From an uncultured Bacteroidales bacterium (GTDB lineage Bacteria; Bacteroidota; Bacteroidia; Bacteroidales; Paludibacteraceae), in the NCBI GenBank assembly GCA_900319005.1, contig ONMV01000003.1:175420-239419 (forward strand): a DNA stretch of 64,000 bases, in the 5' to 3' direction. Both the position numbers and the translations under genes were made by a program. This document shows positions 1-64,000 of this stretch, in pieces. The notes below the pieces were generated by a model. It was not told the origin of the DNA. It saw only the letters and a list, made by a program, of their open reading frames with translations, and did not search any database. Each line of letters begins with the position of its first letter. Within the stretch, counting starts at the first letter, position 1.

Positions 1-1552
1 TCACTAATTGGGCGGGCAGTCCTTGGATGGAGAAACTATCCGGACTGAGTTGCTCTATATCAAAACCGATCGTGCGAAGATCCGGCAATAAATCATGCAC
101 GAGAACCATCTCATCCGGAGGCAGAGCGAGTACCTCGGGGAAGAGCAATTGCTGCATTGCCCCTTGCGTCAGGTTCAATTGTTCGAGGAACTGGTGGTAT
201 AGAATAGCGGCATGGGCACGACGCTGGTTAATGAGAAGCAGCCCGCGGCTCGTAGGCAGTAAAATATACTTACCCGCATACTGCCATAGCGGACAAGATG
301 ATACATCTTCCGGGTGCAATACAGAATCGCTTTGCGAATCAGTCTGTACTTTGTCTGTGAAACTATCTGTGGTCTTCAATCCCTCGTACAAACTCTCCCA
401 ATGGTTCACCGGACGCTGTTGTTCTACAAACGAATGGCGTTCGTTGAAAGGATTGTAACTCGGGTCAACCGTCACTTTCGGCTGGCTCACCGGACGTGTC
501 TGCGGAGTAGGGATGTCAATACAGCCGGAGGTGTCAAAATCGATCTGAGGAGCTAAGGTGAATTTGCCCAATGATTCGCGTACCGACGCCATGAGAATCT
601 GGAAAATGGTCTGCTCGTCGGCAAACTTTATCTCCGTCTTGGTGGGGTGAATATTAACGTCAATTGATTCTGGCGCAATGTCAAAATAGATGAAGAAGGA
701 GGGCTGGTAGTCATTGGGGAGCATGCCTGAGTAAGCCGTCTGGACTGCTTTCAGAAAGTACGGATGGCGCATGTACCGGCCGTTGACAAAGAAATACTGC
801 TCTGCTTTCTTGGTGGCATTCTCCGGTTTGACGACGAATCCGTGTATAGATACGAGCTCAGTGTCTGTGTTTATATCCACGAAGGCGGAGGTGAAGACAT
901 TCCGTTTGGGGTTACCGAATACTGATTCGATCCGCTGTTTCTCGCTGCCAGCCGGCAACTCCATCAGGATTTCATCGTTATGAACAAACGTGAAACTGAC
1001 TTTCGGATAAACGAGCACGATATGATAGAACTCGTTCAGCAGGTTGCGCAACTCTGTCTGGTCGGTCTTGAGAAATTTCCGCCTTACCGGCACGTTGAAA
1101 AACAGATTGCTTACTTTGATGTTTGTTCCCACGGGACAGCTGCATGGTTCCTGACGCACTACGTCTGAGCCGTGTATCTCGAGCAGTGTACCCGTTTCGT
1201 CCTCTTTGCGGCGGGTGGTCATCTCTACTTGCGACACGGCGCATATACTTGCCAACGCCTCGCCGCGGAAACCCATCGTGCGGAGAGAGAAAAGGTCTTT
1301 CGCCTCCCGTATCTTACTGGTGGCATGGCGCTCGAAAGCCAAACGGGCGTCCATCTCGCTCATGCCTATTCCATCATCTATCACCTGAAGCAACGTTCTG
1401 CCTGCATCGCGAACAATGACCTGAATACGGGTAGCACCCGCATCCAAGCTGTTCTCTACCAACTCTTTCAGACACGATGCCGGGCGTTGAATCACTTCGC
1501 CTGCGGCAATCTGATTGGCGACACTATCCGGTAATAGATGAATGATATCCAT
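1..1552 (-). CDS. mutL: DNA mismatch repair protein MutL (3' end outside window)
   Basis: MutL couples mismatch recognition by MutS to strand incision and removal. Reading from the ATG at 1552, the N-terminal GHKL ATPase is clear: ELVENSLDAGA (metal-binding E and N), DDGIGM, and the GFRGEALASI lid motif. The transducer domain follows, with the conserved lysine region around SIDVNIHPTKTEIKF. A low-complexity linker comes next, and then the start of the C-terminal dimerisation domain (PEVLALPPDE). The frame is open to base 1, so 517 codons are visible and roughly the last 100 are missing; the endonuclease motifs cannot be judged. It lies 23 bp behind the small membrane-protein gene on the same strand, so the two are probably co-transcribed. 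Family assignment is firm. Confidence 0.97.
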   Translation of the reverse strand, partial: MDIIHLLPDSVANQIAAGEVIQRPASCLKELVENSLDAGATRIQVIVRDAGRTLLQVIDDGIGMSEMDARLAFERHATSKIREAKDLFSLRTMGFRGEALASICAVSQVEMTTRRKEDETGTLLEIHGSDVVRQEPCSCPVGTNIKVSNLFFNVPVRRKFLKTDQTELRNLLNEFYHIVLVYPKVSFTFVHNDEILMELPAGSEKQRIESVFGNPKRNVFTSAFVDINTDTELVSIHGFVVKPENATKKAEQYFFVNGRYMRHPYFLKAVQTAYSGMLPNDYQPSFFIYFDIAPESIDVNIHPTKTEIKFADEQTIFQILMASVRESLGKFTLAPQIDFDTSGCIDIPTPQTRPVSQPKVTVDPSYNPFNERHSFVEQQRPVNHWESLYEGLKTTDSFTDKVQTDSQSDSVLHPEDVSSCPLWQYAGKYILLPTSRGLLLINQRRAHAAILYHQFLEQLNLTQGAMQQLLFPEVLALPPDEMVLVHDLLPDLRTIGFDIEQLSPDSFSIQGLPAQLV

Positions 1553-1575
1553 ATATTCACGCGTATACGCGCGTA

Positions 1576-1812
1576 TTATAATAGGAAATAAAATGCAAAA
1601 AGGAGGAGTCCGAGTAGTGCGATCCAGAAAGTGAGGCGTGAGGCCTTTTGCTTACGCAGTTCGGTCATGTTTTTCTCGTGCTCTTCCCTAAAAGACCCGT
1701 GATGAAGACGCGCAAGTTTTTTATCCTTGCGCGCCTCCTTTTCCTCGTCGAAATAAATGGGGCGATAGTCCCACTCACGGGGTTTATTTACTTTCGGAAA
1801 TAAAACCGACAT
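1576..1812 (-). CDS. Small single-pass membrane protein, conserved-type hypothetical
   Basis: This is a 78-residue protein of unknown function. The N-terminal part contains FPKVNKPREWDYRPIYFD and is followed by a highly charged stretch (about residues 24-58, rich in K, R and E). One hydrophobic C-terminal segment (about residues 61-78, FWIALLGLLLFAFYFLL) would anchor it in the inner membrane with the charged part in the cytoplasm. Small proteins with this FPKVNKPR-type start are, as I remember, common in Bacteroidota, but I know of no function. The position just upstream of mutL suggests a shared transcript, not a shared function. Confidence 0.75.
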   Translation of the reverse strand: MSVLFPKVNKPREWDYRPIYFDEEKEARKDKKLARLHHGSFREEHEKNMTELRKQKASRLTFWIALLGLLLFAFYFLL

Positions 1813-1831
1813 TTGTATTAATTTTTAGCAC

Positions 1832-1878
1832 TCAGCTATCAGCATCCGAAGGGCTGACAGCTGAATGCTGATAGCTGA
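1832..1878. repeat. 14-bp inverted repeat downstream of the OmpA-TPR gene
   Basis: TCAGCTATCAGCAT at 1832-1845 is the exact reverse complement of 1865-1878, with a 19-base loop, ending one base from the stop codon of the minus-strand gene. It could form a strong stem in the mRNA, but no T run follows on the minus strand, so it is not a classic terminator. The words AGCTGATAG and CAGCTATC resemble repetitive intergenic words in this phylum. Confidence 0.6.
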
Positions 1879-3564
1879 TTACTTAACGATTGCCTGGAAC
1901 TCAGCGTCCTCTGCGAACTTAGCAAACTCGATATCCTCAGCAGCACGAGCCTTGAGAGCAGCGTCCTGAGCGATAGCGGATTTGAGGTTTGCATAAACGG
2001 CAGCTTTGTCGTTCGTACGAGCGCCAACGATTGCTTTCAGATAAGCGGTGGTAGCGTTCGGCTCTTTTACGTTATTCAGCGTAGCAGTAGCAGCTGCGTA
2101 CTCCTCGTTGAGGATCTGCTGAACAGCGGCATTGTTGGTAGCGGCGTTACCATAAGCTTTCTTTGCTTCTGTGTAGTTACCCTTCTGCGTGTAGAGCGTA
2201 CCGAGTGCTGCGTTCAGATTAGCCTTGGTGCCGGCTGCTTTACCGAGGTACTCCTCAGCTTTTGCCAAGTCACCATCAGCCATAGCTGCTATACCTGCGT
2301 TGTAGTTAACGTCCGGATCATTCGGCTGGATAGCCAGAGCGCGACCGTAGCAACGACGAGCCTCAGCGATATTACCGTCCTCGAAGTACAGCTGACCCAT
2401 ACCATTCCATGCACGGTAGTCGTTGTAGATGTTAGCTGCCTTTGCATAAATCTCCATTTTCTCTGCTTTGTTGTTGGTCAGTGTAGCTGCATAGAGCAAC
2501 TCCTCAACGCTCAGTTGAGCAGGATCGTTCTTTGCCAACTCGCGGATCTCATCATCGCTCTTACCAATCAGGTCGGTAGTGAGGATGAGACGGCTGCGAC
2601 GGAGTGCCGGAAGAATCTCATCAGCGATGTTCTTATAAACAGCGCTCAGGTTCTTGATTTGTGCTTCGCGCTCCTCAGGATCGCTGTACATTGAGAGCAC
2701 ACGCAGAACCAGGTCTTTGTCCTGGAGATTGCTGTTCTCCATAGCTGCTTGGAAACCAGCCCAGTCCTCTGCGGTGATGTTCGACTCGATCTCTTTGGAT
2801 ACTTTGTTCTTCTTCATGTCTTTCTTGAGGAAGTCCTGAGCTACTTTCTGACGATTCTGAGCCAGTTTCTCGTTCAGATCCATACCACCATCCGGAGATG
2901 CATAACCTGCTACCTCAATCTTGTTGATCTCTTTGCGCTCGTCCTTGTTAGCGTCCTTGATAGCTGCCTGCAATGCTTTAACAGCCTCTGATTGGGTCTC
3001 CGATGAACGGAGATTAGCGCTTTGAATGAGGAACTTGATATCAGCCTCAGTCAACTCTTGAATAACGCGTTGGAACTTGTCCGGTGTGCAAGCTGTCTTG
3101 TTGTCTTTTGCTTGTGCCAACTCAGCCGTAGCGATAACACCATCAGCAATCTTCAGATCAGGGATCTCAATCACTTTCTTTCCTACACGTGCCTCGAAGC
3201 GCAAGTACAGTTCCGATTTGTGCATACCCGGAACATAATCAAACGAGCATGTCTGAGAATACTTACCACCCTCTCTGTAATTAACGGTCTTGCCGTTCTC
3301 TTTGGCTCTCTCACCTACGTAAGTAACCGACTCACCAACGGACTCCTGACCCTGGTACTTCAATACCGGAGTAACTACGAGTACACCTTTCTTGGCGAAT
3401 TTCTTCTCAGGAAAAGTACCGGTGATTTTTGCTTCTACTTTGTCACCAACCTTTACCAGCGGGTTCGGGTTAACGGTGATCTGATCGGGTTCCGGCAACG
3501 TCTTGTTGCACGATGCCAACAATGCTACTGCAGCAATGAGGCTAAGAAATAAACCTTTTTTCAT
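1879..3564 (-). CDS. OmpA-like/TPR outer-membrane lipoprotein
   Basis: A 561-residue lipoprotein. The signal peptide MKKGLFLSLIAAVALLASC ends in a lipobox with acylated Cys19, so I use the ATG at 3564 and not the one two codons earlier. Residues 30-160 form a beta-rich domain of unknown type. An OmpA-like peptidoglycan-binding segment follows near residues 210-260 (IEVAGYASPDGGMDLNEKLA, then RQKVAQDFL). The C-terminal third holds tetratricopeptide repeats (YNDYRAWNGMGQLYFEDGNI, ARRCYGRALAIQPNDPDVNY, and similar). It is probably an abundant cell-envelope protein tethering outer membrane to peptidoglycan, but no precise role is known to me. It has its own perfect promoter at 3611-3641. Confidence 0.85.
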   Translation of the reverse strand: MKKGLFLSLIAAVALLASCNKTLPEPDQITVNPNPLVKVGDKVEAKITGTFPEKKFAKKGVLVVTPVLKYQGQESVGESVTYVGERAKENGKTVNYREGGKYSQTCSFDYVPGMHKSELYLRFEARVGKKVIEIPDLKIADGVIATAELAQAKDNKTACTPDKFQRVIQELTEADIKFLIQSANLRSSETQSEAVKALQAAIKDANKDERKEINKIEVAGYASPDGGMDLNEKLAQNRQKVAQDFLKKDMKKNKVSKEIESNITAEDWAGFQAAMENSNLQDKDLVLRVLSMYSDPEEREAQIKNLSAVYKNIADEILPALRRSRLILTTDLIGKSDDEIRELAKNDPAQLSVEELLYAATLTNNKAEKMEIYAKAANIYNDYRAWNGMGQLYFEDGNIAEARRCYGRALAIQPNDPDVNYNAGIAAMADGDLAKAEEYLGKAAGTKANLNAALGTLYTQKGNYTEAKKAYGNAATNNAAVQQILNEEYAAATATLNNVKEPNATTAYLKAIVGARTNDKAAVYANLKSAIAQDAALKARAAEDIEFAKFAEDAEFQAIVK

Positions 3565-3610
3565 ATGCATTAAAATAATGTTAATAAATGTTATTTACTC
3601 AAATTTGCGG

Positions 3611-3641
3611 CAAAGATACAACAAAAATTGCATATATGCAA
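3611..3641 (-). promoter_or_regulatory. Promoter of the OmpA-TPR gene
   Basis: On the minus strand there is TTG (3641-3639), 20 bases, then TATCTTTG (3618-3611). This is an exact match to the Bacteroidota -33/-7 pattern and lies about 45 bases before the chosen ATG. Confidence 0.8.
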
Positions 3642-3680
3642 GTATTTTCTTCTTTTTTTGCAGAAAAAGTCTTTTTTTTC

Positions 3681-3711
3681 TTGCGTATATGCGAAAAAAA
3701 GTGTAATTTTG
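3681..3711 (+). promoter_or_regulatory. Promoter of yhcH
   Basis: TTG at 3681-3683, a 20-base spacer, then TAATTTTG at 3704-3711. It is divergent from the OmpA-TPR promoter and about 35 bases before the yhcH ATG. Confidence 0.75.
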
Positions 3712-3746
3712 TGCCCAAAAGTGAAAAATACAAATATTCTATACAT

Positions 3747-4202
3747 ATGATTTTGGATAAATTAGAGAACGCTGATTGGTATTACGACAGCGTACCGGGA
3801 TTGAAAGAATTTATGAAATTCTACAATGAGAACGATCTGGAAGAAATGCCTGCGTGCAAGATCTTCCTTGATGGCAAAGACCTCTTTGTGAACATCTTGG
3901 ATTTCAAAGGCAAAGAGGAGTCCAAATGCCGTATGGAGGCACACAAGGATTATCTCGACATCCAGATTCCTCTCGGAGACGATGAGGTAATGGGTTGGAA
4001 AGCACAAGTGGATTGTCAGGAAGTAACCCAAGAGTATGATGAAGGCAAGGATGTAGAGTTCTACGGTGACAAAGCCACCGCTAAGTTCACCGTTCCTGCC
4101 GGACATTTCGCAGTCTTCTTCCCCTCCGACGCCCATCAACCGGGTATCGCACCGGGCAAAGAGTACCGGAAACTTATCGTCAAAGCACGCGTGAACCAAT
4201 AA
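3747..4202 (+). CDS. YhcH/YjgK/YiaL (DUF386) family protein
   Basis: A 151-residue cupin-type protein. It has the family signature in order: LENADWYY near the N-terminus, the HKDYLDIQIPLGDDE block, the YDEGKDVEFYG block, and HFAVFFPSDAHQPGIAPG near the C-terminus with the conserved metal-binding His and Asp. Members act on sugar anomers or on sialic-acid and beta-galactoside breakdown products. The next genes, glgB and nagB, also concern hexose and amino-sugar metabolism, which fits but does not fix a substrate. The ATG at 3747 is chosen because the promoter -7 box ends at 3711, so upstream in-frame codons would not be transcribed. Confidence 0.9.
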   Translation: MILDKLENADWYYDSVPGLKEFMKFYNENDLEEMPACKIFLDGKDLFVNILDFKGKEESKCRMEAHKDYLDIQIPLGDDEVMGWKAQVDCQEVTQEYDEGKDVEFYGDKATAKFTVPAGHFAVFFPSDAHQPGIAPGKEYRKLIVKARVNQ

Positions 4203-4249
4203 GCGGTCGTAATACCGTAATGACGTAATAACGAAAAATCAGCAATACC

Positions 4250-6325
4250 ATGGCAACAAAGAAAACAACACCGGCTCCGAAACATCTGAGAATCGTAGAA
4301 CGCGATCCGTATTTGGCGCCCTACGAAGGAGCATTGCAGGCTCGCGCAGATTATGCGAAAAATAAGGAAAATGAGCTCACCGGCGGCAAACCGCTCTCCG
4401 AGTGGGCTACTGGTTATCTCTATTTCGGTTTGCATCACACCTCCGATGGATGGGTGCTCCGCGAATGGGCTCCGAACGCTACGGCGATCTACATCAAGGG
4501 CGACATGAATAACTGGCAGAAAGACGAAGCATATCGTCTCCAGCCGGTAGGGAACGGTGTGTGGGAAGCCAAAATGCCGGAAGAGGCGATCAAACATGGG
4601 CAGCTCTATAAGTTGCTGGTGGAGTGGAACGGCGGTTACGGAGAGCGTATCCCGAGTTATGTCCGCCGCGTAGTGCAAGACGAGCAGACAAAGATCTTCT
4701 CCGCACAGGTGTGGAATGAACCCGAATACCAGTGGAAGAACCGAAAACCCCACCCGACCTCCCCACAAGGGAGGAGAAAGAGCAGCAACGAAGCTCTGTT
4801 CATTTATGAGTGCCACATCGGTATGTCTTCCGAGCAGGAGAAAGTGAACTCATACGAGGAGTTCCGCCGCGATGTACTCCCGCGTATCGCCAAACTGGGC
4901 TATAACTGCATCCAGATCATGGCTATCCAAGAGCACCCTTACTACGGTTCCTTCGGATACCATGTCTCCAATTTCTTTGCGGCCTCCAGCCGTTTCGGTA
5001 CGCCTAACGAACTCAAAGCGCTCATTGACGATGCGCACGGAAGAGGCATCAAGGTCATCATGGACCTCGTACACAGCCACGCGGTAAAGAACGAACTCGA
5101 GGGACTCGGTAATTTTGATGGCACGGGATACCAGTATTTCCATGACGGTTATCGTCGGGAGCACCCGGCTTGGGACTCGCTCTGTTTCAATTATGGCAAG
5201 AACGAAGTGCTGCATTTCCTCCTCTCGAACTGTAAGTTCTGGTTGGATGAATATGATTTCGATGGTTTCCGTTTCGATGGTGTGACCTCGATGATCTATC
5301 GTTCTCATGGTCTGGGAGAAGACTTCAACGGCTATCCCTCTTATTTCAACGGAAACGAAGATGGCGACGCCCTCATGTATCTCACTTTGGCTAACAAAGT
5401 CATTCACGAAGTGAAGCCACAAGCAATCACGATTGCCGAAGAGATGTCCGGTATGCCGGGGCTCGCTGCGGCTATCGAAGATGGAGGTGTCGGCTTTGAC
5501 TACCGCTTGGCAATGGGTATCCCGGATTTCTGGATCAAGTACATCAAAGAGGTGAAGGACGAGGACTGGAAAGCAGGACATATACTCTATGAAATGACTA
5601 ACCGCCGTGAGGACGAAAAGACCATCTCGTACGCCGAGAGTCATGACCAGGCTTTGGTGGGTGACAAGACCATCATCTTCCGTCTCGTGGACGCGGATAT
5701 GTACTGGCATTTCGAGCATGGCCACTCGACCTATATGGTGGACCGCGGAATCGCGCTGCATAAGATGATCCGCCTTGTCACCGCTTCCACTATTAATGGT
5801 GGATACTTGACCTTTATGGGAAATGAGTTCGGACATCCCGAATGGATCGATTTTCCGCGCGAGGGAAACGGATGGAGTTATAAGTATGCGCGTCGGCAGT
5901 GGGGGCTGGTGGACAATCCGAATTATTTCTTCGCCGACCTCAACCGCTTTGATGAACAGATGATCCATCTGCTCAAGAAATATATCATCACAGAGGAAGA
6001 TGACTGGGGTTGCCATCTGCCGTGGGTTATGAAATGGTGGGACAACGAGGGAGACCAAGTCGTGGCTTACTCCCGCGGAGATCTGCTCTTTATCTTCAAC
6101 TGGAACGGACAGAAATCCTTTACAGACTACGGCATGTTAGTGCCGGAAGGCAAATACAAAGTAGTGCTGAACACCGACGCAAAAGAGTTCGCAGGCTTCG
6201 GGCTGAGCGATGACTCAGTGGAGCATTTCACGGAACACGACGAACTATACGCGAAGGACGGAAAGGGTTGGCTCAAGATGTACCTCCCCGCCCGCAGTGC
6301 AGTCGTATTAAAAAGAATAGACTAA
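4250..6325 (+). CDS. glgB: 1,4-alpha-glucan branching enzyme
   Basis: A 691-residue GH13 enzyme that makes alpha-1,6 branches in glycogen. The N-terminal CBM48 domain includes REWAPNATAIYIKGDMNNW. The catalytic barrel carries all three acids: nucleophile D343 in GFRFDGV, general acid E397 in IAEEMSG, and D466 in ESHDQALVG. The C-terminal beta-sandwich ends at VVLKRID. One oddity is at residues 166-179: the loop between CBM48 and barrel contains PHPTSPQGRRKSS, encoded by a small palindromic element (CCTCCC/GGGAGG stem) that looks inserted in frame. Catalytic residues are intact, so the enzyme is probably active. No other glycogen gene is nearby. Confidence 0.97.
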   Translation: MATKKTTPAPKHLRIVERDPYLAPYEGALQARADYAKNKENELTGGKPLSEWATGYLYFGLHHTSDGWVLREWAPNATAIYIKGDMNNWQKDEAYRLQPVGNGVWEAKMPEEAIKHGQLYKLLVEWNGGYGERIPSYVRRVVQDEQTKIFSAQVWNEPEYQWKNRKPHPTSPQGRRKSSNEALFIYECHIGMSSEQEKVNSYEEFRRDVLPRIAKLGYNCIQIMAIQEHPYYGSFGYHVSNFFAASSRFGTPNELKALIDDAHGRGIKVIMDLVHSHAVKNELEGLGNFDGTGYQYFHDGYRREHPAWDSLCFNYGKNEVLHFLLSNCKFWLDEYDFDGFRFDGVTSMIYRSHGLGEDFNGYPSYFNGNEDGDALMYLTLANKVIHEVKPQAITIAEEMSGMPGLAAAIEDGGVGFDYRLAMGIPDFWIKYIKEVKDEDWKAGHILYEMTNRREDEKTISYAESHDQALVGDKTIIFRLVDADMYWHFEHGHSTYMVDRGIALHKMIRLVTASTINGGYLTFMGNEFGHPEWIDFPREGNGWSYKYARRQWGLVDNPNYFFADLNRFDEQMIHLLKKYIITEEDDWGCHLPWVMKWWDNEGDQVVAYSRGDLLFIFNWNGQKSFTDYGMLVPEGKYKVVLNTDAKEFAGFGLSDDSVEHFTEHDELYAKDGKGWLKMYLPARSAVVLKRID
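4739..4787. repeat. Short palindromic element inserted in frame in glgB
   Basis: CCTCCC (4758-4763), a 5-base loop and GGGAGG (4769-4774), flanked by C-rich CCCCACCCGA, encode the odd peptide PHPTSPQGRRKSS. Peptides of the PHPTSPxG type turn up across Bacteroidota as translated intergenic palindromes, as far as I recall. A related copy lies in the glycosyltransferase gene at 25095-25121. Confidence 0.6.
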
Positions 6326-6348
6326 TAATATCAATTGTCAACTAATTT

Positions 6349-7158
6349 ATGAGAGTAATTATCGAACCTTCGTATGACCTGCTTAGTCAGTGGGCTGCGA
6401 ATTATGTAGCAAAACGTATCAATGAGTTTGACCCCAAGGAGAGCAAACCTTTCGTACTTGGTCTGCCGACCGGCAGTTCGCCCCTTGGAATGTACAAAGC
6501 GCTCATCGAATTGAATAAAGCCGGAAAGGTATCTTTCCGCAATGTGGTCACCTTCAATATGGACGAGTATGTTAACCTCCCGGAAGAGCACCCCGAGAGC
6601 TATCATAGCTTCATGTGGAATAATTTCTTCAACCATATCGACATTAGAAAGGAGAATGTGAACATCCTCAACGGAAATGCAAACGACCTTGCTGCCGAAT
6701 GCGCACGTTATGAGGAGAAGATCCGTAATATTGGTGGTATTCACCTCTTCCTCGGCGGTATCGGTCCGGACGGACATATCGCTTTCAACGAGCCCGGTTC
6801 ATCCCTCTCCAGCCGTACGCGTAAAAAAGACTTGACCACCGACACCATCATCGCTAACAGCCGTTTCTTTGACAATGATGTCAACAAAGTGCCCAAGACA
6901 GCTCTCACCGTAGGTGTCGGAACGGTGATGGATGCCAAAGAGGTGTTGATCATGGTCAACGGACATAACAAAGCCCGTGCGCTCCAACATGCCATCGAGG
7001 AGCCGATTAGCCATATGTGGACCGTTTCTGCCCTCCAGATGCACCAACATGGAATCATCGTCTGCGATGAGGCAGCTTGCGAAGAACTCAAAGTGGGTAC
7101 TTTCAACTATTTCAAAGACATCGAGAAAAACAACCTCGACCCCGCTACGCTCTTGTAA
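6349..7158 (+). CDS. nagB: Glucosamine-6-phosphate deaminase
   Basis: A 269-residue enzyme that converts glucosamine-6-phosphate to fructose-6-phosphate and ammonia, in the cytosol. The phosphate-binding [12 protein letters not shown], the catalytic FNMDEYV (Asp72 region), [17 protein letters not shown] with the ring-opening His, and the [13 protein letters not shown] segment are all present. Length matches the family. It follows glgB by 23 bp and is closed by a strong terminator. NagB feeds amino sugars from cell-wall or host glycans into glycolysis. Confidence 0.97.
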
Positions 7159-7212
7159 CTCTTTTGGGCTTGTAGCATGCTTTTTCAAAAACGGATACGG
7201 CTTCAAGAATAA

Positions 7213-7243
7213 CTAAAAAAGCGCTTTTTGCGCTTTTTTAGTT
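7213..7243 (+). terminator. Rho-independent terminator after nagB
   Basis: AAAAAAGCGC, a T5 loop, then GCGCTTTTTT at 7215-7239. It is a symmetric stem with a T run, placed 55 bases after the nagB stop. Confidence 0.85.
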
Positions 7244-7401
7244 CAAAAATTTGCAATGAGACTTTGACGCTCTTGAGACTTTTTCGGATCCCATAGTCCC
7301 ACATCATTTTTTTATTTGATCCATTTGCTGTAATGGTCACGTAAATGACTGCTAAATACCTGCTAATTCTATGCAAAAAAGCGACAAAAAGGCTGCGACT
7401 C

Positions 7402-7432
7402 TTGCATATCTCAAAAAAAAGCAGTATCTTTG
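7402..7432 (+). promoter_or_regulatory. Promoter of cysS (within the 316-bp nagB-cysS gap)
   Basis: TTG at 7402-7404, 20 bases, TATCTTTG at 7425-7432, followed by CACGC. The rest of the gap 7159-7474 holds the nagB terminator and otherwise AT-rich sequence with no convincing gene. Confidence 0.85.
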
Positions 7433-7474
7433 CACGCAAAATTGTTTTTAATAGGTAAATAGAAACTCTATTTT

Positions 7475-8935
7475 ATGGAAATCTATAATTCTTTAACTCG
7501 TTTCAAAGAGACTTTCAAGCCCCTCCATGAAGGACATGTAGGCATGTACGTCTGCGGACCGACGGTGTACGGTGACGCCCATTTGGGTCATGCTCGTCCC
7601 GCTATTACGTTCGATATCCTCTATCGCTATCTTATGCACCTTGGCTATAAGGTGCGTTACGTGCGTAATATCACTGATGTGGGACACCTCGAACACGATG
7701 CTGACGAAGGTGAAGATAAGATCGCTAAGAAAGCCCGTCTGGAGCAACTCGAACCGATGGAGGTTGTACAGTTCTACACCAACCGCTACCATCGGGACAT
7801 GGCTGCCCTCAACGTCCTGCCGCCTTCCATCGAACCGCACGCCTCGGGGCATATCATCGAGCAGATTGCCTTCGTACAGAAGATCCTTGACCGCGGCTAC
7901 GCCTATGTCTCTAATGGAAGCGTCTATATGGACGTTGAGAAATACGCCAAGGACTATCCGTACGGCAAGCTCTCCGGACGTAACCTCAACGACATCGTCA
8001 CTGAGACCCGCGAACTGGACGGACAGGAGGAAAAGAAGCACAGTTATGACTTCGCCCTCTGGAAGAAAGCCGCTCCGGAGCATATCATGCACTGGCCATC
8101 GCCTTGGTCGGAAGGATTCCCCGGATGGCACATGGAGTGCTCTACGATGGGCACCAAATACCTCGGCGAGCAGTTCGACATCCACGGCGGCGGACTCGAC
8201 CTTATCTTCCCCCACCACGAGGCGGAGATAGCACAATCCTGCGCTGCCCTCGGACATGAGACAGTACATTACTGGATGCACAATAACATGATCACTATCG
8301 CCGGCAAGAAGATGGGCAAGAGTTACAATAATTTCATCACCTTGGAACAGTTCTTCAACGGTGAACACCCGCTTTTGTCGAAACCCTTCGGTCCGATGGT
8401 CATCCGTTTCTTCATCCTTCAGGCACATTACCGCTCCACTGTGGACTTCTCCTCCGAGGCTCTGGAAGCTGCTGAGAAAGGACTCCAACGTCTCCAGGAG
8501 GCCTATGCAAGATTGTTGAAGATCAAACCGGCAGCGGCTACCAACGTAGAGGTGAACGGTCTGCGGGAGAAATGCCAAGAGGCGATGGACGATGATCTGA
8601 ATACGCCGTTTGTGATCGCAGCGCTCTTCGATTCCACAAAAGCCATCAATACCGTTTGTGACGGTAAGGGCACGATTAGCGAGGCAGACCTCAACGAACT
8701 GAAGGAAGTTTGGAAAACGTACGCTATTGATATCCTCGGTCTGCGACTTGAAGAGCAAGGCGGAGGAGACGAGAAGATGAAGGCTTTTAACGGCGCTATC
8801 GACCTCTTGCTTGGTATCCGCCTGCAGGCAAAGCAGAACAAAGATTGGTCCACATCCGATAAGATCCGCAACGAACTGACTGCTCTCGGTTTTCAAATCA
8901 AAGACACCAAAGACGGCTTCGAATGGAGCATATAG
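7475..8935 (+). CDS. cysS: Cysteinyl-tRNA synthetase
   Basis: A 486-residue class I synthetase that charges tRNA-Cys. The HIGH motif is HLGH at residues 36-39. The zinc site starts at Cys27 in MYVCGPT and continues with the HMECSTMG and [11 protein letters not shown] segments. The KMSKS loop is KMGKS at residues 279-283, and the DALR-type C-terminal helical domain ends with [19 protein letters not shown]. Length is normal. The ATG at 7475 follows its promoter by about 40 bases. The next gene begins 5 bases after the stop. Confidence 0.97.
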
Positions 8936-8940
8936 GAATA

Positions 8941-9645
8941 ATGAGTAAAAACTACGCTAAAAGAATAAGGACTTATTTGTGTCTAATGACGCATATAAGT
9001 CTTTATTCCTTATTCTTTATTCCATTAGTTTCTTGTAGTCATCCTACGCAAGAGACGGTCATAATCGAGGATCATCTGGTGGCTTACCCCGGACGGACTT
9101 TCAATTATAAAATGAAGTTCAACGACCTCCAGTCCAAACAGCATGATGTGGCATCCCGTATCGGTTTGCCCCATCCGCCTAAGAATAGAATCGATGCCGC
9201 ATCTATGCGTAAAAGTCTCGTTGAAATCGAGACAAATAGCAATTATATCGTCGATAGTCTGACGCACTCGATTCCTTACCTCATTCCATCCGCCAAACGC
9301 GAGTTGGATGCTATCGGGGCAGAGTGGGCGGATATCTTGGCGCGTAACGGATTGCCGCATTACCGATTCTATGTGACCTCTGTCTTGCGCACTCAGGAAG
9401 ACGTCAAATTTCTTCAACACAGCGGAAACATCAATTCCACTACCCAATCTTGTCATTGTTATGGCACCACGTTTGATCTTGCTTATATGCGTTATGATAA
9501 AGTAACGCGCACACGCGATTACATGCACGAGGATAACCTCAAATTAGTCTTGGGTCAAGTACTTCTTAATCATCAGCGGGCTGGTAAGATTTACGTCAAG
9601 TACGAAGCCAAACAATCCTGTTTCCACATCACCATAAGGGAATAA
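8941..9645 (+). CDS. DUF5715-like lipoprotein with a LAS-type peptidase triad
   Basis: A 234-residue predicted lipoprotein. From the ATG at 8941 a basic N-terminus (KNYAKRIR) and hydrophobic core lead to LVSC (Cys32). The C-terminal half carries SCHCYGTTFDLAY, which fits the SxHxxGxxxD zinc motif of D-Ala-D-Ala carboxypeptidase/lysostaphin-type (LAS) enzymes with H172 and D179, and CFHIT with H229 as the third ligand. I infer a peptidoglycan DD- or LD-peptidase acting in the periplasm; DUF5715 is the closest family I can name. An upstream in-frame ATG at 8923 lies inside cysS and would spoil the signal peptide less plausibly. It is probably co-transcribed with cysS and ends at a strong terminator. 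Confidence 0.8.
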   Translation: MSKNYAKRIRTYLCLMTHISLYSLFFIPLVSCSHPTQETVIIEDHLVAYPGRTFNYKMKFNDLQSKQHDVASRIGLPHPPKNRIDAASMRKSLVEIETNSNYIVDSLTHSIPYLIPSAKRELDAIGAEWADILARNGLPHYRFYVTSVLRTQEDVKFLQHSGNINSTTQSCHCYGTTFDLAYMRYDKVTRTRDYMHEDNLKLVLGQVLLNHQRAGKIYVKYEAKQSCFHITIRE

Positions 9646-9650
9646 TAAAC

Positions 9651-9678
9651 AAAAAGAGCAGCAAACGCTGCTCTTTTG
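9651..9678 (+). terminator. Terminator after the DUF5715-like gene
   Basis: AAAAGAGCAGC, an AAAC loop and GCTGCTCTTTT (9652-9677). The symmetric A and T tails would also let it stop the opposing tRNA-Pro transcript. Confidence 0.85.
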
Positions 9679-9751
9679 TCGAGAAGACGTGACTCGAACA
9701 CGCGACCCCTACGTCCCGAACGTAGTGCGCTACCAACTGCGCTACTTCTCG
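9679..9751 (-). tRNA. tRNA-Pro (anticodon CGG)
   Basis: The minus strand folds to a full cloverleaf: acceptor CGAGAAG/CTTCTCG, D stem GCGC/GCGC, anticodon stem CTACG/CGTAG with loop TTCGGGA (anticodon CGG), and T stem GCGTG/CACGT with loop TTCGAGT. The discriminator base is A, and no CCA is encoded. Confidence 0.95.
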
Positions 9752-9809
9752 CTCACTTTCGATTCGATTATTTGCTTGCGCAATTTTATCGATTTTTCAA
9801 AAGCGGGTG

Positions 9810-9840
9810 CAAAAGTACTGCTTTTTTTTGAATTGTGCAA
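9810..9840 (-). promoter_or_regulatory. Promoter of tRNA-Pro
   Basis: On the minus strand: TTG (9840-9838), 20 bases, TACTTTTG (9817-9810), then CACCCGCTTTTG. It is almost identical over about 35 bases to the tRNA-Met promoter near 29554. It overlaps the start of the gap after the topA stop at 9853. Confidence 0.85.
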
Positions 9841-9852
9841 ATTTTTCAGCAA

Positions 9853-12168
9853 TTATTTTGCACTTTTTCGCTTAAAAGTACGTTTTCCGGGTTTTAATGG
9901 TTCATTTTTAGCCATTATTTCGCGTACTTCTGCTTCGGTGAGGCTTGCTGCGTCGCTGCTCTTGGGGATTTGATAATTTCCTTCCGGAGTATGGATGTAC
10001 GCTCCGTATTTGCCTCTGAGCACCTGCACATCACCCCATTGGTGAATAGGGGTTAGTGCGAGTTGTTTCTGCGCAATCAGCTCTATCGCCTCATCCATCG
10101 TGAGCTTGAGTGGGTCTTTGCCGCGAGGAATGGAGATAAACTGATTATCATAGTTCACGTATGGACCGTATTTACCTTCGCCGATCACCACCTCTTTTCC
10201 TGCAAATTCGCCCAAGGTGAGCGGAAGAGAAGTTTTGAATAATTCCAGTGCTTCTGCCAGCGTAATGGTGAAGACGGATTGACCCTTTTTCAGACTTGCA
10301 AAACGCGGTTTGTCGTTTGCCGCATCGCCCAACTGGACACAAGGACCGATCTTGCTGATTTTAGCAATCACCGGTTGACCTGTCGTAGGATCATTACCTA
10401 ATACCCTGCCGGCTACTTTTCCCGATGGAATCGAGGAAAGTAAGGGTTTGAATTTCTTGTAAAAACTATCTACCGTCTCTACCCAATCGCTCTTTCCGAT
10501 GGCAATACGGTCGAATTGCTCCTCCTCATTAGCGGTGAAATCATAGCTGAGAATGGAAGGGAAATGAGCGACTAAGAAATCATTGGTGATAATACCCAAA
10601 TCGGTTGGTAAGAGACGCTGGGACTCTGCGCCGTACATCTCTGATTTGGTATGTTCTACTACCTCCCCGTTCTTGAGTGTTAAGATGGCTGTGTCACGTT
10701 TCTGACCGGCTACCGAACCTTTCTCCACATATTTTACATGTTGGATGGTCTCAATAATCGTGGCATAAGTGGAAGGACGGCCGATACCGAGTTCTTCCAT
10801 GCGCTTTACCAGACTTGCCTCGTTGTAACGGAAGGGAGGTTTGGCATAAGTCTGAATCCCCTCTGCACTTTGCAGTTTCAGACGCTCGCGTTGAGCCATT
10901 GAAGGCAGAATCCGACGCTCTTCCGATTCTTCATCCGTTGATTGTACATAAACGCGGGTGAAACCGTCGAAAGTAATCACTTCGCCTACTGCCACAAACG
11001 CATACTTGCTGCCGTGTACCGATACTTCGATGGTCGTCCGCTCACTCTCAGCTTCCGCCATTTGGGAAGCGATCGTACGTTTCCAAATTAACTCATATAA
11101 ACGCTGCTCGTCTCGTCCGTTACCGGCGGTAAGCACATCCATGTAAGTCGGACGGATTGCCTCGTGTGCCTCTTGTGCACCTTTCGATTTGGTATGGTAT
11201 TGACGCGTATGTACGTACTCTGCGCCGTATTGCTCGGTAATCACGTTCTTGCTGGTCGCCAGCGCTAAGGAGGACAGGTTGACCGAGTCAGTACGCATGT
11301 ATGTGATTTTTCCGCTCTCATAGAGAGATTGCGCCAGACGCATCGTCTTCGACACCGCGAATTTTAATTTTCTTGCTGCCTCCTGTTGTAACGTAGAGGT
11401 TGTGAAAGGAGGTGCAGGCATATGTTTGGTCGGCTTGCGTTGTACATCGCGTACGATAAACTGAGACTTAGGCAGATTCTGTAAAAAATCCATCGCATCT
11501 TTCTTGTGCGAAAAACGATGGTTTAACTCGCATCTCAGAATAGAGGCATCGCCCGGATTTGATCCGATGAAATCGGCACAAATGCGGTATGAGGACGATG
11601 CACGGAAGGCTTCTATCTCACGCTCTTTCTCCACAATCAGACGTACCGCTACCGATTGTACACGACCGGCAGAAAGACCGGTAGTCACTTTCTTCCAAAG
11701 AATCGGCGAAAGTTCAAAACCTACGATGCGGTCAAGCACACGGCGGGCCTGCTGCGCGTTCACCAAGTTGTAATCAATATCACGCGGATGGAGAATGGCT
11801 TCTTGGATGGCCGGTTTGGTAATCTCGTGAAAAACGATGCGCTTCGTGTTTTTCTCATCCAAGCTTAATACTTCTTTTAAATGCCATGCAATAGCTTCTC
11901 CCTCGCGGTCCTCATCGGAAGCCAACCAAACCGTATCTGCTTTATATGCTTCCTTTTGCAGTTGTTCTATTAGATGGGTTTTGTGCTCATCAATCGCGTA
12001 ATGGGGCTGATAGCCATGCTCGAAATCGATACCCATGGAGTTTTTGCCGATGGGCTCGATGTCGCGGATATGACCCTGACTGCTCAATACATGATAGTCA
12101 CTTCCGAGAAATTTCTCAATTGTTTTGGCTTTCGCCGGAGACTCTACTATTACCAAATTTTTGCTCAT
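9853..12168 (-). CDS. topA: DNA topoisomerase I
   Basis: A 771-residue type IA topoisomerase that relaxes negative supercoils. The N-terminal Toprim domain has VIVESPAKAKTIEKFL and DEDREGEAIAWH. The active-site tyrosine is Y290 in GKITYMRTDS. The core continues with the RPSTYATIIETI segment. The C-terminus lacks the Cys4 zinc ribbons of the E. coli enzyme and instead carries repeats of the GKYGPYVNY/GKYGAYIHT kind. It ends in a basic tail (KPGKRTFKRKSAK), the usual form in this phylum. It is transcribed from its own promoter at 12210-12240, divergent from the nfeD-floA genes. Confidence 0.97.
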   Translation of the reverse strand: MSKNLVIVESPAKAKTIEKFLGSDYHVLSSQGHIRDIEPIGKNSMGIDFEHGYQPHYAIDEHKTHLIEQLQKEAYKADTVWLASDEDREGEAIAWHLKEVLSLDEKNTKRIVFHEITKPAIQEAILHPRDIDYNLVNAQQARRVLDRIVGFELSPILWKKVTTGLSAGRVQSVAVRLIVEKEREIEAFRASSSYRICADFIGSNPGDASILRCELNHRFSHKKDAMDFLQNLPKSQFIVRDVQRKPTKHMPAPPFTTSTLQQEAARKLKFAVSKTMRLAQSLYESGKITYMRTDSVNLSSLALATSKNVITEQYGAEYVHTRQYHTKSKGAQEAHEAIRPTYMDVLTAGNGRDEQRLYELIWKRTIASQMAEAESERTTIEVSVHGSKYAFVAVGEVITFDGFTRVYVQSTDEESEERRILPSMAQRERLKLQSAEGIQTYAKPPFRYNEASLVKRMEELGIGRPSTYATIIETIQHVKYVEKGSVAGQKRDTAILTLKNGEVVEHTKSEMYGAESQRLLPTDLGIITNDFLVAHFPSILSYDFTANEEEQFDRIAIGKSDWVETVDSFYKKFKPLLSSIPSGKVAGRVLGNDPTTGQPVIAKISKIGPCVQLGDAANDKPRFASLKKGQSVFTITLAEALELFKTSLPLTLGEFAGKEVVIGEGKYGPYVNYDNQFISIPRGKDPLKLTMDEAIELIAQKQLALTPIHQWGDVQVLRGKYGAYIHTPEGNYQIPKSSDAASLTEAEVREIMAKNEPLKPGKRTFKRKSAK

Positions 12169-12209
12169 AAACGTATAATAATAAGGTGTAACCCTTCAAA
12201 AAACGGCTG

Positions 12210-12240
12210 CAAAAGTAGTATATTTTATTTATTTATGCAA
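12210..12240 (-). promoter_or_regulatory. Promoter of topA
   Basis: On the minus strand: TTG (12240-12238), 20 bases, TACTTTTG (12217-12210), then CAGCCG. It is about 42 bases before the topA ATG. Confidence 0.85.
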
Positions 12241-12256
12241 ATTTTTTTTTATTCGC

Positions 12257-12287
12257 TTGCATATACCAAAGATATTTAGTATCTTTG
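12257..12287 (+). promoter_or_regulatory. Promoter of the nfeD-floA unit
   Basis: TTG at 12257-12259, 20 bases, TATCTTTG at 12280-12287, then CAGCCG. It lies about 48 bases before the nfeD-like ATG and back to back with the topA promoter. Confidence 0.85.
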
Positions 12288-12335
12288 CAGCCGATTTGAA
12301 AAAAATAGTTGTAATTTTTTTAACAAAATACTTGC

Positions 12336-12659
12336 ATGAACGTTTTTTTAGTCGTATTATTAGTGCTCGCGGGCGTCACGTTATTATTATTGGAGATGTT
12401 CCTTTTGCCGGGGTTCGGCATTGCGGGTGTTAGCGGTTTTGCCTGTCTTATCGGTGCAGTTGTTGTTGCGTGGATTTGGATGGGGCATGTCGCTGGGTTA
12501 ATCACGATGGGTGCGTGTGTCTTGATGTCTGCTTTGGCTGTCTGGGGATTTGTCCGCAGCCATGCTTTGGAGAAAATGGCATTGGATACCAAGATCGATG
12601 GCCATGTGGAGTTGGCGAACAATAAACTCAAGAAAGAAGAAAAATTATCTGATAAATAA
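12336..12659 (+). CDS. Short NfeD-like membrane protein
   Basis: A 107-residue protein with about three membrane segments (residues 3-21, 29-49, 54-75). The first two surround the motif [19 protein letters not shown], which matches the FxPGFGxxGxxG pattern of the NfeD membrane domain. It stops after a short charged tail ([13 protein letters not shown]), so the OB-fold domain normal in NfeD is missing. It sits 17 bp before floA, and NfeD and flotillin-like proteins are common partners. I infer it helps place FloA in membrane microdomains. Confidence 0.8.
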
Positions 12660-12676
12660 TAAAGAAAGGAGTCATT

Positions 12677-13669
12677 ATGGATCCCGAAATTGGAGTATTA
12701 CAAATTTTACTGATGTTCTTGGTGAGCATCGGTGTGATTATTTTCCTGTATTACGTACCCTTTATGCTATGGATCAATGCTGTAGTGAGCGGTGTACATA
12801 TCAGTCTCATTCAACTCTTCCTGATGCGTATCCGGAAGGTGCCGCCTGCAAAGATTGTGAACTGCATGATTGAGGCGCATAAGGCGGGGCTGACCGATGT
12901 GAAGCGTGACGGCTTGGAGGCACACTATCTGGCGGGTGGTCACATAGAACGCGTGGTACACGCCTTGGTGTCTGCGTCGAAAGCAGGTATCTCTTTGCCT
13001 TTCCAGATGGCTACCGCGATTGACTTGGCGGGACGTGATGTATTCGAAGCCGTGCAGATGAGTGTCAACCCGAAAGTCATTGATACCCCTCCTGTTACAG
13101 CGGTGGCGAAAGATGGTATCCAGTTGATTGCCAAAGCCCGTGTGACCGTCCGGGCAAATATCAAACAACTCGTCGGTGGAGCAGGTGAAGATACGATCCT
13201 TGCGCGTGTCGGAGAAGGTATTGTCAGTTCAATCGGTAGTGCGGAGAGCCACAAGCAAGTGCTCGAAAACCCCGATTCCATCAGTAAATTAGTGCTCTCT
13301 AAAGGTCTCGATGACGGAACGGCTTTTGAGATTCTTTCTATCGATATAGCCGATATAGACGTGGGTAAGAACATCGGTGCACAGCTCCAGATAGATCAGG
13401 CGGAGGCGGATAAGAATATTGCTCAGGCGAAAGCCGAAGAGCGCCGCTCGATGGCGGTCGCTTCCGAGCAGGAGATGAAAGCCAAAGCGCAAGAAGCCCG
13501 TGCAAAAGTGATTGAGGCGGAAGCACTTGTGCCCCAAGCCATGGCTGAGGCATTCCGTAGTGGTAATCTCGGTATCATGGATTATTATCGCATGCAGAAT
13601 ATTCAGGCGGACACTGCGATGCGCGAGCAGATTGCCGGTGGAGGAACTTCTTCTAAGAAGAAAAATTAA
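12677..13669 (+). CDS. floA: Flotillin-like protein FloA
   Basis: A 330-residue membrane scaffold protein of the FloA (YqfA/UPF0365) family, thought to organise membrane microdomains. A hydrophobic N-terminal segment (residues 6-32) is followed by the family block [14 protein letters not shown], the SPFH-like region ([20 protein letters not shown], then [20 protein letters not shown]), and the coiled-coil tail rich in A, E and K ([17 protein letters not shown]). It ends with [10 protein letters not shown]. Co-transcription with the NfeD-like gene is likely. Confidence 0.96.
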
Positions 13670-13714
13670 TGAACTTTCGTGAAAACGTAATCATGAAATA
13701 TCAGGGAAAGAAAG

Positions 13715-14521
13715 TTGAGAGTCGCTTTATTACAATATCCAATCGTCTGGGCTGATCCGCAGGCGAATATAGGTCTGCTGGATGAACGTTTGCGCGCTAT
13801 CGCGGGGCAGGTGGACTTGGCGGTAGTGCCGGAGATGTTCTCTACCGGTTTCTGTACTGACCGTCCAGGTCTGGCAGAGCCGTGGGGCGGACCTACCTGT
13901 CTGGCCTTGCAGCACATGGCGGATACCTATAACTTGGCGATAGCAGGCTCACTCATGGCATCTGAGAACGGGAAATTGTACAACCGGGGTTTTCTCTTTG
14001 CCCCGGGAGTGCCACCGCAATACTGTGACAAGCATCATCTCTACGCCAGCGGAGGCGAGGCGGAGTTCTTTACACCCGGTAACGAACGCAAGATCTTTGA
14101 GTTCCGGGGCGTAAAGATACGCATGGCGGTTTGCTATGACTTGCGCTTCCCTGTATGGTTGAGGCAGGATAAAAACCACCTATATGACCTTCTCATCTGT
14201 GTTGCTTGTTGGCCTACCATCCGTATTCAGTACTGGGATGCCCTCCTTGCTGCGCGCGCGGCTGAGAACCACTGCTACGGAATAGGTGTCAATATGGTCG
14301 GTACGGATGGTCTGCAACTTGATTATAACGGTCATTCGGCGGCGTACGACACATGGCTAAAGGACCTCGCAGGTTTCGAGGATTACGAGGAAGCCACTCG
14401 AATAGTGGACCTCTCTATTGAGAAACTGCGTCATTTCCGCGAAGTCCTACCCCAATGGAAAGAAGCGGACGAATACGAGGTGAAAGGGGAAAATTTAAAG
14501 GGAAAGGATTATACAGCGTAG
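13715..14521 (+). CDS. Nitrilase-family omega-amidase (YafV/Nit2-like)
   Basis: A 268-residue carbon-nitrogen hydrolase with the full Glu-Lys-Cys triad: E40 in VVPEMFSTGF, K106 in CDKHHLY, and C140 in AVCYDLRFPVW. This subgroup hydrolyses alpha-ketoglutaramate or alpha-ketosuccinamate in transamination salvage or repair. The start must be TTG at 13715: translation MRVALLQYPIVWADP fits the family start exactly, no ATG or GTG lies in frame before the TGA at 13694, and the nearby ATG at 13693 is out of frame. It lies between floA (45 bp) and recJ (11 bp) on the same strand. Confidence 0.9.
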   Translation: MRVALLQYPIVWADPQANIGLLDERLRAIAGQVDLAVVPEMFSTGFCTDRPGLAEPWGGPTCLALQHMADTYNLAIAGSLMASENGKLYNRGFLFAPGVPPQYCDKHHLYASGGEAEFFTPGNERKIFEFRGVKIRMAVCYDLRFPVWLRQDKNHLYDLLICVACWPTIRIQYWDALLAARAAENHCYGIGVNMVGTDGLQLDYNGHSAAYDTWLKDLAGFEDYEEATRIVDLSIEKLRHFREVLPQWKEADEYEVKGENLKGKDYTA

Positions 14522-14532
14522 CGGTCTAAAAA

Positions 14533-16239
14533 ATGGATATTAACTGGAAAATAAAAGAATTGACGCCGGAAGAGCAGTCCGCTGCTGAGCGTCTGAGTGC
14601 CGAACTGGAGATCAGTTCGGTAGCAGGGCGTATCTTAGCGGGACGCGGTATCCGTACTGCAGCTGAGGCGCGCTCGTATATACGACCCTCTTTGGATAGC
14701 CTCCATGACCCTTTTCTTATGCAAAGTATGGGAGCTGCGGTTGATCGACTTTGCCGTGCTATTGATACACACGAGCGAATAATGGTGTACGGCGACTATG
14801 ATGTCGATGGTACAACAGCTGTGGCGCTCATGTATTCCTTCCTGAAGACCCAGACGGATAATCTCCTCTATTATATCCCGGACCGCTATACTGAGGGCTA
14901 TGGTATCTCCACAAAAGGGATAGATACCGCCAAAGAGAAAGGATGCACCCTCGTTATTGCCCTCGACTGCGGCATCAAATCGGTAGAAAAGATGGAGTAT
15001 GCCAATAGTATCGGGGTGGATTTTATTATCTGTGACCATCATACGCCCGGGGAGGTCATACCTGCCGCTATAGCGGTGCTGAATATGAAGCGTGCAGACT
15101 GTCAATACCCCTATAAGGAACTCAGCGGTTGCGGAGTGGGCTTCAAACTCGTGCAAGCATACGCACAACGCCGGGGTATCCCGCCTACGGAGATCTACCG
15201 TCTCCTGCCTCTTCTGGCTATGTCCATCGCCAGTGATATAGTGCCCCTTACGGGCGAGAACCGAGTGCTGGCTTTCTATGGACTGCGCGCCCTCAATGCC
15301 GCGCCTTCGGTAGGTATACGTGCTATCATGAAAATGGCAGGTATAGAGGGTAAAACTGTTACCATGAGCGATTTGGTCTATAAGATCGGCCCCCGTATCA
15401 ATGCTGCTGGGCGTATAAAAAGCGGTTCTGAAGCAGTGCGGCTCCTAATCACAGATGACGAACAAGCGGCTTTGCGCTTTGCTCAAGATATCGATTCTTA
15501 TAACCAGGATCGACGCGATTATGATTCAAAGACTACTGACGAGGCCCTCGCGCAACTCGAAAAAGATCCGATGAATTCGAGCAAATTCACCACTGTCGTC
15601 TTTTCGCCCGAGTGGCATAAAGGGGTGGTAGGCATAGCTGCAAGCCGGTTGACAGAAACCTTTTATAGACCCACTATTGTCCTCACGGCGGGTGAGGATG
15701 ATATCATCAGCGGTAGCGCACGTTCTGTCAGCGATTTTGATATCTATACTGCGATTGACTCCTGTCGTGACCTACTGACGAATTTCGGAGGACATAAGTT
15801 CGCTGCAGGTCTGAGTATGCATAAAGCCGATCTGCCCGAGTTCAAACGCCGTTTTGAGAACTATGTAGCGTCTCATATCACACTCGCTCAGCAGGCACCG
15901 ACGCTTGAGATCGAGGCCGAGGTAGAACTGAGTGATATGAACTGGAAGATGTATAAGATTCTTCAATGTCTCGAACCTTTCGGACCGGGCAATGAACGGC
16001 CTCTCTTCCTTTGCCGCAATCTCATTAATAATCGCAACACACGCGCTGTGAGTGACGGAAAACACCTTCATCTCGATCTCACCGACCGTATTGTCGCTAT
16101 GGAAGGCATCGCTTTCGGACTGGGTGACAAAGCGGAGTATCTGCAGAACGGTAATTCTATTGATGTATGTTTCTATCTGGAGGAAAATTCTTTCCGCGGA
16201 CGTACTACACTTCAAATGAATGCGCAGGACATTAAGTAA
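14533..16239 (+). CDS. recJ: Single-stranded-DNA-specific exonuclease RecJ
   Basis: A 568-residue DHH-family 5'-3' exonuclease for recombination and mismatch repair. The metal-binding motifs appear in order: MVYGDYDVDGTTA near residue 84, IALDCGIKS, ICDHHTPGEVIP (the DHH motif), then the DHHA1 region with GPRINAAGRIKSG and SGSARSVSDFDIYTA. The C-terminal OB-fold region ends at RTTLQMNAQDIK. Length is normal for the phylum. Confidence 0.97.
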   Translation: MDINWKIKELTPEEQSAAERLSAELEISSVAGRILAGRGIRTAAEARSYIRPSLDSLHDPFLMQSMGAAVDRLCRAIDTHERIMVYGDYDVDGTTAVALMYSFLKTQTDNLLYYIPDRYTEGYGISTKGIDTAKEKGCTLVIALDCGIKSVEKMEYANSIGVDFIICDHHTPGEVIPAAIAVLNMKRADCQYPYKELSGCGVGFKLVQAYAQRRGIPPTEIYRLLPLLAMSIASDIVPLTGENRVLAFYGLRALNAAPSVGIRAIMKMAGIEGKTVTMSDLVYKIGPRINAAGRIKSGSEAVRLLITDDEQAALRFAQDIDSYNQDRRDYDSKTTDEALAQLEKDPMNSSKFTTVVFSPEWHKGVVGIAASRLTETFYRPTIVLTAGEDDIISGSARSVSDFDIYTAIDSCRDLLTNFGGHKFAAGLSMHKADLPEFKRRFENYVASHITLAQQAPTLEIEAEVELSDMNWKMYKILQCLEPFGPGNERPLFLCRNLINNRNTRAVSDGKHLHLDLTDRIVAMEGIAFGLGDKAEYLQNGNSIDVCFYLEENSFRGRTTLQMNAQDIK

Positions 16240-16277
16240 AAAATACTCAACTCTGCGTAAAAAATTACTTTAAAGGG

Positions 16278-16308
16278 TTGCATTTCTAAATTATTTTTTG
16301 TAATTTTG
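16278..16308 (+). promoter_or_regulatory. Promoter of the membrane peptide/AraC pair
   Basis: TTG at 16278-16280, 20 bases, TAATTTTG at 16301-16308, then CACTCG. It lies 28 bases before the ATG at 16336. Confidence 0.8.
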
Positions 16309-16335
16309 CACTCGTTTTTGTGGATAAAACGGGTT

Positions 16336-16551
16336 ATGAACTGGCGTAAGTTTTTTGTTGAATACAAATTAGAGCTTGTTTTTGGGGGCGTTTTGATTGC
16401 ATGCGTCTGTCTTAGTTTGTGGATGGCGCGATTTATTCCAATAGAAATGTATCAAGACCTGAGCTTGGTTATGAATAGCACTATTACTGTAGAGTGCTTG
16501 TTTGGAGCATGGATTATGTCGCGACATATTTTTGCTAATGATCGCATATAG
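16336..16551 (+). CDS. Two-pass membrane peptide overlapping the AraC-type gene
   Basis: A 71-residue protein with membrane segments at about residues 14-31 (LVFGGVLIACVCLSLWMA) and 46-62. Transcription starts about 16314, so the upstream in-frame ATG at 16306 is not used. It overlaps the AraC-type frame by 14 bp, in a different frame. In many Bacteroidales regulators an N-terminal membrane part is fused to the AraC domain, so this may be the displaced N-terminus of the next gene after a frameshift, or a coupled partner. I cannot tell which from one sequence. Confidence 0.6.
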   Translation: MNWRKFFVEYKLELVFGGVLIACVCLSLWMARFIPIEMYQDLSLVMNSTITVECLFGAWIMSRHIFANDRI

Positions 16552-17053
16552 TACCGAACAGATTCTATATCGTGGAGATCCGTGGAAAACCATTAAACAG
16601 AATAAGATGAATCAGCAAGAAGAAATGGAGGAAGAAATGGAAGTGCCAACAGCTTCATATGCGGAGTATCGCATTATTTTGGAGGAGTGGATGGAGAAAG
16701 AGAGACCGTATAAAAATTCCGAATTTCGGTTAATGGATCTACGGCAAATACTACCCCTTAATCGTACCTATCTGAGCCAATTTATTAACACTGAATACGG
16801 GTGTAATTTCTATCAGTTTGTTACGAACTATCGTATAGAGGAAGCAAAGCGTTTGATGCAAGAAAATCCGGATATGAAGTTTCAGGAAATTGCCGATGAA
16901 TGCGGCTTCTCCTCCCCAACCCTCTTTTCTCGTATCTTTGCCCGCGAAACGGGAATGACACCCCGTGAATGGACAGTACAGACAGAAAAACAGGGGACTC
17001 CCCCCCCCCCCCCCCTATACGCGTCGCCGCGGCTCATAAAGGCTGGTGTTTGA
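16538..17053 (+). CDS. AraC-family DNA-binding protein ending in a poly-C tract
   Basis: A 171-residue regulator. A short charged N-terminal part (NKMNQQEEMEEEMEV) leads into the AraC double helix-turn-helix (about residues 60-148). It shows LNRTYLSQFINTEYG in the first HTH, YRIEEAKRLMQENPD in the linker helix, FQEIADECGFSSPTLFSRIF in the second HTH, and TGMTPREW at the end. After the domain, residues 155-159 are prolines from a run of 16 C (17000-17015). The ATG at 16538 overlaps the preceding gene and suggests translational coupling; the ATG at 16607 is an alternative. Targets are unknown. Confidence 0.8.
   Translation: MIAYSTEQILYRGDPWKTIKQNKMNQQEEMEEEMEVPTASYAEYRIILEEWMEKERPYKNSEFRLMDLRQILPLNRTYLSQFINTEYGCNFYQFVTNYRIEEAKRLMQENPDMKFQEIADECGFSSPTLFSRIFARETGMTPREWTVQTEKQGTPPPPPLYASPRLIKAGV
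17000..17015. repeat. Poly-C tract (16 C) in the AraC-type gene
   Basis: Sixteen consecutive C bases directly after the AraC DNA-binding domain. Gain or loss of one or two bases would change the reading frame of the tail: one C fewer ends soon at TAA (about 17038), two C fewer opens a tail of about 38 codons. Confidence 0.9.
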
Positions 17054-17246
17054 GTTGGGCAAAATTAACTGATACCACTAGCACTGAGATATTTGGGGAA
17101 ATAAATTCACGCCTATGCCTTAATAAATTGTGAGTAAGTAAATTTTTTGGAACTCCTGTGACTGTGAAGCCATGGGAGTTTTTGTTATGTATATTAGTCA
17201 TTTTAGTTTCAAAAAGCATAAAAAATGAAAATATTACAGAAAATAT
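17054..17246. other. Intergenic stretch between the AraC-type gene and the rpsP promoter
   Basis: AT-rich sequence with no convincing gene. It contains one hairpin, AACTCC at 17151-17156 paired with GGAGTT at 17175-17180 and followed by TTTTG, a possible weak terminator. Confidence 0.5.
17151..17185 (+). terminator. Possible weak terminator before rpsP
   Basis: A 6-bp stem (AACTCC/GGAGTT) with an 18-base loop and a short T run. The stem is short and the loop long. Confidence 0.4.
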
Positions 17247-17277
17247 TTGCATATATAAAATAAAAGCAGTACCTTTG
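17247..17277 (+). promoter_or_regulatory. Promoter of rpsP
   Basis: TTG at 17247-17249, 20 bases, TACCTTTG at 17270-17277, then CACGC. The leader to the rpsP ATG is about 135 bases, long enough for control at the RNA level, though I see no clear structure. Confidence 0.8.
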
Positions 17278-17419
17278 CACGCTTTTTCGTGTAAAAAGCA
17301 AGCCACATCAATGTACAAAGGGACGAAGTACTATGTATATATAAAGTTCCGTGTGCTTATTTATTAACCCGGGCGTAGAACTCGCGAAGTTCAAGGCCTA
17401 TAAAACAAATTAAAACAAA

Positions 17420-17995
17420 ATGGCAACAAAAATTCGTTTGGCTCGTCATGGTCACAAAGACTATGCTTTCTACCACATCGTAGTAGCTGACAGCCGCTCG
17501 CCGCGTGACGGCAAAATCATCGAGCGTATCGGTTCTTTCAACCCGAACACCAATCCCGCAGCTGTAATTCTCAATTTCGAGCGTGCTCTGTACTGGGTTA
17601 ACGTTGGTGCTCAGCCGACAGACACCGTTCGTACGATCCTCTCCAACGAAGGTGTACTTCTTTGCAAACACCTCCAAGGAGGTGTAGCTAAGGGCGCTTT
17701 CAGTCAGGAAGAGGCTCAGAAGCGTTTCGATGCTTGGAAAGCTCAGAAAGATGCGAAAGCCGGTAAGATCAGCCAAGCAGAGGCAGACAAGAAAGCTGCT
17801 GCAGCAAAGGCTCTCCTCGCTCAAGAGGTAGAGACCAACAAGGCTATCGCTGCTAAAGTAGCTGAGAAACGTGCCGCTGCTGCTGCAGAGCTCGCTGCTG
17901 CTGCACAAGAGGCTGCTAAGGAAGCCGCTGCCGCTGAGGCTGAGGCTAACGGTGAAGCTCCTGCTGAGGAACCCGCTGCTGAAGCTGAGGCTTAA
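17420..17995 (+). CDS. rpsP: Ribosomal protein S16 with alanine-rich extension
   Basis: A 191-residue small-subunit protein. The first 85 or so residues are the S16 fold ([54 protein letters not shown]). The remaining 100 residues are a low-complexity tail of A, E and K with predicted helical or coiled-coil character, ending EEPAAEAEA. Such tails are normal for S16 in this phylum. It is transcribed alone, with a terminator downstream. Confidence 0.97.
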
Positions 17996-18048
17996 ACATC
18001 GGAATATCGATATATTGACATATCGAAATACCGAAAAAGAAAAAATGA

Positions 18049-18077
18049 AGTCCAAAACATTTGTTTTGGGCTTTTTT
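18049..18077 (+). terminator. Terminator after rpsP
   Basis: TCCAAAAC, an ATTT loop, GTTTTGGG, then CTTTTTT (18049-18077). Confidence 0.8.
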
Positions 18078-18119
18078 GTGCTCTTTCATTCATTAATTTG
18101 ATAAACTTTTAACTTTTAT

Positions 18120-18150
18120 TTGCATATATGCAAAAATTATTGTATCTTTG
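18120..18150 (+). promoter_or_regulatory. Promoter of the exopolysaccharide operon
   Basis: TTG at 18120-18122, 20 bases, TATCTTTG at 18143-18150, then CACGC. The start is about 18156, leaving a leader of roughly 27 bases to the GTG at 18183. Confidence 0.85.
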
Positions 18151-18182
18151 CACGCTTTTTATGTATATATTCGGCGCAAAGA

Positions 18183-19427
18183 GTGAAAACACTATACAAA
18201 AATATGGTATCGTTGGGGGTATTGCAGGTGGCAAACTACCTCATCCCGTTTTTGGTACTCCCTATCATTAGCCGTATTCTCGGTGCTTCGCTCTTCGGTA
18301 GTGTCAGTTATGCGCAGAATATTGTCACTTATTTGACGCTGCTTATCAATTTCGGCTTCGAGTACTCCGCTACCCGTCAGATTTCTATTGCGCGCGACAA
18401 TAAGCAGCGCATGGATGGGATCTTCTGGTCGGTGATTGTCGCGAAGAGTGTGCTACTGCTTTTGTCCTTTGCAATTCTTGCTTTTCTGCCTTTCTTCATA
18501 GAGCGGGTTGCTTGCGATCCGAAGTTGTATATCTATACTGCCCTTGCCAATATCGGTATCGTGTTCTTTCCTACTTGGTATCTCCAAGGTGTGCAGCAGA
18601 TGGACAAGATGGCATGGGCGAATTTCTTCACTAAACTTTTAGGCGCCGTATTGGTATTGGCGCTTGTGCGTGAAGCCTCGGCTTATCGTCTTTATCCCTT
18701 GCTGATGTCCCTGGCAAGTATCCTCGTTGGGATAGGGGCGATGGTGTATGTAGTACGACGTTTTCATATCAGCCGTCCGTTTTTCTCTCGCCCCGTGATG
18801 CGGGAAGTGTTGCAGGCAGGTGCTCCGATATTCCTCAATAATGTGTTTGTGTCGCTTTATACCACGGCGAACATGACGATTCTTGGTATCTATGCGGCGG
18901 ATGATGTAATCGGTTATTTCTCCGGTGCCCAACGTTTGATACAGGCGCTCAATATGGTGGTTGTCATGCCAGTTAGCATGGCGGTCTATCCTGAGATCAG
19001 TCGTCGGTTTGCAGATTCTAAAACGGAAGGTGTACGTTTCCTCAAACAGGTTCTTCTTTGGGCGGGCAGCGCAGCCGCAGTAGTGTCTCTTTTGACTTTT
19101 GTCTGTGCGCCGCTGATGATCCGTATTATGTACGGTACCGGTTTTGCGCCTTCGGTAGAGATACTTCGTTGGTTAGCCCCGATTCCTTGCCTTGTGATGG
19201 TAGCTACCTTGTTGACTGTCCAAGGACTCTATGGTATGGGCTTGCAGCGTTGGGCACCCTGGGTGGGAATAATACTGGCGGTGAGTTGCATTGGAATGAA
19301 TGTATGGTTGCTTCCGTTAATCGGAGTGAAGGGTGTGTGTATCAGCTGGATTGCGGCTGAAGTATTGGAGTGTCTCTTGGTAAGTATGATCTTAATGACG
19401 AAAGGACGTAAGTTATGTTCTATCTGA
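18183..19427 (+). CDS. Polysaccharide repeat-unit flippase (Wzx/RfbX-like)
   Basis: A 414-residue membrane protein with about 12 hydrophobic segments, of the polysaccharide transporter family that moves lipid-linked repeat units across the inner membrane. The start LYKNMVSLGVLQVANYLIPF and the block ISRILGASLFGSVSYAQNIV are typical. I choose the GTG at 18183 because the promoter sits at 18120-18150, so the ATG at 18120 cannot be used; the ATG at 18204 is the alternative and would drop seven residues. It overlaps the next gene by 13 bp and heads the operon. Confidence 0.9.
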   Translation: MKTLYKNMVSLGVLQVANYLIPFLVLPIISRILGASLFGSVSYAQNIVTYLTLLINFGFEYSATRQISIARDNKQRMDGIFWSVIVAKSVLLLLSFAILAFLPFFIERVACDPKLYIYTALANIGIVFFPTWYLQGVQQMDKMAWANFFTKLLGAVLVLALVREASAYRLYPLLMSLASILVGIGAMVYVVRRFHISRPFFSRPVMREVLQAGAPIFLNNVFVSLYTTANMTILGIYAADDVIGYFSGAQRLIQALNMVVVMPVSMAVYPEISRRFADSKTEGVRFLKQVLLWAGSAAAVVSLLTFVCAPLMIRIMYGTGFAPSVEILRWLAPIPCLVMVATLLTVQGLYGMGLQRWAPWVGIILAVSCIGMNVWLLPLIGVKGVCISWIAAEVLECLLVSMILMTKGRKLCSI

Positions 19428-20596
19428 TTTGTTTTGGCATATTATGCGCGTTGGCGGTGCTCAATGTTCAGATGCATGATAAACTCGGTTCGCAGATACT
19501 GAGCGGTTTGTCAGCATTGATGCTGATAGGTATTGCCGGCTTACGGTATGAGACAGGAGGTGATTGGGATAGTTATACGGAGTTATTCGGAATGTATCCT
19601 CCTTTCAGCCGCCTGATAGGCAGACCCGTTGAATTATTGGAACAACAAACGGAGGAGGGTTTTACCTTGCTTTGCGCCTTGGTTAAGTCTTTGGGTGGAA
19701 CAGTTCAACATCTGTTCTTTGTCGTAACAACAATCAATATTACCCTGATTACCAGCGCTTTGCGCAAATATACGAAATATCCGGTAGTGGGTTTGTTGTG
19801 TTACTATGGTATTTTGTATTTCAACTTAGAGATGATCTATATCCGTCAGGCAACAGCTGTGGCACTTTGTTTCTTTGCTCTGCAATATTTGCAAAAGCAT
19901 GAAATATGGAAATACATGCTTGTTATTGTGCTCGCTTGTACTTTCCACCGCGTAGCGGTATTGATGATTCCGCTCTATTTCTTCTTGGATCGTAAGTTGC
20001 CTGAATGGGTATATTTGACTGTGGTTGGGCTCGGAGCTGCGCTGATGTTGGCGGGTATTCCTTGGATACAAACCATCTTCCTTACTGTGGCGGGCTGGCT
20101 TGGAGAAAACTACGCGGAGAAAGCGGAGGCCTATACGGAAGAGGCGATGTTCGCCGTCAGCCGTGGATTAAGTCTTGGTTTTATACTGAATTTGGCGATA
20201 CTGATTGTGGTGATGTTCTTTAAAAAGAAGATAGACACACTACCTTTCGGTACGATCATGCTGAATATGTTTGCGTTGAGTTTGGTGTTGTACTATTATT
20301 GCTTTGAGTTGGTGGAGGTTAGTAACCGTGTGCGGTTATTCTTCTATATCGGTATCATCGCTTTGCTGCCGATGGTATTGGAGGTGTTGCCGCTGTTCCT
20401 GGAGCGATTAGCCGGATTCGTAGTGGTGACGCTTTATTGCTTCAGCTTCTCACGAGGTATCTTCTTAGAAGCACCTCAAGCCGCAGCATACAATCCTTAT
20501 CAGAACTATATAGAATATAAAATCCATCCGCGTCCAAGTACCGGTAAACAGCGTTTGGAGCAAAGTAAGAAAGCCTTCCGAAACGAACGCAAATGA
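19415..20596 (+). CDS. EpsG-family membrane protein, probable polysaccharide polymerase
   Basis: A 393-residue protein with about ten membrane segments. The EpsG signature is present near the N-terminus: GIAGLRYETGGDWDSYTELF, followed by a large loop and the YYGILYFNLEMIYIRQATAV block with Arg-Gln. EpsG proteins act as Wzy-like polymerases that join repeat units at the periplasmic face. It overlaps the flippase gene by 13 bp and the next gene by 4 bp, so translation is coupled. Confidence 0.88.
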   Translation: MFYLICFGILCALAVLNVQMHDKLGSQILSGLSALMLIGIAGLRYETGGDWDSYTELFGMYPPFSRLIGRPVELLEQQTEEGFTLLCALVKSLGGTVQHLFFVVTTINITLITSALRKYTKYPVVGLLCYYGILYFNLEMIYIRQATAVALCFFALQYLQKHEIWKYMLVIVLACTFHRVAVLMIPLYFFLDRKLPEWVYLTVVGLGAALMLAGIPWIQTIFLTVAGWLGENYAEKAEAYTEEAMFAVSRGLSLGFILNLAILIVVMFFKKKIDTLPFGTIMLNMFALSLVLYYYCFELVEVSNRVRLFFYIGIIALLPMVLEVLPLFLERLAGFVVVTLYCFSFSRGIFLEAPQAAAYNPYQNYIEYKIHPRPSTGKQRLEQSKKAFRNERK

Positions 20597-21708
20597 GTCA
20601 TATTCTCTTCATATCTCATGCCCGCGGTATCCATGGAGCCGAAGCGGTGATGATGCGCGCAGCAAAAGCATGTGCGGCGGCCGGTGCACGGGTGACGCTC
20701 GTCGTGCCTTCCGTCGTGCCCGATGGGGGAATGGAGAATGCCTTGAGTGGAGTAAACGGACTGAAAATCATGGCGCTCCCCTATCGCGCAGCCGGGGTAA
20801 ATGCGCTCAGGAATGCACTCGTCCGTATATATAACCTCTATGCACTATGCCGGTTAGCAGCTTTTATTAAGAAAGAGAAAATCGATGTTATTTATTCCTC
20901 TTCGTCCATTACGATATTAGGCGCAGTTTTGGCGAAACAGACCGGTGTGCGACATATTTGGCATTGGCATGAACCCGTGGATAAACATTTCGGATGGCAT
21001 CCCTCCATGAAAAACCTCTATCGCCGTTTGGCGCAGCGAGCCGATACCATCGTTTTTATATCGCATACGCAGCAAAAAGAATGGGAAGAGACATTAAACC
21101 TCCGGCTTGCAAACGCCCGAATAGTATATAACCCGATTAAGCCTGTAGAGCCGGTTTTATCTGATAAATTAATGCCGCATGAAGAAGTGAAAATCGGTTT
21201 TATCGGTCATTTTGAGCAGCGAAAGAATATAGGTCTTTTAATCCGTTCTTTCGAGCGCATTCATGCGCAGCATGCCAACTGCTCTCTATGGCTGTGCGGC
21301 GCTACAGGCGAAGCGGACAGGCAGTATATACAGGCGATGACATCGTTACGTGCACCCGAAGTGAATATACTACCCCAGACATCCGAAGTGGCGCAGTTCT
21401 ATCATCAGATAGATATCCTCGTTTTGCCCTCATGGCGTGAAACGATGCCATTAGTGGTGCTTGAGGCGATGCAAGCCGGTGTGTGCGTGCTGCAAACCAA
21501 CCGTTCGGGAATGAGCGAACTCCTGGAAGGCGGCAAAGAGACCCTGTTCTTCTCACCGGACAGACCGGAAGAATTAGAGCATTTATTGATGAATTGTATG
21601 GATTCCGACTATCGGAGTCGGATTGCTCAAGCCGGACAGGAAAAGGCGCTCTATTTAGTTAAGAACCAACAGTTTGACCAACAAATACAAACCCTTTTAT
21701 GCGAGTAA
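20593..21708 (+). CDS. Glycosyltransferase, family 4 type
   Basis: A 371-residue cytosolic GT-B enzyme. The N-terminal half begins HILFISHARGIHGAEAVMMR, and the C-terminal donor-binding half has IGFIGHFEQRKNIGLLIRSF and LPSWRETMPLVVLEAMQAGV, the EX7E-type motif. It transfers a sugar from a nucleotide donor onto the growing lipid-linked unit; the sugar cannot be told from sequence. ATGA overlap with the gene before, 10-bp overlap with the gene after. Confidence 0.9.
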   Translation: MSHILFISHARGIHGAEAVMMRAAKACAAAGARVTLVVPSVVPDGGMENALSGVNGLKIMALPYRAAGVNALRNALVRIYNLYALCRLAAFIKKEKIDVIYSSSSITILGAVLAKQTGVRHIWHWHEPVDKHFGWHPSMKNLYRRLAQRADTIVFISHTQQKEWEETLNLRLANARIVYNPIKPVEPVLSDKLMPHEEVKIGFIGHFEQRKNIGLLIRSFERIHAQHANCSLWLCGATGEADRQYIQAMTSLRAPEVNILPQTSEVAQFYHQIDILVLPSWRETMPLVVLEAMQAGVCVLQTNRSGMSELLEGGKETLFFSPDRPEELEHLLMNCMDSDYRSRIAQAGQEKALYLVKNQQFDQQIQTLLCE

Positions 21709-22763
21709 TAGCGTATTATCTACCTCAGTTTCATGCTATCCCCGAGAACGATGAGTGGTGGGGAAAAGGCTTCACAGAATGGACCAGCGTGCGTAACGGC
21801 AAGCCCTTGTTCAAAGGGCATCGTCAGCCCGTAGAGCCCGGTGAATTGGGGTATTATAATCTCTTGGAGGCGGATATCAAAGAGCGTCAGGCACAATTGG
21901 CACGGGAGGCGGGTGTGGAAGGATTTTGCTACTGGCATTACTGGTTCGGGGGTAAGCAACTTTTGGAGAAACCGCTGCAACAGGTGATGGAAAGCGGCAA
22001 ACCCGATTTTCCGTTTTGTTTAGGCTGGGCGAACGAGAGTTGGAAAGCCAAGACTTGGCTTGACCAGCAAACGGCTCCTGACAAGATGCTCATCGAGCAG
22101 ACTTATTCGCCCGAAGACGACCAAACCCATTTTGAGGCGGTTCTGCCGATGTTGCGCGACAAACGGTATATACAGGTGGACGGCAAGCCGTTGCTGATGG
22201 TCTATCGGCCGTTTGATCTGCCGGACGGGAAAGCGTGGACGGCACGCTGGCAGAAAATGGCAAAAGATGCCGGTTTCAACGGACTTTATTTGTTGGGGCA
22301 TGTGGCGTATCAATGGCAGGTGGATGAGGTGATGGCGATGGGTTTTGATGCAGTAAACTTAGTGCCACTCGGAGATACGAAGCGGAATAAATGTTTGGCG
22401 TTGCGCCATCTGCCGACTCTGATCAAGCATTTACGCGGCAAATCGCCGCTCGTTTATGATTATGCAAAAGCGATCAAGGTGTTTGCCGAGCCGGCAATGC
22501 AACGCGAAGAAGTAGTGCCGACCATCCTGCCCGGATGGGATCACTCGCCCCGTAGCCGGATGAGGGCGTTTGTGATGAATAACTCCACCCCCGAGGCATT
22601 CAAGACACATGTGCAGGCCATTAAAACCATCGTCGATAAGAAACAAAACCAACTCGTCATGCTCAAGTCCTGGAACGAATGGGGCGAAGGAAACTATATG
22701 GAGCCGGATGCACGATGGGGAAGACAATATATTGATTCATTAAAAGAAACATTGCATCAATGA
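21699..22763 (+). CDS. WbsX-family protein (GH99-like)
   Basis: A 354-residue protein of the WbsX family, found in O-antigen and capsule clusters and related in fold to GH99 glycosidases. Family features are RVIAYYLPQFHAIPENDEWW at the start, GFTEWTSVRNGKPLFKGHRQ, FCYWHYWFGGKQLLEKPL, and ILPGWDHSPRSR with KSWNEWGEGNYMEPD near the end. Whether it is a transferase or a hydrolase in these clusters is not settled to my knowledge. It overlaps both neighbours by a few bases. Confidence 0.9.
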   Translation: MRVIAYYLPQFHAIPENDEWWGKGFTEWTSVRNGKPLFKGHRQPVEPGELGYYNLLEADIKERQAQLAREAGVEGFCYWHYWFGGKQLLEKPLQQVMESGKPDFPFCLGWANESWKAKTWLDQQTAPDKMLIEQTYSPEDDQTHFEAVLPMLRDKRYIQVDGKPLLMVYRPFDLPDGKAWTARWQKMAKDAGFNGLYLLGHVAYQWQVDEVMAMGFDAVNLVPLGDTKRNKCLALRHLPTLIKHLRGKSPLVYDYAKAIKVFAEPAMQREEVVPTILPGWDHSPRSRMRAFVMNNSTPEAFKTHVQAIKTIVDKKQNQLVMLKSWNEWGEGNYMEPDARWGRQYIDSLKETLHQ

Positions 22764-23800
22764 TATATATTAATGGTCGTTTTTTAAGTCAACGCCTCAC
22801 CGGTATTCAGCGGTTTGCGTATGAAATTTGTTGCGCGTTGCATCAGATCGGTGTTTCATATACTATTTTGGCTCCGGCTAATATACGCGACGAGTACGAT
22901 TTGACTGATTTATCGGTGGAGATTATAGGAGGAAAGGGTTCGCATTTTTGGGAGCAAGTAACGCTACCAAGATATATGAAGCGCCATTATGATGGTCATA
23001 TCTTATTGAGTTTGAGCGGTTTGAGTCCCTTATGCTACAACCGAAATTTATTTACTATTCATGACATTTCTTATCTATTAAAACCTCGCGCTTACAGCCT
23101 CCTATATTGCCTGTATTACCGTATTATGACTCCAATAGCGGCGAAAAATGCATGTAAGATACTGACGGTCAGTAAGTTCTCTAAAGACGAAATCATGCGT
23201 TATATTGGAGTCTTGGAGGATAAGATAGTAGTGGTCTATAATGCCGTGCGACCGACAGCTTTATTGCCACGTCAAAAAAAGGAACGATACCTTTTGGCGG
23301 TGGGCAGTTTGATGCCTCGCAAAAATATCAAGAGATTACTGGACGCCTATTGTTCTATTGAGCAGCCGGATTTTGACCTGTATATTGCTGGAGGAATGCA
23401 TTCTGCTTTTGCAGATACAGAATGGAGTGCTTATAACAACCGGAAAGGAGTGCGTTTCCTTGGTTATGTAAACGCAGATGAATTGACGAATCTCTACAGG
23501 AATGCAACCGCTTACATCAACCCCTCACTTTACGAAGGCTTCGGAATCCCGTTGGTGGAAGCGATGGCGCAAGAGTGTGCAATGGCGGTATCTGATATTC
23601 CGGTTTTTCATGAGGTGGGCGGCAACGCTGCACTCTATTTCAATCCGCTAGACTTATTGGACATACAAGAGAAAATGAATGCTATCATGCATGACGAGCA
23701 TTTGCGAGAGCAACTTATTAAGGAAGGTAAAATTCAAGTTGGCCGATTTAGTTGGGAACAATCCGCAAAAATAATACAAAAGTTAGTGAATGATTTATGA
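22760..23800 (+). CDS. Glycosyltransferase, family 4 type
   Basis: A 346-residue GT-B enzyme. The start YINGRFLSQRLTGIQRFAYE is typical of the mannosyltransferase-like GT4 group. The donor site contains LLAVGSLMPRKNIKRLLDAY and NPSLYEGFGIPLVEAMAQEC. The DNA looks more AT-rich than the WbsX gene before it, as does the next gene. ATGA-type overlaps on both sides. Confidence 0.9.
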   Translation: MIYINGRFLSQRLTGIQRFAYEICCALHQIGVSYTILAPANIRDEYDLTDLSVEIIGGKGSHFWEQVTLPRYMKRHYDGHILLSLSGLSPLCYNRNLFTIHDISYLLKPRAYSLLYCLYYRIMTPIAAKNACKILTVSKFSKDEIMRYIGVLEDKIVVVYNAVRPTALLPRQKKERYLLAVGSLMPRKNIKRLLDAYCSIEQPDFDLYIAGGMHSAFADTEWSAYNNRKGVRFLGYVNADELTNLYRNATAYINPSLYEGFGIPLVEAMAQECAMAVSDIPVFHEVGGNAALYFNPLDLLDIQEKMNAIMHDEHLREQLIKEGKIQVGRFSWEQSAKIIQKLVNDL

Positions 23801-24912
23801 AAAAAATACTACACATCAGTAAATTTTATCATCCCTATTTTGGTGGAATAGAGGACGTAGCATATAATATCGTTACGGAAATGAGTAGTGGCTATGACCA
23901 ACGCGTTATTTGTTTTAACCATGAGAAGGGTACGGTTCGAACACGTGAAAATGGCATTGAGGTGATTCGTATCAATGCTCCTATCACCATTTCTTCTCAG
24001 CCACTTTCGTTCTCATATTTCTGGTATTTACGCAGCGAGATTATGGCTTTTCAGCCGGATATTATCCATGTTCATCTACCAAACCCACTTGTAGCTACTT
24101 ATTTGATGCGGATACCAACAGGAAAAGCAAAGATAGTACTGCATTGGCACTCAGACATCATCGGCAAGAGCTTGCTGTACAACCTCTATCGTTCGCAAGA
24201 ACGCAAACTTCTGGAGCGCGCCGACACGATTATTGCAACCAGTTTGCAGTATGTAGAGTTGTCAGAACCGCTACAGGATTTCAAACAAAAGATAGCAATT
24301 CTGCCTAATATCGTGAACGAAGAGAAACTACAGCCTATGCCCGGCGATGAACAAGAAATAGCAGAGATGAAAAAATTATATCAAGGTAAGAGAATTGTTT
24401 TTTCTGTTGGTCGTCATGTGGCGTATAAAGGTTTGAATATGCTGATAGAGGCCGCGCGTTATTTACCCGACAATTGTGTCGTACTGATAGGAGGAACTGG
24501 AGAATTAACAGAACAATTACAACATTTAGCGCAGCCTCAAGGGAATAAAATACAATTTATTGGGCGATTGTCAGAGAAGCAGATGCGTTGCTACTTATCC
24601 ATAGCAGATGTGTATGCATTCCCTTCTATTGATCGCCGTGAAGCATTTGGAGTAGCTCTCGCTGAGGCACTTTACTGTGGTGTACCAGCTGTTTCTTTCC
24701 AGATTAATGGATCAGGTTCTACATGGGTGAATCAAGATGGACAAACGGGAATAGTAGTCTCCACATTTGATGCGCAGAAATATGCAGAAGCTATCCGAAC
24801 ATTACTCGATGATGAGGCCCTTCGTACACAATATGCTGAAGGTGCAAGAAAGTGGGTAAGTGCTCATTTTTTAAAGGAACAGATACAAATACTGACAACT
24901 ATTTACGGCTAA
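23797..24912 (+). CDS. Glycosyltransferase, family 4 type
   Basis: A 371-residue GT-B enzyme. HISKFYHPYFGGIEDVAYNI at the N-terminus has the glycine-rich acceptor-side loop; FSVGRHVAYKGLNMLIEAAR and YAFPSIDRREAFGVALAEAL form the donor site with the EX7E motif (E in REAFG and E in LAEAL). Substrate unknown. It overlaps the gene before by 4 bp; the next gene starts about 50 bp later. Confidence 0.9.
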   Translation: MKKILHISKFYHPYFGGIEDVAYNIVTEMSSGYDQRVICFNHEKGTVRTRENGIEVIRINAPITISSQPLSFSYFWYLRSEIMAFQPDIIHVHLPNPLVATYLMRIPTGKAKIVLHWHSDIIGKSLLYNLYRSQERKLLERADTIIATSLQYVELSEPLQDFKQKIAILPNIVNEEKLQPMPGDEQEIAEMKKLYQGKRIVFSVGRHVAYKGLNMLIEAARYLPDNCVVLIGGTGELTEQLQHLAQPQGNKIQFIGRLSEKQMRCYLSIADVYAFPSIDRREAFGVALAEALYCGVPAVSFQINGSGSTWVNQDGQTGIVVSTFDAQKYAEAIRTLLDDEALRTQYAEGARKWVSAHFLKEQIQILTTIYG

Positions 24913-24964
24913 TGCTCAATACTATTCATCGTCTTATATCGTCCTCAAGAAAAATCATGTGGGA

Positions 24965-25777
24965 ATGCTGAACATCTCCATCGTGTTATATCATCCGAAA
25001 TGGGAGCAGGAAGTACTGCCTCTTGTTCGAGAATTGCTGCGGGTGAAGAACCTGCGTAAGATTTATCTGCTGGATAATAGCGAAGAGAAGGGAACCCCTC
25101 CAAGCCTTCCCTCAATGGAGGATACAAAAGGCAAGATGCGGTATATGTTCAATGGAGCGAACCTTGGTTATGGAAAGGCACATAATATCGCGCTGCGGGA
25201 GAGCACATACTACAGGACGGAACTGCATCTGGTGATGAATAGCGACATCCGCGTCAAAGCCGAAGATATTGATGCCATGCACGACTGGATGATAGCGAAT
25301 CCGCAGGTGGGGCAAATGATGCCGAAAGTGGTGAACACTGACGGTACGCAACAATACCTCGCCAAAAGGCTTCCTTCGCCTCTTGATGTCTTTGGACGCC
25401 GCTTTTTGCCGGAATGGATGATGGCGAAACGCAATGAACGCTACGAGTTGCGCGACATGGATCTCACGCGACCGATAAACGCGCCTTACCTCAGCGGCTG
25501 TTTTATGCTCCTGCGTACAAAAGCTGCCGTGGAAGCAGGGCTCTTTGACGAGCGCTATTTCATGTACCCCGAAGACATTGACCTCACGCGTACTATCCAT
25601 CGTAACTGGCTCACGCTCTATTACCCCGAATGGACCATCGTGCATGCGCACGCGCGTTCCTCTTATAAGAACAGCCATATGCTCCGCATACACATCCAAA
25701 ACTTGTGCCGCTATTTCAACAAATGGGGCTGGTTTTTCGACAAAGAACGACGCGAAATGAACAAAATGCAGTACTAA
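24965..25777 (+). CDS. Glycosyltransferase, family 2 type
   Basis: A 270-residue GT-A enzyme. It shows LNISIVLYHPKWEQE at the start, LVMNSDIRV as the DXD-type metal site, APYLSGCFMLLRTKAAVEAG, and FDERYFMYPEDIDLTRTIHR, which resembles rhamnosyltransferase-like members. The ATG at 24965 is preferred over the GTG at 24959. Residues about 43-52 (GTPPSLPSMED region) come from a palindromic element inserted in frame. The 3' end carries the first of four TTTAGTAC sites, inverted, overlapping the stop codon. Confidence 0.88.
   Translation: MLNISIVLYHPKWEQEVLPLVRELLRVKNLRKIYLLDNSEEKGTPPSLPSMEDTKGKMRYMFNGANLGYGKAHNIALRESTYYRTELHLVMNSDIRVKAEDIDAMHDWMIANPQVGQMMPKVVNTDGTQQYLAKRLPSPLDVFGRRFLPEWMMAKRNERYELRDMDLTRPINAPYLSGCFMLLRTKAAVEAGLFDERYFMYPEDIDLTRTIHRNWLTLYYPEWTIVHAHARSSYKNSHMLRIHIQNLCRYFNKWGWFFDKERREMNKMQY
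25095..25121. repeat. Short palindromic element inserted in frame in the GT2 gene
   Basis: CCTCCA (25097-25102) and TGGAGG (25116-25121) form a stem around a 13-base loop. The encoded TPPSLPSME interrupts the region between the first beta strand and the NGANLGYG motif. It resembles the element in glgB. Confidence 0.55.
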
Positions 25778-25881
25778 ACCGCTCCCTTTAGTACATTTGG
25801 CACAAGCTTTAGTACTACGCAAATCCATAAATAGCAGAAAATAAATTGTTTATAAAACTAACAATCCCTCATTTTTAGTAC
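25771..25881. promoter_or_regulatory. Cluster of four TTTAGTAC sites (putative operator)
   Basis: TTTAGTAC occurs at 25787-25794, 25808-25815 and 25874-25881 in direct orientation and at 25771-25778 inverted (GTACTAAA). All four lie just upstream of the promoter at 25890-25921. Four copies of an 8-mer in 111 bases is far above chance. Confidence 0.6.
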
Positions 25882-25889
25882 TTTTTTAT

Positions 25890-25921
25890 TTGGAAGTATA
25901 CACATTTTTGTAGTAACTTTG
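25890..25921 (+). promoter_or_regulatory. Promoter of the two membrane-protein genes
   Basis: TTG at 25890-25892, 21 bases, TAACTTTG at 25914-25921, then CACCG. The leader to the ATG at 26000 is about 70 bases. Confidence 0.8.
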
Positions 25922-25999
25922 CACCGATTTTCCAAGCCAACCCGGCGCCAAGGCAAGGGAAGATCCAAACAAGTTTAACTATTAAAAAATGATTACAAA

Positions 26000-26533
26000 A
26001 TGAAAAAAGAAACAGATTCAAAAGGCACACTCGTTTACAACAATGAGTTTAGGTGGAAATATGTGTGGCAATTGGTGCTATATACCTTAATAACTAATTC
26101 GTGGCTAATCCATGCCTATATTATCACTGATGTAGTAGTATATATAGGTGGTGAGATACCGTTATTCAGTAATTTGTCTCAAGAAATATGTGGTTTTATA
26201 GGAGTAAATGTTTTGGTCTTCTTTTTTGAGGCACTAAGGTATTTTAAGCGTCTTCGAACCGGAGAATACAGCATTGTCGGTAATAATCTGATTATTCATG
26301 AGAACTATTCATCAACCGATATCAATCTGACGATCCCCATCTCGCAAATTACAGATGTACGGTATTCGCCGTATTACCGAGGCTGGAAAAACCCTCCTGT
26401 AACTATCCCGTATCGTTTCCTGGAAATTACTATGGACGGGAAAAATTATATGCTATGTAGTTATGCTCATGTAGATGAACTATATGCGGAGCTACGCAAA
26501 CGCATCGAACAAAACAAGAATAGCAACCTTTAA
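26000..26533 (+). CDS. Membrane protein with a PH-like C-terminal domain, hypothetical
   Basis: A 177-residue protein I do not recognise by name. Residues 1-24 are polar, two hydrophobic stretches follow (about 25-52 and 66-86), and residues 90-165 look like a small beta-rich bacterial PH-type domain (YSIVGNNLIIHENYSSTDIN, TIPISQITDVRYS, PYRFLEITMDGKNYMLCS). The gene is AT-rich compared with its neighbours. It stands behind the TTTAGTAC cluster and 12 bp before a membrane-tethered DNA-binding-like protein, which suggests a two-gene signalling unit. Function unknown. Confidence 0.75.
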   Translation: MKKETDSKGTLVYNNEFRWKYVWQLVLYTLITNSWLIHAYIITDVVVYIGGEIPLFSNLSQEICGFIGVNVLVFFFEALRYFKRLRTGEYSIVGNNLIIHENYSSTDINLTIPISQITDVRYSPYYRGWKNPPVTIPYRFLEITMDGKNYMLCSYAHVDELYAELRKRIEQNKNSNL

Positions 26534-26545
26534 AATTATACGGTT

Positions 26546-27094
26546 ATGGATTTTATGGATTTCATGTTTTATTATATAGTGTTTTTAACTTGCCTTATTT
26601 TTCTTCTTGCTTTCTATTTTGCGGTTAAAGCAGATGCAATCAAACGCAAGTTGGAAACCCAGGAACTGCAACGCAAGTTGGCGGAAGCCGAGACGGAAGA
26701 GTGGCGGGAGAAGATGCTTGACAAAGTCAAAGAGAAAATAGCTATGACCGAGGAAGCACGCGACCGGATGACGCGTGGCGAAGACCTCGTAGCGAAATAT
26801 ATCTACCATCAACAGGGCATCGAGGAACTGAGCACGGAGCTCTTCTCCATCTACCAAAAACCCATTAACTCGGTCAAGAAGAAGTACCCAGACCTGACAG
26901 AACTGGACTTGTTGGTCATCTGCCTTTTGGGCATCGGCATGGACAATGTGGAGGTCTGCTCGATCCTGCGCATGGAGAAACGGACATTGTACCGTCGGAG
27001 GCAACTCATTGCACAACGTATCGGCTTGAACTCCAGTACTAATCTCGAAGAGTTCGCAAAGAATATCCTTCAGGAAACCCTTCCGGAGGCATAA
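26546..27094 (+). CDS. Membrane-anchored protein with coiled coil and HTH-like domain
   Basis: A 182-residue protein. One N-terminal membrane helix (about residues 8-27, YYIVFLTCLIFLLAFYFAV) is followed by a long charged helix (30-85) likely to form a coiled coil. A C-terminal region (about 125-172, LTELDLLVICLLGIGMDNVE, then RMEKRTLYRRRQLIAQRIGL) has the length and pattern of a helix-turn-helix. Similar C-terminal blocks occur in membrane-tethered Bacteroidales regulators with TPR domains. I infer a membrane-bound transcription factor, possibly of the exopolysaccharide operon or of its own promoter. Followed by a strong bidirectional terminator. Confidence 0.75.
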   Translation: MDFMDFMFYYIVFLTCLIFLLAFYFAVKADAIKRKLETQELQRKLAEAETEEWREKMLDKVKEKIAMTEEARDRMTRGEDLVAKYIYHQQGIEELSTELFSIYQKPINSVKKKYPDLTELDLLVICLLGIGMDNVEVCSILRMEKRTLYRRRQLIAQRIGLNSSTNLEEFAKNILQETLPEA

Positions 27095-27097
27095 ACG

Positions 27098-27133
27098 AAA
27101 ATCGCACCTGCTAAAAAGTGCAGGTGCGATTTT
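27098..27133. terminator. Bidirectional terminator between convergent genes
   Basis: AAAATCGCACCTGC (27098-27111), an 8-base loop, GCAGGTGCGATTTT (27120-27133). A 14-bp perfect stem with A and T tails serves both the plus-strand gene and the antiporter. Confidence 0.9.
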
Positions 27134-27152
27134 GTTCTTAAGCCACAAACGC

Positions 27153-28151
27153 TCATAGATTTATCAATCTGTAGGTCAAATATCCTCCGTAAACCAGCAG
27201 CAGCAATGCTCCCGCCCAGCGTTGTACTTTGCGTTCGTGGTTGGTCTTGACCGCCAGCCAGACGATGATACTTCCCAATGCCGCCATACAAGCATCCAGT
27301 TCGATGCCGTCGTATTCCGGCAACGGACGAATGGTAGCGCTGGTAGCAAGCACAAAGAATACATTGAAGATATTCGAGCCGAAGACATTGCCAAGTGCAA
27401 TATCGCTGTTATGCTTCGCGGCAGCGATGACGGAAGTAGCCAACTCCGGCAGGGAGGTGCCGAGGGCGACTATCGTCAGACCGATGATAGCCTCGCTGAC
27501 CCCCATCCTTGTTGCCAGATCCACAGCGCTCTTTACAATCAATTCACCCCCTACAACCAATCCTACCAATCCGCCGAGAATCAAGCAAATAGCCCTTCGG
27601 AGGGTTATCTCCTTCGTACTTGGTACTTCGTCACTTGGTAGTTCACTTGGGTGGTCTTTGGCATGGCGGAAGGTATTATAGAGGAAATAGCAGAAGAGCA
27701 GCAGCAAGATAACACCGCCTATACGTCCGACCCCTTTGCCGTCTTCTCCGAAAGGCAGTTGGACAGCCACAAACACCAGCACGAAAAGACCGGCAATGAT
27801 AGACATCGGGATGTCGAAATCCCGACTGCGCTTTTGGGAAGCGATGGGATAGACCAGCGCTGTAAGGCCGAGAATGACGAAGGTATTGATGATGTTTGAT
27901 CCCAGAATATTCGTTAGCGCCAAGTCCGTCGATCCTTCTGCGACGGAGACCATGTTCACCACAAACTCCGGCATGGACGTGCCGAACGCTACGACGGTCA
28001 AACCGATCACCAGATCGCTGATCCCGAACCGTTTCGCTATCGCCGAGGCACCATCCACAAGGAAGTCTGCTCCCTTCACCAAGGCGATGAATCCGAGAAT
28101 AATGAAGATGAATGCGACGTATATACCGTGTGCTAAAAGTGATTCAATCAT
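27153..28151 (-). CDS. Calcium/sodium antiporter (CaCA family, YrbG-like)
   Basis: A 332-residue inner-membrane exchanger with about ten helices. The two inverted alpha repeats are clear: VVAFGTSMPEFVVNMVS with GSNIINTFVILG, and IVALGTSLPELATSVIA with GSNIFNVFFVLA. The acidic residues in both GTSxPE motifs are present. The central cytoplasmic loop (about residues 165-182, HPSELPSDEVPSTKE) is encoded by three ACTTGG words and looks like repeat-derived sequence. It follows ychF on the same strand after 88 bp. Confidence 0.93.
   Translation of the reverse strand: MIESLLAHGIYVAFIFIILGFIALVKGADFLVDGASAIAKRFGISDLVIGLTVVAFGTSMPEFVVNMVSVAEGSTDLALTNILGSNIINTFVILGLTALVYPIASQKRSRDFDIPMSIIAGLFVLVFVAVQLPFGEDGKGVGRIGGVILLLLFCYFLYNTFRHAKDHPSELPSDEVPSTKEITLRRAICLILGGLVGLVVGGELIVKSAVDLATRMGVSEAIIGLTIVALGTSLPELATSVIAAAKHNSDIALGNVFGSNIFNVFFVLATSATIRPLPEYDGIELDACMAALGSIIVWLAVKTNHERKVQRWAGALLLLVYGGYLTYRLINL
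27611..27655. repeat. ACTTGG words in the antiporter loop
   Basis: ACTTGG occurs at 27618-27623, 27633-27638 and 27645-27650 with spacings of 15 and 12 bases, so the frame is kept. It encodes the variable central loop only. Confidence 0.55.
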
Positions 28152-28239
28152 ATCTTATATAGAAGAGCAATATCTAAATAATATCTAACTAATAACTAAA
28201 TAAGAACTAAAGAATAACCAACGATTGGAAGGTAATTTA

Positions 28240-29346
28240 TTAGACGTTGAAGAGGAAATGCATGATGTCGCCGTCCTGTACGAGGTAATCCTTTCCCTCG
28301 ATGCCGAGTTTGCCGGCGGCACGGCATTGCGCTTCGCCTCCAAGGGTTACGAAATCCTCGTATTTGATTACCTCAGCACGGATGAATCCGCGCTCAAAAT
28401 CCGTATGGATCACTCCGGCACACTGCGGTGCTTTCATCCCCTCTCGGAAAGTCCATGCGCGTACTTCATCAGAGCCGGCGGTAAGGAAAGTGCGCAGTTT
28501 GAGAAGGGCATATGCTGCTTTGATGAGCCGGTTCACGCCGGACTCCTCCAGACCGATTTCGCCGAGGAACATCTGCCGCTCCTCGTAGGTCTCCAGTTCC
28601 GCTATCTCGCTCTCGATCTTTGCCGCCAGAACGAGGACTTGGGCGTCTTCGTCTTTGACAGCCTCCTTGACCTGCTCAACATAGGCATTGCCGGAAACGG
28701 CAGAGCCTTCATCCACGTTGCAGACATACATGACGGGTTTGTTGGTCAACAGGAAGAGATCCTTGGCTGCGGCTTCCTGATCTTTGTTATCCAGTTCAAC
28801 CGTACGTGCGTTCTTTCCTTGGGAAAGCGCCTCGCGGTATTTAACCAGCACTTCGAGTTGCAGTTTGGCGAATTTGTCTCCACCCGCTTTTGCTGCTTTC
28901 TCGCATTTCTGAATACGGCTCTCCACGGTCTCGAGGTCCTTGAGTTGGAGCTCGGCATCGATGATCTCTTTGTCGCGCACGGGGTTCACCGACCCATCGA
29001 CATGCACTACGTTCTCATCATCGAAACAACGGAGCACATGGATGATAGCGTCCGTCTCGCGGATGTTAGCAAGGAACTTGTTTCCGAGTCCTTCACCTTT
29101 GCTGGCACCCTTTACCAGACCTGCAATATCCACGATTTCAACGGTAGTCGGTATGACTCCGCGTTCTGGTTTGCAAATCTCGCCCAGTTTGATCAGTCGC
29201 TCGTCCGGAACGGTAATGACCCCCACGTTCGGTTCGATTGTGCAGAAAGGAAAATTGGCGCTTTGCGCCTTGGCGTTACTGAGACAGTTGAAGAGGGTTG
29301 ATTTGCCCACATTAGGCAATCCCACTATACCACATTGTAAAGACAT
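28240..29346 (-). CDS. ychF: YchF/OLA1-type ATPase
   Basis: A 368-residue Obg-family nucleotidase that prefers ATP and associates with ribosomes. The P-loop is GLPNVGKSTLFN at about residues 8-19, the switch region is PTTVEIVDIAGLVKGASKGE, and the altered G4 is KPVMYVCNVDE. The C-terminal TGS domain includes VRAWTFREGMKAPQCAGVIH and ends LVQDGDIMHFLFNV. Length is standard. I found no promoter of the local consensus just upstream. Confidence 0.97.
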   Translation of the reverse strand: MSLQCGIVGLPNVGKSTLFNCLSNAKAQSANFPFCTIEPNVGVITVPDERLIKLGEICKPERGVIPTTVEIVDIAGLVKGASKGEGLGNKFLANIRETDAIIHVLRCFDDENVVHVDGSVNPVRDKEIIDAELQLKDLETVESRIQKCEKAAKAGGDKFAKLQLEVLVKYREALSQGKNARTVELDNKDQEAAAKDLFLLTNKPVMYVCNVDEGSAVSGNAYVEQVKEAVKDEDAQVLVLAAKIESEIAELETYEERQMFLGEIGLEESGVNRLIKAAYALLKLRTFLTAGSDEVRAWTFREGMKAPQCAGVIHTDFERGFIRAEVIKYEDFVTLGGEAQCRAAGKLGIEGKDYLVQDGDIMHFLFNV

Positions 29347-29380
29347 TTTTATTTATGATTTGACGATTGACGATTTATAA

Positions 29381-29418
29381 CAAAAATCCCACACATGTTG
29401 CCATATGCGGGATTTTTG
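29381..29418 (-). terminator. Terminator-like hairpin after tRNA-Met
   Basis: CAAAAATCCC (29381-29390) pairs with GGGATTTTTG (29409-29418), with an 18-base loop. It begins right at the 3' end of the tRNA and ends in T-rich sequence on the minus strand. Confidence 0.7.
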
Positions 29419-29492
29419 TAGCGGGACCCAGGATTGAACTGGGGACCTCATGATTATGAATCATGCGCTCTAACCAGCTGAGCTATCCCGCC
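29419..29492 (-). tRNA. tRNA-Met (anticodon CAT)
   Basis: The minus strand folds with acceptor GGCGGGA/TCCCGCT, D stem GCTC/GAGC, anticodon stem CATGA/TCATG with loop TTCATAA (anticodon CAT), and T stem CCCAG/CTGGG. The anticodon stem lacks the three G-C pairs of an initiator, so it is an elongator Met; a lysidine-modified tRNA-Ile with CAT cannot be fully excluded. No CCA encoded. Confidence 0.92.
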
Positions 29493-29553
29493 AAGCAATT
29501 GACGATTGGACGATTTACGATGTACGATTTCGTCTTTTTTTCAAAAGCGGGTG

Positions 29554-29584
29554 CAAAAGTACTGCTTTTTTTTGACATACGCAA
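29554..29584 (-). promoter_or_regulatory. Promoter of tRNA-Met
   Basis: On the minus strand: TTG... as GCAAA (CAA at 29582-29584), 20 bases, TACTTTTG (29561-29554), then CACCCGCTTTTG. It is nearly identical to the tRNA-Pro promoter. Confidence 0.85.
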
Positions 29585-29628
29585 ATTTTTCTGCATTTTT
29601 TCGTTAAAAAACAGTACTTTTTTTCGAA

Positions 29629-31704
29629 TTAGCCTACTTGAGCGCCGTTTTTGACGGGAGCTGAGACGGTAGTGACGACGAGTTTTCCATCCGCATCGAC
29701 CGCGGAGAGGATCATCCCCTGTGATTCGATGCCCATCATCTTACGCGGCGGGAAGTTGGCAATGAAGAGCACTTGTTTGCCGATGAGAACGGACGGATCC
29801 GGATAACTTTGTGCGATACCGCTGAGGATCGTTCTTCCTCCCATGCCGTCATCTAACTTGAATTGCAGCAGTCGGTCGGATTTCTTCACGTTCATACACT
29901 CGAGCACGGTAGCAACGCGGATATCCGTTTTGTCGAACTCATCGATAGTAGTTGCCTCTTTGACGGGTTCCGGACGCCAGTTCTTGAGTGCCTCGGCTTT
30001 CGCTGCCTCTTCGTTCTCTTTTTTGATACGCTCCAGACGATCGAGTTGCGCTTGGATGGCGGAATCCTCAATCTTCTCAAAGAGCAGGGATACCTCGCCA
30101 AGTTGCTCACCTGTAGAAAGGAGATCGATACGACCTAAATCATCCCATCCGGCAGCCTCATTGAGCCCGAGCATGGTCTTTAATTTTTCCGATGAAAACG
30201 GCAGGAATGGCTCAAAAGCGATAGCGAGATTAGCGGCGATCTGGAGGGCGAGGTGGAGGACTGTTGCCGTACGGTCCATGTCGGTCTTAGCGAGTTTCCA
30301 AGGCTCTGTGTCGGCGAGGTATTTATTACCGATACGAGCGAGGTTCATCGCCTCTTTCTGCGCCTCTCGGAACTTGAAGTTATTGAGCAGGTCTTCGAGG
30401 GTGGCTTTGACATTTTTGAACTCCTCGATGGTTGCCTTGTCATATTCATTCAGTTCTCCGCACGCGGGCACGCGTCCATTAAAATATTTATTCGTGAGCA
30501 CGAGCGCGCGATTGACGAAGTTGCCGTAGATAGCTACGAGTTCGTTGTTGTTGCGTGCCTGGAAATCCGCCCATGTGAAGTCATTGTCCTTGGTCTCCGG
30601 CGCATTAGCAGTGAGGACATAACGGAGCACATCCTGTTTTCCGGGGAAATCCTCGAGGTACTCGTTGAGCCAAACCGCCCAGTTGCGTGAAGTGGAGATC
30701 TTGTCGCCTTCAAGGTTAAGGAACTCGTTGGCGGGGACATTATCCGGCAGGTTGTAACCCTGCGCTTTGAGCATGGCGGGGAAGACGATGCAGTGGAAAA
30801 CGATGTTATCTTTTCCGATGAAATGAATCATTCTTGTATCTTCCTGTTTCCACCACTTCTCCCATGAACCGTATTTCTCGGGATGCGCCTGACACAGCTC
30901 GATGGTGTTGGAGATATATCCGATCGGGGCGTCGAACCATACGTAGAGCACTTTTCCTTCGGCACCTTCTACGGGAACGGGAATACCCCAGTCGAGGTCA
31001 CGTGTGACCGCACGGGGTTTGAGTCCTCCGTCGAGCCAAGACTTGCACTGACCGTAAACATTAGGGCGCCATTCTTTGTGGTTATTGAGGATCCAGTCCT
31101 CGAGCCATGCCTGGTATTTGTCGAGTGGCAGATACCAGTGTTTGGTCTCTTTCTTGGTGAGCGGATTGCCGGTTTCTGCGTTGTAAGGGTTGATCAGTTC
31201 GTCGGGTGAGAGTGTAGCGCCGCATTTCTCGCATTGGTCACCGTAAGCGCCGAGGGAGTGGCATCGCGGACATTCGCCGCGGATGTTACGGTCAGTGAGA
31301 AAATGTCCGGTCTCGGGATCGTAGAACTGCTCGGAAGTCTCCTCTACGAACTGACCGGCGTCATACATTTTGCGGAAATACTCTGCCGCGAACTGATGAT
31401 GGATAGGCGAAGTGGTGCGCGAATAGATGTCAAACGAAACGCCGAAATCCGCGAAAGAACGCTTGATAAGCGCATTGTAGCGATCTACCACTTCCTGGGT
31501 GGTGATACCTTCTTTTCGCGCGCGGATAGTAACAGGAACACCATGTTCGTCAGAACCACAAACAAAGAGGACCTCTTGCCCCTTGAGACGAAGATAACGG
31601 GCATAAATGTCCGCCGGAACGTACACTCCTGCGAGGTGTCCGATATGAACCGGACCGTTAGCATAAGGGAGTGCAGCAGTAATTAAAGTGCGATTAAATG
31701 CCAT
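29629..31704 (-). CDS. metG: Methionyl-tRNA synthetase
   Basis: A 691-residue class I synthetase. HIGH motif: [15 protein letters not shown] near residues 16-30. Zinc knuckle: [23 protein letters not shown] loop: GDKISTSRN. The C-terminal tRNA-binding and dimerisation domain is fused ([39 protein letters not shown]). The ATG at 31704 ([20 protein letters not shown]) is the family start; longer in-frame reading to 31887 lies upstream of the promoter or within the neighbouring gene. A matching minus-strand promoter is at 31830-31860. Confidence 0.97.
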
Positions 31705-31750
31705 ATTTTGTGTAATTTTATACGAAAAATAAAAAAAATGGTTTGTTTTC

Positions 31751-31781
31751 TTGCGTATATCAAATATTTTTGTTACTTTTG
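31751..31781 (+). promoter_or_regulatory. Promoter of the outer-membrane barrel gene at 31848
   Basis: TTG at 31751-31753, 20 bases, TACTTTTG at 31774-31781, then CAGCCG. The expected transcript start is near 31788. Confidence 0.82.
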
Positions 31782-31829
31782 CAGCCGCAAAAGACCACAT
31801 GTACCTTTCTTCGAAATCGAAATCGGGTG

Positions 31830-31860
31830 CAAAGGTACAACAAAAAAATGAAAAATACAA
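31830..31860 (-). promoter_or_regulatory. Promoter of metG, facing the barrel-gene promoter
   Basis: On the minus strand: TTG (31860-31858), 20 bases, TACCTTTG (31837-31830), then CACCCG. It overlaps the first codons of the barrel gene and fires toward metG, about 120 bases away. Confidence 0.78.
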
Positions 31861-32909
31861 ATTATTCGGTGAAAAAACAACAATCATATTGGGTTTTGTT
31901 CTTTGCGCTGCTGTTTAGCGGCTCTATGTACGCAAAGGTGGATAATTATATCGGAGCAACAGCCCACATAGGAGAATGGACCTTAATGCCCTCCGGGAGC
32001 AATTATGGTCCGAGTTTGGGCGTGACAGGCGGATTGGGATTTCAGTATGAGTTGCAAGCCGGTCGTACGTATAGTCCGACTCGTTTCCTCTTCGATTTGG
32101 GAGTCGAAGCCGGAGCAGGAATGACGAGTTATATCCAGAGTAGCAGTAAGTCGGTTCGATTGCCTAACCAGTTGGATGCAGATAATTGGCGTTTTGACTA
32201 TGTCTATAACGTGAACGACCGTCGTGACCGCTACAATGATGTAGCTGTTCATGTGCCGTTGATGATCGGTATGCAGCACAGGCGTTTCTATTTCCTCGCC
32301 GGCGTGAAGGTGTATGCCCACTTATGGACGAAGACCAAATCGACCGCTTCCATTGAGACTTATGGAGATTATTGCTATGGCGACGGAGCAGGAGGAGCTA
32401 CTATTATCGGTTCCACGGGACAGAGTGATCTGCGCGATGTGCCTGGGCAGCAGTTCTTTGCAAGTATCCCCAAGAGCGGCGGTGTGAAGACGACTTTCAA
32501 TTTGGATATGGATCTGAGCGTCGAGATAGGTGGACGTATAGGTGTTATCAATTATGCGGTGGGATATGATGTCCCGAAGCGCAAGGTGGAATATCGTTTG
32601 GCTGCTTTTGTGGACTATGGTTTGCTGGATTTGCATACCAAAGGTACACAGGAGGCATTGATTACTCCGTCCGTTTATGATACGGATCCGGCCCATGGTC
32701 CCACTTCGATGGTGGATAATCTGGTGCTCAATGATATTATGTCCACTTCGGGTTTCGCCAGTAAAGTGAACAATCTTGTTGTAGGATTGAAATTTACCGT
32801 ATTATTCCAGCTTCCTGAGGAGGGCAAATGCGTTATCTGTAGCGATGGCTACAACAGCTCAGTCCGTAGTCGAGGTAGTAGCCGTAGAGGAATGAAGTAC
32901 GAGGAATAA
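31848..32909 (+). CDS. Outer-membrane beta-barrel protein, paralogue 1
   Basis: A 353-residue protein with a signal peptide ([17 protein letters not shown]) and alternating beta-strand pattern to the end. Blocks shared with the genes at 36824 and 55121 are [33 protein letters not shown], and [17 protein letters not shown]. These look like barrel strands with a final aromatic/hydrophobic strand before a variable tail. I do not know a named family or a function. The ATG at 31848 gives a clean signal peptide and is consistent with the promoter. The 3' end overlaps cdaA by 51 bp on the opposite strand. Confidence 0.8.
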
Positions 32910-33650
32910 TTCATCCGGCGTCACTTCCCGTATCGTACCCTCCTGGGTGACGGAGATACGACCAGTTTCTTCCGATACCACAATACAAGTGGCATCGGAT
33001 TTTTCTGTTAATCCGAGCGCAGCGCGGTGGCGAAGTCCGTAGTGCTGGGGAATAGTCTGGTCTTTGCTCACAGGCAGGATACAAGCGGCAGCGAGCATAC
33101 GCCCGTTCCGAATAACCAGAGCACCGTCATGCAGAGGGGTGTTCTTGAAGAAGATATTCTCTATTAGTCGTGCGGAGACTTGTGCATCCAGCCGTTCGCC
33201 GGTATCTACTATCTCTTTCAGGTTACTTTCTCCGGCGAGCACGATCAGCGCTCCCGTTTTGGTGGAAGCCATGTGACGGCAGGCTTGGGTGATCTCCAGA
33301 ATCTGTTGGCGTGAGGCGGTTTCATCTTCCGGATTATTGCGTCGGAATAGTTGGAGAGAAGAAAAACGTGCTCCTACGCGATAGAAGAACATACGTATCT
33401 CCTCCTGGAAGATAACAATCAGTGCGATGGCGCCTACGGATATGATACGGTCGAAGAGCGCACCCGTTAGGTCCAATTGGAAAACAAAACTAACCAGGAA
33501 CCAAAGCACGATGAAAGTGAGGATTCCCCAAAACAGGTTGGCTGCACCGGTGCGTCGTAGCAGCCGATAGGTCTCATAGAGAATCACCGCTACGAGTAGG
33601 ATATCAATCATATCCTTGAAGCCGAAAGAGAAAGATAGAATATTTACCAT
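32859..33650 (-). CDS. cdaA: Diadenylate cyclase CdaA
   Basis: A 263-residue membrane enzyme that makes cyclic di-AMP from two ATP. Three N-terminal membrane helices (about residues 14-30, 38-57, 68-82) precede the DAC domain with both catalytic motifs: LHDGALVI (D175-G-A) and GLRHRAALG (R207-H-R). FQEEIR marks the start of the cytosolic part. It lies 14 bp after folP on the same strand, the standard pairing in this phylum. Its 3' end overlaps the barrel gene tail to tail. Confidence 0.96.
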   Translation of the reverse strand: MVNILSFSFGFKDMIDILLVAVILYETYRLLRRTGAANLFWGILTFIVLWFLVSFVFQLDLTGALFDRIISVGAIALIVIFQEEIRMFFYRVGARFSSLQLFRRNNPEDETASRQQILEITQACRHMASTKTGALIVLAGESNLKEIVDTGERLDAQVSARLIENIFFKNTPLHDGALVIRNGRMLAAACILPVSKDQTIPQHYGLRHRAALGLTEKSDATCIVVSEETGRISVTQEGTIREVTPDELFLVLHSSTATTSTTD

Positions 33651-33664
33651 TGTTTGTAAATAGG

Positions 33665-34384
33665 TTACTGAGTCATTTTATATAAATATAATGTATGCGC
33701 AGTCGCGCGCACGTCGTGCGTGCGCAAAATTGTAGCTCCCTGTGTGAGGGCGTACATCTGGAGCGCCTGTGTGGCTGCGAGGCAGGTGTCCGGGGTCAGT
33801 CCGAGGGGCTTATAGACCATTGATTTGCGGCTAACGCCGACTAAAACAGGTCGGTTATAGCGGCGAAGTGTGTCCATATTCCGCATGCATGCATAATCCG
33901 CTTCCGTGCTGCCGATAAAGCCGAATCCGGGATCGAGGATCAAGTTCTCTATTTCGCATACATACGGCATTCGGGAGGGAAGAGTGAGGTCGCCCCGCAG
34001 TGTCCATACATACGGAACCTTCTTGTCCCGCACCAATTGATACATCGTTTCGCATCCGCCGGAGATATCATTGATGATCATCGGACCGAATTGATCCAGC
34101 GCGCGGCGGGCAATCTCCGGACGGAATGTATCTAACGATAACTGCGTTTCCGGGAACTTATGCTTCAGGATATTCAATGCCGGTTCTACGCGCCGCCATT
34201 CTTCCTCCTGATCCACCGGTGTGCTGCCGGGGCGTGTGGAGCATCCTCCCAAATCGAGTATATCCGCTCCGTCTTCAAGCGCATTATGCGCCCATACTTC
34301 CAATTGTTCACTATTGGTCAGTCGGGAAGCCGGATAAAAACTATCCGGAGTCACGTTGCCAATAGCCATAATTTTCGCTTTCAT
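33665..34384 (-). CDS. folP: Dihydropteroate synthase (short form)
   Basis: A 239-residue TIM barrel of folate synthesis. Conserved sites: GNVTPDSFYPAS, DLGGCSTRPGSTPV, LSLDTFRPEI, INDISGG, ILDPGFGFIG, VGVSRKSMVY and RTHDV. It is shorter than the usual 265-285 residues, and the conserved Met-His of the pterin loop (normally like LMHMRG) reads VWTLRGD here. The -7 box TAACTTTG at 34396-34389 stands only four bases from the ATG, so the transcript may be leaderless. Key catalytic lysine and arginine of SRKS and the RTHDV motif are kept, so it is probably active. Confidence 0.93.
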   Translation of the reverse strand: MKAKIMAIGNVTPDSFYPASRLTNSEQLEVWAHNALEDGADILDLGGCSTRPGSTPVDQEEEWRRVEPALNILKHKFPETQLSLDTFRPEIARRALDQFGPMIINDISGGCETMYQLVRDKKVPYVWTLRGDLTLPSRMPYVCEIENLILDPGFGFIGSTEADYACMRNMDTLRRYNRPVLVGVSRKSMVYKPLGLTPDTCLAATQALQMYALTQGATILRTHDVRATAHTLYLYKMTQ

Positions 34385-34388
34385 GCTG

Positions 34389-34396
34389 CAAAGTTA
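34389..34396 (-). promoter_or_regulatory. -7 box of folP, next to the start codon
   Basis: TAACTTTG followed by CAGC and then ATG on the minus strand. There is no TTG at the usual 20-base spacing, so the -33 part is weak. Confidence 0.5.
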
Positions 34397-34491
34397 GTAC
34401 ATTTTTTGCAAAAAATTGACGTTTTTAGGAGAAAAATGCACTTTTTTTGAATTTTTTAAGCAAAATGTTCGTTTGTTTGAGAAAAAAGTAC

Positions 34492-34499
34492 TATCTTTG
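34492..34499 (+). promoter_or_regulatory. -7 box of gldJ
   Basis: TATCTTTG at 34492-34499, then CAGGC. The best upstream TTG has 16-base spacing (34473-34475), so only the -7 part is convincing. The leader to the ATG is about 70 bases. Confidence 0.6.
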
Positions 34500-34577
34500 C
34501 AGGCTGAAACATGTGTGCAGACGTATGCGTATGTACTTGCACCCTTAAAATGGATAACAAAAATTAACGATTTTAAT

Positions 34578-36182
34578 ATGAAAAACGTATTTAAGTATCT
34601 CTTGATCGTTTCGGTGGTAATGGTTGCGTCTTCGTGTAACAAGCGTGAGTTGAACACTCGTGTGAGCAACACCACCGGTTGGAATTATTTCGACCAGAAA
34701 ACTACGAATTTTCAGGCAAATGAGGGCGTTGGGAATGTAAACCCGATAGGTATGGTGCCTATTCAGGGTGGTACTTTCACCGTGGGTGAGAAGGATGAGT
34801 TCATCACCGCTCCGCGTAACAACGAGACGCGTAGTCTGACCGTCAGCTCGTTCTATATGGACAAGTATGAGGTGACGAACCTGAACTGGAATGAATATCT
34901 GCACTGGTTGGAGTTTGTATTCGGCGCGGTAGCTCCGGAGTTGGTGGATCAGGCTCGTCCGGATCATAAGGTTTGGCGTGAAGATCTGGCTTACAACGAT
35001 CCGTATGAGGATAACTATTTTGAGCACCCTGCATTCTCTTTCTACCCGGTAGTAGGTGTCAGCTGGGAGCAAGCAATGGCTTACTGCCAATGGCGTACCG
35101 ACCGTGTGAATGAGATGGCGCTGATCAATGCCGGTGCTATTGTTGTTCCTCCGTTTGCAGATCTGCAGCCGACCGATGACGAGGGCTACAAGGACGAATG
35201 GGAGCAACAGACCGGTTATGAGATGTACTCATACGAGGAGGTAAGTCCGGAAGATCCCGAGCAGACGGTAACGATGTACCGCCCGAGTTACGAATGGATT
35301 CGTGATAAGTTTGTCTTCAATACCGATAAGTATCTGATGGATGATACTTACGTGCCGGATTATGGACGTAAACCGAAACTGGATAGCTATGGTTCGGAGC
35401 GTAAGGTGACGATTGCTGATGGTATTTTCGTGACGGGCTATCGTCTGCCGACGGAGACGGAATGGGAGTTCGCAGCATATGCACCTGTGGCGGGTGAGGA
35501 CGGACTGACTATTGAGGGTAAGGTTTATCCTTGGTCGGGATACCATCCGCGAGACATGAGTAAGAAGAACCTCGGTCAGATGCAGGCTAACTTCGTTCGC
35601 GGACGAGGCGATATGATGGGTGTGAGCGGCGCTTTAAATGACCGTCACGTCATCACCAACCCGGTTGATGCTTTCGCTCCGAATGATTTCGGATTGTATA
35701 ACATGGCGGGTAACGTTAACGAATGGGTAATGGATGTGTACCGCGAGACTACCTTCCAGGAGACCAGCGAGTATAACTCCTTCCGTGGTAATATCTTTAG
35801 CCGTCCTGTGCTGGATGAGAATGGTAAATTCCAGATGGATTCCGTAGGTTGCGTCAAGATTACCTGGGGCCGTGAGGATGATAAACGTGACGTGCTGGAT
35901 GGCGATTTCGCCAGCTTGATCGATACCGATTATCCGCTGGATACGGTGGGCGTTGCCAATCTGGAGGCTATCAAGACCGATCCGACTGATATTTTAGCTC
36001 CGCGTGTGACGAAGAAGAGCCGTGTCTATAAAGGTGGCTCGTGGGCAGACCGTATCTATTGGCTGAACCCGTCCAACCGCCGATACATGGATCAGGATAG
36101 AGCTTCGTCGAAAATCGGTTTCCGCTGCGCGATGTCTACTCTGGGAGACCAAATCCCGAGCGATATGGTAATTGGCAAGTGA
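34578..36182 (+). CDS. gldJ: GldJ-type lipoprotein of the gliding/T9SS machinery
   Basis: A 534-residue lipoprotein: signal peptide with lipobox VASSC (MKNVFKYLLIVSVVMVASSC), then NTTGWNYFD and a formylglycine-generating-enzyme (sulfatase-modifying factor) fold. Blocks typical of GldJ are IQGGTFTVGE, YMDKYEVTNLNWNEYLHWLE, HPAFSFYPVVGVSWEQAMAY, CQWRTDRVNEMAL, RLPTETEWEFAAYA, FGLYNMAGNVNEWVMDVYR, YKGGSWADRIYWLNPSNRRY and IGFRCAM. GldJ/GldK lipoproteins are part of the outer-membrane ring of type IX secretion; GldJ stabilises GldK and other parts in flavobacteria. This supports a working T9SS in the organism. The ATG at 34578 gives the signal peptide. Confidence 0.92.
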   Translation: MKNVFKYLLIVSVVMVASSCNKRELNTRVSNTTGWNYFDQKTTNFQANEGVGNVNPIGMVPIQGGTFTVGEKDEFITAPRNNETRSLTVSSFYMDKYEVTNLNWNEYLHWLEFVFGAVAPELVDQARPDHKVWREDLAYNDPYEDNYFEHPAFSFYPVVGVSWEQAMAYCQWRTDRVNEMALINAGAIVVPPFADLQPTDDEGYKDEWEQQTGYEMYSYEEVSPEDPEQTVTMYRPSYEWIRDKFVFNTDKYLMDDTYVPDYGRKPKLDSYGSERKVTIADGIFVTGYRLPTETEWEFAAYAPVAGEDGLTIEGKVYPWSGYHPRDMSKKNLGQMQANFVRGRGDMMGVSGALNDRHVITNPVDAFAPNDFGLYNMAGNVNEWVMDVYRETTFQETSEYNSFRGNIFSRPVLDENGKFQMDSVGCVKITWGREDDKRDVLDGDFASLIDTDYPLDTVGVANLEAIKTDPTDILAPRVTKKSRVYKGGSWADRIYWLNPSNRRYMDQDRASSKIGFRCAMSTLGDQIPSDMVIGK

Positions 36183-36212
36183 TAATTGACAATTGATAAT
36201 TATTTTAACGAT

Positions 36213-36587
36213 ATGAATTTTCCAAGTGATATTCGCTATACGAGCGAACATGAGTGGATTCGCGTAGAGGGTGACGAAGCCTATGTAGGCATCACGGATT
36301 ATGCGCAATCGGAGTTAGGTGAGATCGTTTTCATTGACGTGCCGACTGTAGGAGAGACGGTAGGTCAGGGAGAGGTCTTCGGTTCTGTGGAGGCTGTGAA
36401 GACGGTAAGTGATCTGAATATGCCGGTAACGGGTGAGGTGCTGGAGCTCAACGAGGAGTTGGACGCTGCGCCTGAGTTGGTGAACAATGATCCCTATGGC
36501 AAAGGATGGATTATCAAAATCAGCGTGAAAGATGCCGCTGAGTTGGATTCCCTGATGGATGCAGCGGCTTATCAGGCAAGTCTCTAA
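36213..36587 (+). CDS. gcvH: Glycine cleavage system H protein
   Basis: A 124-residue lipoyl carrier protein. The lipoylated lysine is K63 in [25 protein letters not shown] and [15 protein letters not shown] are family blocks. It shuttles the aminomethyl group between the P, T and L proteins of glycine cleavage, none of which is encoded nearby. It lies 30 bp after gldJ, separated by AT-rich words (GATAATTG), and is closed by a strong terminator. Confidence 0.97.
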
Positions 36588-36604
36588 AACAGTTTCATTC
36601 TGCT

Positions 36605-36634
36605 AAAGGACGGTTGGACACCGTCCTTTTTTTT
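36605..36634 (+). terminator. Terminator after gcvH
   Basis: GGACGG (36608-36613), loop TTGGACA, CCGTCC (36621-36626), then eight T. Confidence 0.92.
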
Positions 36635-36753
36635 GTAGGTTTTGTTCTGAAAAGGAACGTAATATACGACATTTTATGCTCTATCATTCTGTTTAAAAAT
36701 GTAAAATATAGTTTACAAAATTCAGTATTTGTGTAAATTTTTTTTACAAAATG

Positions 36754-36784
36754 TTGCAGAAATGAATTATTTTGTGTAACTTTG
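36754..36784 (+). promoter_or_regulatory. Promoter of the 20-kb secreted-protein locus
   Basis: TTG at 36754-36756, 20 bases, TAACTTTG at 36777-36784, then CAGCC. I see no other match of this quality before 56.7 kb on the plus strand, so the genes from 36824 to 56740 could be one transcript. Confidence 0.8.
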
Positions 36785-36823
36785 CAGCCTAATTCGTATA
36801 AAAATTGAGTTGTGGTGAGCGGA

Positions 36824-37711
36824 ATGAAACAAAATAGTACGTATACGAATATGCGGATGAGCGCGTTAGTGGTTATTCTGCTGGTATTTTTCTGTGTGCC
36901 TTCTATTGCACGTAACGCTATCCGTTTTAGCATGGATTTTTCTTACGCGCGCGACATTTCACGCACGGGTGTCCGCGTTTCTGATATCCATCCAATTACC
37001 CCGTCAGAGGCAATGGAATGGATTGGTAGCGGGCGCAATGAGGCTTTGTCGGGTTCTAATGGATTCTCTCCGGCATTCGGCTTTGGTTACCGCTATATGA
37101 ATCGTCTTTTTGTGTTGGATCTTGGGCTTGGTGCAGAGTATCGTTATTGTGTGAACCGTACCTATGGAATCATGGATGCGTCGGAAGGTGATGTCGATAC
37201 CCAGCAGACCAATTATATCGGACATCATTATTGGACTGACCGCGCAGTACATACGCAACATATGGGGCTGACTCTGCCTGTTATGGCGGGTTTCGAGATG
37301 AAGAATATCTGCTTCATGGTGGGTGTGAAAGGTGGTGTGGATATATGGAACATTTCAAGGGAGAAAGGTTCCTATTCGCTCCAGGCCGAGTATGAGCGAT
37401 ACATGGATTGGCTGATTAATATTCCCGGTCATGGAATTGTGGAGAAAGATCCTTATTCAATGCCTGCTGTGAATAATGCCGCAATGAGTTGGAATGTCCG
37501 TGCATGTGCGGAGATCAGTTATTGCTTTGCTGATTCCAAAGGCGGTAATAGGAATAGTCAAAAAATAAAACCCCGTTATTACGTGGGTGCTTTTGCTGAA
37601 TATAGTTTTGCCGGCACGAAGGGTGCCTACCTTCCGCTATTGGTGGGTGTAAGATTGACAGCTCTTTTGCAGTTGCCGGAGCCAAGACAATGTAAATGCT
37701 TGTTATTCTGA
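36824..37711 (+). CDS. Outer-membrane beta-barrel protein, paralogue 2
   Basis: A 295-residue protein with a signal peptide (MRMSALVVILLVFFCVPSIA). It shares with the genes at 31848 and 55121 the blocks GLTLPVMAGFEMKNICFMVG, YYVGAFAEYSFAG and LPLLVGVRLTALLQLPE, placed in the same order. It ends PRQCKCLLF. I infer an outer-membrane barrel of unknown function. The ATG at 36824 is preferred to the GTG at 36812 because it is closer to the signal peptide. The stop overlaps the ATG of the next gene (TGATG), so the barrel and the secreted protein are translationally coupled. Confidence 0.78.
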   Translation: MKQNSTYTNMRMSALVVILLVFFCVPSIARNAIRFSMDFSYARDISRTGVRVSDIHPITPSEAMEWIGSGRNEALSGSNGFSPAFGFGYRYMNRLFVLDLGLGAEYRYCVNRTYGIMDASEGDVDTQQTNYIGHHYWTDRAVHTQHMGLTLPVMAGFEMKNICFMVGVKGGVDIWNISREKGSYSLQAEYERYMDWLINIPGHGIVEKDPYSMPAVNNAAMSWNVRACAEISYCFADSKGGNRNSQKIKPRYYVGAFAEYSFAGTKGAYLPLLVGVRLTALLQLPEPRQCKCLLF

Positions 37712-40700
37712 TGAAAAAGCGGATATTCATATTGACTTTGTTAATCGGTTATTGCGCAGTGGTCAATACCGTTTTAGGAGCGGCTATCACGATGGCTGAT
37801 CTTCCTTATCTATGTGATTTTGAGAATGAGACGGAGAATGCCAACTGGGTGCTTAATCCCTCCATCAATACCATCTCTACTGCCAATCAATGGGTGATAG
37901 GTAAGGCGGTGTCTTATACAGGCCAGTACTCCATGTATGTATCTCAAGATGGAGGAGAGACGCAAACCTACGCTTCTACGAATAATGTGCTGTTGGCATA
38001 CCGTGATATTACCTTGGAAGCGGGCGATTATGATATAGCTTATGATTGGATGGGACTGGGCAATAAGACCAAAGGTTATTTGAAAGTTATTTACGCCAAT
38101 CGTCCTACCAGTGGTCTCAAATGTATGGGAAATGCTACAGAGCCTTCTTATGTAGCTACTTCCGTTCAATTGATGGGAAGCAACGCCAGTCTGGTGGACG
38201 GTGATGCGTGGCGCCATGTGCAAGCGCGGGTGACTATTCCTGTGGCGCAGGCTAACAAGACAACGACTCGTCTGCTTTTTGTATGGGTGAATACGGATGT
38301 GACGGTGAAAGACAGTATCACTTCTGTTGCGGTGGATAATTTCCAGTTGGCGAAAGCTTCTTCAATCGGTTATCCTTCTAACATACATGTTTCTACCGTT
38401 TTAGGTACTTCTACTGTCAGTTGGGAGGGAAATGCAGAGTCGTATGAGGTGATGTATCGCAAGAAAGGTGATAGTGAGTTCCAGTCGCTGCCAGTAACGG
38501 GTAATACCGTTACGCTGACGGATGTGGAATATGGTGCGTATGAGTTCTGGATCTGTTGTGTGAACGGGGAGGACAAGTCGGTCTATACCGTTTTCCCGAC
38601 AGTGTATCTGTATGAAACAGACTGCTTTGATGCCTTGAATATGTATAATGCTGAATTTGAGTATGGTACATGGAATCGCAATGGAAAGACAGTGAAGGGT
38701 TCGGAGCGTATTGATTATGGTCCGGGAGATATACGAAGCCGTCATACGACCCATTTTGATTTATCGGAAGTAGATCCGCGGACGGTGATAAAGAATTCAA
38801 GAGGAGATACGACTTACTGTCTGAAGACTGTTCCGAAGGGTGAGTTCGGTTCGGTGCGTCTCGGTAACTGGAATACAGGAAGCGAATATGAGTCCATGAC
38901 TTTCCATTATACGGTTGAGTCCAGTTCGATGGCGGTTCTCTTGATTCACTATGCGATGGTGCTTGAGAATCCGAATCACACGGCGCAGGACCAGCCTCGT
39001 TTTACGCTGGATGTGCTGGATGAGGCGGGCAATCCGATTGACAGACAATGTGCAAGCGTCGATTTTCATGCTCCTACCAGCGATGAATGGGATGATCCGT
39101 CGGTGCGGGATATTTGGCATCAGCTGACCTATTATGACAACGCCGGAGGATCCGGACGGCTTATCAACTGGCAGGAATGGAAAACGATTGGTATCAGCAT
39201 GGAGGATTATGTGGGACAGACGCTGACCATCACCCTTACCGCATATGATTGTGACCAAGGCGGACACTTTGGTTACTGCTATTTCATGCTCAATTGTTCT
39301 CGAAGCGATGTGGACGGATTGCCGTGGGGAGATGGTGCTACAACGCGTATGTTCACTGCGCCGGAAGGATTTGACTATGCATGGTTCAATCGTACGGATA
39401 CCGAATTGAAGGATACCATTGATAATACGAACCCGAACGTAAGACCCTATATCACGGAGGGAGGCAGGTTCTTCTATGTCCATGAGTCGGATACGAATAC
39501 CTACTTGTGCCATGTGACCTATCCTACGAATAAGGAGTGCGGATATTGGTTTGATGCCAGTGCTAAACCGCATAATCCCAAGGCGGAGATGGAGTTTTTA
39601 TGGAAACCGGAGAATTGCCGTAACGGATATGTATGGTGGAATAGATGCCATGTGATGCTGACGAATCAGGAGACAGGAGATATAGAACATCGCTATGACA
39701 AACATCTGGAGTCTTGTTTCCTCTTAACGGAGGAAGGACTGGAGGTGCCTGTTAAATATGCCGAGGAAGGTTTCTATGTGCCGATGCCCGATGAGGGAGG
39801 AATAGTACGCTATGGTATATGGACGGGTATTTATGTAAACGACAAGTTATTTGCCGATACCGCTTGGTATGAGTTTGAGGTGCCGGCGATAGGCGAATTG
39901 GAGACCCATTTGTTTGATAGTATTTGCCGGGGAGGCTCAATCATTTTCCCTGCCGGATCGAGAAATAAATACACGGAACCGGGAGAGTACCACGATAGTT
40001 TGAAATCGGTGATAACGGGATGTGACAGTATTGTCAAAATGCATTTGTATGTGCATGAGCCGATTGAGATGGATGTGTATGATACGATTTGTCCGGGAGG
40101 TTCCTATTCGTTCAATGGCAAGACGTATTATACATCGGGCAGATATACCGGTTTGTTTGTCAGTCAGGTCACAGGTTGCGACAGTGTCGTAACGCTCTAT
40201 CTGACCTTGGCTCCCAAGCCCTCCGTATCTCTCGTAGCCGATCGCTTGTGTTCGGATCAACCGCTCATCTTTGCTATCCATAATGGTTTCTATGTAGATA
40301 GTATGCGCGTGCGGGAGGGAGAATGGATAGATACGACTGCCGCTATCCGGCGGGATGGGGCGGAGATGATTATTCCGCTGACTAATAAGGATGTAGGGCA
40401 GCACGGAGCGGTTGTGAGTCTGTCTATGCCTTGGTGCGAGACGGTCTATACCGATACGATGTACTATAGCGTGAGTCTCTCCAATCGTATTATTGAGTTG
40501 CACTGGGATGATGTGCTCGTTTTCCTGGCTCCTGCTTATAATGGCGGTTTGACTTTTAACTCCTATCAATGGTATGCAAATGGAGAACTTATCCCCGGAG
40601 CTGTACAATCGTGGTATTATGATCCGGATATGAAGATGGATACAGAGTATCAGGTACGCGTGACGCTCCCCGATGGCGCGGAAGCATGGGTGTGTCCTTT

Positions 40701-40845
40701 CACGCCTGCCCAAGCAGGAGGGTTGACCAATTCCGGTCAAGCGCCTGCTAACGAGCAGAAAAGCATCAAGTTGCTGCGGAATGGCAACCTGAGAATCATC
40801 CATAATGAGAAAGAGTATAATGCCCAAGGGCAATTAGTATATTAA
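37711..40845 (+). CDS. Large secreted multidomain protein, short C-terminal tag (cargo A)
   Basis: A 1,044-residue protein with signal peptide (KKRIFILTLLIGYCAVVNTV). Order: a jelly-roll-like domain starting CDFENETENANWVL; an Fn3-like domain (VSWEGNAESYEVMYRKKG); a second jelly-roll domain (LKTVPKGEFGSVRLGNW, AMVLENPNH, FGYCYFMLNCS); a region with two GCDS modules near residues 770 and 820 (TGCDSIVKMHLYV, TGCDSVVTLYLTL); a domain with YQWYANGELIPGA near 953; and a terminal tag GNLRIIHNEKEYNAQGQL. The tag resembles the middle strand of a T9SS signal but lacks its second half. Paralogue of the next gene. Probably surface-exposed; function unknown. Confidence 0.78.
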   Translation: MKKRIFILTLLIGYCAVVNTVLGAAITMADLPYLCDFENETENANWVLNPSINTISTANQWVIGKAVSYTGQYSMYVSQDGGETQTYASTNNVLLAYRDITLEAGDYDIAYDWMGLGNKTKGYLKVIYANRPTSGLKCMGNATEPSYVATSVQLMGSNASLVDGDAWRHVQARVTIPVAQANKTTTRLLFVWVNTDVTVKDSITSVAVDNFQLAKASSIGYPSNIHVSTVLGTSTVSWEGNAESYEVMYRKKGDSEFQSLPVTGNTVTLTDVEYGAYEFWICCVNGEDKSVYTVFPTVYLYETDCFDALNMYNAEFEYGTWNRNGKTVKGSERIDYGPGDIRSRHTTHFDLSEVDPRTVIKNSRGDTTYCLKTVPKGEFGSVRLGNWNTGSEYESMTFHYTVESSSMAVLLIHYAMVLENPNHTAQDQPRFTLDVLDEAGNPIDRQCASVDFHAPTSDEWDDPSVRDIWHQLTYYDNAGGSGRLINWQEWKTIGISMEDYVGQTLTITLTAYDCDQGGHFGYCYFMLNCSRSDVDGLPWGDGATTRMFTAPEGFDYAWFNRTDTELKDTIDNTNPNVRPYITEGGRFFYVHESDTNTYLCHVTYPTNKECGYWFDASAKPHNPKAEMEFLWKPENCRNGYVWWNRCHVMLTNQETGDIEHRYDKHLESCFLLTEEGLEVPVKYAEEGFYVPMPDEGGIVRYGIWTGIYVNDKLFADTAWYEFEVPAIGELETHLFDSICRGGSIIFPAGSRNKYTEPGEYHDSLKSVITGCDSIVKMHLYVHEPIEMDVYDTICPGGSYSFNGKTYYTSGRYTGLFVSQVTGCDSVVTLYLTLAPKPSVSLVADRLCSDQPLIFAIHNGFYVDSMRVREGEWIDTTAAIRRDGAEMIIPLTNKDVGQHGAVVSLSMPWCETVYTDTMYYSVSLSNRIIELHWDDVLVFLAPAYNGGLTFNSYQWYANGELIPGAVQSWYYDPDMKMDTEYQVRVTLPDGAEAWVCPFTPAQAGGLTNSGQAPANEQKSIKLLRNGNLRIIHNEKEYNAQGQLVY

Positions 40846-40852
40846 TTCATAT

Positions 40853-43800
40853 ATGAGAAAAGTATTATACATAGTAGTGTCATTGTGGTTCGCAGGAACC
40901 ATGTTTGCGCAGAAACCGCATTCGTATAGTTGCGATTTTGAGAGTGCCAGCGAGAATGCGACATGGAAGTTGAATACGCCTAAAAACGAGTCATACACAT
41001 GGCTCAACCAATGGGCGATAGGTAGCGCTACTTCTTCTTTGGGCGCGCAATCGATGTATATATCTCCCGATAGTGGTAAGAATGTGGGGTATCAGCGGGA
41101 TCAGTCCAAAATCATGATCGCATGGCGTGAACTGGATTTGGAGGCAGGGCGCTATGATGTAGCTTTCGACTGGATGTGCGGTGGAGACTCTGCGCGTTCG
41201 GCATTATTGGTGGCATGGGTGCCGCAGAGCCAGTTTAACGACGTGGTCTGCAAACTCAATGATGATTATAAATCAACCCAATGGATCAATGATAATATGC
41301 TGAAATTTCAGGGTAGCGAGCTCCTGACCGGAGGATCGGTTTGGACGCATGCCGTTAATTCGCTGGAAACGGATGGTACTCCCCATCGGTTGATTTTCTG
41401 CTTCGTCAATAGCAGTTCGGCGCAATTGGTGCAACCCGGTCCTTGCGTGGATAATATACAATTATCCAGAAATAACTGCGGTTGCCCCACCAATATGAAA
41501 TCTTCGGTCTTCGGACAAACGGCTAAACTGGAGTGGGAGTCCACGGCTCAGAGCTTTAATCTGCGCATTCATAGGATGGGCGATAGTTATGCTACCATCC
41601 TTTCCGGTATTACGCAGAACTCGTTCTCTTCGTCCCTGCCGGAGGGTATCTATGATATTCATATTCAGACTATTTGCGATGGGGATACCAGTGTCTGGTA
41701 TAATTTCCCTACGGCATTCGTATATGAGACCAAATGTTTTGATTATCTGGATCTGACGGATGAGCGTTGCTCGTTCTCTTTGGAGACGGCGAGCGATTAT
41801 CATCATAGTGATGATGTGCTTCAAAAGGGCAAGATTGACTTCGGTTTTACCTCTGCTTATAGTCGTCATACCATCCATTTCCATCCGGAGGAGTATGACT
41901 CCAGAACGTATGGTTCAATTGATAGTCATGGTAATTTGGTAATGCCTCTAAAGACGGTTCCGGACGGAGCGTTGGCATCGGTGCGTGTAGGTAGTTGGGA
42001 GAAGGCGGCTCGTTCAGCACGTGTAGAATATGACTATGTTGTGGATGCCAAAGAAGCAAGTGTGCTGATGCTGCAATACGCGATGGTGCTTGAGTCTTCG
42101 GGACATAACGAAGAGGCGCGTCCTCGTCTGACTATCGATATAGTTGATGCTGCGACCGGTGAACCGCTTAGCGCTTGTACTACCGTCGATTTGGCGGCTC
42201 AGACCAGTGGCGAAGGATGGAATCGTGTTCCCGATCCGGCGTATCCGGATGGTAGCCGTGATGTATGTTGGCGCGATTGGACAACGCTGGGACTCAACCT
42301 TGCCGAGTTTGACGGACGTCATGTGAAAGTGAAAATCACGGCGCTCGGCTGTACAGCATCCATACACTATGGCTATGCGTATTTCACCCTCACCTGTACC
42401 TCCGGTCAGATCAAGGGTATCCACTGCGGTTGGACGCCGACCCGCCAGTTCATAGCGCCGGAAGGATTCAATTATCGCTGGTATAAAGTGACCCAGCCTA
42501 AGGAAACACTCGGACGCAATAATATCTACGATGTGGATTATAAGGATACCTGTACCTATGCGGTGGATATCACGTATAAATCCGATGCCGGTTGCGGGTT
42601 CACGCTCTATGCCAATGCGATACCCCGTTTCCCGATACCGGAGGCTACCTATAAGTTGGAGCAGCGCGATTGCGGTAATTATATCACTTTCAATAACACC
42701 AGTCATATCCGTACTCGCAACTGGACTACCGGCGAAGAGATCGACACGCCTTACCCGGCGGAGTATGTGGTATGGGATTTTGACGGACTCATACCCGAGG
42801 GATTGGATACACCGGATAAACTTTGGAATCCTTCCTTCCGTCTGCCCGACGAGGCTGCGGATTATCATTTCTCGCTGCGTGCCGTGGTAGGTCTGTGTGA
42901 TAGTATTCAGGAGTTTGATATCCATGTACCGCGCGTTGGGAAGGATTCGATTATAGATAATGTGCAGCTTTGCGAGGGGGATATCTATCGTCATAACGGC
43001 AAATATTATCAGAGCGATACCGTCATTATCGACCATGATTATAGCATTGCCGGTTGCGATAGTTTCTATACAATCAATCTGCGGTTTGTAGATGCCATCC
43101 GCGATACGATCATGGATACGATTCCGGAGGGAGAAAGTTATACGATAGGTGATCAGACCTTTACCCAACCCGGTAAGTATAGCGTCACCCTACCTTCCGC
43201 TGCGGGCTGCGATAGTATAATAACGCTGTATCTGGAGGTGGTTGCTCCTCTGCTGATGGAAATAAGCTCGGTAGAATCCCCTTGTCCGGAGGATGCCTCT
43301 TTCCTTATCTATACACACGCGCGTAAGGGCAAACCGGATTGGTATGAACTGACCTTTAGCGAAGCGGCACAGGCGATCGGTTTGGAGGCGCAGTCGGATT
43401 CATTGCACGGAGGTGTAGATAATACGATCGAGGTACCGCTCCCTGCGAACGCCGAACCGGGCTATTATACGTTCTCTATCCGCTTTGACAGTCAGGTGAA
43501 TGGAGAAACAGTTGTCGCGGGCGAACTGATGATTCATTATTCGAGCTCGTTTATCCAGCAGCGTTGGGATGATGTATTGGGTGTACTCAATGCCGATTAT
43601 AACGGAGGCTATGATTTCCGAACATTCCAATGGTATCGAAACGGAATAGCTATTGAGGGAGCGAATGAACCATACCTCTATGTGGAGGAAAAACTGAAGG
43701 CGGGCGATAAATATGCAGTGGAACTGAAACTCCCGGGAGAGGAAAAAGCATTATCTACCTGTGAATATGAGATCCCTGCCTCGGCAAATACGGCTCCGGC

Positions 43801-43891
43801 TGCGACGCCGCAGAAACGTTTCCAGAATGGAAGTATATTTATCCTTGTGAACGGTAGTCTGTATAATGCTTACGGACAAAAGATAAAATAA
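40853..43891 (+). CDS. Large secreted multidomain protein, short C-terminal tag (cargo B)
   Basis: A 1,012-residue paralogue of the previous protein, with the same domain order. Signal peptide KVLYIVVSLWFAGTMFAQ; N-terminal CDFESASENATWKLN; Fn3-like domain (LEWESTAQSFNLRIHRMG); second jelly-roll (LKTVPDGALASVRVGSW, AMVLESSGHN, YGYAYFTLTCT); GCDS modules near residues 732 and 783 (AGCDSFYTINLRF, AGCDSIITLYLEV); FQWYRNGIAIEGA near 926; and tag GSIFILVNGSLYNAYGQKIK. It begins 7 bp after cargo A stops. The pair looks like an old tandem duplication, now clearly diverged. No catalytic motif seen; an adhesive or structural role is an inference. Confidence 0.78.
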   Translation: MRKVLYIVVSLWFAGTMFAQKPHSYSCDFESASENATWKLNTPKNESYTWLNQWAIGSATSSLGAQSMYISPDSGKNVGYQRDQSKIMIAWRELDLEAGRYDVAFDWMCGGDSARSALLVAWVPQSQFNDVVCKLNDDYKSTQWINDNMLKFQGSELLTGGSVWTHAVNSLETDGTPHRLIFCFVNSSSAQLVQPGPCVDNIQLSRNNCGCPTNMKSSVFGQTAKLEWESTAQSFNLRIHRMGDSYATILSGITQNSFSSSLPEGIYDIHIQTICDGDTSVWYNFPTAFVYETKCFDYLDLTDERCSFSLETASDYHHSDDVLQKGKIDFGFTSAYSRHTIHFHPEEYDSRTYGSIDSHGNLVMPLKTVPDGALASVRVGSWEKAARSARVEYDYVVDAKEASVLMLQYAMVLESSGHNEEARPRLTIDIVDAATGEPLSACTTVDLAAQTSGEGWNRVPDPAYPDGSRDVCWRDWTTLGLNLAEFDGRHVKVKITALGCTASIHYGYAYFTLTCTSGQIKGIHCGWTPTRQFIAPEGFNYRWYKVTQPKETLGRNNIYDVDYKDTCTYAVDITYKSDAGCGFTLYANAIPRFPIPEATYKLEQRDCGNYITFNNTSHIRTRNWTTGEEIDTPYPAEYVVWDFDGLIPEGLDTPDKLWNPSFRLPDEAADYHFSLRAVVGLCDSIQEFDIHVPRVGKDSIIDNVQLCEGDIYRHNGKYYQSDTVIIDHDYSIAGCDSFYTINLRFVDAIRDTIMDTIPEGESYTIGDQTFTQPGKYSVTLPSAAGCDSIITLYLEVVAPLLMEISSVESPCPEDASFLIYTHARKGKPDWYELTFSEAAQAIGLEAQSDSLHGGVDNTIEVPLPANAEPGYYTFSIRFDSQVNGETVVAGELMIHYSSSFIQQRWDDVLGVLNADYNGGYDFRTFQWYRNGIAIEGANEPYLYVEEKLKAGDKYAVELKLPGEEKALSTCEYEIPASANTAPAATPQKRFQNGSIFILVNGSLYNAYGQKIK

Positions 43892-43939
43892 GCAAAGGCT
43901 TATAGTCACTCTTATTTATTAACTAACATCAAAAAACTT

Positions 43940-46900
43940 ATGAAACGATTATTTACTCATTGTCTGTTAGTCACAATGCTCATGGTACTGGGCCTGACTA
44001 CAGCAACAGCACAGAAATCTGTGCTAGACGAGAGTTTCGCAAGCGGCAGTAAACCTGCGGGATGGACAGTTGGCAGTTACTGGAACTTTAGTGACGGTAA
44101 CGCTAAGTTCAATGCGCCTTTTGAGAATGGCGCAGACACCATGGTATCACCGCTGCTGAACCTCAGTGAGTTGGACAACCAACCCTCTGTGGCTTTCACC
44201 TATTCGATCGCTGCTAATGGCGATAAGGTGAACGAACTCCAAGTCCTCTATCGTGCTTCTGAGGCTGCCGAATGGTCCGTTTTGGAGACCTTTGCACAGG
44301 CAACCGAGAAGACGGATTGGAAGTCGGCGCTTCCCGTGAATTCTTCTTCTATTCAGATCGCTATCGCCGGTGCCTACAAACAAGGCGGCGAGACCCGCGT
44401 CTATCGTCTCTCGGTGGAGAACAAAACTGAAGCTGCAGAATTGCCTACGGGACTCAAGATTGAGGACCTCACTACGAACAGCGTTACACTCTGGTGGGAT
44501 GTATGCTCCAGCCTCAAGTTCGTGCAGTACAATCTCAAAGTCAACTCATCCAAGATGACGGATATGTCTGCCCAAGCGGACATAGTGGACAATGTTGGTT
44601 GGGGAATCACGGATGAATTCTATGAGTTATCCGATCTCAAACCCAACAAAACCTACTGGTTCTATGTGCAGTATGACTGCGGAGACGGAGATGTTTCTCC
44701 TTGGGCTGAGATGGATTTCCGCACACCGTGCGAGGCTATCTCCGGTTCTTTCTCGGAGGATTTTGAAAACGCTATCTCTACATGCTATACGATTATCAAA
44801 GGCGGAGCTAATGCTGAGGTTTCCGGAGAGTATGCTTATAACAGCCAGAGAGCTTTCAAATCCAATTCGGTTAAAGGAAAATATAACTATTTTATCCTTC
44901 CTGAGTTCAACGGTAATGTTCAGAACTACCAGGTATCCTTCATGGCGGCTTCGGCTGATGGCGGTAATACGTATGCGCGTACCGTGACCGTAGGTGTTTG
45001 TACCGAAGCTACGGCAGAAGGCTTTACTGCTGTTAAAACGCTGAATCTGCCTAAGGGACGTGTATGGGAACAGGTAGTTGTTACCCTCAAAGGTTACAAC
45101 GGTACCGGCAAATATATCGCTTTCCAGTTTGGTAATGAGGATAAGGAAAACCGTCTTTTCATGGATGATATCCGTATTGAGGCTGCTTCCGCTTGTCCGA
45201 AACCGATGTTCCTTGAGGTTTCGGAGATCAACCCCAACTCCGCTAAACTGAAATGGATTGAGACAGGAAATGCAACTGAGTGGAACCTCGTTCTTTCTAC
45301 CAAGCCGTTGGCTAATCCTGAAGATATTGAGCCGGATGCATCGAAAGGTGAGTTCGCCGGTTCTGTTTCCACCAATCCTTACAAACTGACAAACTTACAG
45401 CCGAACACCACCTACTATGCGTATGTGCAGGCAGGGTGCGGCTCCAGCGAATGGACCAATGCGGTAGAGTTCAAAACCAGCCGTGCGGTATCTTATCCGT
45501 ATAGCGAGCATTTCGATCGCCTGGATCCAGATGCTTACACCAACGATATGTATGCCGTTCCAAGTGGTTGGGTGATGGATTGTCGTAATGCGCATGAGGG
45601 AGGTACCTACTATGACCAACAGCCATCTGAAAGTACCTATAAATCATTTGTTCCATATGTAGTGACATCGCAGAACAATGAAACCACGGCTTATGTGAAA
45701 GCTGCTTTGCAATTAAAGGGGCAATCTGATGGAACTGGTTCCACAAGTGCAAATGTAGGTATCGCGATGCTGCCGGCAATGCCGAAGGCCGTGAATACGA
45801 TGATGATCACCTTCTGGGCAAAAGCTACCAGTGGCAACCATACCCTGAAAGTAGGTGTCGCGAATACCCAAAGCAATGAACTAACCCCTGGTCAGCAGTT
45901 TGGTGCTAATATCACCGAGGTAGGTGAGGCTACGATTCTCAAAGATGAGTGGAAGCAATACAAAGTGTTGCTCACCAATTATACCGGAGAAGGTCGTTAT
46001 ATTGTCCTCTATCTTAAGCCGGGTACATCTACTTCGACCGTTTATATCGATGATATCGAGATCGATGACGCACCGGATTGTAATGCCGTTTCTACGGTAT
46101 CCGCTACGGCTACCGGTATTGACAAGGCTACGGTTGAATGGACGGACGCTTCGTCCTCTACCTCATGGACGCTCAAGGTCAGCTCCACCGAGATTGATCC
46201 TACCTCGGCTGACGGTGACATCGTGGCAGCGCAGACCGTAAATGCCAAGACCTATGACATCACCGGTCTCGCCATGGGACAGACCTATTATATCTACGTC
46301 AGCCCGACTTGCGGCGATGCATGGATGAGCACTACCGTGACGACTCTCGTAGGTCTGCAAGTACCGTATTACAATGACTTCCAAGACGAGAATCAAGGCT
46401 CAAATGCAGCTCGCGGTCCTAAGAACTGGACGTTGGGTAATATCAATGTAACAGCTGCTTTGGGTACGCAGACCAACATTCCGTATGTCTATAATACGGC
46501 AATGACAGGTGCTCCTGCAGATGTTGTGAAACCGAACTTGTATTTCTATCATAGCAATAGTGCTACCAACGCAGGTGCGTATGCTATCATGCCGGAGTTG
46601 CTGAATGCTAATGTCAAGGATTTGAAGATGTCGTTCTATGGTTCCTACAATAGTACAACCGTTACTGCTAACTATAGCAAAGGTATGATTCGTGTAGGTG
46701 TGGTTGATAACCCAAGCGATATTAACAAGACCAACGCATTTACAAAAGTAACTCCCATTAAGACATTGTATTGTTCTGCACCGAAGATCACGGAGTTGTT
46801 TACTGTGGACTTCTCTGAGTATGCAGGAAGCGGTAAGTATATCGTCTTCTATTCCGATACAGCGAAATACAACTACTTTATGTTGGACAACCTCACCATC

Positions 46901-49900
46901 TCTCTGGCTACCGATCCGCAGCCGGTATCGGATGTAGAGGCTTCGGAAATTACCCAGACTGGTGCCAAACTTGCTTGGACTGAGAATGGTAAGGCTGCTA
47001 AATGGGAAGTGAAAGTCTTTGCGGAGGCTCCCGAAGACCCAGAGACAGCAGAAGCAGTTTGGTCGGCTACCGTTACCGAGAAACAGGCTGTTGCAACTGG
47101 TCTGAACCACTCTACGCAGTATTACGCTTATGTTCGTTCCGTGCAAGACAACGGCAACGGTGCATGGGGTAGTAGTTCCTTCTTTACCGAGTGTGGCACC
47201 TTTGCTACTCCGTTTACTGAGGATTGGGAGAGTTGGGCAACAGGTGCTAATACGTTGTCCGCTTGCTTCACGCAGACTGCTGGTATGCAGGTAGCCGGTT
47301 CTAGTTCGCCGAATGCAACGGTGAAGACTGGTCAGGTTATCAAGTTCAATGCAACCTCTACCAACAAAGAACCGATGCTTGTTCTTCCTGAGTTTGACAA
47401 ACCGATCAAGACCTTGCAGCTCACGATGAATGCCAGCCCTTATAGTTCTTCGTATGTAGGCGATGCTTCCTATACTGAGATTGGTGTACTGGAAGCCAAT
47501 GACAACTTTGTCAAGATCGCGGAGTATCGATTCAACTTGAGTGATGTGAAGGCTTGGGATGAGGTCTTTGTTAACTTTAGTGCTTATACCGGTGAAGGTG
47601 GCAGAATAGCTATCCGTACTCCGTATGCTACGGTTAACAAGACCATTCATATCTGCTTCGATAACTTGGTAGTTGAAGAGATTCCTACGATTGATGTAGA
47701 AGATATTGATTCTATCAGCGCAAAAATCAGTTGGGAGAAGGGTAAGACCGAGAATGCATGGAACCTCAAGATCAGTTCGACTGAATTGGAGGATCCGGCT
47801 ACCGGTAATGCAGATGTCTTCAGCGGTAAGGTAACCGAGCAGAGCAAGGTTATCGACGGCCTCGAAGGCAACACTACCTATTATATTTATGTTCAATCGG
47901 TAGATGAGGAACTCGAGTGCGAAGGTCAGTGGAGCAACGCAAAATCGTTCAAGACCACTTGTAAGAAACAGACCTTCCCGTATGAGGAGGACTTCGAGAG
48001 TTACGAGACAGGTTCCGGTAAAGACCTCGGCTGTAACACGCTTAGCGGTCCGGATGCCAACCACTCGTATATCTCTACAAAGGGTGGCAGCAAGGCACTC
48101 TATCTGCGTCAGGCTACGAAGGGTAATCACAACTACTTTGCCTTCCCAGCTTTGGCGGTTGATTCCGTAAAGCGTCTGCAACTCAGTATGCAGGTTTATT
48201 CGGGTGGTACAACGGCTACAACCAAGTATGCTTTTGAGGTAGGTATTATGACCGATCCGAACGACCCGAGTACCTTTGTAGCGACGCATAAGGATACGGT
48301 GATGGGTGCTTCGACGGCTTATGACCGTTCGTATACCTTTGAAAACTATAAGGGTGACGAGACGGGAACCAAATTCGGAACATTCATCGCTCTCAAGTCA
48401 ATGGAGTCCACCAACGCTACCGGTTCTACCAGTGCAGGTTATGTATATATTGACAATGTATATATTGACTTCATTGAGACTTGTCCGGCTCCGACAGATT
48501 TGCAAACAGACTCTGTAGGTATCTATGGTGCTAAATTCACTTGGTTGACGGATGATAAGACTGTTCCGCATCGCATCCGCGTCTATGACGATGCAGCGGC
48601 TAAACCGAGCAGCGAAGACTTCATTAAAGAGGTTGTAGTTAGCGATACCACTAGTGTTATCATCGAAGGTCTTCAGTCGCTCACGAAGTACTATGCTTTT
48701 GTTCGCAAGGAGTGCGCTCCGAACGACTTAAGCAAGTGGAGTAGCGCATGGGCCTTCAAGACTGAGTGTCCCGAGAAGCGCGAGTTGCCGTATGAGGAAG
48801 GTTTCGATGGTGATACCAACCCGTTGGCTGACTACTGCTGGGTAAGTTATATGGTTCAAGGTCCTTCAGGCTGTACGACCGATAACACCGCTAAGTCTTC
48901 TACTTCGGCTAAGAAAGATGGTACGCGCGGTCTATATCTGGTATATAGCGAAGTTTCTTCTCAGGCAGGTGGTTCTTGCGTTGGTACCCACCGCGCAGCG
49001 GCCATCACCCCGGCTTTGGATGTAGAGAACCTGAGCGAGTTGTTGCTCTACTTCGATGTGAAGTCCAGCTCTTCGACCGCGAAGGCAGGTGTTAAGATTG
49101 AGGCTGTTTCCGATCAAACTAAGGATGCAGACGCTATCTATATCACCACCATCAACGATATCGAGTATGGTTCATGGAAGAAAGCATATGTTCGCATTGC
49201 GGACTACTATACTTCTGTTCAGGCATACAAGTATCTGCGCTTCACGACCACTACTGCTGCCGGTGCATACATCGATAACTTGGTATTGACCAAGGATCTG
49301 AATGTCGTACTGCCGGTTGAAGCATTGAAAGTGCAGATGTTGACGGAGAGCAGTATCAAGTTCTCGTTCGTGGAGAATACGCCTTCGGTTAACCAATGGC
49401 AAGTGGCGTATGTAGCTGCCGGTGGTGACATCGCAGATGCAACGGTGAAGACCATTGACGAGACTGAATATACGATAGAGGGCTTGGCGGCTAACACCAG
49501 CTATGATATCTACGTTCGCGGTAATGTAGAAGGCAATGCATGGGTTGGTCCGTTGACGGCTACTACTATCCAGACACCGGCACCGCTTCCGCTCATCACA
49601 GGATTTGAGGATGATGCTGATAAATGGGTAATCTATAAGACGAAAACCGTACAAGGCGATTCGTATCCTAACTTCTTTATCGTTGGCGACGCAGATAAGT
49701 GCGGAGCTGCGGGTGAAAAGGCATTGTTCATTACGAATGATAGTATTTCGTATGCTTATCAGACCAAGGATGCACAAGGAGAAATCGGATTCTCGAATGC
49801 TTGGGCGACATGTAATATCAACATCGAAGGTGCCGGAACGTACAAGTTCAGCTTTAAGGTCAAAGTTCCTGCTAACAAGGAGAATGAAAGCGATTATGCA

Positions 49901-52645
49901 AATGCACACTTGTTCCCTGCCGGTGCTTCCATCCTTGCAGGAACGGCTACTATGTTAAATGGAAAAACACGTGCTGGTACGGCTGTAACAGATGTTCCTG
50001 CTGACAATATCTACTCATTGATGGGTAAGACTCTCCACGAGAATGAGTGGATTTGGGTTACGAAGTCGATTGATGTGGAAGAGGCTGGTATCTATACACT
50101 TGCTATCTTCTGGTATAATGCATCGGTAGGTGCACAGTATGGTGAGGCCATAGCTGTTGACTCTGTCATTGTAGAGGAATACCTCTGCACCACGCCGAAG
50201 GATATCGAGTACACCAACCGTGCTGCTAATGAGGTTAGCCTCAAGTGGTTCGGCGGTAAGTGCAAGAACTTTGAGTATGTACTCTCTCGCTATGCGAACT
50301 TAGGTAATCCTGCCCTCATCGATGCGGAGGATAAGGTGGCTTACGGTACGCTGACCGAAGGTCCGGCTGTAACGCTGACTAACCTCATGCCGCAGACTAA
50401 GTACAGCTTCTATGTTCGTACGATCTGCGAGGACGGTACTACCGATTGGGTTGAGTATGACTTCCTTACTCCTTGTGGTAAGTATGACCTGCCATACACG
50501 GAAGGTTTCTTCGAGGATGCTCCTGAGTGCTGGACTCTCAGTGGTGCTACTGCAGGAAAAACTTCTGTAGGTACTTCTGCAAATCATGAGGAATGGCGTC
50601 GTCTGTTGTTGGCCAACAATGGTTATGCGATCCTGCCTGAATTGGCGGTTGACCTCAAGAATGTGGAAGTGGAGATTGGTCTCTTCAATACGACTGCGAA
50701 CTATGGCGCTATTTCGCTCGGCGTGATGGATAATACCTATGACGTGGATTCGTACAAGGAGATTGCCTTCTTCCAGACCCAGACCAAGCCTGCAAGCACC
50801 GGTTCTTACGTCCCGACCCAATTGGAGGTATTCAATAAGATGATGAATCTCTATCAGGGAACAGGTAAGGTATTGGCTATCAAGAATGCAACGGCTAACT
50901 CTATCGGCGTGAAGTATGTCAAACTGACCGAACTGCCTGACTGTGTGAAACCGCAGCAGGTTGAGTTGACCTTTGTCAAAGATAATGAGGCAACTGTGAA
51001 CTGGTTGGCAGGTCTCGAAGAGGCTTGGGAAATTCAACTCAATGACTCTGTTATTGAGAACGTGACGACCAATCCGTATAAACTGACCAACCTCGAGCAG
51101 GGTACGGTTTATACCGTAGCTGTTCGTGCTATCTGCGATGAGAATAGCAAGAGCGAGTGGTCACTCCCGGCTACTTTCCAAACTGCTTGTGGTGTGAACG
51201 CACTGCCGATGTTTGAGGACTTCAGTTCTTTGACAGAATCGAACAGCCGTGCTACGATAACCTGCTGGAGCAATATGGTTACCGATCTGCCAATCGAGTC
51301 CGTATTCAATGGTACGGCAAGTCCGTATGAGCCGGCATCCAGTGTATATTACACCTACACATGGATTGCGAACTATCTCACTCAATTGGGTGATGACCAC
51401 CAGTTGTTGTTCTTCGGTAGTTCATTGCTTACAAGCGGTCCGAAGTATCGTTGGATGATTACGCCGCAGTATGCAATCGATGGCAAGGCTTCGCTCAGCT
51501 TCGATGTTCGTCATACGGATAATAAGAACTGTGCTGCGAAACCCGACGGACGCTTCATTGTCGCTATCTCTACCGATAATGGCGCTACTTGGAAAGAGGC
51601 GGATGCTACCGTGATTACGGATATTGATTCGGTTTATACCACCAAGTCCGTTTTGCTTGATAAGTATGCTGGCCAGAACATCCGTGTAGCCTTCTACATG
51701 GAGAACCTCGGCGGTACGACTACTTCCGGTAAGGGTAGTGGTATCTTCACGCTCCTGGATAACATCCGCATGAACTGCACCGATGAGTATGCATATACCG
51801 ACAACGCTTGCCAAGGCTATGCCTATGAAGGTAATGGCTTTGAGATCCAACCGGAAGATCTGCCGGTAGCCGGAGCTGATAGCACCTACTATCGCTTCGC
51901 TGCTAACAAAGAGAACGGTTGTGATAGCGTCATCGCCCTGACTATCACTACACGCACGGCGTCGGAGATAGCTCCTGTTTACGCTACAATCTGCCAAGGG
52001 GAGGTATATGAGTTTGGTGGACAGAATCTCACCGAGCCGAACCCGGCTGACAAACCGTACTTCATCACCGGTGCAAACCAATACGGTTGCGATAGTACCA
52101 TCTATCTCTACCTCACGGTGGCTCCGGCGGATACCTCTGCTGTAGTGGAGAAGACGATTCATCAGGATGATTCCTATATCATCGATGAGTTCTTCACTCT
52201 CCCGACGGAGACAGCTATCGGCGTTACGGTAGATACCATCGTGAAGACTAATGATTGCTCGTTCAACCATTATGTCATCACTCTGATCTGCCATAACGAT
52301 ACGACTACCATTCCGGTTGAGATAGCGGTAGATGAACTGCCCTATGAGGTTGACGAAATCTACACTATCCCGGAAGGAACTCCGGTTGGCTCGTATGAGG
52401 AAGTATTACCGAATGGTAAAGAGTGTAGTTATAACCTCTACGTCGTTACCATCACGGATGTCATAACCGGTCTCATCAACCTGTCCGATGAGGTAGAGCG
52501 TATTGATGTATATGATGCGCTTGGACGTAAGGTGCGTTCGATCCGTCACGGTGAAGAACAGTACCAACTCCCGACCGGCGTTTATATGCTGCAAACCATT
52601 ATGAAGAGCGGAGCTGTGGTTAACCACAAAGCAACTCTGAAATAA
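43940..52645 (+). CDS. Giant jelly-roll/Fn3 surface protein with T9SS signal
   Basis: A 2,901-residue secreted protein. Signal peptide (LLVTMLMVLGLTTATAQ), then alternating units: about ten jelly-roll domains of cleaved-adhesin/MAM type (openings such as FSEDFENAISTCYTI, YEEDFESYETGSG, closings such as FMDDIRIEAASACP and YIDNVYIDFIETCP) and nine Fn3 domains (for example LKWIETGNATEWNLVLS, LQPNTTYYAYVQAGCGSSEW). Near residues 2658 and 2714 are two GCDS modules, and the C-terminus is a full T9SS type A signal (IDVYDALGRKVRSI ... LPTGVYMLQ). Such domains occur in HagA and gingipain adhesin regions of Porphyromonas. I infer a surface adhesin, perhaps processed by the adjacent C10 protease. Confidence 0.88.
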   Translation: MKRLFTHCLLVTMLMVLGLTTATAQKSVLDESFASGSKPAGWTVGSYWNFSDGNAKFNAPFENGADTMVSPLLNLSELDNQPSVAFTYSIAANGDKVNELQVLYRASEAAEWSVLETFAQATEKTDWKSALPVNSSSIQIAIAGAYKQGGETRVYRLSVENKTEAAELPTGLKIEDLTTNSVTLWWDVCSSLKFVQYNLKVNSSKMTDMSAQADIVDNVGWGITDEFYELSDLKPNKTYWFYVQYDCGDGDVSPWAEMDFRTPCEAISGSFSEDFENAISTCYTIIKGGANAEVSGEYAYNSQRAFKSNSVKGKYNYFILPEFNGNVQNYQVSFMAASADGGNTYARTVTVGVCTEATAEGFTAVKTLNLPKGRVWEQVVVTLKGYNGTGKYIAFQFGNEDKENRLFMDDIRIEAASACPKPMFLEVSEINPNSAKLKWIETGNATEWNLVLSTKPLANPEDIEPDASKGEFAGSVSTNPYKLTNLQPNTTYYAYVQAGCGSSEWTNAVEFKTSRAVSYPYSEHFDRLDPDAYTNDMYAVPSGWVMDCRNAHEGGTYYDQQPSESTYKSFVPYVVTSQNNETTAYVKAALQLKGQSDGTGSTSANVGIAMLPAMPKAVNTMMITFWAKATSGNHTLKVGVANTQSNELTPGQQFGANITEVGEATILKDEWKQYKVLLTNYTGEGRYIVLYLKPGTSTSTVYIDDIEIDDAPDCNAVSTVSATATGIDKATVEWTDASSSTSWTLKVSSTEIDPTSADGDIVAAQTVNAKTYDITGLAMGQTYYIYVSPTCGDAWMSTTVTTLVGLQVPYYNDFQDENQGSNAARGPKNWTLGNINVTAALGTQTNIPYVYNTAMTGAPADVVKPNLYFYHSNSATNAGAYAIMPELLNANVKDLKMSFYGSYNSTTVTANYSKGMIRVGVVDNPSDINKTNAFTKVTPIKTLYCSAPKITELFTVDFSEYAGSGKYIVFYSDTAKYNYFMLDNLTISLATDPQPVSDVEASEITQTGAKLAWTENGKAAKWEVKVFAEAPEDPETAEAVWSATVTEKQAVATGLNHSTQYYAYVRSVQDNGNGAWGSSSFFTECGTFATPFTEDWESWATGANTLSACFTQTAGMQVAGSSSPNATVKTGQVIKFNATSTNKEPMLVLPEFDKPIKTLQLTMNASPYSSSYVGDASYTEIGVLEANDNFVKIAEYRFNLSDVKAWDEVFVNFSAYTGEGGRIAIRTPYATVNKTIHICFDNLVVEEIPTIDVEDIDSISAKISWEKGKTENAWNLKISSTELEDPATGNADVFSGKVTEQSKVIDGLEGNTTYYIYVQSVDEELECEGQWSNAKSFKTTCKKQTFPYEEDFESYETGSGKDLGCNTLSGPDANHSYISTKGGSKALYLRQATKGNHNYFAFPALAVDSVKRLQLSMQVYSGGTTATTKYAFEVGIMTDPNDPSTFVATHKDTVMGASTAYDRSYTFENYKGDETGTKFGTFIALKSMESTNATGSTSAGYVYIDNVYIDFIETCPAPTDLQTDSVGIYGAKFTWLTDDKTVPHRIRVYDDAAAKPSSEDFIKEVVVSDTTSVIIEGLQSLTKYYAFVRKECAPNDLSKWSSAWAFKTECPEKRELPYEEGFDGDTNPLADYCWVSYMVQGPSGCTTDNTAKSSTSAKKDGTRGLYLVYSEVSSQAGGSCVGTHRAAAITPALDVENLSELLLYFDVKSSSSTAKAGVKIEAVSDQTKDADAIYITTINDIEYGSWKKAYVRIADYYTSVQAYKYLRFTTTTAAGAYIDNLVLTKDLNVVLPVEALKVQMLTESSIKFSFVENTPSVNQWQVAYVAAGGDIADATVKTIDETEYTIEGLAANTSYDIYVRGNVEGNAWVGPLTATTIQTPAPLPLITGFEDDADKWVIYKTKTVQGDSYPNFFIVGDADKCGAAGEKALFITNDSISYAYQTKDAQGEIGFSNAWATCNINIEGAGTYKFSFKVKVPANKENESDYANAHLFPAGASILAGTATMLNGKTRAGTAVTDVPADNIYSLMGKTLHENEWIWVTKSIDVEEAGIYTLAIFWYNASVGAQYGEAIAVDSVIVEEYLCTTPKDIEYTNRAANEVSLKWFGGKCKNFEYVLSRYANLGNPALIDAEDKVAYGTLTEGPAVTLTNLMPQTKYSFYVRTICEDGTTDWVEYDFLTPCGKYDLPYTEGFFEDAPECWTLSGATAGKTSVGTSANHEEWRRLLLANNGYAILPELAVDLKNVEVEIGLFNTTANYGAISLGVMDNTYDVDSYKEIAFFQTQTKPASTGSYVPTQLEVFNKMMNLYQGTGKVLAIKNATANSIGVKYVKLTELPDCVKPQQVELTFVKDNEATVNWLAGLEEAWEIQLNDSVIENVTTNPYKLTNLEQGTVYTVAVRAICDENSKSEWSLPATFQTACGVNALPMFEDFSSLTESNSRATITCWSNMVTDLPIESVFNGTASPYEPASSVYYTYTWIANYLTQLGDDHQLLFFGSSLLTSGPKYRWMITPQYAIDGKASLSFDVRHTDNKNCAAKPDGRFIVAISTDNGATWKEADATVITDIDSVYTTKSVLLDKYAGQNIRVAFYMENLGGTTTSGKGSGIFTLLDNIRMNCTDEYAYTDNACQGYAYEGNGFEIQPEDLPVAGADSTYYRFAANKENGCDSVIALTITTRTASEIAPVYATICQGEVYEFGGQNLTEPNPADKPYFITGANQYGCDSTIYLYLTVAPADTSAVVEKTIHQDDSYIIDEFFTLPTETAIGVTVDTIVKTNDCSFNHYVITLICHNDTTTIPVEIAVDELPYEVDEIYTIPEGTPVGSYEEVLPNGKECSYNLYVVTITDVITGLINLSDEVERIDVYDALGRKVRSIRHGEEQYQLPTGVYMLQTIMKSGAVVNHKATLK

Positions 52646-52654
52646 TGTATTCTC

Positions 52655-52682
52655 GGATAGCCCGATTGGGTTCGGGCTATCT
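52655..52682 (+). other. Stem-loop after the giant gene
   Basis: GATAGCCCGA (52656-52665) and TCGGGCTATC (52672-52681) form a 10-bp stem with a 6-base loop. There is no T run, so it may stabilise the upstream mRNA or attenuate transcription without ending it. Confidence 0.6.
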
Positions 52683-52690
52683 GTCCAAGT

Positions 52691-52722
52691 AAAGTTTAAA
52701 GTTTAAAGTTTAAAGTTTAAAG
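52691..52722. repeat. Heptanucleotide repeat (AAAGTTT x 4.6) before the C10 protease
   Basis: Four full AAAGTTT units plus AAAG, ending 4 bases before the GTG start codon at 52727. It fills most of the space where ribosome binding would take place. Confidence 0.85.
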
Positions 52723-52726
52723 ATAG

Positions 52727-55117
52727 GTGAAGCGTCTTTTGATCATAGGAATGGCCTTATGGGCGGCTGTCCATCTGAGCGCCGGTATCCGCACCGCTGC
52801 GGATGCTCTCCGCATTGCTGAGGACTTTATGGAGACTAGTGTTCCTAGGGCTTCTAGGATTCCTAAGGCTCCTAGTTCTCCTAGTTCAGCCGGTCCCGTT
52901 ATCGCCGATTCCTCGGCGATATACCTCGCTGTCAATACCTCGCCGGGCTATGTACTGGTGGGAGCTGATGAGCGTTTGCCTCAGGTGCTTGCATATAGCG
53001 ATACCGGCGCTTTTGATCCCGAGAATATCTCTCCCGAGTTCCAATACTGGATGACCTGCTATGAGGAAGAACTAAACCAAATCCAACAGCGAACCGGTCT
53101 ATCAGCGAAGCGCTCTATCAGCGCAAGCGGTCTAACTGCGATTCCCCCTCTCTGCCCTTCCCAATGGAACCAGAGTGCCCCGTATAATAAGTTCGCACCC
53201 ATGTATAATGAAAAGGGTGGGCAATGCGTCACGGGATGTGTGGCTACTGCGATGGCGCAAATCATGTTTACCCATCGTTATCCGCAGTATGGCACCGGCT
53301 CACATTCCTATCTATGGGTATGTACCAATCCTGTAGGAGCTACTGCTACCCTCTCTGCGGATTTCGGGCAGACTGTCTATCAATGGGAGAACATGCTCCC
53401 TTCCTATAAATCCGGCTATACGCTCGCCCAGGCGGATGCTGTGGCTACCCTGATGTACCATTGCGGCGTGGCGGTGAATATGGGTTACGGACAATCGTCC
53501 GGTGCTTATACGGCGGAAGTTCCCCTCGCGCTGAAGACTTATTTCGGCTATGATGCCAATTATCAGCGCATCCAGAAAGTGATGTACGCACCCGATAGTC
53601 TGGCCGCTATCGTGCGCGCCGAGTTAAACGCCAAAAGACCGGTGCTCATCAGCGGCTCCAATGATGAGGGAGGACACGCTTTCGTTTGCGACGGATGCGA
53701 CAATAAAGGCTTTTTCCATATCAACTGGGGATGGGGGGGCAGCAATGACGGATATTTTCTGCTCACTGCCCTCAACCCCGGCTCCAAACAGGGTATAGGC
53801 GGCACAACGCAGGGCTATAACAAAGGAACGACGTTCTTTATCGGTCTCCAGCCTGCTGCGGCTGCTTCGCCTAAACCGATACCGCAATTAGCCGCACGAC
53901 AACTCTCTGTGAGCGACGAATCGTTCAGCCGCACCAAAGCTTTCTCCGCTTCGGTGGAGCGATTGGAGAATTTCGGTCTGGACGATTTCTCCGGTGCGTA
54001 TGGAATAGCCCTCTACGACGAGGATGAATCGCACTTGATTGCGCTCCTAGCGCAAAACAGTGCCTATTCGCTCAAGGCAGGTTATCATCGGACCACATTG
54101 GCTACTTTTGATAACCTCAAGATACCTGCCTCCCTGCCGGAGGGAACCTACCATCTCTCTTTCGTCTATCGCAATGCCAACTATGATTGGATGAGGATGT
54201 TAATGACCCAGGATGACTATTTCCGGACGCTGGAGGTCACTCCTTCTACCGTCACTTTCTATCCCAATGATGCACCCGCGGAGTTGTCGCTGGAGGCACC
54301 TATCGCCTTCCCTGAGGGCACCAATAACGACTCGGTACCCATGACCGGACTGCCACTCTCTTTTATTGTGAAGAATACCGGCGGTACGTTCCGCGGAGAG
54401 ATATCCGCCCGTATATACAAAGGGGCATTCTCGAAGGGGCAGTACGAGGTAATGGATGAAGTGGTCATTCGTCGCAGCCAATCGCTGGCATCTGCTCTGC
54501 AGGAGAATTTTGATGCCAACCTCTTGCTCGATACACAGTATAAAATGAGACTCTGTTGGCGAGCTGACGCGAATGATGCTTGGCATAATTTCGAACCCGC
54601 GGAGTATGCCGAACTGCCATTTAAGTTATACGACCCCGATTACCATCTTTCCCTGACCGACACCATCCATTTTGATAATAATGACAGTGTCCCCCGTACG
54701 CACGCCAACCTCTATTATTCGATTAAGAACACAGGTGCTGTTTTCCATGGTCAGTTGCAGGTGTCTTTCTATGAGGGACCTTTCTCACGGGGGAAGAGTT
54801 CGCTTCAGGAGATCACTGTGGGTACGGGAGAAACGCTCTCGGGAGCTTTCTCCGGTCCGCTGGAGCAACTGCCCGGCACCTATGAGGTCATTCTGAGATA
54901 TCGGGAAAAAGAGGGCGATTGGATGGACTTCACGGATGTGATCGGAGATAACCTTGGAGATATCTTTGCTACCGTCTATGAGGATACACCTACCGACCTT
55001 GAGGAGGTAAATCATCAATTTGAAATCATAAATCGTAAATATATCCAATCCGGACACCTCTTCATTGAGCGCGACGGAAAGACCTATAATGTGTTAGGAA
55101 TAATGCTGAAAAAATAA
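52727..55117 (+). CDS. C10-family cysteine protease, secreted, short C-terminal tag
   Basis: A 796-residue protein with GTG start and signal peptide MKRLLIIGMALWAAVHLSAG. Residues 21-130 are the Spi-type propeptide (AADALRIAEDFM ... GYVLVGADERLPQVLAYS), and the peptidase domain runs to about 380. Catalytic Cys171 lies in CVTGCVATAMAQIM and catalytic His317 in GGHAFVCDG, followed by FHINWGWGGSNDGYFLL. Two beta-sandwich domains follow (about 390-590 and 640-760), and the tail is GHLFIERDGKTYNVLGIML. The prodomain holds five tripeptides of xPR/xPS type (39-53) from a 9-bp repeat. It resembles streptopain and the interpain of oral Prevotella; substrate unknown, with the neighbouring adhesins as candidates. 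Confidence 0.92.
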   Translation: MKRLLIIGMALWAAVHLSAGIRTAADALRIAEDFMETSVPRASRIPKAPSSPSSAGPVIADSSAIYLAVNTSPGYVLVGADERLPQVLAYSDTGAFDPENISPEFQYWMTCYEEELNQIQQRTGLSAKRSISASGLTAIPPLCPSQWNQSAPYNKFAPMYNEKGGQCVTGCVATAMAQIMFTHRYPQYGTGSHSYLWVCTNPVGATATLSADFGQTVYQWENMLPSYKSGYTLAQADAVATLMYHCGVAVNMGYGQSSGAYTAEVPLALKTYFGYDANYQRIQKVMYAPDSLAAIVRAELNAKRPVLISGSNDEGGHAFVCDGCDNKGFFHINWGWGGSNDGYFLLTALNPGSKQGIGGTTQGYNKGTTFFIGLQPAAAASPKPIPQLAARQLSVSDESFSRTKAFSASVERLENFGLDDFSGAYGIALYDEDESHLIALLAQNSAYSLKAGYHRTTLATFDNLKIPASLPEGTYHLSFVYRNANYDWMRMLMTQDDYFRTLEVTPSTVTFYPNDAPAELSLEAPIAFPEGTNNDSVPMTGLPLSFIVKNTGGTFRGEISARIYKGAFSKGQYEVMDEVVIRRSQSLASALQENFDANLLLDTQYKMRLCWRADANDAWHNFEPAEYAELPFKLYDPDYHLSLTDTIHFDNNDSVPRTHANLYYSIKNTGAVFHGQLQVSFYEGPFSRGKSSLQEITVGTGETLSGAFSGPLEQLPGTYEVILRYREKEGDWMDFTDVIGDNLGDIFATVYEDTPTDLEEVNHQFEIINRKYIQSGHLFIERDGKTYNVLGIMLKK
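52832..52885. repeat. 9-bp tandem repeat in the C10 prodomain
   Basis: Units of the form NNTCCTAGG: 52841, 52850, 52859, 52868 and 52877, with a looser unit at 52832. Each unit gives one tripeptide, so copy changes keep the frame. Confidence 0.75.
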
Positions 55118-55120
55118 AGA

Positions 55121-56740
55121 ATGATGAAATATAAATTAAGTGTTGTATTATTATTTTGCGCCGCTGTCTTGAGCGCAAATGTGAAGAAGGAGAGTCGCCA
55201 TTTCCTGACGACCGAAGCGGGTATAGGCTATTCGTCTTTTCTTAACTCCTCTGATTTAGGCAAGTCTTCCGGACTCGTCGGAGGTAAGGTGCAGGTGGGG
55301 TATGAATGGAATTATCGGCATTTTATACTCCATACCGGTCTTGAGTTCTCCCTCATTAGTGATCAGATTAAGGCGACCCCTAATCCCGGAGAAGTGCCTT
55401 ATACACAGGGACTTATAGGAGCTCCGATGAGCATGCATTATGCCTTCCCCTCCTATACTGTCAAGCCGCTGATGGGGCAGGTGAATATACCTGTTCAGGT
55501 AGGTGCCGTGTTCCAAAACCGCTATTATTTCTTAGCCGGTGCGCGGATTGGTCTGCCAGTCATTCATACCGCTTCTACTTCCGCACAACTGCATACCTAC
55601 CTCACCGATCCGACGCTCATCGGAGAACTCAATAACGTCCCTGTTCATGACGCTTATACCTCTTCCGAGAGAGCCTCGCATACATGGTCGGCAAGTATGA
55701 TCAATGCGCAGCTTTCAGCGGAGTTTGGATTGATTCTCAACTCTTTCTGGGAGAAACCAGAGCCCAAAACCAAAGGACGCCAGTCCAGAAATGCATCGTC
55801 CATGCGTGGCCGATCGAAAGGTGGTAAAAAACCCATCCTCTATCGCGTGGCGGTCTTTGCCGATTATGGCATCACTTCGGCAATCCAATCCCCGGCACAA
55901 CCTGTCCCCCTTGCTACGGTTGAATCAACCCCGCAGAACGCTCGTCAGGTGACCCTCAATGATTATTTTGCTTCGCAGACAGGCAAGGCTAACTCGCTAC
56001 TCGTCGGCGCTAAGTTTGCTATTCTCTTCCAACTCAACGAGCAGAAGCCCGCCAAACCGGTGCCTTCTTATTTCGATATCTATATCGCGGACGCAAATAC
56101 CTCCAAACCAATACCTGCCAGTCTGGAGATTTACGACCATGCTAAGAAACGCGCCCAGAAACGCGAAGCACGAAATGGACGTACGCGTTATCGCGCTAAA
56201 ACAGGTGAATATACCATCACGGCTTCTAATGCGCAGTATTATCCTGAAAAACAGACTGTTACAATGGATGAAGAAGGAATCACGGATACTCTCCGATTTG
56301 CCCTTCAACCGCTGCCGGCACCCGTCGTAATAGATACTCCGATCATCGAAGTGCCCATCAAAGTGGGAACCAAAGTGGTGTTGCATAATCTCTTCTTTGC
56401 GACCAACAAAACGTATATTCTCCCTGAGTCCGAAGATGCCCTCAATGACTTGGCTGCATTCTTAACCAAGCATAGCACCGTAGCGATCCGCATCACAGGT
56501 CATACCGATGCAGTCGGCTCCGAAGAAGCCAACCAGCGTCTCTCCGAAGGACGTGCTAACGCGGTCCGCGATGAACTCATCAAGAGAGGTATAGACCCGA
56601 CTCGCATTGAGGCGGAAGGTAAAGGCGAGAACGAGCCTATTGCCGATAATGCGACCGAAGAAGGACGCGCTAAGAACCGCCGCGTGGAGTTCACAATCAT
56701 CTCCACCGGGGACGAAGATATCGAGCAGATCAAAGAGTAA
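55121..56740 (+). CDS. Outer-membrane barrel-OmpA fusion, paralogue 3
   Basis: A 539-residue protein: signal peptide (KLSVVLLFCAAVLSA), then an N-terminal barrel-like part that is the third paralogue (VNIPVQVGAVFQNRYYFLAG, YRVAVFADYGITS, NSLLVGAKFAILFQLNE). A small beta domain (TSKPIPASLEIYDHAKKRA) follows, and last an OmpA peptidoglycan-binding domain: LHNLFFATNKTYILPESEDA, ITGHTDAVGSEEANQRLSEG, RAKNRRVEFTI, with the diaminopimelate-binding Asp and Arg in place. It probably anchors the secreted-protein locus to the cell wall. It lies 3 bp after the C10 gene and is closed by a terminator. Confidence 0.88.
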   Translation: MMKYKLSVVLLFCAAVLSANVKKESRHFLTTEAGIGYSSFLNSSDLGKSSGLVGGKVQVGYEWNYRHFILHTGLEFSLISDQIKATPNPGEVPYTQGLIGAPMSMHYAFPSYTVKPLMGQVNIPVQVGAVFQNRYYFLAGARIGLPVIHTASTSAQLHTYLTDPTLIGELNNVPVHDAYTSSERASHTWSASMINAQLSAEFGLILNSFWEKPEPKTKGRQSRNASSMRGRSKGGKKPILYRVAVFADYGITSAIQSPAQPVPLATVESTPQNARQVTLNDYFASQTGKANSLLVGAKFAILFQLNEQKPAKPVPSYFDIYIADANTSKPIPASLEIYDHAKKRAQKREARNGRTRYRAKTGEYTITASNAQYYPEKQTVTMDEEGITDTLRFALQPLPAPVVIDTPIIEVPIKVGTKVVLHNLFFATNKTYILPESEDALNDLAAFLTKHSTVAIRITGHTDAVGSEEANQRLSEGRANAVRDELIKRGIDPTRIEAEGKGENEPIADNATEEGRAKNRRVEFTIISTGDEDIEQIKE

Positions 56741-56762
56741 ATTTCTCCCACGATCAGTGGCC

Positions 56763-56803
56763 AAAAAGGAGGAGGGTGTCTTTCGGATACCTTCCTCTTT
56801 TTT
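56763..56803 (+). terminator. Terminator at the end of the secreted-protein locus
   Basis: AAAAAGGAGGAGGGTGTC, a TTTC loop, GGATACCTTCCTCTTTTTT. A long stem with one bulge and six T after it. Confidence 0.8.
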
Positions 56804-56879
56804 CAAGCGGAGGCTCTAAGTTGCTTGTTCCTGACAAGGAAGGCTTTGTCCAAAATTGCCAAAACGGATAAATGAGAAT

Positions 56880-56982
56880 GTCGCTATGTCGCTATGTCGC
56901 TAATTTTGGGAGGTTAAATTGGGTGTAAGGCGTTGATAGATAGCGATTTATGAGATAGCGACAAAAGCGACAAAGCGACATG
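56880..56982. repeat. GTCGCTAT repeat, direct then inverted
   Basis: GTCGCTAT at 56880-56887 and 56888-56895, GTCGCTAA at 56896-56903, then inverted words ATAGCGA and AGCGACA near 56941-56982. The two arms could pair in RNA. Confidence 0.65.
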
Positions 56983-57175
56983 TGTGAAAAATGAAGATGG
57001 AAAATTGTTACTGGAAAAAAGGTATAGGGTGTATAGCGAAGGGGTAAGGACATTACTAAGTGATAAGCTTAATATCTAACGTATATCGAACAAATAACGA
57101 ACTAAGAACGAACTTATAACTAACGATAGGCAGTTAATCGGCAGATAAATGGTGGTGGTGACTAAAACTGAAAAA

Positions 57176-57223
57176 GGTTGAGAGGTTGAGAGGATGAGAG
57201 GATGAGAGGATGAGTGGATGAGT
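57176..57223. repeat. 8-bp tandem repeat, six units
   Basis: GGTTGAGA x2, GGATGAGA x2, GGATGAGT x2, exactly in register from 57176 to 57223. Confidence 0.9.
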
Positions 57224-57259
57224 ACATGTCCGTAATGCGAACGAGATGCGAACGATAAT

Positions 57260-57294
57260 AACAAAACAGACGCCCGTCGGACGTCTGTTTTGTT
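57260..57294. terminator. Terminator after gapA
   Basis: AACAAAACAGACG (57260-57272) pairs with CGTCTGTTTTGTT (57282-57294); loop CCCGTCGGA. It lies just downstream of the gapA stop on the minus strand and has T-rich tails in both directions. Confidence 0.88.
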
Positions 57295-57324
57295 ATATCC
57301 GTCAAGATTGGCGGATGGTTTTGA

Positions 57325-58392
57325 TTAGTGCAGCTCTGCGAGGTACTTGATCGTACGAACCATCTGGCTGGTGTAGCTGTTCTCGTTGTCGTACCAGCTA
57401 ACAACCTGTACCTGATAGGTGTCCTCGTCGATCTTAGCCACCATGGTCTGGGTAGCATCGAAGAGCGAACCGAACTTCATACCGATTACATCGCTCGAAA
57501 CGATCTCATCCTCGGTGTAACCGAAGGACTCGGTCTGAGCAGCCTTCATAGCAGCGTTGATACCTTCTTTGGTGATATCTTTACCCTTAACTACTGCTAC
57601 GAGGATCGTAGTAGAACCGGTCGGAGTCGGAACGCGCTGTGCAGAACCGATCAGTTTGCCGTTCAGCTCAGGGATAACGAGACCGATAGCCTTAGCTGCA
57701 CCGGTGGAGTTCGGAACGATGTTCTGTGCACCCGCACGGCTACGACGGAGATCACCCTTACGTTGCGGACCGTCGAGAATCATCTGGTCGCCGGTGTAAG
57801 CGTGGATAGTGGACATGATACCGCTCTGGATCGGAGCATAAGCGTGGAGCGCTGCAGCCATCGGAGCCAAGCAGTTGGTAGTACAAGAAGCTGCGGAGAT
57901 AACGGTATCAGCCGGGGTCAGGGTCTTGTGGTTTACATTGTAAACGATGGTCGGGAGGTCGTTACCTGCAGGAGCAGAGATAACTACTTTCTTAGCGCCA
58001 GCCTCGATGTGTGCAGAAGCTTTAGCTTTCGAGGTGTAGAAACCGGTACACTCGAGAACAACGTCGATGCCCAGCTCACCCCAAGGCAGCTCAGCTGCGT
58101 TCGGCTTAGCGTAGATAGTGATCTCTTTGCCGTCAACAGTGATCGAACCCGGAGTAACGACAGTCTTACCGTCCTCTGCGAGAACAGCATCTTTGTAAGC
58201 AACAGTGTGCTTGCCCTCACCGAACTTACCTGCGAAACCACCCTGAGCGGTGTCGTATTTGAGAAGGTGTGCCAACATTTTCGGGCTGGTCAAGTCGTTG
58301 ATTGCAACAACCTCGTAACCCTCTGCCTCGAACATCTGACGGAAAGCCAGACGACCAATACGGCCGAAACCGTTAATTGCTACTTTTGTCAT
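57325..58392 (-). CDS. gapA: Glyceraldehyde-3-phosphate dehydrogenase
   Basis: A 355-residue glycolytic enzyme. NAD-binding [12 protein letters not shown] at the start, the nucleophile Cys170 in [25 protein letters not shown] with the base-partner region, [13 protein letters not shown], and [15 protein letters not shown] near the C-terminus. Slightly longer than the E. coli enzyme because of small insertions such as [15 protein letters not shown], usual in the phylum. Single gene with its own promoter and terminator. Confidence 0.98.
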
Positions 58393-58466
58393 AGTAATAA
58401 TAATTTAATTGTTTATTTAGTTTGATAATATTTGTTGAATTTGAACTTTGTTTCTCAAAGTGGCTA

Positions 58467-58497
58467 CAAAATTAGTATTTTTTTTGCATTTGCGCAA
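58467..58497 (-). promoter_or_regulatory. Promoter of gapA
   Basis: On the minus strand: TTG... as GCAAA (CAA at 58495-58497), 20 bases, TAATTTTG (58474-58467), then TAGCC. Leader about 70 bases. Confidence 0.82.
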
Positions 58498-58576
58498 ATA
58501 ATTCGTTCAAAAATTTTATTTTTGTAATCTATTATTTACAAAACCCGGTCTTTCTACTTTGTGCGAAGCGTTCTTT

Positions 58577-59275
58577 CTACTTTCTGCCGAAGTCCGCCGG
58601 TATTTCTCCCCATGCTTTGGTGTCCCATTTATAGATGGGGGTTGTCCATGTGTTATCATGGAGCCACATCTCGGCTTTGCGGAGCATAAAAAAGAGGTCT
58701 TGGTTTTGGGCATTCCACTCAATCTTGGTATCCGCGTGCCCTTTCTTGAGCCAAGCCAACGCGGTGCGGCTGTCGGTATAGAGTGCCCAAGGCAGGTTGT
58801 TCTGCTTGAGGTATGCCAAGCCCAGTACAATCGCCAAGAACTCGCCGATGTTATTCGTACCACCGTTAAAGGGTCCGCGATGAAAGACTTCGGTGCCGGT
58901 ATCGGCTATCACGCCGCGGAACTCCATCACACCCGGGTTACCGCTACATGCGGCATCCACTGCCAAAGCAGGGAGGATGGGAGTTGAGAGTTGAGAATTG
59001 AGAATTGAGAATTGAGAATTGAGAGTTGAGAGTTGACAATTGAGAATTGAGAATTGAGAATTGAGAGTTGAGTGTTGAGAATTTTGGGGTTTGCGGATGA
59101 TGTAGTTCTCCGGCGAAGAGGAGAATGCCTGCTCTGCTTCGGGACGGGAAGCGAAACCTTTGTATTTTGCTCCCTGCACCCCCTTGACCTGTGCTTCGCA
59201 GTCCTCCCATGTGTCGTAGATACCGGGTGTCTTACCGGACCACACAACGTAATATGCTGCTTTTTTCTTACTCAC
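58577..59275 (-). CDS. rnhA: Ribonuclease H with N-terminal viroplasmin domain and repeat-encoded linker
   Basis: A 232-residue RNase H that degrades RNA in RNA-DNA hybrids. The N-terminal caulimovirus viroplasmin-type domain covers residues 7-50 (YYVVWSGKTPGIYDTWEDC, GFASRPEAEQAF). The catalytic domain starts near 104 with D107 (VDAACSGNPG), E145 (NIGEFLAIV), D168 (YTDSRTALAW) and D218 (KWDTKAWGEIPADFG). Between them residues 65-97 are a repeating SQFSILN peptide encoded by fourteen 7-bp units. The start is GTG at 59275: the longer frame to 59308 would run into tRNA-Arg, and MSKKKAAYYVVW fits the family. Intact as read. Confidence 0.9.
   Translation of the reverse strand: MSKKKAAYYVVWSGKTPGIYDTWEDCEAQVKGVQGAKYKGFASRPEAEQAFSSSPENYIIRKPQNSQHSTLNSQFSILNCQLSTLNSQFSILNSQLSTPILPALAVDAACSGNPGVMEFRGVIADTGTEVFHRGPFNGGTNNIGEFLAIVLGLAYLKQNNLPWALYTDSRTALAWLKKGHADTKIEWNAQNQDLFFMLRKAEMWLHDNTWTTPIYKWDTKAWGEIPADFGRK
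58984..59081. repeat. Heptanucleotide repeat, 14 units, inside rnhA
   Basis: On the plus strand TTGAGAA or TTGAGAG repeats in strict 7-base register from 58984 to 59081, with one variant unit TTGACAA (59033) and one TTGAGTG (59068). Seven is not a multiple of three, so loss or gain of one or two units shifts the frame ahead of the catalytic domain. The unit itself contains no stop in any frame. Confidence 0.92.
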
Positions 59276-59283
59276 TGTTTTTG

Positions 59284-59355
59284 TAGTCCCTTTGGGAATC
59301 GAACCCAAATCTGAGCTTTAGGAGAGCCCTGTTCTATCCATTGAACTAAGAGACC
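59284..59355 (-). tRNA. tRNA-Arg (anticodon CCT)
   Basis: The minus strand folds with acceptor GGTCTCT/AGGGACT, D stem GTTC/GAAC, anticodon stem GGGCT/AGCTC with loop CTCCTAA (anticodon CCT, reads AGG), and T stem TTGGG/CCCAA with loop TTCGATT. Discriminator A, no CCA encoded. It sits 10 bases after the stop of the DUF2461 gene and 8 bases before the rnhA start. Confidence 0.93.
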
Positions 59356-59365
59356 AAAAGATGTA

Positions 59366-60082
59366 TTAACACCTCGACGGGAATTCGCCGTATTCCTCGA
59401 AGGTGTAATTGAGGAAGTCGTTCATCGGTTTGGCAGCTTTGGCGATGTCGATGATTTGTTCGATGAAATCGGGAGAAGTCACCGTTTCATCGCTCAGCGG
59501 TACCGACACTGTGTACATCTTATGTTTGAGCCATTCGGCATGTATAAAATCCGGATCAAAACCAGCGGGCACTTTCTTCAGACCCGTGCCCCAATAACTG
59601 TCAAAATCCTGTGCGAAGTATTTCTTCCATGATTTGGACCCCATAATCTGCTCCACCTCTTCGTAGTTGGCTTCTATCTCCGTGCGCAAAGCTTTTAACA
59701 ACTCTTTTCCGGGATCCCAGATTCCTGCCGCAAACATACACTGTCCGGGCTGAATATGCACGTAATACCCACCACGCATGGATTTCTTGCCCCACGTCTT
59801 GGGTTGCCCGGGTACGCCGGTAGCAGGGAAGACACCGAACCACTCTTTGTACGGTCGCTTGTCAGCCGAGAAACGGATGTCACGGTTGATACGCCAGATA
59901 CAGTCCTTCGGCTGAAGCCCTTTGAGCGTCGGATCGAACTCCGTCAGACGGCGGATATATTCCGTTGAAAACGCTACAAAGCGATCTCGGCACGCTTGGT
60001 ACCGAGCTCTGTTAGCGTCAAACCAATCCTTGTTGTTATTCACCGCCAACTCTGCCAAAAAATCAAGAGTCTCTCTCATCAA
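59366..60082 (-). CDS. DUF2461/TIGR02453 family protein
   Basis: A 238-residue protein of a widespread family of unknown function. Family features: LAELAVNNNKDWFDANRARY near the N-terminus, CIWRINRDIRFSADKRPYKE with paired Arg/Lys, GGYYVHIQPGQCMFAAGIWD, and LKHKMYTVSVPLSDE. A soluble cytosolic enzyme is likely, but no reaction is known to me. Two start codons are adjacent (60082 and 60079). It lies between rfbD and tRNA-Arg on the same strand. Confidence 0.9.
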   Translation of the reverse strand: MMRETLDFLAELAVNNNKDWFDANRARYQACRDRFVAFSTEYIRRLTEFDPTLKGLQPKDCIWRINRDIRFSADKRPYKEWFGVFPATGVPGQPKTWGKKSMRGGYYVHIQPGQCMFAAGIWDPGKELLKALRTEIEANYEEVEQIMGSKSWKKYFAQDFDSYWGTGLKKVPAGFDPDFIHAEWLKHKMYTVSVPLSDETVTSPDFIEQIIDIAKAAKPMNDFLNYTFEEYGEFPSRC

Positions 60083-60227
60083 GTTATTTACGATTTACAG
60101 ATCTACAGATTTACGATTTACAGATTTACGATTTACGATTTATTGACGAGTTTTATTTATTTACGATTTATGCGGCGGACAATCGTCAATTATTCTCAAT
60201 CGTCCATCAATCGTACCTCGTCAATCG
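60083..60227. repeat. TTTACGA/AATCGTC word clusters between rfbD and the DUF2461 gene
   Basis: TTTACGA and TTTACAG units repeat from about 60090 to 60140, and AATCGTC units from about 60181 to 60240. The second cluster runs into the end of rfbD. Related words lie at 29355-29378, 29497-29531, 61085-61130 and 61690-61716. Confidence 0.7.
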
Positions 60228-61091
60228 TCAAATCGTCAATTTATTTACGCATCTCTCCAACGATGCCTTCCAGTGCGGGATCTCGACACCGAAGGTCTTT
60301 TTGAACTTTGACTTGTCGAGTACGCTGTAGTGCGGACGCGGAGTCTTGTATTGATATTCTTCCGATAAAATCGGGCGAACTTGACATTTTTTGATGCCTG
60401 CGAGTTCATGGATAGCGAGGGTAAAATCGTACCATGAACACACACCTTCGTTGGTGAAATGATAGATGCCTGCGTGCCAAACAGGCGACTCAATCACCGT
60501 GAAGATCGCTTGTGCGAGGTCGGCTGCATAAGTAGGTGTACCGATTTGGTCAAAGACCACACCTAACTCGTTTTTCTCCTTTCCCAGTCGGATCATCGTC
60601 TTCACGAAGTTATTGCCGTAGGTGGAGTAGAGCCAAGCGGTACGGAGGATTACTGCTTCCGGACAAACCGCCAAGAGGGTCTTTTCGCCGGCGTATTTGG
60701 TGCGTCCGTACGCTGTACGCGGCGCTACAGGGTCAATTTCGCGGCAAGGTACATGCTCATCGCCGGAGAAGACATAATCGGTGCTGACATGGATGACCCG
60801 CACACCTTGATTACCTAACACGCCCAAGGCGTCGGCATTGATTTTCTGCGCAGTTGCTTCGTCCTCCTCCGCTTTATCCACGTTTGTATAAGCGGCACAA
60901 TTGACAATCAGATCGATGGCGTGAGCCTCCACGAAAGCCGATACGGCTGCTTTGTCCGTGATGTCCAATAGGTACGTATCGTCCGCCTCGATGACGTCCG
61001 TGAAGAAATACTGATGTTTCGCGTGCTCTTTACTCAGCACCCTCATCTCATTGCCTAACTGTCCGTTACTACCGGTTACAAGTATATTCAT
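60228..61091 (-). CDS. rfbD: dTDP-4-dehydrorhamnose reductase
   Basis: A 287-residue short-chain dehydrogenase that makes the last step of dTDP-L-rhamnose synthesis. NADPH-binding VTGSNGQLGNEMR at the start, VNCAAYTNVDKAEEDE, VSTDYVFSGDEHVPC, and the catalytic Tyr-Lys in PRTAYGRTKYAGE. The last residues (NKLTI) and stop codon are inside the AATCGTC word cluster, so the extreme C-terminus is repeat-derived. The rhamnose product suits the polysaccharide operon at 18-26 kb; rfbA and rfbB are not in this window. Confidence 0.96.
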   Translation of the reverse strand: MNILVTGSNGQLGNEMRVLSKEHAKHQYFFTDVIEADDTYLLDITDKAAVSAFVEAHAIDLIVNCAAYTNVDKAEEDEATAQKINADALGVLGNQGVRVIHVSTDYVFSGDEHVPCREIDPVAPRTAYGRTKYAGEKTLLAVCPEAVILRTAWLYSTYGNNFVKTMIRLGKEKNELGVVFDQIGTPTYAADLAQAIFTVIESPVWHAGIYHFTNEGVCSWYDFTLAIHELAGIKKCQVRPILSEEYQYKTPRPHYSVLDKSKFKKTFGVEIPHWKASLERCVNKLTI

Positions 61092-61137
61092 AAAGTCATT
61101 TACGATTTGGTCATTTACGATTTACGAGTTACGAATG

Positions 61138-61686
61138 TTAGAACGGGCTTTGGAATTCCGCCATTTTGGGGTGTTTTGTGTCTTTGTCGCTGATAATGCG
61201 CAGCTCTGTGGGGACTTGCCAATCGATTGCCAGATCCGGGTCGCTCAGGAGTAGTCCGCCGTCTGCCTCGGGGTGATAGAGGTTATCGCATTTATAGGTA
61301 AAAATAGCTTGGTTGCTCAGTACAGAGAATCCGTGCGCAAAGCCGCGGGGAATGAAGAACTGCCGTTTGTTCTCCTCGCTCAATTCGACGCTGTACCATT
61401 GTCCGAAAGTGGGGCTGTCTTTGCGCAGATCGACCGCAACATCCAACACCCTGCCTACCGTGCAGCAGACGAGTTTGGCTTGGGTATAAGGAGGACGTTG
61501 GAAATGCAAACCGCGTACTACGCCGTATGACGAACAGGACTGGTTGTCCTGCACGAAGCGTGCATCTATACCTGCGTCCAGATACCGCTGTTCGTTGTAT
61601 GTCTCCACAAAATACCCGCGTGCATCCTTGAATACCTGCGGTTCAATCACTAATAATCCCTCAATCGGCGTTTTGATAATATTCAT
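61138..61686 (-). CDS. rfbC: dTDP-4-dehydrorhamnose 3,5-epimerase
   Basis: A 182-residue cupin epimerase, the third step of dTDP-L-rhamnose synthesis. Family blocks: KDARGYFVETYNEQRYLDAG, FVQDNQSCSSYGVVRGLHFQ with the catalytic His, VVAVDLRKDSPTFGQW-like VDLRKDSPTFGQW, FFIPRGFAHGFSVLS, and YKCDNLYHPEADGG with the active-site Tyr. It precedes rfbD by 46 bp of repeat-like sequence on the same strand and has its own promoter. Confidence 0.96.
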   Translation of the reverse strand: MNIIKTPIEGLLVIEPQVFKDARGYFVETYNEQRYLDAGIDARFVQDNQSCSSYGVVRGLHFQRPPYTQAKLVCCTVGRVLDVAVDLRKDSPTFGQWYSVELSEENKRQFFIPRGFAHGFSVLSNQAIFTYKCDNLYHPEADGGLLLSDPDLAIDWQVPTELRIISDKDTKHPKMAEFQSPF

Positions 61687-61739
61687 CTAAGTATTTACGA
61701 TTTACAAATTTACGATGTATGGTTTTCAAAAAGCGGCTG

Positions 61740-61770
61740 CAAAGGTACGACTTTTTTTGCATATATGCAA
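61740..61770 (-). promoter_or_regulatory. Promoter of rfbC-rfbD
   Basis: On the minus strand: TTG (61770-61768), 20 bases, TACCTTTG (61747-61740), then CAGCCGCTTTTTG. Leader about 48 bases. Confidence 0.85.
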
Positions 61771-61789
61771 GAAAAGAATTAAAAATTTA

Positions 61790-61815
61790 CAAAAAAAGCA
61801 CCCATGAGGGTGCAT
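61790..61815 (-). terminator. Terminator of the right-edge secreted-protein gene
   Basis: On the minus strand GCACCC, TCAT, GGGTGC then TTTTTTT (stem 61798-61803 with 61808-61813). Confidence 0.88.
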
Positions 61816-61869
61816 TTGGGTTATCGGATGAAGGGAAGGCAACGACAAAGCTATCCGTATGTAGTCTTC

Positions 61870-64000
61870 TCACGGTATCAGTCTCTTCTCCGTCCATTTC
61901 CGATCTCCCTGCTCATAGCGGTAGAGATACACTCCGTGTGACAGTTGGTTTTCCTGTACCGATACACCATGACTATCGTAGATCCGCACGCGAACCGGCT
62001 CTTTCGCTTGTGTTTCTCCGATCTCTAAGATATTCGACCAGATCGTCTGGCCGTTATCCATCTCTATCCTCAGTTGGAATCTTCCGCACAACTCGTTATA
62101 CTCGCTGTAATCATCGTCATTAGCTCCGGGTATCGGGGCTTCGTTCTTATACCATTGATACGTACGCGCAAAATGATGAGGAAAGAAACGAGCCAAGGTC
62201 ACATTGTCCAACAACAACTGCCAGTTGTATTTATTAACGATGACAGGCCACAATTTCTCGCAGTGGAACGTGTCCAGACGCAGTGTGTAAACCGTTCCGG
62301 TACACTCCGTCCATTTCGGGTGTGGCATTTCCCGTTCTTGCGTCTGAGCCTGTTCAAAGACAAAAGTCTGACCGCCTATCGTCCACGTAAAAGGCATCAA
62401 AGTGTCGCAAACCGTGGTGTCCGCAGTGATAGTCACCACATTGGGACAACACACTTGTGTACCTAATGTCAGTACACGGATCAAACTGTCACAGCCGCGA
62501 GCGTTCTTATACAGAATAGAATACGTAGTCGGTTCTGTGAAGAGCGTATCCCGCCAGCGATACGGCATCAAAGTGTCGCAAACCGTGGTGTCTGTGGTGA
62601 TGGTCACCAAATCCGGGCAAGGAGGCACAGGAGGCTCACATTCATTGATTTTCAGCAGGAAGGGTTCACTCACGGCACGGCAGTTGACGCTCTCGATGTT
62701 TTCTGCACCGGAGACAGCCACTTTATACCAACCTGAGTCGGTTTTCTGTACGGCATCAAAGGGGAGAATTTCTTCGTTGAAACCGGACATTTCCGACCAT
62801 GTGACACTATCTAAAGAGTGCCACCATTTATAGGCTAAAGGTTCCGCAAACGTACCATCGTTGGTGAAGTTGGCGGTGAGCGTTGTCGAGGTGTTTGTAC
62901 ATACTTCCGACTCTCCTTCTATCGTCACCGGCGGTGCGCAGAGGTGGATCTCGATGTCGTCCAGCGCAAAGTCATTGCCGGTGCCATTATGCGCGACATC
63001 ATTGTAGATATACATCTGAATCGACTCGATACCATCGGGTACAACGAAGTTTACACCGATTAACTGCCATTCTGCCGAGAGATAATTCTCACGGGCATAT
63101 TTCCAAGTCTCCGGCGTACCGTACCGCCAATCGGGCTGAATGTCGCCGGTAGATTTCTCGGCTAAGATGGCATCGGTAGTCGGGTCTTTGAGGATGAACT
63201 TCATTCGCGGATAGACGTAACTGCCGCCGAAATAATCCAGCTGTCCGGCATAGTGCGCATTGACCACATAGGCGCTGAAGGTCAGTTTGCTCCCTGCACA
63301 AAGTCCGTCTATTGTCGTGCTGTAGAACGGCTCCGCGCCTCCTATCCCGTCCACCTCCAGAAGGTAGCCTCGGGTCTTATCGTCAGGATAGGTATGGTCA
63401 TCTTGCCGATGCCATTGGATGCCGTTTGGCCAGCCTTCCTTGCGGACAGTATAACGACCAGCACCGGGGCCGCTAGGACCGGCATTGCGGTACTGCGAAC
63501 TCATACCCGGTACGTTCAGCGAACTCACCGCCGGATCGGACGGGTCATTGCCGCCGAAATCCTCGCGGAAGAGAAGCGTTCCGTCGATGCAAAGATTCTC
63601 AGCACATTCGTTCACGCGCAGTCGGAAAGGCTCACTCATCGCACGGCAGTTGACGCTCTCGATGTTTCCATCGCCGGAGACGGCAACTTTATACCAACCT
63701 GAGTCTGCTTTTTGAATGGCGTCAAAGCTGAGGATTCCTCCGTTGAAATCGGCTATTTCTGTCCATGTGACGCTATCCGCCGAGTGCCACCATTTATAGG
63801 CTAATGGTTCAGCAAACGTACCATCGTTGGTAAAGTTGGCAGTGAGGGTTGTTGAGGTGTTTGTACATACTTCCGCCTCGCCCTCAATCGTTACCGGCGG
63901 TGCGCAGAGACGGATCTCGATGTCATCGATGGCAAAGTCGTTGCCGTTATACTGCATACAAGCATTCTTGATGATCAGCTTGATCGCCGTTCTACCCGGC
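61870..64000 (-). CDS. Large secreted protein with T9SS-type C-terminus (5' end outside window)
   Basis: At least 709 residues; the frame stays open to base 64000, so the start is beyond the edge. Visible units: an Ig-like domain (EVCTNTSTTLTANFTND ... WYKVAVSG) present twice; a jelly-roll domain between them (FREDFGGNDPSDPAVSSLNV, DFALDDIEIHLCAPP); a GCDS-type module (ARGCDSLIRVLTL); a QWYKNEAPIPGAN domain shared with cargo A and B; and a C-terminal signal (VRIYDSHGVSVQE ... LSHGVYLYRYE) like T9SS type A. I infer a surface or secreted protein exported by T9SS; role unknown. An exact 966-bp offset repeat lies inside. Confidence 0.85.
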   Translation of the reverse strand, partial: PGRTAIKLIIKNACMQYNGNDFAIDDIEIRLCAPPVTIEGEAEVCTNTSTTLTANFTNDGTFAEPLAYKWWHSADSVTWTEIADFNGGILSFDAIQKADSGWYKVAVSGDGNIESVNCRAMSEPFRLRVNECAENLCIDGTLLFREDFGGNDPSDPAVSSLNVPGMSSQYRNAGPSGPGAGRYTVRKEGWPNGIQWHRQDDHTYPDDKTRGYLLEVDGIGGAEPFYSTTIDGLCAGSKLTFSAYVVNAHYAGQLDYFGGSYVYPRMKFILKDPTTDAILAEKSTGDIQPDWRYGTPETWKYARENYLSAEWQLIGVNFVVPDGIESIQMYIYNDVAHNGTGNDFALDDIEIHLCAPPVTIEGESEVCTNTSTTLTANFTNDGTFAEPLAYKWWHSLDSVTWSEMSGFNEEILPFDAVQKTDSGWYKVAVSGAENIESVNCRAVSEPFLLKINECEPPVPPCPDLVTITTDTTVCDTLMPYRWRDTLFTEPTTYSILYKNARGCDSLIRVLTLGTQVCCPNVVTITADTTVCDTLMPFTWTIGGQTFVFEQAQTQEREMPHPKWTECTGTVYTLRLDTFHCEKLWPVIVNKYNWQLLLDNVTLARFFPHHFARTYQWYKNEAPIPGANDDDYSEYNELCGRFQLRIEMDNGQTIWSNILEIGETQAKEPVRVRIYDSHGVSVQENQLSHGVYLYRYEQGDRKWTEKRLIP
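62675..62980. repeat. Direct repeat, copy 1 (966-bp offset)
   Basis: This 306-bp segment matches 63641-63946 without indels, well over 80% identical by eye. It encodes the Ig-like domain and the end of the jelly-roll domain. Confidence 0.85.
63641..63946. repeat. Direct repeat, copy 2 (966-bp offset)
   Basis: Second copy of the segment at 62675-62980. The offset of 966 bp is 322 codons, so recombination between copies would keep the frame and remove or add one unit. Confidence 0.85.

Follow-up and report, generated by a model that had tools for sequence, protein, structure and literature searches.

A recurrent gene set of putative T9SS adhesins and two kinds of outer-membrane barrel in Paludibacteraceae

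Organization of the locus

In the open reading frame list of the window (the whole 64,000-nucleotide stretch of DNA analysed here, from an uncultured member of the Paludibacteraceae), six genes run on the + strand from 36812 to 56740. They encode an outer-membrane barrel of 299 residues (P0001, 36812..37711), cargo A of 1049 residues (37696..40845), cargo B of 1012 residues (40853..43891), a giant cargo protein of 2901 residues (43940..52645), a C10 cysteine protease of 796 residues (52727..55117) and a barrel-OmpA fusion of 539 residues (P0006, 55121..56740), with intergenic gaps of -16, 7, 48, 81 and 3 nt along the run. Domain scans supported the families named in an earlier note on this DNA, namely Peptidase_C10 with a Spi-type inhibitor prodomain, OmpA, fn3 and choice-of-anchor J.

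The sole + strand match inside the locus to the Bacteroidota-type promoter TTG-N20-TAACTTTG lies at 36754..36784. This pattern occurs 13 times on the + strand of the window, whereas block-shuffled sequence yields 2.7 matches (sd 1.5); scans for sigma-70-type promoters gave no more sites than shuffles did. A terminator hairpin is located at 56763..56803 (+), the fold of 56741-56815 amounting to -34.1 kcal/mol (z -4.95), and a simple terminator scan missed it because its T run pairs inside the stem. Another terminator-like site (36605-36629) lies 3' of the upstream gcvH gene. The six + strand genes, the promoter match and the 3' hairpin are all present as the earlier note had described them.

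Two features that were absent from that note lie just 5' of the protease gene. One is a 12-bp hairpin with no U-run at the junction between the giant and protease genes (52654..52683, +; -21.7 kcal/mol, z -4.40), and the other is a 7-bp tandem repeat of 4.7 copies directly 5' of the protease start (52690..52722, +), which was found at one of the 211 loci examined, the window's own protease locus. With the hairpin and repeat placed before the protease gene, one transcript over all six genes is therefore rated as possible.

The cargo proteins

Cargo A is a multidomain β protein and cargo B is its paralogue with 29% identity. The AlphaFold2 (AF2) model of cargo B has a pLDDT of 84.2 and a pTM of 0.55, and its closest fold is the hook protein GhpA of Aureispira at a low TM-score of 0.12. 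In the giant, six choice-of-anchor J and six Fn3 stretches were detected. PDB sequence searches with cargo B and the giant gave nothing useful.

The C-terminal region of the giant (52475..52642, +) resembles the type A signal of the type IX secretion system (T9SS), with a TIGR04183 match at E 0.002 whose 18.1 bits fall below the cut-off of 23. Most cargo homologues also have type A-like C-termini, as judged by eye. In an NCBIfam scan at E 1, TIGR04183 matched neither cargo A, cargo B nor the C10 protease; TIGR04131 gave no match at the same threshold, and we set aside the idea of type B cargo.

Two kinds of outer-membrane barrel

P0001 has a signal peptide recognised by eye, and its AF2 model (pLDDT 81.5, pTM 0.72) contains 11 strand segments, which we read as 8 barrel strands. 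The best Foldseek matches are OmpA, Ail, NspA and OmpX, with probabilities of 0.99-1.00 and TM-scores of only 0.25-0.37. 8-stranded folds rank high at low TM-scores, but the 10-stranded OmpT/Pla is also among the matches; the FadL chains among the matches listed have probabilities of 0.10-0.33. P0001 is tentatively predicted to be a barrel of about 8 strands. No NCBIfam family, TIGR03519 included, matched the barrels (18 members scanned, E 0.01), and generic OMP_b-brl matches were the only ones obtained for some of them (7 and 3 of 18). We rejected PorP/SprF as their identity on the missing TIGR03519 match and on a model that reads as 8 strands rather than the 14 of the FadL type. PF19573, which we take to be the PorG family, gave zero matches here and zero in the controls, and hence does not discriminate the barrels from PorG. 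A search of the barrel profile against PDB sequences gave nothing useful.

A C-terminal tail carrying Cys294-x-Cys296 (37673..37708, +) follows the last strand in the AF2 model of P0001, and because the strand count is even, its cysteines are predicted to lie on the periplasmic side. Such a Cys-x-Cys tail is a feature of both PorP/SprF and PorG. The Cys-x(1-2)-Cys tail is present in 16 of the 18 barrels from which the profile was built and in 17 of 18 short barrels outside it, compared with 22 of 469 background ORFs, and it is retained although the mean column identity of the barrel family is 25%. One cassette clade (L106, L124 and L154) has no tail cysteines, so a tether through them would not be universal. 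P0001 itself is very divergent, with an end branch of 2.18 and a best identity of 24% in a tree of 46 barrels; the bootstrap of this tree has not converged, and solitary barrels as one clade are neither supported nor excluded by it.

The fusion barrel P0006 lacks the twin cysteines and possesses instead a peptidoglycan-binding OmpA domain (56393..56680, +; PF00691, E 3.2e-24, 85.6 bits against a cut-off of 27.2). The same holds across its relatives: the twin-cysteine tail occurs in 0 of 22 barrel-OmpA ORFs, where the wall-binding domain takes its place. Seven OmpA-fused barrels placed in the tree form a single clade (support 98/90). A homologue search with the barrel-OmpA protein was uninformative: most of the 22 loci it returned aligned only through the OmpA domain.

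Recurrence of the gene set

Five of the six genes recur together in the family, namely the two paralogous cargos of ~1,000 residues, the J/Fn3 giant of ~2,900 residues, the outer-membrane barrel and the barrel-OmpA fusion. Among 41 cargo loci, the window included, 33 have at least two cargo genes, 26 have a giant and 25 have a partner barrel of either kind (barrel-OmpA in 20, small barrel in 15); the complete set is present in 10. The DNA examined at the other 16 loci contains neither barrel, and some of these loci end at contig ends. The barrels accompany cargo in varied gene orders, and four more loci in the same genome place a barrel and/or a barrel-OmpA beside T9SS-type proteins. At the gldJ-gcvH site, 6 of 20 genus-mates examined have a different cassette or giant. 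The earlier note had asked whether neighbours vary freely among relatives, and the answer is divided: the set is kept, while gene order, sequence and extra genes vary.

At the level of genomes, the barrel family (small or OmpA-fused) was found in 34/34 cargo-positive genomes of the family and in 39/86 cargo-negative ones, the latter being defined as those without strong cargo matches. When the 11 genomes that supplied barrel-profile rows are left out, the figure is 23/23 (Fisher 2.6e-7, not corrected for kinship).

A proposed role for the two barrels

Sov/SprA, PorK and PorP are encoded in this genome, and the residue of its PorK that aligns with Cys356 in the P. gingivalis chain is also a cysteine, Cys330. 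In a report of November 2025, the twin-cysteine tails of SprF and of the 8-stranded PorG bond to Cys343 of GldK in Flavobacterium, tethering both by disulfides to a moving track, and the P. gingivalis counterpart of that residue is given as PorK Cys356 (PMC12635249).

Several points can be read directly from sequence: which genes make up the set, how often it recurs, the conservation of the twin cysteines, the cysteine in PorK and the OmpA domain. Drawing on these, we propose, with a probability of about 0.5, that the locus is a recurrent T9SS adhesin cassette, different from PorP/SprF, in which one barrel is tethered to the track and the other to the wall. Sov/SprA would export the giant and both ~1,000-residue proteins, whose Ig-like and jelly-roll domains would be strung out on the cell surface, and the two related barrels would bind these proteins and hold or move them. 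The small, PorG-like barrel may form a disulfide between its periplasmic Cys-x-Cys tail and the exposed cysteine of PorK on a mobile PorK/N track, and the OmpA domain of the fusion may grip peptidoglycan, making the former a mobile anchor and the latter a static one. Of the claims made earlier, that of a surface unit with outer-membrane partners stands, given Sov/SprA, PorK, PorP and the recurring set.

More tentatively, and in our view less likely than not, one family may have duplicated small PorG-type barrels many times and linked them to giant adhesins. Disulfide-bolted to a PorK/N or possibly GldJ/K/N track, such barrels would make the adhesins motor-driven without SprF, with the OmpA-fused sister as static anchor. 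To our knowledge, gliding is not known in this bacterial group. If the cassette barrels do share the cysteine chemistry, the track would drive more surface proteins than SprF and PorG, perhaps also in non-gliding species, and surface proteins may be either actively moved or firmly anchored.

Alternative explanations

Type A cargo reaches LPS via PorV and PorU. The locus might be an ordinary T9SS adhesin cluster of this sort: PorU would attach the products to LPS, and the barrels would be porin-like neighbours with cysteines that act in barrel folding or metal binding. The type A-like C-termini of the giant and most cargo homologues fit it, as do the generic OMP_b-brl matches and the finding that P. 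intermedia cleaves and glycosylates both short and long signals (PMC11969387). However, the barrels stand repeatedly beside cargo in varied orders and co-occur with it across genomes, and the twin cysteines persist at low identity and are missing from all 22 OmpA-fused ORFs; we regard this reading as possible but doubtful. It is rather unlikely that the genus has a true gliding-adhesin system whose track is extended to GldJ/K/N. In favour of this, two genes upstream of the barrel there is a gene for a GldJ-like lipoprotein (34416..36182, +), a possible track component, that is present in 30/31 genus genomes; PorK is encoded separately, and the track-tether motif is present. The TIGR03524 score of the GldJ-like protein, 354 bits, is nevertheless below the cut-off of 458, and a single PorP/SprF-family gene (TIGR03519), porP beside porK, was found in this 85%-complete genome.

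The least likely reading is maturation of the adjoining adhesins by the C10 protease, in the way that gingipains process HagA. The protease is encoded within the same gene run, 3 nt from the last gene, is the single C10 gene detected in this genome and shares its short tail with cargos A and B. Its Peptidase_C10 match is strong (PF01640, E 5.6e-70), and it aligns with interpain A and streptopain across the catalytic domain, including with streptopain in the TGCVATA and GGHAFV regions, where we presume the catalytic Cys and His to be. Yet between it and the giant gene lie the strong hairpin and the repeat, and C10 is present in 1 of 41 cargo loci, the window's own. Genomes of the family with C10 number 18/34 among cargo-positive and 51/86 among cargo-negative ones, so C10 shows no association with cargo at the genome level. 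The protease-based processing that the earlier note inferred is therefore not supported. In our preferred reading of an adhesin cassette with two tethered barrels, the protease may be a later passenger of this copy; its GC3 (0.558 against 0.52 in the giant) is slightly higher, which is not decisive for a foreign origin.

Comparison with known systems

HagA and the gingipains likewise bring a cysteine protease together with large adhesins at the cell surface. We abandoned the comparison with them drawn in the earlier note: the protease here is not a conserved part, and a domain search of the six proteins at E 0.1 gave neither C25 nor Cleaved_Adhesin.

The SprB-SprF operon of F. johnsoniae also encodes SprD, an OmpA-domain protein. 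That system (PMC12635249, PMC9143113) likewise pairs a giant T9SS adhesin with a barrel partner bearing a twin-cysteine tail. Here, in contrast, the barrel does not match TIGR03519 and its model lacks the 14 strands of the FadL type, the C-termini of the cargo are short or type A-like rather than type B, and two additional ~1,000-residue cargo proteins are present. The core PorG is similarly a small barrel with cysteines in its periplasmic C-tail (PMC12635249), but the barrels here occur in many copies per genome and are sited with cargo genes, and the likeness drawn here is one of features. PorE-PorP-PG1035 of P. gingivalis also has a barrel holding a surface protein and a link to peptidoglycan through an OmpA-like domain (PMC9143113); there, barrel and OmpA-like domain are separate proteins, whereas the present fusion joins the two in one protein and its barrel is from another family.

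A candidate for the core PorG of this genome is a solitary barrel relative with the tail CVIC (31848..32909, +), and its relatives lie near gldJ in three genomes (G101, G111 and G121).

A short C-terminal tail

Cargo A (40741..40842, +), cargo B (43787..43888, +) and the C10 protease (55004..55114, +) have in common a short tail that replaces the usual T9SS domain and that AF2 models in cargo B as three short strands. Its profile has 62 matches in this genome, and the tail is present in 8/8 sampled genus genomes (this one included) at 8-63 copies each, which rules out a chance frameshift or truncation. It lies at the C-terminus in 39 of 40 matches examined, 27 of which contain T-G-[IVML] or T-D-[IVL], 25 of them at 36-41 residues from the end; this pattern was picked after inspecting the tails, and shuffles give 6%. 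The three tails of the window, outside that set, show no clear TG[IV].

In P. intermedia, short C-terminal domains are some 40-55 residues long, contain a T/G-I cleavage motif and carry, in sequence, motifs B, D (GxY) and E (PMC11969387). The tails here are alike in being short, putative C-terminal signals with a T/G-I type cleavage site and a predicted three-stranded sheet, but differ, by eye against that text, in terminating at Y-x(2-3)-G with no GxY after it. The tail would point to widespread use of a minimal T9SS signal in this genus.

A cassette of cargo, giant and barrel genes in the family

We class the locus as a variant form of the T9SS adhesin-plus-barrel systems. Relatives of its cargo genes (E up to 1e-30) are carried by 34 of 120 family genomes and 13 of 33 genera, own genome counted. 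About 100 matches were listed, and 40 regions covering part of them, picked mainly for score and long contigs, were examined together with 30 further regions, 28 of which run downstream from gldJ in genus-mates. A full cargo gene was found in 41 loci, the window counted; several of these share a genome, and several end at contig or region ends. At least two cargo genes are present in 33 of the 41, a giant in 26, a barrel-OmpA gene in 20 and a small barrel in 15 (either barrel, 25); ten have both barrels, a giant and two cargo genes. Several gene orders occur, among them barrel-cargo-giant-cargo-OmpA, giant-barrel-cargo-OmpA-cargo and cargo-cargo-giant.

Members of the barrel family (small barrels or those fused to OmpA) occur in all 34 cargo-positive genomes versus 39 of 86 cargo-negative ones. 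After removal of the 11 genomes that supplied rows of the barrel profile, the ratio is 23/23 versus 39/86 (Fisher 2.6e-7, uncorrected for kinship). The earlier note had likened the locus to HagA with gingipains. Its adhesin idea holds, but a reading centred on the protease does not: a C10 gene accompanies the cargo in only one of the 41 loci, and across the family genomes no association of C10 with cargo was found (18/34 cargo-positive versus 51/86 cargo-negative). The own genome has four extra loci with barrel and/or barrel-OmpA genes beside T9SS-type proteins (L137 on C31, L139 and L140 on C34, L141 on C23), one of which encodes a giant of 4,367 residues adjoining a CMC-tailed barrel.

Gene products and secretion machinery

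Cargo A and cargo B are paralogues with 29% identity, and 34 columns are invariant in an alignment of 40 cargo sequences. The model of cargo B (pLDDT 84.2, pTM 0.55) shows beta domains strung in a row; its top fold match is the Aureispira hook protein GhpA, at the low TM-scores to be expected where Ig-like domains are chained. The giant contains choice-of-anchor J and Fn3 domains. The protease belongs to the C10 peptidases, has a Spi-type prodomain and can be aligned with interpain A and streptopain; its gene is the only C10 gene found in the own genome. The last gene of the locus joins a barrel to an OmpA domain. Sov/SprA is encoded in the own genome, where porP adjoins porK and is followed by two ORFs that are PorL- and PorM-like by eye.

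Small barrels with twin-cysteine tails

For the small barrel, the predicted structure (pLDDT 81.5, pTM 0.72) shows 11 strand segments, which we read as eight barrel strands. Its top Foldseek matches are the 8-stranded OmpA, Ail, NspA and OmpX (probability 0.99-1.00, but TM-scores of only 0.25-0.37); the 10-stranded OmpT and Pla also match. Among 18 aligned relatives the mean column identity is 25%, and 16 carry twin cysteines past the last strand, 13 as C-x-C and three as C-x-x-C. A profile search of 120 genomes returned 30 loci, 11 of them genes already aligned and 19 new. A short barrel is present in 18 of the new loci, a few being near-copies of others, and 17 of the 18 have the twin cysteines. 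The sole exception falls in a three-member clade of cassette barrels lacking tail cysteines (L106:12005-12973, L124:2889-3851, L154:1367-2326). Of the 469 other mechanical ORFs with at least 200 residues, 22 have such ends, and none of the 22 barrel-OmpA ORFs does (one a 98-residue fragment, two clipped by region ends); the seven barrel-OmpA members of the tree form a single clade (98/90).

SprF and PorG, of which PorG is predicted to be 8-stranded, have been shown to form disulfides through their Cys-x-Cys tails with Cys343 of GldK, part of the moving track; in P. gingivalis the equivalent residue is PorK Cys356, and PorG of that species has one tail cysteine only (PMC12635249). Cys330 of the own-genome PorK aligns with the cysteine at position 356 of PDB sequence 9mzu_A. 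With the barrel tail cysteines, therefore, both partners of the putative bond are present in the sequence. The OmpA-fused sister barrel is reminiscent of the way in which PorE and PorP make a connection with the cell wall (PMC9143113). We propose that the small barrel would serve as a mobile anchor and the OmpA-fused barrel as a static one; binding of cargo by either is putative.

A solitary relative of the barrel with a CVIC tail lies at 31848-32909 (+) and may be the core PorG of the genus; its relatives occur near gldJ in three genomes, G101, G111 (L155) and G121 (L130).

A short C-terminal tail

In place of the usual T9SS domain, the two cargo paralogues and the protease, none of which gave a type A match, end with the pattern K-x-hydrophobic...N/D-G-x-L-x-I...Y-x(2-3)-G-Q-x-V. 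With a profile whose rows come partly from this genus, 62 copies were found in the own genome and 8-63 per genome in all eight genus genomes sampled, own included. At least one copy occurs in 25 of 120 family genomes (E 1e-5), and in 3 of 147 other genomes of an order-wide sample (E 0.001). The tail is concentrated in this genus (own-genome examples, L172-L211). In a check of 40 of the 53 own-genome copies listed, 39 lie at the ORF C-terminus. T-G-[IVML] or T-D-[IVL] occurs in 27 of the 40, and 25 of the 27 have it 36-41 residues before the end, versus 6% with the upstream part shuffled, the pattern having been picked post hoc from the tails; no clear TG[IV] site was seen in the window's own three tails. 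For P. intermedia, a PT/GI cleavage consensus is reported for T9SS signals, short ones too, with motifs B, D and E next in that sequence (PMC11969387), whereas the present tail ends after the Tyr...Gly motif. Tail types are exchanged among relatives: in G132, a genus-mate, the giants are short-tailed and the cargo genes long-tailed.

The gldJ-gcvH site in genus-mates

The gldJ-like gene is present in 30 of 31 genus genomes. Its product in the window (34416-36182, +) is a GldJ-like lipoprotein scoring under the family cut-off, possibly an additional track component of the genus. Among 20 stretches downstream of gldJ, gcvH is followed by a cassette or a giant in six (G122, G125, G132, G135, G139, G143) and by neither in 14, some of them short. 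Cargo and barrel-OmpA genes are found in five of the six, the contig of G139 stopping behind the giant; four of the five have a small barrel, G143 being mapped without one. No protease was seen at this site in the six. The window cargo is only 27-30% identical to that of its best site-mates, versus 86-89% for GldJ. It looks as if whole versions are exchanged at one position.

Layout and expression signals of the locus

All six ORFs stand on a single strand at the positions described earlier, with gaps of -16, 7, 48, 81 and 3 nt. The layout given in the earlier note was borne out, with candidate signals at the flanks: a Bacteroidota-type promoter match at 36754-36784 (+), the sole + strand match inside the locus, a terminator-like site 3' of gcvH at 36605-36629 on the 5' flank, and at the 3' end a strong hairpin (56763-56803) found by folding and absent from the list of a simple terminator scan. 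What the earlier note overlooked follows the giant gene: a 12-bp hairpin directly 3' of it (52654-52683; -21.7 kcal/mol, z -4.40) and a 7-bp tandem repeat of 4.7 copies immediately upstream of the protease start codon (52690-52722). Owing to these two elements, the protease and barrel-OmpA genes may differ in expression from the rest. Among 211 loci, exact patterns of the two gave a match in one, the protease locus of the window itself (L100). The copy number of the repeat could vary, altering expression.

The stretch from the terminator to the GAPDH gene also contains several short tandem repeats with units of 8-11 bp (56878-57255). Elsewhere in the window, six abutting or overlapping genes at 18120-24912 (+), three of them glycosyltransferase-like in an NCBIfam scan, are perhaps a surface-polysaccharide block.
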